This document shows, in pieces, positions 1-20,845 of a DNA stretch of 20,845 bases (position 1 is its first letter; each line of letters starts with the position of its first letter). This DNA comes from a virus. The notes beneath the pieces are model-generated. The model saw nothing but the letters and a program-made list of their open reading frames with translations, was not told where the DNA came from and made no database searches. A program made the position numbers and the translations under genes. The stretch spans positions 1 to 20,845 of IMG/VR virus record IMGVR_UViG_3300032308_001458; one strand, given 5' to 3'.

Positions 1-2
1 GC

Positions 3-44
3 TGCCTCTACGGAGGTGGCCTCTCTTTCTATGCCAGAGCCTAA
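3..44 (+). CDS. C-terminal end of an upstream gene (partial)
   Basis: Reading from base 3 gives CLYGGGLSFYARA followed by TAA at 42-44. The glycine- and aromatic-rich ending looks like a genuine protein C-terminus, and its stop falls just before the TAGACA motif and the next start, as at the other gene gaps here. By position (before the head-tail connectors) it could be a capsid or other head protein, but 13 residues cannot establish that. The other two frames are also open for part of this stretch, so the frame choice is an inference. Confidence 0.45.
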   Translation, partial: CLYGGGLSFYARA

Positions 45-46
45 AC

Positions 47-53
47 TAGACAT
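47..53 (+). promoter_or_regulatory. TAGACA intergenic motif (variant)
   Basis: TAGACAT lies three bases after the putative upstream stop and 21 bases before the ATG at 68. It differs by one base from the TAGACT hexamer found in most other gaps between genes in this window. A -10-like promoter role is inferred from position only. Confidence 0.35.
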
Positions 54-67
54 ACCGGAGCCTGACG

Positions 68-631
68 ATGCCAATAGCAATCGTGGCCACGCCAGGCGCG
101 GCCGACGCAAACAGTTACCTGACACTGGCAGCAGCGCAGGCGATCATTGACGGTTTTGTGCAAGATGCTGATGTCACCGCATGGGCATCGGCTACCACTG
201 ACCAAAAGAATCGGGCATTGTTTACCGCAACGCAACGGCTAGACCGTGAGCGGTTCCTTGGCGCACGGGCGACCGATACGCAGGCACTGCAGTGGCCGCG
301 TACTGGCGTACGCAAGCCGGACACCTATATCAATACCTACGCTGTAGGGTTTCCGTTCCGCATCACGACGGACTATTTCACCGATACCGAGATCCCTACG
401 CAGATTCAGTACGCGCAGGTGGTGCTGGCAACGTACCTGCACAACAACCCGGACGGGCTTGGCCTGAGCGGACTGGAGGACTACAAGAACGTCAAGATCG
501 GCAGCATTGACGTGACGCCTAACCTTGGCTACGGCGCCGTTGGTGCTGACAAGGTGCCGCCAATTATGGAGCGATACCTAACAGGGCTTAGAATCAGTGG
601 ACCGGGCAATTTCTCCATCCGCAGGAGCTGA
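68..631 (+). CDS. Head-tail adaptor, DnaT-like/gp6-like
   Basis: The 187-residue protein has the pattern of the small phage proteins annotated as 'DnaT-like ssDNA binding' or gp6-like head-tail adaptors. It opens with a PGAADANSYLTLAAAQ segment, has an alanine-rich helical middle (about residues 45-65), an ALQWPRTG motif near residue 73 and a second helical section with ATYLHNNPDG. In HK97-type phages such proteins form the ring under the portal that receives the stopper and tail. GGAG at 57-60 gives a Shine-Dalgarno at good spacing, supporting this ATG. It heads a tightly packed connector block. The family label comes from memory of motif patterns, not a search; the DNA-binding name in databases is probably misleading here. 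Confidence 0.7.
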   Translation: MPIAIVATPGAADANSYLTLAAAQAIIDGFVQDADVTAWASATTDQKNRALFTATQRLDRERFLGARATDTQALQWPRTGVRKPDTYINTYAVGFPFRITTDYFTDTEIPTQIQYAQVVLATYLHNNPDGLGLSGLEDYKNVKIGSIDVTPNLGYGAVGADKVPPIMERYLTGLRISGPGNFSIRRS

Positions 632-633
632 CC

Positions 634-861
634 ATGGACGATTACAGCATTGGCTTTGAGTACATCACCGATACGGCAGCTCATACCGGCAGGTTTTACA
701 GGCTCTACGCCGTTGCCGATGCTGTGATCAGCACTGCTACGGTTCAAAACGCAACCGGCAATGCATTTACGTCGGTTCCACTTGGCAAGGGCGATTTCAT
801 CGACGGCGTGTTTACCAGCGTCACGCTGGCTAGCGGCAAAGTCGTCGCCTACCGGATCTGA
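634..861 (+). CDS. Unknown small protein in connector block
   Basis: A 75-residue protein with an excellent Shine-Dalgarno (AGGAG at 623-627) starting two bases after the preceding stop. I do not recognise a family. The sequence is rich in small and beta-branched residues and ends in a pattern of the type DGVFTSVTLASGKVVAYRI, which reads as a compact beta-sheet domain. No membrane segment, signal peptide or cysteine is present. Its place between the adaptor and the head-closure gene suggests a minor structural or decoration protein. The stop overlaps the next start as TGATG, so it is co-translated with its neighbour. Confidence 0.65.
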   Translation: MDDYSIGFEYITDTAAHTGRFYRLYAVADAVISTATVQNATGNAFTSVPLGKGDFIDGVFTSVTLASGKVVAYRI

Positions 862-1217
862 TGGCACTTGCCAGCCCGCTACGGAAGGTTGCCAGCAAGC
901 TGATGGCAAAGTTTGGCGGTGTTGCAACCATCCGTCGCGTAACGGTTGGCGCGTATAACACCACTACTGGTGCAGCGACTGAGACCACCACAGATACCAC
1001 GGTTCGTGGTGTGTTGGAGGATGTCAACCTGCGTCAGGCTAATGATCTTATCCAAGCAGGCGATAAGCGGCTGATGATTGCAGCGGCTGATCTGGCAAGT
1101 GTACCGACCACGGCTGACCGCGTCATTATCAGCAGCCGCAGCCTGCAGATTATCGAGGTGCGCACCATCGAGCAGGACAACACGGCCATTACCTACGAGT
1201 TGATCCTGAGGGACTGA
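861..1217 (+). CDS. Head-closure (stopper)-like protein
   Basis: A 118-residue protein with a basic helical N-terminus (about 1-20), then a beta-rich body: IRRVTVGAYNTTTGA, a VRGVLEDV stretch near residue 50, GDKRLMIAAADL near residue 68, and a final ITYELILRD. This arrangement fits the small beta-barrel head-completion or stopper proteins that sit between adaptor and tail terminator in siphoviruses. Position in the block (third, before an HK97 gp10-like gene) supports that. It starts in a TGATG overlap with no separate Shine-Dalgarno. The specific role is inferred from fold pattern and order, with no diagnostic residue visible. Confidence 0.6.
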   Translation: MALASPLRKVASKLMAKFGGVATIRRVTVGAYNTTTGAATETTTDTTVRGVLEDVNLRQANDLIQAGDKRLMIAAADLASVPTTADRVIISSRSLQIIEVRTIEQDNTAITYELILRD

Positions 1218-1654
1218 TGGCACGTACCATCCGCATTGCAGACATTGGCGACTACGCCAGCCAGCAGTATGAAAAGCTGCTGCGGGTTGCGGTGCTGGAA
1301 ACCGATAGCCGCCTTAAGCTGGCCAGCCCTGTCGATACCGGAAGATTTCGCGCTAGCTGGCAGGTTGGCGAAAATGCCGCCGGTGCATACGACGCAGGTC
1401 CGCAACAGCCATCAAACAATCCAAATCGAGACAAGACCAGCGCTCCTGCTGGCCCTATGTTTCCACTGCGCAAGATGAACTACCAGCAAGAGCAGGTAGG
1501 CAACATCTACTCAGTCCATAACAACTTGCCATATGCTGAACCGTTGGCCAATGGCAGCAGTAAGCAGGCGCCAGCTGGCTGGGTCCAAGGCATCGCCAAG
1601 GACATCCAAGGGTTTGTCCGCGTCAACGCAGACCGCATCGGCAGAGAATCATGA
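1217..1654 (+). CDS. HK97 gp10-like tail completion protein
   Basis: A 145-residue protein carrying the hallmark SPVDTGRFRASW motif at about residues 37-48, preceded by a long amphipathic helix. This signature is shared by HK97 gp10-like and related neck or tail-completion proteins, which complete the head-tail joint or the tail end. Further on, NLPYAEPLANGSSKQAPAGW (about 99-118) matches the second conserved block of that family. Length is normal for the family. The gene begins in a TGATG overlap with the stopper gene and ends in an ATGA overlap with the terminator-like gene. Confidence 0.8.
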   Translation: MARTIRIADIGDYASQQYEKLLRVAVLETDSRLKLASPVDTGRFRASWQVGENAAGAYDAGPQQPSNNPNRDKTSAPAGPMFPLRKMNYQQEQVGNIYSVHNNLPYAEPLANGSSKQAPAGWVQGIAKDIQGFVRVNADRIGRES

Positions 1655-2073
1655 GCAGCACCTACAACGACGTCCGCGCTGCCATTGAAGGCCGCATCGC
1701 CACCGAGATGGCCATTGCACCGGCATATCCGGTCAGTTATCAGAACGTTCCGTTCAGTCCGCCCAATAACACGCCTTGGCTGCAGGCATTTATCCGCTTT
1801 GGCGACAATGCTTACGCAACTCTGCGACCAATCGGCAGCGCTGGCTTTAACCGGCAGAATGGCACGCTTGTGGTAAACGTCTTTACGCCTGTCGGTGCTG
1901 GCGCTGGTGCAAACTTCACCATCGCAGAGCGTGTCAAGGACTTGTTCGACCGGGCAAAATTCAGCAGCATTATCTTTGACGCCGCATCTGGGCCATCGCA
2001 AGTAACGCCAGCATCACCTGAACCGTACTTTCAAACGCAAGTTGTAATGACCTTTGAAGCGTATGTAGACTGA
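1651..2073 (+). CDS. Tail terminator-like protein (DUF4128-like)
   Basis: A 140-residue protein that starts with a helix (TYNDVRAAIEGRIATEM) and continues with beta strands including WLQAFIRFGD, NGTLVVNVFTPVG and QTQVVMTFEAYVD, with a helix ERVKDLFDRAKF between them. This alpha-beta order is that of small tail terminators (lambda gpU-like, DUF4128-like), which cap the tail tube and join it to the head. Its place, directly before the tail tube gene, is where such genes usually lie. The start overlaps the previous stop as ATGA. Family naming is from pattern recognition. Confidence 0.7.
   Translation: MSSTYNDVRAAIEGRIATEMAIAPAYPVSYQNVPFSPPNNTPWLQAFIRFGDNAYATLRPIGSAGFNRQNGTLVVNVFTPVGAGAGANFTIAERVKDLFDRAKFSSIIFDAASGPSQVTPASPEPYFQTQVVMTFEAYVD
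2066..2072 (+). promoter_or_regulatory. TAGACTG motif before tail tube gene
   Basis: TAGACTG straddles the end of the terminator-like gene (codons GTA GAC TGA), 32 bases before the tail tube ATG at 2098. Here the TAG is not in the stop-codon frame, so stop-codon use cannot explain it. The proposed role is a promoter -10 element for an abundant structural protein. Confidence 0.45.
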
Positions 2074-2097
2074 CGCCAGCCAACTACCGCCCATAAC

Positions 2098-2856
2098 ATG
2101 GCTGTTACAGTTTTGTCCGGTACGTCCGGCGCGCTTTACTACAAACCTGCTGGCACCACCGGCACCTTCGGTGAAACTGCCGTCAACATCAGCACCGACG
2201 TCATCACGGTCCAAACTTACCTGAACCTTAAGGTTGGCGATCCGGTCAAGTTCCGCGTGGTCAACAGTCAAACCGGCGGCGCTGGCTCTGGCACCCTGCC
2301 CGCTCCGATCTCGGCTGCCACCACTTACTACGTCCTCAGCTACACCGCTAACACTGGTGCGCTGACCGTCTCGACCGCTGCTGGCGGCACCATCCTCGCC
2401 ATCACCGACGACGGTACCGCAGTTGCTCCCAATGAGTTCGAGGTGTACTACGCCGACTACGCAGCTGTTGGGCAGGTGCAGTCTTGGTCCTTTGAGATCA
2501 ACCGCGCTGAAATCGACGTCACCACCATCGGCCAAACCGCTGGTCAGTACGCGCCGTTCCGTGCTTACATTCCTGGCTTTGCAGATGGCAGCGGCACTGC
2601 TACCGTCTATGTGACCAACGAGGATGCTGCACTGTCCAACCGCATGGTTGAAGACGTGTTGCAGCGTCAGCAGGTCGGTTGCGCTTTCAAGTTGTACACC
2701 GACCTGCAGGCAACCGAAACCCTTAGCCGCAGTATCAGCATGGACGCGGTGCTGCTTACTGCTAGCCTCAATATCAACCCAGACGATGCGCAACAGGTGG
2801 AAATCACATTCCGCCCAACCGGTGCGCCATCGTTTGACTTCAGCACGAGCGCCTGA
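2098..2856 (+). CDS. Major tail tube protein with inserted domain
   Basis: A 252-residue protein. The C-terminal body (about 125-252) carries a tail-tube pattern: QSWSFEINRAEIDVTTIG, then IPGFADGSGTATVYV, and near the end QQVEITFRPTGAPSF. Between the first strand (GALYYKP, about 11-17) and that body sits an extra beta domain (about 28-110) with LKVGDPVKFRV, TTYYVLSY and ITDDGTA, a module type seen in many phage tail proteins. Hundreds of copies would polymerise into the tube around the tape measure. The gene follows a 24-base gap with no Shine-Dalgarno, and TAGACTG lies 32 bases upstream, so it may have its own promoter. It is the first of three proteins in the window sharing this body. Confidence 0.8.
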   Translation: MAVTVLSGTSGALYYKPAGTTGTFGETAVNISTDVITVQTYLNLKVGDPVKFRVVNSQTGGAGSGTLPAPISAATTYYVLSYTANTGALTVSTAAGGTILAITDDGTAVAPNEFEVYYADYAAVGQVQSWSFEINRAEIDVTTIGQTAGQYAPFRAYIPGFADGSGTATVYVTNEDAALSNRMVEDVLQRQQVGCAFKLYTDLQATETLSRSISMDAVLLTASLNINPDDAQQVEITFRPTGAPSFDFSTSA

Positions 2857-3218
2857 TGTCTACTGCACTTGCACGCCTGAAAAAGGCAGCCAATCTAACG
2901 CCCTCTAAGCGGACTGTCATTCTTAACGATGGCACCGAGTTTGAGTTTTACGCGACGCCGCTAACCATGGCCGAACGTGAACGGGCGCAAAAGATGCCCG
3001 GTGGTGATGAAACCAATGGCTTTGCTCTCAACCTGCTTATTACCAAAGCAGTGGACGATGCAGGCCAGCGGTTGTTCCAAGCCGGCGAAATCGCTGAGCT
3101 GAAGAACGAAGTACTCGATAGCGATTTGCAAGCCATGATGCTTGCAATCATTACCGACCCGGAGGCTACCGAAGAGGTGGACATGAAAAGCCCTAAAGGC
3201 AGAGCTAAGGCGCGATAA
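2856..3218 (+). CDS. Tail assembly chaperone, G-like
   Basis: A 120-residue acidic-to-neutral, mostly helical protein starting in a TGATG overlap with the tail tube gene and lying directly before the tape measure region. This is the position of the lambda G/T-type chaperones, which coat the tape measure during tail assembly and are not part of the virion. Visible elements are a short N-terminal helix, a strand pair VILNDGTEFEFYATPL (about 21-36), then helices with GFALNLLITKAVDD and DLQAMMLAIITDPEAT. The tail ends with a lysine- and arginine-rich stretch just before the stop. A T-like continuation is present in another frame (see 3187-3375). Confidence 0.75.
   Translation: MSTALARLKKAANLTPSKRTVILNDGTEFEFYATPLTMAERERAQKMPGGDETNGFALNLLITKAVDDAGQRLFQAGEIAELKNEVLDSDLQAMMLAIITDPEATEEVDMKSPKGRAKAR
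3186..3198 (+). other. Candidate +1 (or -2) frameshift zone in tail chaperone
   Basis: The T-like frame opens right after TGA at 3184-3186, and the G-like frame closes at 3216-3218, so any shift must occur between 3187 and 3218. Two spots allow good +1 re-pairing of a lysine tRNA: the AAAA run at 3186-3189 (AAA to AAA) and AAAG at 3195-3198 (AAA to AAG). The -1 frame has stops at TAA 3194-3196 and TAA 3206-3208, so the usual -1 shift does not work here. Re-initiation at the ATG at 3226, seven bases after the stop, is the alternative. Confidence 0.45.
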
Positions 3219-3375
3219 CCTGCTGATGCTGCAACTGGGTGTAGCCAAGGAATTGGGCTACACCTTGACACGGCTCAAGTCAGAGCTGACCATAGAGGAA
3301 CTGCTTCTATGGTCAGCTTATTTTGACCTGCTCAATGAAGACCAAGAACGTAGAATGAAGCAACACCGACGGTAG
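3187..3375 (+). CDS. Tail assembly chaperone, T-like extension
   Basis: This frame reads KALKAELRRDNLLMLQLGV and goes on to TIEELLLWSAYFDLLNE, then a basic C-terminus ending RRMKQHRR and TAG. The WSAYF-LLNE pattern followed by a charged tail is typical of the T half of G/T tail chaperones, which contacts the tube protein. No strong start codon with a Shine-Dalgarno exists; an ATG at 3226 would give 49 residues. It therefore is either reached by a frameshift from the G-like gene (fusion near 170 residues) or by coupled re-initiation after the G stop. The coding character is clear; the mode of expression is inference. Confidence 0.65.
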   Translation, partial: KALKAELRRDNLLMLQLGVAKELGYTLTRLKSELTIEELLLWSAYFDLLNEDQERRMKQHRR

Positions 3376-3378
3376 GCC

Positions 3379-5694
3379 GTGTCTGTCGTAGCAAACGTTG
3401 CTATTAACGTTGACAGCCGCGCTGCCGTCTCGAAGCTGCGTGACGTTCAGTCGCAAGCCGGCGCAACCCAACGTGCTTTTGACGGCCTTGGCGCCGCCGT
3501 TGGCAAATTAGCGGCTGCATTTGCTGGTATACAGGCAGCTAAGTTTATTTTTGCCAAAACTGCAGAGCTAGAAAGTCAAACCCGCAGTTTGCAAGTATTA
3601 ACTGGCAGCGCGGAAAAAGCTAAGCAGATCATTCAAGAACTGCAGCAGCTTGGCGCGGTCACACCGTTTACCAGCACTGAGTTAATTGATGCGGCAAAGC
3701 GGCTGCAAGCATTTGGCGTTGAAACTAATAAAGTTGTCGAGACTACTAGGAGGCTGGCCGACGTAAGCGGCGCCACTGGTGCTGAATTGCAAACTCTGGT
3801 AACGGCTTATGGCCAAGTGCAGGCCAAAGGCAGGTTGCAGGGTGAAGAGCTGCTGCAGTTCCAAGAGCGTGGCATTGCGCTCCAGGCAGAACTGCGCAAG
3901 ATGTATGGCCTGTCTGGAGACGAGTTCCAAAAGGCACTACAAAAAGGCCGCATCGGCGCAGAAGCAGTCGAGGTTGCAATTGTTCGTCTTACAAGTGCAG
4001 GTGGCAAATACGCTAATGGTGCTATCGCACAAAGTGATACGCTTGCTGGCAAATTTAGCACCTTAACAGATGGCGTTGAGCAACTTGCTCGTACCATCGG
4101 CCAAAAGTTATCGCCAATAATTAAAACAGTTTTAAGTCAAGCAATTGATGCAATTAATCAAATCAACAATTTAATTGGCGCTGGCTTAAGTGCAAACTTT
4201 TCGCGTCGAATTCAAGCAGTCGCGCAACAATTAACGTTTGGCGCACGCGGCGCGGCACTTGAAGGCACGCGATCAATACTACAGGAAATTCAACGGGCAC
4301 CACAGCGTAAAAATGTAGCCGGCATACAAGCACAACTAGACGCCGTTAATCAAGTTAACGCGCAATTACAACGCATTGGCGCACAAGGATTGCCGGATAA
4401 TATTATTACCGACATCATGCAGCAGCAAAACGCAATTACTGGATTGCGTAAAGAATTGCAAGGATATTTGCAAGATTTGCAAAAAGTACAACAACCAAAA
4501 GCACAACAGACACCAGCAACACCAGCTTTGCTTGCGGAAAAAGAGAAAAAGCCACGCCGCAAGTCGCTCGATGAATTGATCGGTGGCGATGTTAAACGCA
4601 CGCTTGAAGAGCGGCAAGCATTTAATGAATTACAAACAGCTCAACGGATGAGTGGGGCTGGCACCGACCAAGCCAAGCGCATGGTTGAGTTTCTTGGCAA
4701 GTATCGCTCTATTGCCAATGAAATTCTTGCTATTAACGAGACTATTGCAAAAGTAGAAGCACAGCGCGATGTATTGCAAGCAAATGGCATCAACGTAAGT
4801 GAAAAATTGCGTGATCTGAACGCAGAAAGACGTAATCTTGTGATAGATTTAAATGCACAACTACAAACGCAATACAACCAAGCAGCAGAGGCTGAGACCG
4901 AACGCCTTCTGGCAGTTGACGAACTGCTAAGTAGTGCACAATATGAATTAGAACTGGCACGCCAAAAAGATCCGTTAAAGCGCGCTGAATTACAAATTGA
5001 TCAACAACTTAAATCCGATGCGATTACAAAATTAAATCTTACTGATAAGCAGTTAAAGCAATTAAAAGACATATTGATGATTACCGAACAGATAAAAAAT
5101 GAAAGCAGCAAAAATGAAGAAATTTTCGAGAGGATGTCTAGCAGTGTCGCTGGCGCGTTTTCTTCTGCTATTGATGCAGTCACTGATAGCACTAAAACAC
5201 TTGGCGATGCGCTGGGAGATATTGGCCGCAAATTGCTGGCAACAATTGGGAATATGCTCATCATGTATGGAATAGCCCAAGCACTTGGTGCATTAGGAGG
5301 TGGCGCGGGTAATCCTCAAGGCATATTCTCGTTCCTTGCTAGAGGTTTTGGTTTCCGCGCCAATGGTGGCCCCGTCTCCGCTGGATCGCCTTATGTCGTC
5401 GGTGAACACGGCCCTGAGCTGTTTGTGCCTGGCAGCAGTGGCAGCATCGTTTCCAACGACAACCTGCGTAGCGCCATGGGCGCCGCACCTGGCAGCGGCT
5501 CGCCGGTGCTCAACATGAGCTTCCAGACAACCAGCATCGGCGGCGTAGAGTACGTCAGTAGAGACCAACTGGAGGCGGCCATGGCCGAAACCCGCCGCCA
5601 AGCCACCCGCGACGGCGCCAGCCGCGGCATGTCGATGACCCTGGATCGCATCAAGCAATCACCGCAAACCCGTAGCCGCATCGGTATCCGCTGA
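3379..5694 (+). CDS. Tail tape measure protein
   Basis: A 771-residue protein with a GTG start three bases after the T-like stop. Residues about 60-240 form the conserved tape-measure N-terminal domain: LQVLTGSAEKAKQIIQELQQ, TPFTSTELIDAAKRLQAFGV, then QGEELLQFQERGIALQAELR. The middle is a long helical, glutamine- and lysine-rich region with a KEKKPRRKSLDEL linker near residue 390. Residues about 586-660 are a weakly hydrophobic segment, and the C-terminus holds a GGPVSAGSPYVVGEHGPELF motif common in these proteins. It sets tail length and is probably ejected with the DNA. At the usual rule of about 0.15 nm per residue the tail would be near 115 nm. The central coding region is far richer in A and T than both ends. 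Confidence 0.93.
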   Translation: MSVVANVAINVDSRAAVSKLRDVQSQAGATQRAFDGLGAAVGKLAAAFAGIQAAKFIFAKTAELESQTRSLQVLTGSAEKAKQIIQELQQLGAVTPFTSTELIDAAKRLQAFGVETNKVVETTRRLADVSGATGAELQTLVTAYGQVQAKGRLQGEELLQFQERGIALQAELRKMYGLSGDEFQKALQKGRIGAEAVEVAIVRLTSAGGKYANGAIAQSDTLAGKFSTLTDGVEQLARTIGQKLSPIIKTVLSQAIDAINQINNLIGAGLSANFSRRIQAVAQQLTFGARGAALEGTRSILQEIQRAPQRKNVAGIQAQLDAVNQVNAQLQRIGAQGLPDNIITDIMQQQNAITGLRKELQGYLQDLQKVQQPKAQQTPATPALLAEKEKKPRRKSLDELIGGDVKRTLEERQAFNELQTAQRMSGAGTDQAKRMVEFLGKYRSIANEILAINETIAKVEAQRDVLQANGINVSEKLRDLNAERRNLVIDLNAQLQTQYNQAAEAETERLLAVDELLSSAQYELELARQKDPLKRAELQIDQQLKSDAITKLNLTDKQLKQLKDILMITEQIKNESSKNEEIFERMSSSVAGAFSSAIDAVTDSTKTLGDALGDIGRKLLATIGNMLIMYGIAQALGALGGGAGNPQGIFSFLARGFGFRANGGPVSAGSPYVVGEHGPELFVPGSSGSIVSNDNLRSAMGAAPGSGSPVLNMSFQTTSIGGVEYVSRDQLEAAMAETRRQATRDGASRGMSMTLDRIKQSPQTRSRIGIR

Positions 5695-6098
5695 TGGCCA
5701 CGTTCCCCTCGATCACACCAACAGGCCGCAGCTTCCGTCCTGGCGTGTACCCACAAAAGACTTACCGCGCCCTTAGCGGCGCCACCGTCAAGCGCACCTA
5801 CGGCAACTCCCCCTACGGCGCCCAGCTCGATCTGGAGTTCGACAGCATCTCTGACGCCACCGTCGTCACCCTGCTGGACCACTACCGCAGCCAGACTGCG
5901 GCCAACCGCCGCTTCACCCTCAGCAGCAACGTCACCGCTGGGATGTCCAGCACCTTGGCTACTCGCGCTAACGCCAGCATCGACGGCCTGCGCTGGGAAT
6001 ACGCTGGTCCACCAGAAGTGCAAACTATCCGCCCCGGCATCAACAACGTCCGTATTAACCTCGCTGGCGAAATCCGCAATCCCCTCCTCGACGACTGA
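5694..6098 (+). CDS. Minor tail protein, lambda M-like by position
   Basis: A 134-residue protein starting in a TGATG overlap with the tape measure gene. It is beta-rich with conserved-looking elements SFRPGVYPQKTYRALSGATV, a YGAQLDLEFDSIS strand, a helix VVTLLDHYRSQ and a closing INNVRINLAGEIRNPLLDD. Size, fold pattern and location straight after the tape measure match lambda gpM-type tail-tip proteins, which form the first ring where the tube is started. No catalytic motif, membrane segment or cysteine is seen. The family assignment relies mainly on gene order. Confidence 0.6.
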   Translation: MATFPSITPTGRSFRPGVYPQKTYRALSGATVKRTYGNSPYGAQLDLEFDSISDATVVTLLDHYRSQTAANRRFTLSSNVTAGMSSTLATRANASIDGLRWEYAGPPEVQTIRPGINNVRINLAGEIRNPLLDD

Positions 6099-6562
6099 TG
6101 GACATCCGCATCTGTCAGTTCTTCGACCTGACCACCAGCAGCGGCAACCGCCACTTCTTCCAGAACTACTACGCCAACGAAAACAAGATCTATAGCAACC
6201 GCACCTACAGCTTTGCCCCCTTCCGCGCCGAAGGCGCCATCGCCAGCCTCAACGGCGAGAACAACATTCTTCAGATCCTATTTCCCAACCTAGAGATTGG
6301 TGTCGTCATGCTGCAAGCTGGTGACGGTAACCGCCTGAGCACACTGGAACTAACCACTGTATGGCTTACCGCTGACGGTAGCTACACCAACAACATCCAA
6401 GTCGAGTACTACGTCGGCGTTGGCAGCAGCATCAGCGACACCACGCTGGAACTCCGCTTCCGCTCAGCCATCGACAGCGTCACCAGCAACTTTCCCAACC
6501 GCATCCTCACCCGCGAACTCGTCGGCCCGCTGCCGCTTGACGCCCAGTTGATTTTGCAGTGA
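6098..6562 (+). CDS. Minor tail protein, lambda L-like by position
   Basis: A 154-residue protein in a TGATG overlap with its upstream neighbour. It has a beta-rich body with YSFAPFRAEGAIASLNGENN and an ending VTSNFPNRILTRELVGPLPL, where the FPNR-x-LTRE block recalls the C-terminal junction of DUF1833/gpL-like tail-tip proteins. Lambda gpL carries a cysteine-bound iron-sulphur cluster. This protein has only one cysteine (residue 6), so no such cluster is expected. It lies where L would lie, between the M-like and NlpC-like genes. The role is probably a tail-tip ring subunit. Confidence 0.6.
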   Translation: MDIRICQFFDLTTSSGNRHFFQNYYANENKIYSNRTYSFAPFRAEGAIASLNGENNILQILFPNLEIGVVMLQAGDGNRLSTLELTTVWLTADGSYTNNIQVEYYVGVGSSISDTTLELRFRSAIDSVTSNFPNRILTRELVGPLPLDAQLILQ

Positions 6563-6948
6563 TCAACGTCAACGACCTGATTGGACTGACCTACGGCTGG
6601 GGCCACCGGCCAGACGACAACAGCGGCCTCACCGACTGCTTTCAGCTGGCCTGCGAAATCCACCGCCGCTTCGGCTTGGCGGACTACGCACCAGCCTTCG
6701 CTTGGGTCTACAACGAGTTCAATAACGACACCTTCCCGCGAATCCGCATGGCCCGCTGGCTCTTGCACAATGGCAGCCGCCTAACCACCCCCCAATCGGC
6801 CGCCGTCGCTTTACTGCCCTCCGACGTTGGCGCAGCCCTCGGCACCGTCATGGAGGACGGCAGCACTGTTTTTATCGGCCCGTCTCATAATGTAGTAAGA
6901 GCCAAGCTGCCAGAAGGCACCGGCCAATTCTTCTGGATGGAGCGATGA
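6559..6948 (+). CDS. NlpC/P60-like tail protein, probably inactive
   Basis: A 129-residue protein starting with GTG in a GTGA overlap. The N-terminal part, YGWGHRPDDNSGLTDCFQLA, matches the NlpC/P60 nucleophile region, with the presumed catalytic Cys27 in the DC pair. In active family members a histidine precedes a short strand (HVGIY-like). The corresponding segment here reads GAALGTVMEDGSTVFIGPSH, with alanine where the histidine should be. The only nearby histidine is His110. In lambda the K protein of this type sits at the tail tip and may trim host wall. Here the loss suggests a structural rather than cutting role, though a relocated histidine cannot be excluded. It lies just before the J-like gene, as in lambda. 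Confidence 0.7.
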   Translation: MINVNDLIGLTYGWGHRPDDNSGLTDCFQLACEIHRRFGLADYAPAFAWVYNEFNNDTFPRIRMARWLLHNGSRLTTPQSAAVALLPSDVGAALGTVMEDGSTVFIGPSHNVVRAKLPEGTGQFFWMER

Positions 6949-9900
6949 CCCGCAAGCTGCTGCCCTACGAGCACGACCTTATTGCTGCCCTTGGCGTCAC
7001 CAAAGAAGAATACCTAGACTTCCTTGCTGTCCAGCAAGCATATACCGACGCAAAAGAAGGCACAGTTTTTGACACCAGAGCAGACTTTGGTATTACGGCA
7101 CTGGTTCTGACAATCGTCGGCGTCATTTTCCAGGTTGCTTCTGTACTACTGACACCACGCCCCGAAATACCATCAATTTCGACAGCAGGCGGTGAACGCC
7201 AAACCCGTGAGCAGCGGTTTTCGCCACGGTTCGGCTTCAACAGCGTCCAAGAACTCGGCAAATACGGCGACACTGTCCCGCTGGTTTACACAGACCGCTC
7301 CAGCAGCGGCAACGCTAACGGCGGCGTCCGTGTTGCCGGTTCGCTGCTATGGTCCGCAGTCCGAAGCTACGGCAGCAATCAACTGTTGCAGATGCTAATG
7401 CTGCTGGCTGGTGGCGCCATCACGCGGATCGACCCGCTTAAATCCGCCTTCGGTCAAACAGTCATCACCGACCTGATCGCGCAGAACAAATGGATCTACT
7501 TCAACGACGATGCCACTGGCGCATTGCGCTGGGCTGATGAATTAAATGCTTCTGGCGATACTGACCCAACAAAATATGGCAGCGCCAACGACAATCCCTA
7601 CCGCTTGCAGCCTGCCGTCAGCAACACCCGCGTAGATGGTTTCAGCCAGGCGTACTCGCCCAGCAGCTCAAACATCTTTGGCGCTTACAGCCCTGTTCCG
7701 ATCAATGTCAATACTTACCTGCGCAACGAAACTGGCGACAAAGGTTCCCGCAACATCGAGATCTATGCCACCGGCTGGCCCGCAGCTCTAGCAACCATTT
7801 CACTCGGCCAGACACTGCAGTTGCAGTTCAAGTCAACAGGTAACCCGCCAACTGGCACCGCTTTCGAGGACGACCTGGTGCGTAGCGCCATGGACACCCG
7901 CCGGACGCTGGCCAGCGTGTTCGACGATGCCGGCATCTTCAAGTTGGGCTCTGCTCGTTACCGCATCAGCCGCATCACGGGCACTACCACCGACGAAGGC
8001 GACTTTTTTGTGGATCTGGTCTGTATCGAAGCCGGACGTGCCCCTTCCCTGTCGTACCAGTACGACGAAGTTACTGATACCGCAGCCGACTACAAAAATC
8101 AGCCGAGCTATATAAATAACAAAGCAACCGTTGATGCACTGCTTGCAGAAGATGAACGAGACACAATCAACAATGCAACCGAGCTACTGGCCTCAGGGCA
8201 AATATGGAAAACCTTGTATGACTATACGTATGACGAGTACGGAAATAGCTACGCCTACGCATATGATGTTGGGTTTTCTCGTGATTTAACAGAAAATGAA
8301 AAAGCAATTTTAAGAACATATGTCGCCGCCGAGCGTGCAGCAACAGTAGGCAGCGATGAGCTTTTTTATCTCAAAGCTATTGCTCGCGTCGAAGAAGCCT
8401 CGTACACCACCGTTTCACCTTGCAACATTGTCGACATTGCGTTGAAGGCGCAGGTCTACCGTCGCATCTCCGGTAGGCAGCAGACATACGGCAGCGAACG
8501 CCGTGCCGGTTATGCCATCAGCGACAACGGTATCCAGCAACGTGTATCTCTGTTCCTGCTGCATTACCGCATCGCCGGTGGCGCCTATACCACAGCACCT
8601 GGCATCTTTGCCATCCGCCGTGCAGCCGAGCAGGACAACTTTATCTACATCAAATTCAACGGCGGCGCCACCGCCCAAAACTGGCAGTTTCGACTGGAAC
8701 CCATCGTCGATCCAGTGGCAGAGATCGCCAAACACAGCTTCATGCGCCAGTCCAATGGCACTGTCCGGTATTTCTATCTGCAAAATTCCGGCAACGCCGC
8801 GACGCTGAGCCTTGGTTCTGGTCGGGAGTTGTACTTCACCGGCTTTACGCAAAACAGCAAAATCAACGGCCTACCGCCGCTGAACGACTCACCCAACGGC
8901 ACCAACGAGTGGGACTGGTTCAACCTTGACGCCGACACCCAACTGCAAACATCATTCGAGCGTGGCCCTGAAATGGGCATCACTGCTGTCAGCGAGCAAC
9001 TGACGCAAAGCTTTACGTCTGCGTTGTATTCCAACTTGGCATTGATCGGCTTCAACGTGTTTAGCGGTAAGAGCCTGCAGGATATGCGCTCGTTTTCCGC
9101 CTTTGTCACCGGCGGCAAGCCAGTCCGTCGCATCCGCACATCCGGCAACGACGAAAACAGCAACACATGGGGCAGCCCAACTTATCGCTACTACCCCGTC
9201 ACGCCCAACGGCCCAACCAGCTTTGCGCCTGACATCTTCTTAGATACCATCCTCGACGCGCAAGACGGCATCGGCAACTACGCCAAGATCAACGGCATCG
9301 ATCTGCGTCAACTGGCAATCAGCAAGCGATTTTGCCAAGCAAACAACCTGTTCATGGATGCGCTCATTGCCGACCGCCAGAGCTGGCGCAGTTTCTGGGC
9401 AGCCAATGCACCGTTCAGTCTGTTGGAATTTGCCCGCATCGGCGGCCGCGAAACCCTGATCCCAAGCATCCCCTACAATCCAACCACTGGTGCAATCCAA
9501 CGCCAGATCCAAATAACGGCCCTGTTCAACCAAGGCAACATCCTCGAAGACAGCTACAAAGAAGAGTTTCTCGACTATGACGCCAACGTCCAAGACATCA
9601 TCGCCACTGTCATCTACCGCTCACTCGATAGCAACGGCACCTTTGCTGTAAACCGCTCGATCACGGTGCAACGCCGCGACACGAACACAGCCAATGCCAT
9701 CTTGCAGTCATTCGACGCATCGGCTTTTGTCACCAACGAGGCCCAGGCCATCCTGTTCGGCAAGCTGATGTGCAACACCCGCCGGCACGTCCGTTCCGCC
9801 ATCGAGTTCAAAACCTACCCCACCACAAGCCCGATCTCACCTGGCTCGTACATTTACGTCGATATCGGCCACAACGCTTGGGATGGCATCACCACCGGCG

Positions 9901-10229
9901 TCATCGGCCCCGATGGCAAACTCAACTCTCCCGTCGACAACACAGTCCGCAACGGCAGCTACTCTTTCCTGCTTTACCAAAGCGGTAGCGGTGTGCTACA
10001 GACTACCGCCACCGTGAGCAATGGCGTTGCTCCAGCACTGACAGCCCGCGAAGGTTGGCTCTATGTCATCGGCACCAAGGTAAAATCCCGTCGCGTCTAC
10101 CGCGTCAGCGAGGTGCAGATGGACGAAGAAGGCGAGGTGACTATCCGCGGCACAATTTTTCCCTGCGACGCTGCTGATAACTCGCTGATTGCGGATTTCA
10201 GCGACAACCTCTTTGCTATCCAACGCTAG
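6945..10229 (+). CDS. Tail tip / host-specificity protein, J-like
   Basis: A 1094-residue protein, the largest here, starting in an ATGA overlap with the NlpC-like gene. Residues about 49-70 (GITALVLTIVGVIFQVASVL) are strongly hydrophobic and could be a membrane or tip-plug helix. Next comes RFGFNSVQELGKYGDTVPLV, a pattern typical of the N-terminal hub part of J-like proteins. The rest is long, aromatic- and asparagine-rich and beta-like, with a late segment around LMCNTRRHVRSAIEFKTYP that resembles the conserved hub domain end, and a closing GEVTIRGTIFPCDAADNS. It would form the central tail tip that contacts the cell surface. The C-terminal receptor part is not one I recognise. The stop TAG is itself part of the intergenic TAGACTG motif. 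Confidence 0.8.
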   Translation: MTRKLLPYEHDLIAALGVTKEEYLDFLAVQQAYTDAKEGTVFDTRADFGITALVLTIVGVIFQVASVLLTPRPEIPSISTAGGERQTREQRFSPRFGFNSVQELGKYGDTVPLVYTDRSSSGNANGGVRVAGSLLWSAVRSYGSNQLLQMLMLLAGGAITRIDPLKSAFGQTVITDLIAQNKWIYFNDDATGALRWADELNASGDTDPTKYGSANDNPYRLQPAVSNTRVDGFSQAYSPSSSNIFGAYSPVPINVNTYLRNETGDKGSRNIEIYATGWPAALATISLGQTLQLQFKSTGNPPTGTAFEDDLVRSAMDTRRTLASVFDDAGIFKLGSARYRISRITGTTTDEGDFFVDLVCIEAGRAPSLSYQYDEVTDTAADYKNQPSYINNKATVDALLAEDERDTINNATELLASGQIWKTLYDYTYDEYGNSYAYAYDVGFSRDLTENEKAILRTYVAAERAATVGSDELFYLKAIARVEEASYTTVSPCNIVDIALKAQVYRRISGRQQTYGSERRAGYAISDNGIQQRVSLFLLHYRIAGGAYTTAPGIFAIRRAAEQDNFIYIKFNGGATAQNWQFRLEPIVDPVAEIAKHSFMRQSNGTVRYFYLQNSGNAATLSLGSGRELYFTGFTQNSKINGLPPLNDSPNGTNEWDWFNLDADTQLQTSFERGPEMGITAVSEQLTQSFTSALYSNLALIGFNVFSGKSLQDMRSFSAFVTGGKPVRRIRTSGNDENSNTWGSPTYRYYPVTPNGPTSFAPDIFLDTILDAQDGIGNYAKINGIDLRQLAISKRFCQANNLFMDALIADRQSWRSFWAANAPFSLLEFARIGGRETLIPSIPYNPTTGAIQRQIQITALFNQGNILEDSYKEEFLDYDANVQDIIATVIYRSLDSNGTFAVNRSITVQRRDTNTANAILQSFDASAFVTNEAQAILFGKLMCNTRRHVRSAIEFKTYPTTSPISPGSYIYVDIGHNAWDGITTGVIGPDGKLNSPVDNTVRNGSYSFLLYQSGSGVLQTTATVSNGVAPALTAREGWLYVIGTKVKSRRVYRVSEVQMDEEGEVTIRGTIFPCDAADNSLIADFSDNLFAIQR

Positions 10230-10233
10230 ACTG
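10227..10233 (+). promoter_or_regulatory. TAGACTG motif after J-like gene
   Basis: TAGACTG begins with the stop codon of the J-like gene and lies 29 bases before the ATG at 10256. The intervening leader (CACCATCAAGCTACGCCTACC) has no Shine-Dalgarno. A promoter role is inferred from recurrence of the motif in the other gaps. Confidence 0.45.
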
Positions 10234-10255
10234 GCACCATCAAGCTACGCCTACC

Positions 10256-10747
10256 ATGGCCTTTTTTACCGGGCGCACTGGTGCGCTGTTCCTGACCTCA
10301 GTCGGCAGCGGAGTCGTTAGCCCCAACAGCACCGAGCAGGCCCTGAAGCTGCGTGACTGGTCACTAGAGACCAGCCTAGAGCTGCTGGAAACCACAACCG
10401 TTGACACCGCCGTCAAGAGCTATACCCCTGGTGCCGTCAGCTCGACCGGCAGCGCCACTGTCCTGTACTACCGCCGCGAAGGCACCACCAGCACCGAGCC
10501 CGGCGTGCAGTTTGACCAGTTCCTGAACCGCATCATGAAGACCAGCACTGCTGGTGTGACCGAGTCTGACCGCATCGGCATCGTTCTGCGCGTGGGTCAG
10601 ACCGCTGGTTTCGGGGACATTAAAGACGACATCGCCTTTAACGCCTACATCACCAGTGCTTCGATGCAGGTTTCTACTGGCGAACTGTCCTCAGTGGCCA
10701 TCCAGTTCACCGTTGACGGTCCCTTCCGCGAACTCATTGACGCATGA
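10256..10747 (+). CDS. Tail tube-like protein, paralogue 2
   Basis: A 163-residue protein with the same core pattern as the major tail tube protein: a first strand GALFLTSV, then LRDWSLETSLELLETTTVD (about 32-50), SYTPGAVSSTGSATVLYYR, and the ending SSVAIQFTVDGPFREL. Unlike the 2098 protein it has no inserted domain, so it is close to a minimal tube fold. Its position after the J-like gene, not beside the chaperones, argues against a role as the main tube. It could form a ring or collar at the tip, or anchor the fibres encoded just downstream. It follows a 26-base gap without a Shine-Dalgarno and ends in an ATGA overlap with paralogue 3. Confidence 0.65.
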   Translation: MAFFTGRTGALFLTSVGSGVVSPNSTEQALKLRDWSLETSLELLETTTVDTAVKSYTPGAVSSTGSATVLYYRREGTTSTEPGVQFDQFLNRIMKTSTAGVTESDRIGIVLRVGQTAGFGDIKDDIAFNAYITSASMQVSTGELSSVAIQFTVDGPFRELIDA

Positions 10748-11616
10748 CGTACTTTTTAGGGCAGTACGGCAAAGTCAAACTTCGCCGTAGGGCTGCTGGC
10801 ATGTTTGCCAGTTCTGTCCTGCCCGCAGACGTCAACACAATTCTTGACCGCGTTGGTTTGGAAGGTTCCGTCGAGAACCTGCTGACCGGCGACCAATTGG
10901 TCATCACCACTACAGATGCCCGCGGCCTCGACTTCCTGCCCAGCTCCACTTGGCCTGACGGTGGTGGTGCCACGCTCAACCAAGTCGTCGCCTACGCCAA
11001 CGTCAATGCTATCGGCGGTGTCCGTTTTTTCAATACTTTTAGCGCTGCCATCAACAACGACCGCAGCGTTGAGTATCCCGTAGAAACCTTCACCGGAGAT
11101 GCCATCCCGCTTACGGTCCAGATTTACGGCTCTGTCGAGCGTGTTCTTGGCGACGTCCGAAGTTTCAGCTTTAACACCGACCGCGAATCCCTGGAAACCA
11201 CGACCATGTCCGACCGCTTCAAGCGGATGTACTCGGCAGGTCTAATCAGCGGCTCTGGCTCGATCGATTGCATCTTCAACGCCACCAACAGCGGCTTGGT
11301 CGAAAACTCCTTATTGATGCTGCAACTCATTAACCGTACCGAAATCGGCAGCGAATTTGACTGCTACCTTCAGCTCACCGAAGACGAGAATTACCCTGGC
11401 GTTCAGGACATCTACTACGAATTCCAAGCGATGGTCACTCGCACTGGAATCGAAGTCGCCACAGACCAAACCATCAACTGTGCCATCGACTTCGTCACTA
11501 CCGGCGAAATCAAACTTCTGATTGGCGAACCCTCGGGCTACATCCTCAAGGAGGACACCGACCGCATCCGCCTGCAGCAAAATCTTGACTTCCTCCTGAC
11601 TGAAGTCACCGACTAA
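10744..11616 (+). CDS. Tail tube-like protein, paralogue 3
   Basis: A 290-residue protein. Residues about 133-275 repeat the tube-type core: LGDVRSFSFNTDRESLETTT, then YSAGLISGSGSIDCIF, and near the end TINCAIDFVTTGEIKLLIG. Ahead of that, between the first strand (GKVKLRRR) and the core, lies an inserted domain (about 28-130) containing LLTGDQLVITTT, in the same place as the insert of the major tube protein. The gene overlaps paralogue 2 as ATGA, so the pair is probably made together and may assemble together. The start has no Shine-Dalgarno. Function is inferred: a second ring, tip or fibre-attachment component. Confidence 0.6.
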   Translation: MTYFLGQYGKVKLRRRAAGMFASSVLPADVNTILDRVGLEGSVENLLTGDQLVITTTDARGLDFLPSSTWPDGGGATLNQVVAYANVNAIGGVRFFNTFSAAINNDRSVEYPVETFTGDAIPLTVQIYGSVERVLGDVRSFSFNTDRESLETTTMSDRFKRMYSAGLISGSGSIDCIFNATNSGLVENSLLMLQLINRTEIGSEFDCYLQLTEDENYPGVQDIYYEFQAMVTRTGIEVATDQTINCAIDFVTTGEIKLLIGEPSGYILKEDTDRIRLQQNLDFLLTEVTD

Positions 11617-11630
11617 ACTGCTAGAAGACT
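11614..11630 (+). promoter_or_regulatory. TAAACTG / CTAGAAG motif variant before fibre 1
   Basis: The gap opens with TAAACTG (11614-11620), one base different from TAGACTG and again beginning with the stop codon, and is followed at once by CTAGAAGACT. Either could be the degenerate form of the intergenic motif. The fibre 1 ATG lies 41 bases after the first T. Weaker support than the exact sites. Confidence 0.3.
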
Positions 11631-11654
11631 TTTTGCTGTAGCCGGAGCTGGCGC

Positions 11655-14243
11655 ATGGCTGACCAGAGAATTACGCAGCTAACCCAGCTCGCCGAGGCTG
11701 ACGTCGCGGCCATCGACGTCCTACCCATCGTAGACATCTCGGCCAGCGAGACCAAAAAAGTCACCGCCAAGGACCTTTTTGAAGCTGGCGCAGTTCTGGC
11801 TGACAGCTCCAGCGTCGACCTTGCCAAGCTCAACCAGAGCAGCGCCACAAAACTTGGCACGGTCTCACTGGCCGACGACGCGATTACCGCCGCCAAGCTG
11901 GCCAACGACTCCAGCATCAACTACGGCACAACCGCCCCCGCCTCGGACAACTTTGAAGGCCGCGGTCACGTCAGCAGCAGCACCAAATACTTCAGCGTCT
12001 ACGACGGCAGCACCTTTCAGCAGGTCATTGCCCCAACCGCCGGCATCGAGGACTTAGCAGTCACGACCGGCAAGCTCGCAGCCAACGCAGTCACCACCGC
12101 CAAGATCGACGCCTCCGGCCTTGGCACGGCTGCCTTGGCCGACAGCGCCGTCACCGCTGCCAAAATCGCTGACGGCACCATCACCTCCAGCAAATTCCAA
12201 GCTGGTGCTGTCGACGCGGCCGCCATCGCCACCAATGCCGTTGGCGCCGCCGAACTGGCTGATGATGCCGTCGACACAGCCGCCATTGTTGACAGTGCCG
12301 TCGCAGAAGCCAAGCTGGCAAGCGGCGCCGTCACCAACACCAAAATCGCTGACAGCGCGGTCACGGTTGGCAAGATTGCCGACACCCAGATCACTTACGC
12401 CAAGCTGAATCTGGCAGACGCCAGCGTCCCTGGCGCAAAGCTGACTGGTGCATCGGTCACCACGACGCAGATTGCCGCCGACGCAATCGCCACCAGCCAG
12501 ATCATCAACAGCGCGGTCACCACCGCCAAGATTGCCGACGACGCGGTCACAGTTGACAAACTCGGTGCCGGTGCTGTCGATACCACCGCTTTGGCCGACT
12601 CGGCCGTAGCAACGGCCAAGATTGCCGACGACGCGGTCACCTATGCCAAGGTCCAGAACGTTAGCGACACTGACAAGTTGCTGGGTCGCTCCAGTGCTGG
12701 CGCCGGCAACATTGAAGAAATCACCTGCACCAGTGCTGGCCGTGCATTAATCGCTGGCGCTAGTGCAGGCGACCAACGTACCACGCTGGGGCTGGGCAGT
12801 CTTGCCACGCAAAGCGGCACGTTCAGCGGCACCCATTCCGGCACCAGCAGCGGCACTAACACCGGCGACCAGACCATTGCGCTGACCGGCGACGTAACCG
12901 GCAGCGGCACTGGCACTTTTGCGGCAACGATTGCTTCCGATGCAGTCACCACCGCCAAGATCCTAGACGCCAACGTCACCACCGGCAAACTGGCGGCTGG
13001 TGCTGTAACGGGGCCCAAGCTGGCGGCCGACTCCAGCACGGTGGTCAGCGGCAACGTCCCCAGCGGTAGCGGCGACTTTGAAGGACAAGGCTGGATCAAT
13101 ACCAACACCGGTCTGAACTATGTCTGGACTGGTGCTGCATGGCAGCAGGTCGCGGCGCTGCAAACCATCACCTTCAGCGACACCACTCCGCTGGCGTTCA
13201 CGGTCACCAAACCCGACAACTTCAGCGCAACGATCACCACCAGCCTTGACACCCAAACGGCTGGCACGGTCTTTGCTGCCCCGGCAACTGGTGCTGCAGC
13301 AGCGCCTACCTTCCGCGCACTGGTTGCAACGGATCTGCCTATTGCCGTCAGCGGCACCAACGGCGCCGTCCAGCCTGGTACCGGCCTGACCATTACCGGT
13401 GCTGGCGTGCTGAACCACAGCAACAGTGCTGCGACCGGCACCTTTACTAAGGTCACGATCGACGCCCAGGGTCACGTCACCACCGGCACCAACCTGCTTG
13501 CCTCGGACGTTCCAAGCCTGGATGCCAGTAAGATCACCACCGGCACATTCGGCTCGGCGTTCCTTGCTGAGAACAGCGTCACCGCTACCCAGCTGGCCGA
13601 CTACGGTATCGCGCAGGTCAGTGAGACCGCGCCAACGCCTGAGTTTGCCGGTCAGTGGTGGATCAACCCATCTGACCGCTCGGCCTACATCTGGGTTGGC
13701 ACCGTCGCCCCTGTGCCCAATGGCTACTGGTTGCTTGTCGGTTACGGCAGCCCGACGCAGCTCAACCTGCGTTTTGGTGGTACTTACAACGCCAGCACCA
13801 ACCTTGTTGTTTCGCTGAACCAGTACGGCGTCGAGGCTGGTCTGGTCATCGGCCAAGCGCTAGGAGCGCCGAACCCGCAGAACAACGGCGTCTACCTGAT
13901 CGTCACGACTGCCGGTACCGGCACAACACCAGCGCCGACAGTCTCGCTAGCCGCTGGTGACTGGGTCCTCAGTCAAGGCACTGGCGCCAACTGGACCAAG
14001 ATTGCTGTCGTGTCTGGCGCTACGGGCACCTTCAACGACTACGACATCCTGTCCGACGGCACGTACTTCACGCCGGACATGACCGGTGTGACGGATGTCC
14101 GTGATGCCCTCGTCCTGCTCTGGGGCCGTGCGCAGATCGCCACCACCTCCCAGATCGGCGTCGTGCTGGAATCCAGCGAAGTCTTGGTCGACAACAGCAC
14201 CGGCGAGATGACCATCGGCGTGGTGGACGATGGCACCTACTAA
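11655..14243 (+). CDS. Tail fibre 1 with 10-residue repeats
   Basis: An 862-residue protein with GGAG at 11643-11646 as Shine-Dalgarno. Residues 1-45 (DVLPIVDISASETKKVTAKD) are a virion-attachment type N-terminus of phage fibres. Residues 131-333 are about twenty units of ten residues with consensus ADxAVTxAKI, a fibrous trimeric-type repeat. The middle has threonine- and glycine-rich strands and two or three copies of a W-containing module (GQGWINTNTGLNYVWTGAAW; QWWINPSDRSAYIWVG; an earlier YFSVYDGSTFQQV). The C-terminus (ALVLLWGRAQIATTSQIGVV) is not one I recognise as a receptor-binding domain, and no chaperone domain is present. It probably works with the 56-aa protein whose start overlaps its stop (TAATG). 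Confidence 0.85.
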   Translation: MADQRITQLTQLAEADVAAIDVLPIVDISASETKKVTAKDLFEAGAVLADSSSVDLAKLNQSSATKLGTVSLADDAITAAKLANDSSINYGTTAPASDNFEGRGHVSSSTKYFSVYDGSTFQQVIAPTAGIEDLAVTTGKLAANAVTTAKIDASGLGTAALADSAVTAAKIADGTITSSKFQAGAVDAAAIATNAVGAAELADDAVDTAAIVDSAVAEAKLASGAVTNTKIADSAVTVGKIADTQITYAKLNLADASVPGAKLTGASVTTTQIAADAIATSQIINSAVTTAKIADDAVTVDKLGAGAVDTTALADSAVATAKIADDAVTYAKVQNVSDTDKLLGRSSAGAGNIEEITCTSAGRALIAGASAGDQRTTLGLGSLATQSGTFSGTHSGTSSGTNTGDQTIALTGDVTGSGTGTFAATIASDAVTTAKILDANVTTGKLAAGAVTGPKLAADSSTVVSGNVPSGSGDFEGQGWINTNTGLNYVWTGAAWQQVAALQTITFSDTTPLAFTVTKPDNFSATITTSLDTQTAGTVFAAPATGAAAAPTFRALVATDLPIAVSGTNGAVQPGTGLTITGAGVLNHSNSAATGTFTKVTIDAQGHVTTGTNLLASDVPSLDASKITTGTFGSAFLAENSVTATQLADYGIAQVSETAPTPEFAGQWWINPSDRSAYIWVGTVAPVPNGYWLLVGYGSPTQLNLRFGGTYNASTNLVVSLNQYGVEAGLVIGQALGAPNPQNNGVYLIVTTAGTGTTPAPTVSLAAGDWVLSQGTGANWTKIAVVSGATGTFNDYDILSDGTYFTPDMTGVTDVRDALVLLWGRAQIATTSQIGVVLESSEVLVDNSTGEMTIGVVDDGTY
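12045..12653 (+). repeat. 30-bp (10-residue) tandem repeat in fibre 1
   Basis: About twenty in-frame 30-base units encode the decapeptide ADxAVTxAKI. Phase is kept throughout except for one 12-residue unit (residues 251-262, NLADASVPGAKL). The DNA copies are imperfect, but a 26-base stretch at 12525-12550 recurs exactly at 12615-12640, 90 bases (three units) later, which points to recent unit duplication. Confidence 0.85.
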
Positions 14244-14413
14244 TGACGCACCGCTCAACCAACTTCGTCTACAGCGCCGAGAACGTCCCGATCGGCGGAC
14301 AACCCGGTGATGTCCTCCTCAAAGTCCAAGGCGCCAACTACTACACCGCTTGGCGCGACTTCACCTACGTCTTCGAAACCTACGACGTAGTACTCGACGA
14401 CGGCGAATACTAG
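14243..14413 (+). CDS. 56-aa orphan fibre module
   Basis: A 56-residue ORF starting in a TAATG overlap with the fibre 1 stop and ending in TAG at 14411-14413. The middle, PIGGQPGDVLLKVQGANYYT followed by AWRDFTY, resembles the 'GQxGxVLxKxSxxDYxxxW' module that phage fibres normally carry inside a longer chain. Here it stands alone. It may be a small adapter or assembly factor for fibre 1, or a detached C-terminal piece of it. Codon use is GC-rich like its neighbours, and the tight coupling supports translation. Confidence 0.6.
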   Translation: MTHRSTNFVYSAENVPIGGQPGDVLLKVQGANYYTAWRDFTYVFETYDVVLDDGEY

Positions 14414-14417
14414 ACTG
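14411..14417 (+). promoter_or_regulatory. TAGACTG motif before fibre 2
   Basis: TAGACTG begins with the stop codon of the 56-aa gene and sits 40 bases before the fibre 2 ATG. The leader also has a strong Shine-Dalgarno (AGGAG at 14438-14442, with AAGGGA at 14445-14450). Confidence 0.45.
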
Positions 14418-14450
14418 GTGCGGTAATCCCGTCCGTCAGGAGTTAAGGGA

Positions 14451-17400
14451 ATGGCTTCAACGCATAAGCACATCCGCAGTGGCACCGCCAACAAGCGCCC
14501 CACAACGGCAATCGCGGATGGCCAGATTGCGCTGAATACCAATACCACCAGCCCTGGCCTGTTCTTCAAGGACAGCACTGGCGCAAGCATCATCAAAGTT
14601 GGTCCTGTCCACGTCGGTGCCACCGCCCCAAACGCCACCCCGGCAGCCGGCGGCAGCAGCGGCAACAGCACCGGCGAAGTCTGGCTCGACAACTCCCTGA
14701 CTCCCGTCGGCGTCAAGATCTGGAACGGCAGCGCCTGGGTCAACGCCACCCCGATCGGCAGCACCACCGTTCAGGGTCTGCTGGAGCTTGCCACTGACGC
14801 CGAAACCCAAGCCGGCAGCGACACTGCCCGCGCTGTAACACCTGCAAGCCTGCAGTCCAAGGTCAGCGACAGCACCAGCACCACCAGCTCGACCACGATC
14901 GCCAGCAGCACGGCGGTCAAGAGCGCGTATGACCTAGCCAATGCTGCATTGCCCAAGTCCGGTGGCACCATCACCGGCAACTTGGAGATCGGCACCAGCG
15001 GCAGCCTGAGCTTTGAAGGCTCCACCGCCGACGCGTTCGAGACCACTATTGCGGTCACGAACCCCACCGCTGACCGCACCATCACGCTACCGGACACCAC
15101 CGGCACCGTCGTCACCACCGGCGACACCGGCACCGTTACCAGCACCATGCTGCTGGATGGGACCATCGTCGATGGCGACATCAACGCGTCTGCTGCTATT
15201 GCCCACAGCAAGCTGGCCAACATCACCGCTGGATCGGTGCTGCTGGGTAATGCCACCAACGTCCCGACTGCAACTGCATTAAGCGGCGACGTCACCGTCA
15301 ACAGCAGCGGCGTCACGGCCATCAGCAGCGGCGCCATCGTTGATGCCGACATCAATGCCAGCGCTGCGATTGCCGACACCAAGTTGGCCACTATCGCCAC
15401 AGCCGACAAGGTATCGCTGTCAGCGCTGAACATCGACGGCGGCACTGACATCGGCGCGGCCTTGGCTGATGCTGATCTGTTCATCGTCGATGACGGCGGC
15501 GCCGGCACCAACCGCAAAGCAGCCGCCACCCGCATCACCGACTACGCCTTTGGCAAGGTCAGCGGCGACATCACCATCGGCAGCACTGGCACTGCCGCCA
15601 TTGGCAGCGGCGTGATCGTTAACGCTGACGTCAATGCATCCGCCGCCATTGCCGGCACCAAGATCAGCCCCGACTTCGGCAGCCAAACTGTGGCTACCAC
15701 CGGGCTTGTCAGCACCGGCACTGGCACTGCTGGCGCCCCAACCATCACCTTTACCGGCGACACCAACACCGGCATCTACAGCCCTGGTGCCGATCAAGTA
15801 GCCATCAGCACGGGCGGCACTGGGCGGTTGTTTGTTGATGCGAGCGGGAATGTTGGTGTTGGAGTGACGCCGAGCACTTGGAATAGTTCAACAAAGTCAT
15901 TTGAGATCAGCACAGTAGGCGGTGTAGTTGGCGATGCTTTTACGACAAAACTAGCAACAAACTGTTTTTATAACACTAGCGGAAATTGGATTTACAGAAC
16001 TTCAGCGGGAGCATCCCGTTACGAAGTAGAGCGAGGCGCTCACACTTGGTATAATGCCGCATCCGGCACGGCAGGCAATACCGCCACCTTTACTCAGGCG
16101 ATGACTTTGGACTCCAGTGGCCGATTAGGTCTGGGGACTAGTAGCCCTAGCCAGTTACTGGAAGTTGAAAACTCTAGCGGAAATGTTGCTATTAACATTA
16201 CTTCTTCTGATGCCGGATATGCCGAACTTTATTTTGGAGATCAATCCAACGCATCCGCATGTGCATTAAGTTACGAGCACTCATCCAATAAACTTCGTTT
16301 TTATAACGGAGGCTCCGCACGGGTAACGCTTGACTCCTCAGGCAACGTAGGGATTGGCACTACGAGCCCTGGCTCTATTTTTCACTGCTTTGGCACTGGA
16401 TCACAAGAAGTAACACTAACATCTAACACTTCTGGCAATGCAAGATACAGCTTTGATTTGCCTGGAGTTGTGTATAACTGGATTGAAACAGAACGCTCTA
16501 CGTCAGCATTGAAATTTGCTGTAGCAAATAGCGAACGCATGCGCATCGACAGCTCGGGCCGCCTGTTAGTTGGCACGTCTACTGCGCTTAATGTTGAACC
16601 TTTTGTTGCAGCACAAGTTCAGACGGAAGCACGTTACGGATACGCCAGTATTTACAGAGGAAACGATGCTGGCGGTCCAGCGTTCTATTTCATTAAAAGC
16701 CGCGCCGCTTCTGCCGCAACTGTTGTTCAATCTGGAGATATTCTAGGAGAGATTCGGTTCCAAGGAGCTGACGGTGGGGACTATGAAACTCCCGGCGGAA
16801 CCATCAAGTGCGAAGTAGACGGCACCCCTGGCGCTAACGACATGCCAGGCCGCCTAGTGTTCTCCACTACCGCCGACGGAGCGAGCAGCCCGACGGAGCG
16901 GATGAGGATTAACAATGCAGGTTATGCAAAATTTGGCATTTCTGGCAGCTACGAAGGCGGCAATATTTATGAGTTTAACGGCGGCGAAAACACTGGCGCA
17001 TGTTTAGTTGTACGCTGGACACCATCAGGGATCAATAGCGGCAATGCTTTTATTGTAAAAACGCCAAATACTGCGGCTGCAACTACCCACGTCCTGATTG
17101 CCGCAGACGTAAGTAGCGGTAATGTTTTCAGGGTGAGAGCGGATGGAAATGTTTACAATACTAATGGTGTCTACGGTTCAATCTCTGACATTAAGTTAAA
17201 AGAAAACATTGTTCCCGCTGCCTCTCAATGGAATGACATTAAAGCTCTGCAGGTACGCAAATACAATTTCAAAGAGGGGCTAACGCACACTCAAATTGGC
17301 GTTATTGCCCAAGAGGTTGAGCAGGTCTCACCCGGCCTTGTCTACGAAACTTCCGACCTTGATGAAGATGGCAACGAAACCGGCGAAGTCACCAAGGGCG

Positions 17401-17504
17401 TCAACTACAGCGTGCTCTACATGAAAGCAGTGAAGGCACTGCAGGAGGCAATGGAGCGCATCGAAACCCTCGAAGTCAAAGTTGCAGCCCTTGAGGCGTC
17501 GTAG
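14451..17504 (+). CDS. Tail fibre 2 with S74 chaperone domain
   Basis: A 1017-residue protein with a strong Shine-Dalgarno. The N-terminus (HKHIRSGTANKRPTTAIADG, then SPGLFFKDSTGASIIKVGPV) is of a kind I associate with picocyanobacterial phages. LLELATDAETQAGSDTARAV (about 110-129) is a common fibre linker. The shaft has repeats of DADINASAAIADTKL type, then several SSGNVGIGTTSP-like turns. The last 106 residues are an intramolecular chaperone of peptidase family S74, starting SDIKLKENI with presumed catalytic Ser912 and Lys917, followed by a terminal coiled coil (KAVKALQEAMERIETLEVKV). It should trimerise the fibre and cut itself off before Ser912. Coding bases become clearly richer in A and T from about 15840 to 17250, marking a separately acquired distal part. 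Confidence 0.92.
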   Translation: MASTHKHIRSGTANKRPTTAIADGQIALNTNTTSPGLFFKDSTGASIIKVGPVHVGATAPNATPAAGGSSGNSTGEVWLDNSLTPVGVKIWNGSAWVNATPIGSTTVQGLLELATDAETQAGSDTARAVTPASLQSKVSDSTSTTSSTTIASSTAVKSAYDLANAALPKSGGTITGNLEIGTSGSLSFEGSTADAFETTIAVTNPTADRTITLPDTTGTVVTTGDTGTVTSTMLLDGTIVDGDINASAAIAHSKLANITAGSVLLGNATNVPTATALSGDVTVNSSGVTAISSGAIVDADINASAAIADTKLATIATADKVSLSALNIDGGTDIGAALADADLFIVDDGGAGTNRKAAATRITDYAFGKVSGDITIGSTGTAAIGSGVIVNADVNASAAIAGTKISPDFGSQTVATTGLVSTGTGTAGAPTITFTGDTNTGIYSPGADQVAISTGGTGRLFVDASGNVGVGVTPSTWNSSTKSFEISTVGGVVGDAFTTKLATNCFYNTSGNWIYRTSAGASRYEVERGAHTWYNAASGTAGNTATFTQAMTLDSSGRLGLGTSSPSQLLEVENSSGNVAINITSSDAGYAELYFGDQSNASACALSYEHSSNKLRFYNGGSARVTLDSSGNVGIGTTSPGSIFHCFGTGSQEVTLTSNTSGNARYSFDLPGVVYNWIETERSTSALKFAVANSERMRIDSSGRLLVGTSTALNVEPFVAAQVQTEARYGYASIYRGNDAGGPAFYFIKSRAASAATVVQSGDILGEIRFQGADGGDYETPGGTIKCEVDGTPGANDMPGRLVFSTTADGASSPTERMRINNAGYAKFGISGSYEGGNIYEFNGGENTGACLVVRWTPSGINSGNAFIVKTPNTAAATTHVLIAADVSSGNVFRVRADGNVYNTNGVYGSISDIKLKENIVPAASQWNDIKALQVRKYNFKEGLTHTQIGVIAQEVEQVSPGLVYETSDLDEDGNETGEVTKGVNYSVLYMKAVKALQEAMERIETLEVKVAALEAS
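17184..17501 (+). other. S74 intramolecular chaperone coding segment
   Basis: Encodes residues 912-1017 of fibre 2. The known chemistry of the family is self-cleavage before the serine of an S-D-x-x-L-K-x-N-I motif, which is seen complete here. The released trimer domain would not be in the mature virion. Confidence 0.85.
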
Positions 17505-17527
17505 TCCTACTCCCTACTGACCCGTCC

Positions 17528-17533
17528 TAGACT
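17528..17533 (+). promoter_or_regulatory. TAGACT motif before 107-aa gene
   Basis: TAGACT lies wholly between genes, 23 bases after the fibre 2 stop and 26 bases before the ATG at 17554. This is the cleanest case, since no coding or stop-codon constraint applies. Confidence 0.5.
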
Positions 17534-17553
17534 CCTACAGTCACCCACTAACC

Positions 17554-17877
17554 ATGACCGACACCATCTTTACTTGGGCTATCGCTCAACTGGAGCGCGA
17601 GACCAGCGACGGTTACGTTTTCACCGCCCACTACACCGTCAACGCTGCTGACGGCACCTACACCAGCGGCGCCTACGGCAGTCTCGGCTTCGAGCGCCCC
17701 GAGGACGACATGGTGCCATTTGCTGACCTGACCGAAGAAATGGTCATCGGCTGGGTCAAGGACAAATTCGGCCCCGAAAAGGTTGCCGAGATTGAAGCCG
17801 CCCTGCAGTCCCAACTGGACGAGCAGCACCACCCCACCAGAGCTAGTGGGATGCCTTGGCAAGCAGCGCTAGCATGA
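17554..17877 (+). CDS. Conserved small cyanophage-type protein
   Basis: A 107-residue protein opening FTWAIAQLERETSDGYVFTA, with AHYTVNAADGTYTSGAYGS and an acidic helical second half (PFADLTEEMVIGWVKDKFG). I recall close relatives as a small protein family common near fibre genes of cyanobacterial phages (DUF7936-like), but the name is uncertain and no function is known to me. The fold appears to be a short helix, a beta sheet and a C-terminal helix. There is no membrane segment. It has a gap, a TAGACT site and a C-rich leader without a Shine-Dalgarno, so it is probably transcribed from its own promoter together with the lysis genes. Confidence 0.65.
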   Translation: MTDTIFTWAIAQLERETSDGYVFTAHYTVNAADGTYTSGAYGSLGFERPEDDMVPFADLTEEMVIGWVKDKFGPEKVAEIEAALQSQLDEQHHPTRASGMPWQAALA

Positions 17878-17881
17878 AGCC

Positions 17882-18130
17882 ATGATTGAGCTGATCGCTG
17901 CTGTTGCTGGGGCATCCATCAGCGTCGCCGCGATGGGCGCGATGGGTTTCAGCCGCCGCAGCGACGAAGCTCGCGAGGCAGTGATCAGGCTTACCGCTGC
18001 AGTGGAGCACATCGCAACCCAACTCGAAGTGCTCCATACCGACATCCGCAGCGATCGCCAAGAGACATTTAAGCGGCTCAATGGCGTCGAGCAGCGGGTG
18101 GCTACGCTAGAGGCACGCCCACATCATTAG
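17882..18130 (+). CDS. Small membrane-anchored coiled-coil protein
   Basis: An 82-residue protein with one hydrophobic segment at the N-terminus (IELIAAVAGASISVAAMGAM, residues 2-21), two basic residues after it (RR), then a long predicted coiled coil with heptad-like leucine and valine spacing (AVIRLTAAVEHIATQLEVLH to RVATLEARP). It lies in the lysis region before a second small membrane protein and the endolysin. The order (membrane segment first, then coiled coil) resembles a spanin-like or holin-accessory protein and is the reverse of XhlA-type proteins. No lipobox is visible. The lysis role is inferred from context only. The start lies four bases after the preceding stop. Confidence 0.6.
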   Translation: MIELIAAVAGASISVAAMGAMGFSRRSDEAREAVIRLTAAVEHIATQLEVLHTDIRSDRQETFKRLNGVEQRVATLEARPHH

Positions 18131-18132
18131 TC

Positions 18133-18273
18133 ATGGATTTCCTGTCCCATCCTGCTTTTTGGATCGTCGTGGCAGCAGCCAGTGAGCTGATCGCCCTGTC
18201 TCCCCTCAAAAGCAACAGCATCATCCAGCTGGTTTTCCAGATCCTCAACCTGCTCAAAGCAAAAAAGGGTTGA
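18133..18273 (+). CDS. 46-aa membrane protein, putative holin
   Basis: A 46-residue ORF starting two bases after the upstream stop. It has a hydrophobic stretch HPAFWIVVAAASELIALSPL (residues 6-25), a second amphipathic segment (IIQLVFQILNLL) and a basic end KAKKG. Size, membrane character and closeness to the endolysin suggest a holin or antiholin, but no holin family is recognised. Its last codons are GCA AAA AAG GGT TGA, which hold a perfect -1 slippery heptamer (18261-18267). A share of ribosomes could therefore continue into the next frame and make a 124-residue product. Confidence 0.6.
   Translation: MDFLSHPAFWIVVAAASELIALSPLKSNSIIQLVFQILNLLKAKKG
18261..18267 (+). other. A_AAA_AAG slippery heptamer, candidate -1 frameshift
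   Basis: AAAAAAG is in the exact register A AAA AAG relative to the 46-aa frame, the same heptamer that drives the -1 shift in E. coli dnaX. It lies two codons before the stop. The -1 frame continues GGG TTG ATC into the 78-aa ORF. A small hairpin (AGCG at 18298-18301 with CGCT at 18305-18308) is rather far downstream, so a stimulator is not obvious. Confidence 0.5.
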
Positions 18274-18506
18274 TCCGCTTTGGCAAGCCTTTATGGGAGC
18301 GCCGCGCTGAACAAGCCATTCGGCAATGGTGGTTTGAGCACACGCTGCCGGCCAAGCTGGACAAGGCGGAAGCTGATTGGCATGCTGCGCAACCTATAGC
18401 GCCAGAGCCGGTCATTACACATGAATTGATTGACGATGAGTTGCAGACCGGCGACAGCCGGTTGTTAGGTGGTCCCATGAGCATCAAATCACCATGGTCA
18501 AACTGA
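18270..18506 (+). CDS. Unknown 78-aa frame, perhaps -1 fusion partner
   Basis: The frame reads IRFGKPLWERRAEQAIRQWW onward, ending LGGPMSIKSPWSN, with a basic, tryptophan-rich first half and an acidic second half. I recognise no family. Its only local start is TTG at 18270, overlapping the 46-aa stop as TTGA; the AGGG before it touches the start codon and cannot serve as a ribosome site. The frame is open back to 18186 with no ATG or GTG in it. Expression by a -1 shift at 18261-18267 is thus at least as likely as a TTG start, and would place this soluble part behind the membrane segments of the 46-aa protein. The last 13 bases overlap the endolysin gene. Confidence 0.5.
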   Translation: MIRFGKPLWERRAEQAIRQWWFEHTLPAKLDKAEADWHAAQPIAPEPVITHELIDDELQTGDSRLLGGPMSIKSPWSN

Positions 18507-19552
18507 GCGATCTGTTCCGGTACTACAAACACGGCACGCCACATCAAATGGCGGCCATCTTTGAATTAGAGGCAGAGCTATTAAAGGTTGCGCCGGAACT
18601 ATTCAGCAAAGACCAGCCGTGGTACAAGACTTGGCAGCAGGGAGGCAAGCTGCATAGCTACGAGGCGGCAGCCAAACTGATCAAAGAGTTTGAAGGTTGC
18701 CACCTATCGGCTTACCCTGATCCGCTTAGCGGCGGCGATCCTTGGACCATCGGCTACGGCACCACTAGGTACAGCGACGGCCGCAAGGTGCAGCGCGGTG
18801 ACAAGATCACGGTCATTGAGGCCAGCAAGCTGCTGGACCTCGAGATTGAGCGCACTGCCGATAAACTGCGGGCGACCGTGCCGTTCTGGAACGCCATGAA
18901 CGGCGACAAGCAGTGCGCCCTAATTAGTTTTGCCTATAACCTCGGCAGCGGTTTCTACGGCACAACTGGCTTTGAAACGATCAGCAAGCGGCTGAAAGAA
19001 AAGGACTGGGATGCAGTGCCAGAGGCGATGCTGCTGTATCGCAACCCTGGCACCAATGTGGAAGCTGGGTTGCTGCGCCGCCGGCAGGCTGAGGGGCGAC
19101 TGTGGGGCGAGGCCGTGCAAGCCTTGCCGTACAAGGTAAAGCCCAGCGATCCGTTCAGCACCAAGTTGTCGGCACACTTCACCCTTGGTGAGTTTGCGCT
19201 AGGCGATCCTGCGCGGCGGTTCGTGGCGCAGCATCAGATCGACACTGCAGCCGAGCTGGCAGCATTCTTGGAGCGCGTGCGCACGGCATTTGGCGGTAAG
19301 CGCATTACGATCACCAGCGGCTACAGGCCAGCAGCGATCAACCGCGCTGTCGGTGGTGCATCAGGCAGTGAGCATCTTTACGACGCTCCCAATGTGGGAG
19401 CTGTTGACTTCTACGTCGATGGCGCGGATATCAACAAGGTGCAGGCATGGGTGGATCGCGAATGGCCTTACAGTGTCGGCTATGGCGCGCCGAAGGGGTT
19501 CGTCCATCTAGGCATTCGCAAAGGCAGACCACGCGTGCGCTGGGACTATTAG
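18494..19552 (+). CDS. Endolysin: GH24 lysozyme plus M15 peptidase
   Basis: A 352-residue two-domain lysis enzyme. Residues about 55-210 are a T4-type lysozyme (muramidase): IKEFEGCHLSAYPDPLSGGD with catalytic Glu67, then WTIGYGTT, and later ALISFAYNLGSG and EAGLLRRRQAEGRLW. Residues about 225-352 are a zinc D,D-carboxypeptidase-type M15 domain: FTLGEFALGDPARRF, ITSGYRPAAINRAVGGASGS, with likely zinc ligands His294, Asp305 and His338. The first 50 residues are an extra helical part. No signal peptide is visible, so a holin is needed for release. Together the domains would cut both glycan strands and peptide stems. The start overlaps the preceding frame by 13 bases. Confidence 0.9.
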   Translation: MVKLSDLFRYYKHGTPHQMAAIFELEAELLKVAPELFSKDQPWYKTWQQGGKLHSYEAAAKLIKEFEGCHLSAYPDPLSGGDPWTIGYGTTRYSDGRKVQRGDKITVIEASKLLDLEIERTADKLRATVPFWNAMNGDKQCALISFAYNLGSGFYGTTGFETISKRLKEKDWDAVPEAMLLYRNPGTNVEAGLLRRRQAEGRLWGEAVQALPYKVKPSDPFSTKLSAHFTLGEFALGDPARRFVAQHQIDTAAELAAFLERVRTAFGGKRITITSGYRPAAINRAVGGASGSEHLYDAPNVGAVDFYVDGADINKVQAWVDREWPYSVGYGAPKGFVHLGIRKGRPRVRWDY

Positions 19553-19556
19553 ACTG
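19550..19556 (+). promoter_or_regulatory. TAGACTG motif after endolysin
   Basis: TAGACTG begins with the endolysin stop codon and lies 30 bases before the metallophosphoesterase ATG at 19580, in a gap with no clear Shine-Dalgarno. Confidence 0.45.
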
Positions 19557-19579
19557 CCGTGTAAGCCGCTACAAACGGC

Positions 19580-20431
19580 ATGGCGATTACGTCTGCAAGA
19601 GTATCGCCAGAGTTATTGGAGATACGGATACCGTACAGCAGCACCAAGGAAGAAGCAACCTTTCTTCTGCTATCGGACATCCACCTAGACAACCCAAAAT
19701 GCAACCGCAAGCTGCTGCTGCAGCACCTTGAAGAGTGCAAGGCGATTGGTGGTCATGCGTTGATGTTTGGTGATGTGCTTTGCCTGATGCAGGGCAAAAA
19801 GGACAGGCGCGGCAGCAAGGGCGACATCAGGCCAGAGCACCTCGGCGGCAACTATTTCGATCTGGTGTTCCGTGAGTCGGCGGACCTGCTCAGGCCATAC
19901 GGCAACATGATCCTGATGATGGGCGACGGCAACCACGAAACCGCTGTGCTCAATAACCAAGAGATCGACCCGCTAGAAAACGTGGTCAGGCTCATGCGCA
20001 ACGATGGCGCCGTCACCGAGCACATGGGTTATCAAGGCTTTGTGCGGTTTGCGTTCCGCCAACCAGCCGGCCGCACACGCCGCTGCACGTTGTTCTTCCA
20101 CCATGGCGCATGGGGCGGCATCGTCACCAAAGGCACCATGGGCGGCGGCCGGTATGCGCAGATTGCGCCTGACGCGGACATCATGGTTAACGGCCATAAC
20201 CACGAGCGCAGTATGGTCGCTCATCCGTGCTACCGCATCGCGGAAAACGGAAAGGCATGGATCGAGCAGCGCTGGCATTTGCAAACTGGCACCTACAAGC
20301 AAGAGTTTGGCGCTACAGGTGGTTGGGCAATTGAGCGGATCGTGATGCCTAAGTCACTTGGTGGGATATGGCTAACGCTGCGGCCACGGGAACGCGGCGG
20401 GGTTGACATCACCTGCAGGCCAACGGTATGA
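19580..20431 (+). CDS. Calcineurin-like metallophosphoesterase
   Basis: A 283-residue protein with the metal-binding blocks of the family in order: LLLSDIHLD (Asp33, His35), MFGDVLCL (Asp65), MMGDGNHET (Asn118, His119), LFFHHGAWGG (His174/175) and MVNGHNHERS (His206, His208). All expected ligands are present, so it should be active on a phosphoester. The substrate is unknown; phage members include nucleases, phosphatases and cyclic nucleotide enzymes. It is cytosolic by sequence. It follows a gap with the TAGACTG motif and overlaps the next gene by ATGA. Its placing between lysis and the HNH gene suggests the end of the late operon or the start of a DNA-handling set. Confidence 0.85.
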   Translation: MAITSARVSPELLEIRIPYSSTKEEATFLLLSDIHLDNPKCNRKLLLQHLEECKAIGGHALMFGDVLCLMQGKKDRRGSKGDIRPEHLGGNYFDLVFRESADLLRPYGNMILMMGDGNHETAVLNNQEIDPLENVVRLMRNDGAVTEHMGYQGFVRFAFRQPAGRTRRCTLFFHHGAWGGIVTKGTMGGGRYAQIAPDADIMVNGHNHERSMVAHPCYRIAENGKAWIEQRWHLQTGTYKQEFGATGGWAIERIVMPKSLGGIWLTLRPRERGGVDITCRPTV

Positions 20432-20610
20432 GGCAGTACGTCCTTGAGATCGAGTATACCATCGTGGTGGAAAGCGACAGCGACGACCCGGAAGCGGTAT
20501 CTGATGATTTTGTGGCGCGGCTCACTGAGTTAGCGCCGTCTAATGATCACATCCTGGGCTTATCGGTTCAGGTGCTACCCATCCCCGAATTGCGTGGATC
20601 ACTCGATTGA
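20428..20610 (+). CDS. Unknown 60-aa acidic protein
   Basis: A 60-residue acidic protein (QYVLEIEYTIVVESDSDDPE, then VARLTELAPSN and LGLSVQVLPIPELRG) whose start overlaps the metallophosphoesterase stop as ATGA. The pattern strand, acidic loop, helix, strand resembles a small ferredoxin-like fold, but I recognise no family. No membrane segment or cysteine is present. Tight coupling on both sides suggests it is made with the phosphoesterase. Confidence 0.6.
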   Translation: MRQYVLEIEYTIVVESDSDDPEAVSDDFVARLTELAPSNDHILGLSVQVLPIPELRGSLD

Positions 20611-20845
20611 TGGCTCTAACCTCGTATCAAAACGCAGTGCAAAGCATCAATTTAGACAGCAAATCTTTGAGGCATGGGGCCGTGAATGTGCGTACTGCAG
20701 TGCGCCGGCTGATACGTTAGATCACGTCAAACCACGCCACAAAGGTGGCGCCACAGTTGCTAACAATCTTGTCCCAGCGTGTCGCAATTGCAACCGCAGG
20801 AAGGGCAGTGAAGAATGGCGGGAGTGGTTTAACCGTCAGGAGTCA
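20594..20845 (+). CDS. HNH endonuclease (partial, runs off window)
   Basis: This frame has the full HNH core: Cys32 and Cys35 (ECAYC), DHVKPRHKGG with Asp43-His44, ANNLVPACRNCNRRKG with Asn58, Cys63, Cys66 and Asn67. The paired cysteines would bind a structural zinc and the His-Asn-Asn set one catalytic metal. Small HNH proteins of this kind often lie beside terminase genes in HK97-type phages and help packaging. I chose GTG at 20594, which overlaps the 60-aa gene by 17 bases; an ATG at 20543 in the same frame is possible. The 3' end lies outside the window, so length is unknown. Confidence 0.85.
   Translation, partial: MDHSIDGSNLVSKRSAKHQFRQQIFEAWGRECAYCSAPADTLDHVKPRHKGGATVANNLVPACRNCNRRKGSEEWREWFNRQES

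Follow-up and report, generated by a model that had tools for sequence, protein, structure and literature searches.

What does the hexamer TAGACT do in front of the genes of this phage? The window, by which we mean the whole 20.8-kb stretch analysed, is a piece of the genome of a siphovirus akin to Synechococcus phage KBS-S-2A. The genes in the window form one long same-strand array. Exact TAGACT occurs in it six times, at 2066, 7015, 10227, 14411, 17528 and 19550, always on the + strand; the − strand holds no exact copy. The count itself is unremarkable (6 observed vs 3.8 expected from shuffles). As to placement, five of the six copies lie within 20 to 45 nt upstream of a start codon (binomial P 1.1e-7); this zone makes up 2.9% of the window. 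By this statistic TAGACT ranked first among 3,790 hexamers.

Candidate sites in the window

A preliminary description of this DNA had noted TAGACT near gene starts, and this was confirmed: the five copies stand 26 to 40 nt before the start codon (32 nt at 2066, 29 at 10227, 40 at 14411, 26 at 17528 and 30 at 19550). Because this spacing varies, the fixed pattern TAGACTG-N15-ATG found no match. The five gap copies and the variant TAAACT at 11614, where TARACT is present in 33 of 41 orthologous upstream regions, stand as listed in that description. Its TAGACA at 47 was read in the wrong register, since orthologous upstream regions keep TAAACT or TACACT at 42 to 47, and a TAGAAT at 3351 had been overlooked. 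The resulting set is given in Table 1. The copy inside the J-like tail gene (7015 to 7020, + strand) has no called start codon 20 to 45 nt downstream, and TANACT occurs in none of 38 orthologous upstream regions of the gene at 6945; we treat it as a chance copy and not as a promoter. The 139-nt gap upstream of 18270 is without a site. A standard sigma-70 scan of the window returned 6 sites vs 8.5 expected, none at the hexamers, and Rfam and tRNA searches of the whole window gave no match.

Table 1. Candidate −10 elements in the window and two genes adjoining them
Feature	Position	Strand	Predicted +1	Predicted 5'UTR	Start	Remarks
Candidate −10 TAAACT, head-tail adaptor (Ad1) promoter	42..47	+	A54	14 nt	ATG 68	
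Candidate −10 TAGACT, major tail protein promoter	2066..2071	+	A2078	20 nt	ATG 2098	G at −6
Candidate −10 TAGAAT, tape-measure promoter	3351..3356	+	A3363	16 nt	GTG 3379	G at −6
Candidate −10 TAGACT, second tail-tube-like operon (10256-11616)	10227..10232	+	A10239	17 nt		G at −6
Candidate −10 TAAACT, first tail-fibre promoter	11614..11619	+	A11626	29 nt	ATG 11655	G at −6
Candidate −10 TAGACT, second tail-fibre promoter	14411..14416	+	G14423	28 nt	ATG 14451	G at −6
Candidate −10 TAGACT, wholly intergenic	17528..17533	+	G17540	14 nt	gene at 17554	
Candidate −10 TAGACT, phosphoesterase promoter	19550..19555	+		~17 nt	ATG 19580	G at −6
Major tail (tube) protein gene	2098..2856	+				phrog_158 major tail protein, E 1.4e-9; 2066 site upstream
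Endolysin (phage lysozyme + peptidase M15)	18494..19552	+				PF00959, PF08291, phrog_28234

Enrichment and conservation among relatives

Enrichment in gaps and conservation in related phages had been proposed as tests of the motif, and both turned out positive. In 24 related genomes, TAGACT was the top hexamer at −50 to −10 of late-strand genes preceded by a gap. It precedes 49 of 353 such genes vs 1 of 367 abutting genes (p 3e-15), and the bias is strand-specific, with 1 of 198 on the minority strand and no reverse complement before late-strand gap genes. TAAACT ranked second (38 vs 1 before abutting genes). A simple caller supplied the gene starts on the contigs; those of KBS-S-2A are as deposited. 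Altogether TA[ACG]ACT lies within 70 nt of 128 of 406 gap genes, about one third; the others would have variant hexamers or something else.

Conservation was strictest before the major tail gene, whose product is 84% identical to its KBS-S-2A counterpart. TAGACT is intact there in 80 of 80 relatives while its flanks and frame vary. The upstream frame reads [C/T/G]TA GAC stop in 72 of 72 matching cases, with Leu written as TTA or CTA (17.6% of Leu codons) and Asp as GAC only. This codon choice shows selection on the DNA, and the 2066 site is conserved at the DNA level rather than at the protein level.

The other sites are kept less uniformly. The Ad1 site, 26 nt before its ATG, reads TANACT in 24 of 25 distinct orthologous upstream regions. 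TAGAAT, 28 nt before the tape-measure GTG, is identical in the close relative G015 and is replaced by TAGACT or TAAACT in some relatives; in gaps it is enriched 11-fold. Upstream regions orthologous to 10227 carry TAGACT or TAAACT in 29 of 44 cases, and the variants listed are TAGAAT, TAAAGT, TAGGAT, TAAGAT and TAAGCT. TAGACT was found in 13 of 19 orthologues of the 14411 site, and in one relative (L138) the stop codon has moved and TACACT is present at another place. The 17528 site, followed by a DUF7936 gene and then by lysis genes, corresponds to TANACT in 6 of 11, mostly TACACT, as in G015. The 19550 site is TAGACT in 36 of 38. All orthologous variants seen, TACACT included, fit TANNNT. 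T(−12), A(−11) and T(−7) are the best-kept positions and the middle is free, as in −10 elements of the sigma-70 family, with the constraint on T(−12) and A(−11) coming partly from the upstream stop codon at several window sites.

Predicted start site and flanking signals

When 53 non-redundant gap sites were aligned on the hexamer, offset 12, the would-be +1, was A in 70% and G in 21% (p 2.5e-12); at control copies A reached 29% and 21%. G occupied −6 in 58% of gap sites, a signal absent at control copies. With the deposited gene starts of KBS-S-2A, A stood at +1 in 6 of 6 late-strand gap TA[ACG]ACT sites, which precede the genes at 5663, 5996, 18112, 20524, 32907 and 34305 of that phage. In the window, offset 12 is not A at three of the eight sites: it is G at 14411 and 17528, and at 19550 it is T19562 with A19563 adjoining. 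Transcription had been predicted to start 6 to 8 bases past the hexamer, and the conserved A, a candidate start in the alignment, falls 7 bases past it.

No second element accompanied the hexamer. At spacers of 15 to 19 nt, the best match to TTGACA averaged 2.83 of 6 positions vs 2.68 to 2.96 at shifted positions, which agrees with the earlier remark that no shared −35 box is visible. The columns around −35 of the aligned sites held no information, and a search of the relatives for a classic −35 gave no overall excess on either strand. The extended −10 TGn was found at 0 of 53 sites, no UP-like signal rose above background, no motif emerged in the 45 nt upstream of the hexamer, and the peak in AT content was confined to the hexamer. 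A separate promoter type, TTGACA-17-TACGAT, was seen in several relatives upstream of the gene preceding the capsid gene.

Interpretation of the hexamer

The hexamer is very probably the −10 element of late promoters in the lineage of KBS-S-2A-like cyanosiphoviruses. We read it as a late-promoter core because it is the top word in the relatives' gaps and has a conserved start-type base 7 letters on. The proposed consensus would be C(−13, weak) T(−12) A(−11) [G/A/C](−10) A(−9) C(−8) T(−7) G(−6) N5 and A at +1, with a commonest predicted 5'UTR of about 14 to 20 nt. Such a promoter would consist of the −10 element only, dispensing with a −35 box, an extended −10 and an UP element, and the set would head structural, lysis and associated transcription units. 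Position, strand, conservation, the preferences at +1 and −6, the lack of other elements and the late-strand bias can be read from the DNA letters; an RNA polymerase holoenzyme would start at the conserved purine, and late expression of the genes served is inferred from their strand and content. The preliminary description had favoured a phage-type −10 element without a −35 box, a reading that gains support from the enrichment, the changes within TANNNT, the purine at +1 and the G at −6.

Could the hexamer be a processing site that trims late mRNAs? It does stand directly before genes that all lie on one strand in a long array, and the conserved A 7 nt past it could mark the cut. However, substitutions keep TANNNT and retain the final T, G(−6) and the purine at +1 are promoter signatures, and the AT peak is at the hexamer only; processing predicts none of these promoter-specific details, and we consider it quite improbable. 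It is scarcely credible that the word is a by-product of stop-codon context or of codon use at gene ends. The copies at 10227, 14411 and 19550 do begin with the upstream TAG stop, that of the endolysin gene in the last case, but the 2066 copy, which shares bases with the tail-terminator gene at its 3' end, is out of frame, and the 17528 copy lies outside any gene. The rare Leu codons are kept, preserving the DNA word, and the hexamer is missing before abutting genes (TAGACT at 1 of 367). The earlier argument that stop codons are not the cause therefore holds, with codon choice adding evidence of selection on DNA. The −10 promoter element remains our preferred reading.

Which sigma factor may read the proposed promoters

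The reader would be core polymerase with a group-2-type sigma, phage-encoded where present and otherwise supplied by the host. A holoenzyme of this type is most likely but not proven, because one complete relative keeps the motif without a detectable sigma. A phage or a host origin of the sigma are sub-hypotheses about the reader, and the phage origin is compatible with the best explanation.

A phage sigma whose −35-reading region 4 has decayed could be the dedicated reader, a convergent counterpart of T4 gp55; we regard this as possible, at rather less than an even chance. Among the 26 related records, 18 gave a match to sigma-70 region 2, and the near-identical G015 is one of these. Regions 1.2, 2 and 3 scored above Pfam cut-offs in 7 of 7 tested, whereas region 4 fell under its cut-off in 5 of 7 and was borderline in one. 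A helix that reads RERIRQ in E. coli sigma70 is KARLHS, RTKLQN, KITLSD and similar in the phage sigmas, in which a helix-turn-helix is still predicted. The sigma gene lies on the opposite strand, presumed to be the early one. However, no sigma could be detected in the relative G026, whose 127-nt terminal repeat marks it as complete, yet it carries the motif at orthologous genes, which rules out a strict link in which the phage sigma is necessary. Moreover, the KBS-S-2A sigma has an intact region 4 (37.6 bits) with the same motif in use, and S-CBS1, S-CBS3 and S-LBS1 have a sigma but gaps without TA[ACG]ACT.

Nearly an even chance can be given to a host sigma, SigA or group 2, with TA[GAC]ACT as the lineage's flavour of a −10-only TANNNT promoter of the host. 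G026, a complete phage that has the motif in use and in which no sigma was detected, fits this origin. Picocyanobacterial genomes served as host proxies, which may differ from the true hosts; in them TANNNT without a −35 is 11 to 12 times denser upstream of genes than within them. SigD uses a −10-only type 2 promoter that SigA cannot (PMC2758279). Yet the core in these proxies differs, with TAGG[C/G/A/T]T dominant, TA[ACG]ACT at 5 of 183 and no strong +1 signal, and restriction to the late strand requires an extra factor. We suggest, tentatively and as a rather unlikely scenario, a late switch that evolved independently of T4: a group 2 sigma derived from a host would have lost −35 reading and been paired with −10-only promoters TA[GAC]ACT-G-N5-A, sigma-less relatives using another reader.

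Relation to known promoters

T4 late promoters have a single TA-rich box. They are read with gp55, gp33 and gp45, gp55 being without a sigma4 equivalent (PMC2988020). The elements described here resemble them as −10-only elements heading late operons, with a phage sigma available in most relatives, but differ in the hexamer, in the degenerate region 4 that the phage sigma retains, and in the one relative without a sigma. Cyanobacterial type 2 promoters consist of a −10 hexamer only and are used by group 2 sigmas, often with an activator (PMC2758279). The likeness lies in a TANNNT hexamer without a −35; unlike them, the present set has the core TA[GAC]ACT vs TATAAT, belongs to phage late operons and shows no activator site. 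Classic (type 1) sigma-70 promoters have a −35 TTGACA, which the hexamers lack.

Cyanosiphoviruses, including P-SS2, carry group 2 sigma factors, and the portions of these reports at hand give software-predicted classic sigma-70 promoters or none and describe no −10-only late motif (PMC2784084, PMC6157547, PMC3751600). No relevant publication on TAGACT in phage promoters turned up in the literature searched. Gene control in cyanosiphoviruses thus appears so far, in the parts of the literature seen, as generic promoter predictions, and standard −35/−10 finders miss the promoters proposed here. With a compact promoter code and predicted starts, the late operons could be mapped from sequence, and a specific question becomes accessible to experiment: are −10-only late promoters driven by a phage sigma whose region 4 has decayed, or by a sigma of the host? 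Relatives are common in metagenomes, with at least 600 matches in one scan.

For Ma-LMM01, which has no gp55-type sigma, a late consensus WTNNANN16-22TATTMT was proposed from four promoters (PMC5780444). It shares with the present lineage sigma-70-like promoters at late cyanophage genes, but its consensus is not TA[GAC]ACT.

TAGACT marks gap-preceded genes

The viral record, classed as linear, comprises 20,845 bases, and the window spans all of it. It carries neck, tail, fibre and lysis genes, and its major tail protein shares 84% identity with the counterpart in KBS-S-2A, a siphovirus infecting Synechococcus WH7803. The remainder of the genome is visible in G015, a near-complete relative of 42 kb, where packaging and capsid genes share the strand of the window genes and the opposite strand carries replication genes and a sigma factor.

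The raw count of TAGACT in the window is ordinary (6 observed versus 3.8 expected), with no copy on the − strand. Its placement is unusual: five of the six copies lie 20–45 nt upstream of a start codon, a zone occupying 2.9% of the window (P = 1.1e-7); TAGACT was unsurpassed among 3,790 hexamers, which bears out the preliminary description of a hexamer concentrated before genes. That description also listed TAAACT at 11614 as a variant site, which was upheld, and TAGACA at 47, which proved a misreading, as relatives conserve TAAACT or TACACT at 42–47. It overlooked TAGAAT at 3351, upstream of the tape-measure gene.

We investigated whether enrichment in gaps extends beyond the window, as had been proposed, using 24 genomes (the window, KBS-S-2A and 22 contigs) with genes called by a simple caller. 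We compared every hexamer between the upstreams of majority-strand genes that follow a gap and those of majority-strand genes that abut their neighbour: TAGACT came out on top (49/353 versus 1/367, p = 3e-15), with TAAACT second (38 versus 1). Neither the reverse complement of TAGACT nor TATAAT occurred in these upstreams, and only 1 in 198 minority-strand genes of the same genomes had TAGACT. The TA[ACG]ACT form was not seen in the more distant cyanosiphoviruses S-CBS1, S-CBS3, S-LBS1 and S-2L, and the promoter code therefore appears restricted to the KBS-S-2A-like group.

Conservation in related phages, a second test set earlier, was evident before the major tail gene, where all 80 of the relatives carry TAGACT despite variable flanks and spacing. 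The preceding gene ends in [C/T/G]TA GAC stop in 72/72 matching cases; Leu there is encoded solely by TTA or CTA, two codons that jointly account for 17.6% of Leu codons, and Asp by GAC every time. This codon usage points to the DNA word, rather than the protein, as what is conserved. We then tallied TANACT in orthologous upstreams of all 23 window genes (see table); it was rare or absent for most abutting genes, with two exceptions.

Coordinates of features in the window and in related viruses
Feature	Position	Observation
TAGACT, + strand	2066, 7015, 10227, 14411, 17528, 19550	
Gap gene	68	TANACT in 24/25 orthologous upstreams
Gap gene	2098	TANACT in 39/44
Gap gene	10256	TANACT in 29/44
Gap gene	11655	TANACT in 35/41
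Gap gene	14451	TANACT in 15/19
Gap gene	17554	TANACT in 6/11
Gap gene	19580	TANACT in 36/38
Tape-measure gene		TANACT in 6/17
Abutting gene	17882	TANACT in 17/53
Abutting gene	5694	TANACT in 9/35
Two further proteins	10256–11616	Between J-like gene and fibres
Second tail-fibre 5′UTR	14423–14450	GTAATCCCGTCC....GGAGTTAAGGGA before ATG
Gap and following TTG-start frame (18270)	18131–18493	139-nt gap, no promoter hexamer
Phosphoesterase 5′UTR	19556–19579	GTGTAAGCCGCTACAAACGGC before ATG
HNH endonuclease frame (PF01844)	20543–20845	Incomplete at right end
G015 sigma gene	L282:17446–18336	
G015 −35-containing promoter	24253 (oriented)	TTGACA (or TTGCCA), 15–17 nt from TACGAT, 35 nt before gene start
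S-2L (L422) annotated sigma-70 gene	6951–7271	107-aa stub ending in region 2

The call at the TTG-start frame may have missed the real start or a small gene. Of the two proteins encoded at 10256–11616, only the second matches a major tail protein, weakly (phrog_10528, E 0.0019).

The element resembles a −10 box with a predicted start point

Non-redundant sites were aligned by the hexamer alone, taken as −12 to −7. Besides the hexamer, in which part of the TA constraint stems from stop codons overlapping some sites, two columns stood out: offset 6 (−6), with G in most sites, and offset 12, exactly +1, which is A at 70% of sites and G at 21% (n = 53, p = 2.5e-12). Control copies had A at offset 12 in 29% of cases elsewhere on the same strand and 21% on the other strand. 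The distance from hexamer to start codon varies (mostly 26–32, also 38–41), so the +1 purine does not reflect a translation signal. When gene starts were taken from the KBS-S-2A deposit, A stood at +1 in all six late-strand TA[ACG]ACT sites; this genome being one of the 24, the result tests gene starts and is not a fully independent sample. Upstream of the aligned hexamers we found neither TGn nor an AT-rich block, and −35 matches did not exceed those at shifted positions, in agreement with the proposal of a −10 element lacking a shared −35 box. The hexamer is thus very probably a −10 promoter element, and the commonest predicted 5′UTR is about 14–20 nt. Judged from sequence, the element is real, conserved and strand-specific, a putative promoter of late type, lateness being taken from the strand and content of the genes served.

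Two predicted 5′UTRs drew attention. That of the second tail-fibre gene is almost invariant in relatives (L102, L112, L123, L144 and others) whose fibre proteins share merely 48–95% identity, which indicates conservation far beyond the need of a spacer. The phosphoesterase 5′UTR, also near-invariant in relatives, had no Rfam match and could form a GCCG/CGGC hairpin immediately before the start codon.

Candidate readers of the element

A phage sigma factor is one candidate. Sigma-70 region 2 was found in 18 of 26 related records, and a group-2-like sigma with strong regions 1.2–3 and a decayed region 4 is present in G015 and 17 others. Regions 1.2, 2 and 3 exceeded Pfam cut-offs in all seven sigmas tested; region 4 fell below in five, was borderline in one and was intact in KBS-S-2A. 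Residues of the −35 recognition helix, compared with E. coli sigma70, are replaced in nearly all phage sigmas except that of KBS-S-2A, and a helix-turn-helix is still predicted (mean pLDDT 74). Such decay is consistent with promoters lacking a −35 element. However, no sigma was detectable in the related genome G026, whose 127-nt terminal repeat marks it as complete and which carries TA[ACG]ACT sites upstream of orthologous genes, and +1 A is similar in sigma-less genomes (65%, n = 20, versus 78%, n = 32). The phage sigma is therefore not required; it is a candidate reader, and that it is the main one is less likely than not. In G015 its gene faces the phosphoesterase gene, so that the window counterpart would lie just past the right end. 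The HNH frame sits between the phosphoesterase region and the place of the sigma gene in relatives.

Host promoters were examined in two picocyanobacterial genomes, proxies that may not be the true hosts. TANNNT density in these was 11–12 times higher upstream of genes than inside them, with no −35 accompanying upstream TANNNT; the common forms were TAGGNT, and TA[ACG]ACT made up only 5/183. The phage element is like cyanobacterial type 2 promoters, described in a review as −10 only, with one artificial example usable in vitro by SigD and not by SigA (PMC2758279). T4 late promoters likewise have no −35 element (PMC2988020).

A −35-containing promoter is also present in the same phages: the TTGACA/TACGAT promoter of G015 serves the gene preceding the major capsid gene, and recurs in the relatives G016, G018, G020, G021 and G024. 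The sigma stub of cyanophage S-2L adjoins ambiguous bases; either an artefact of sequencing or a disrupted gene could explain it.
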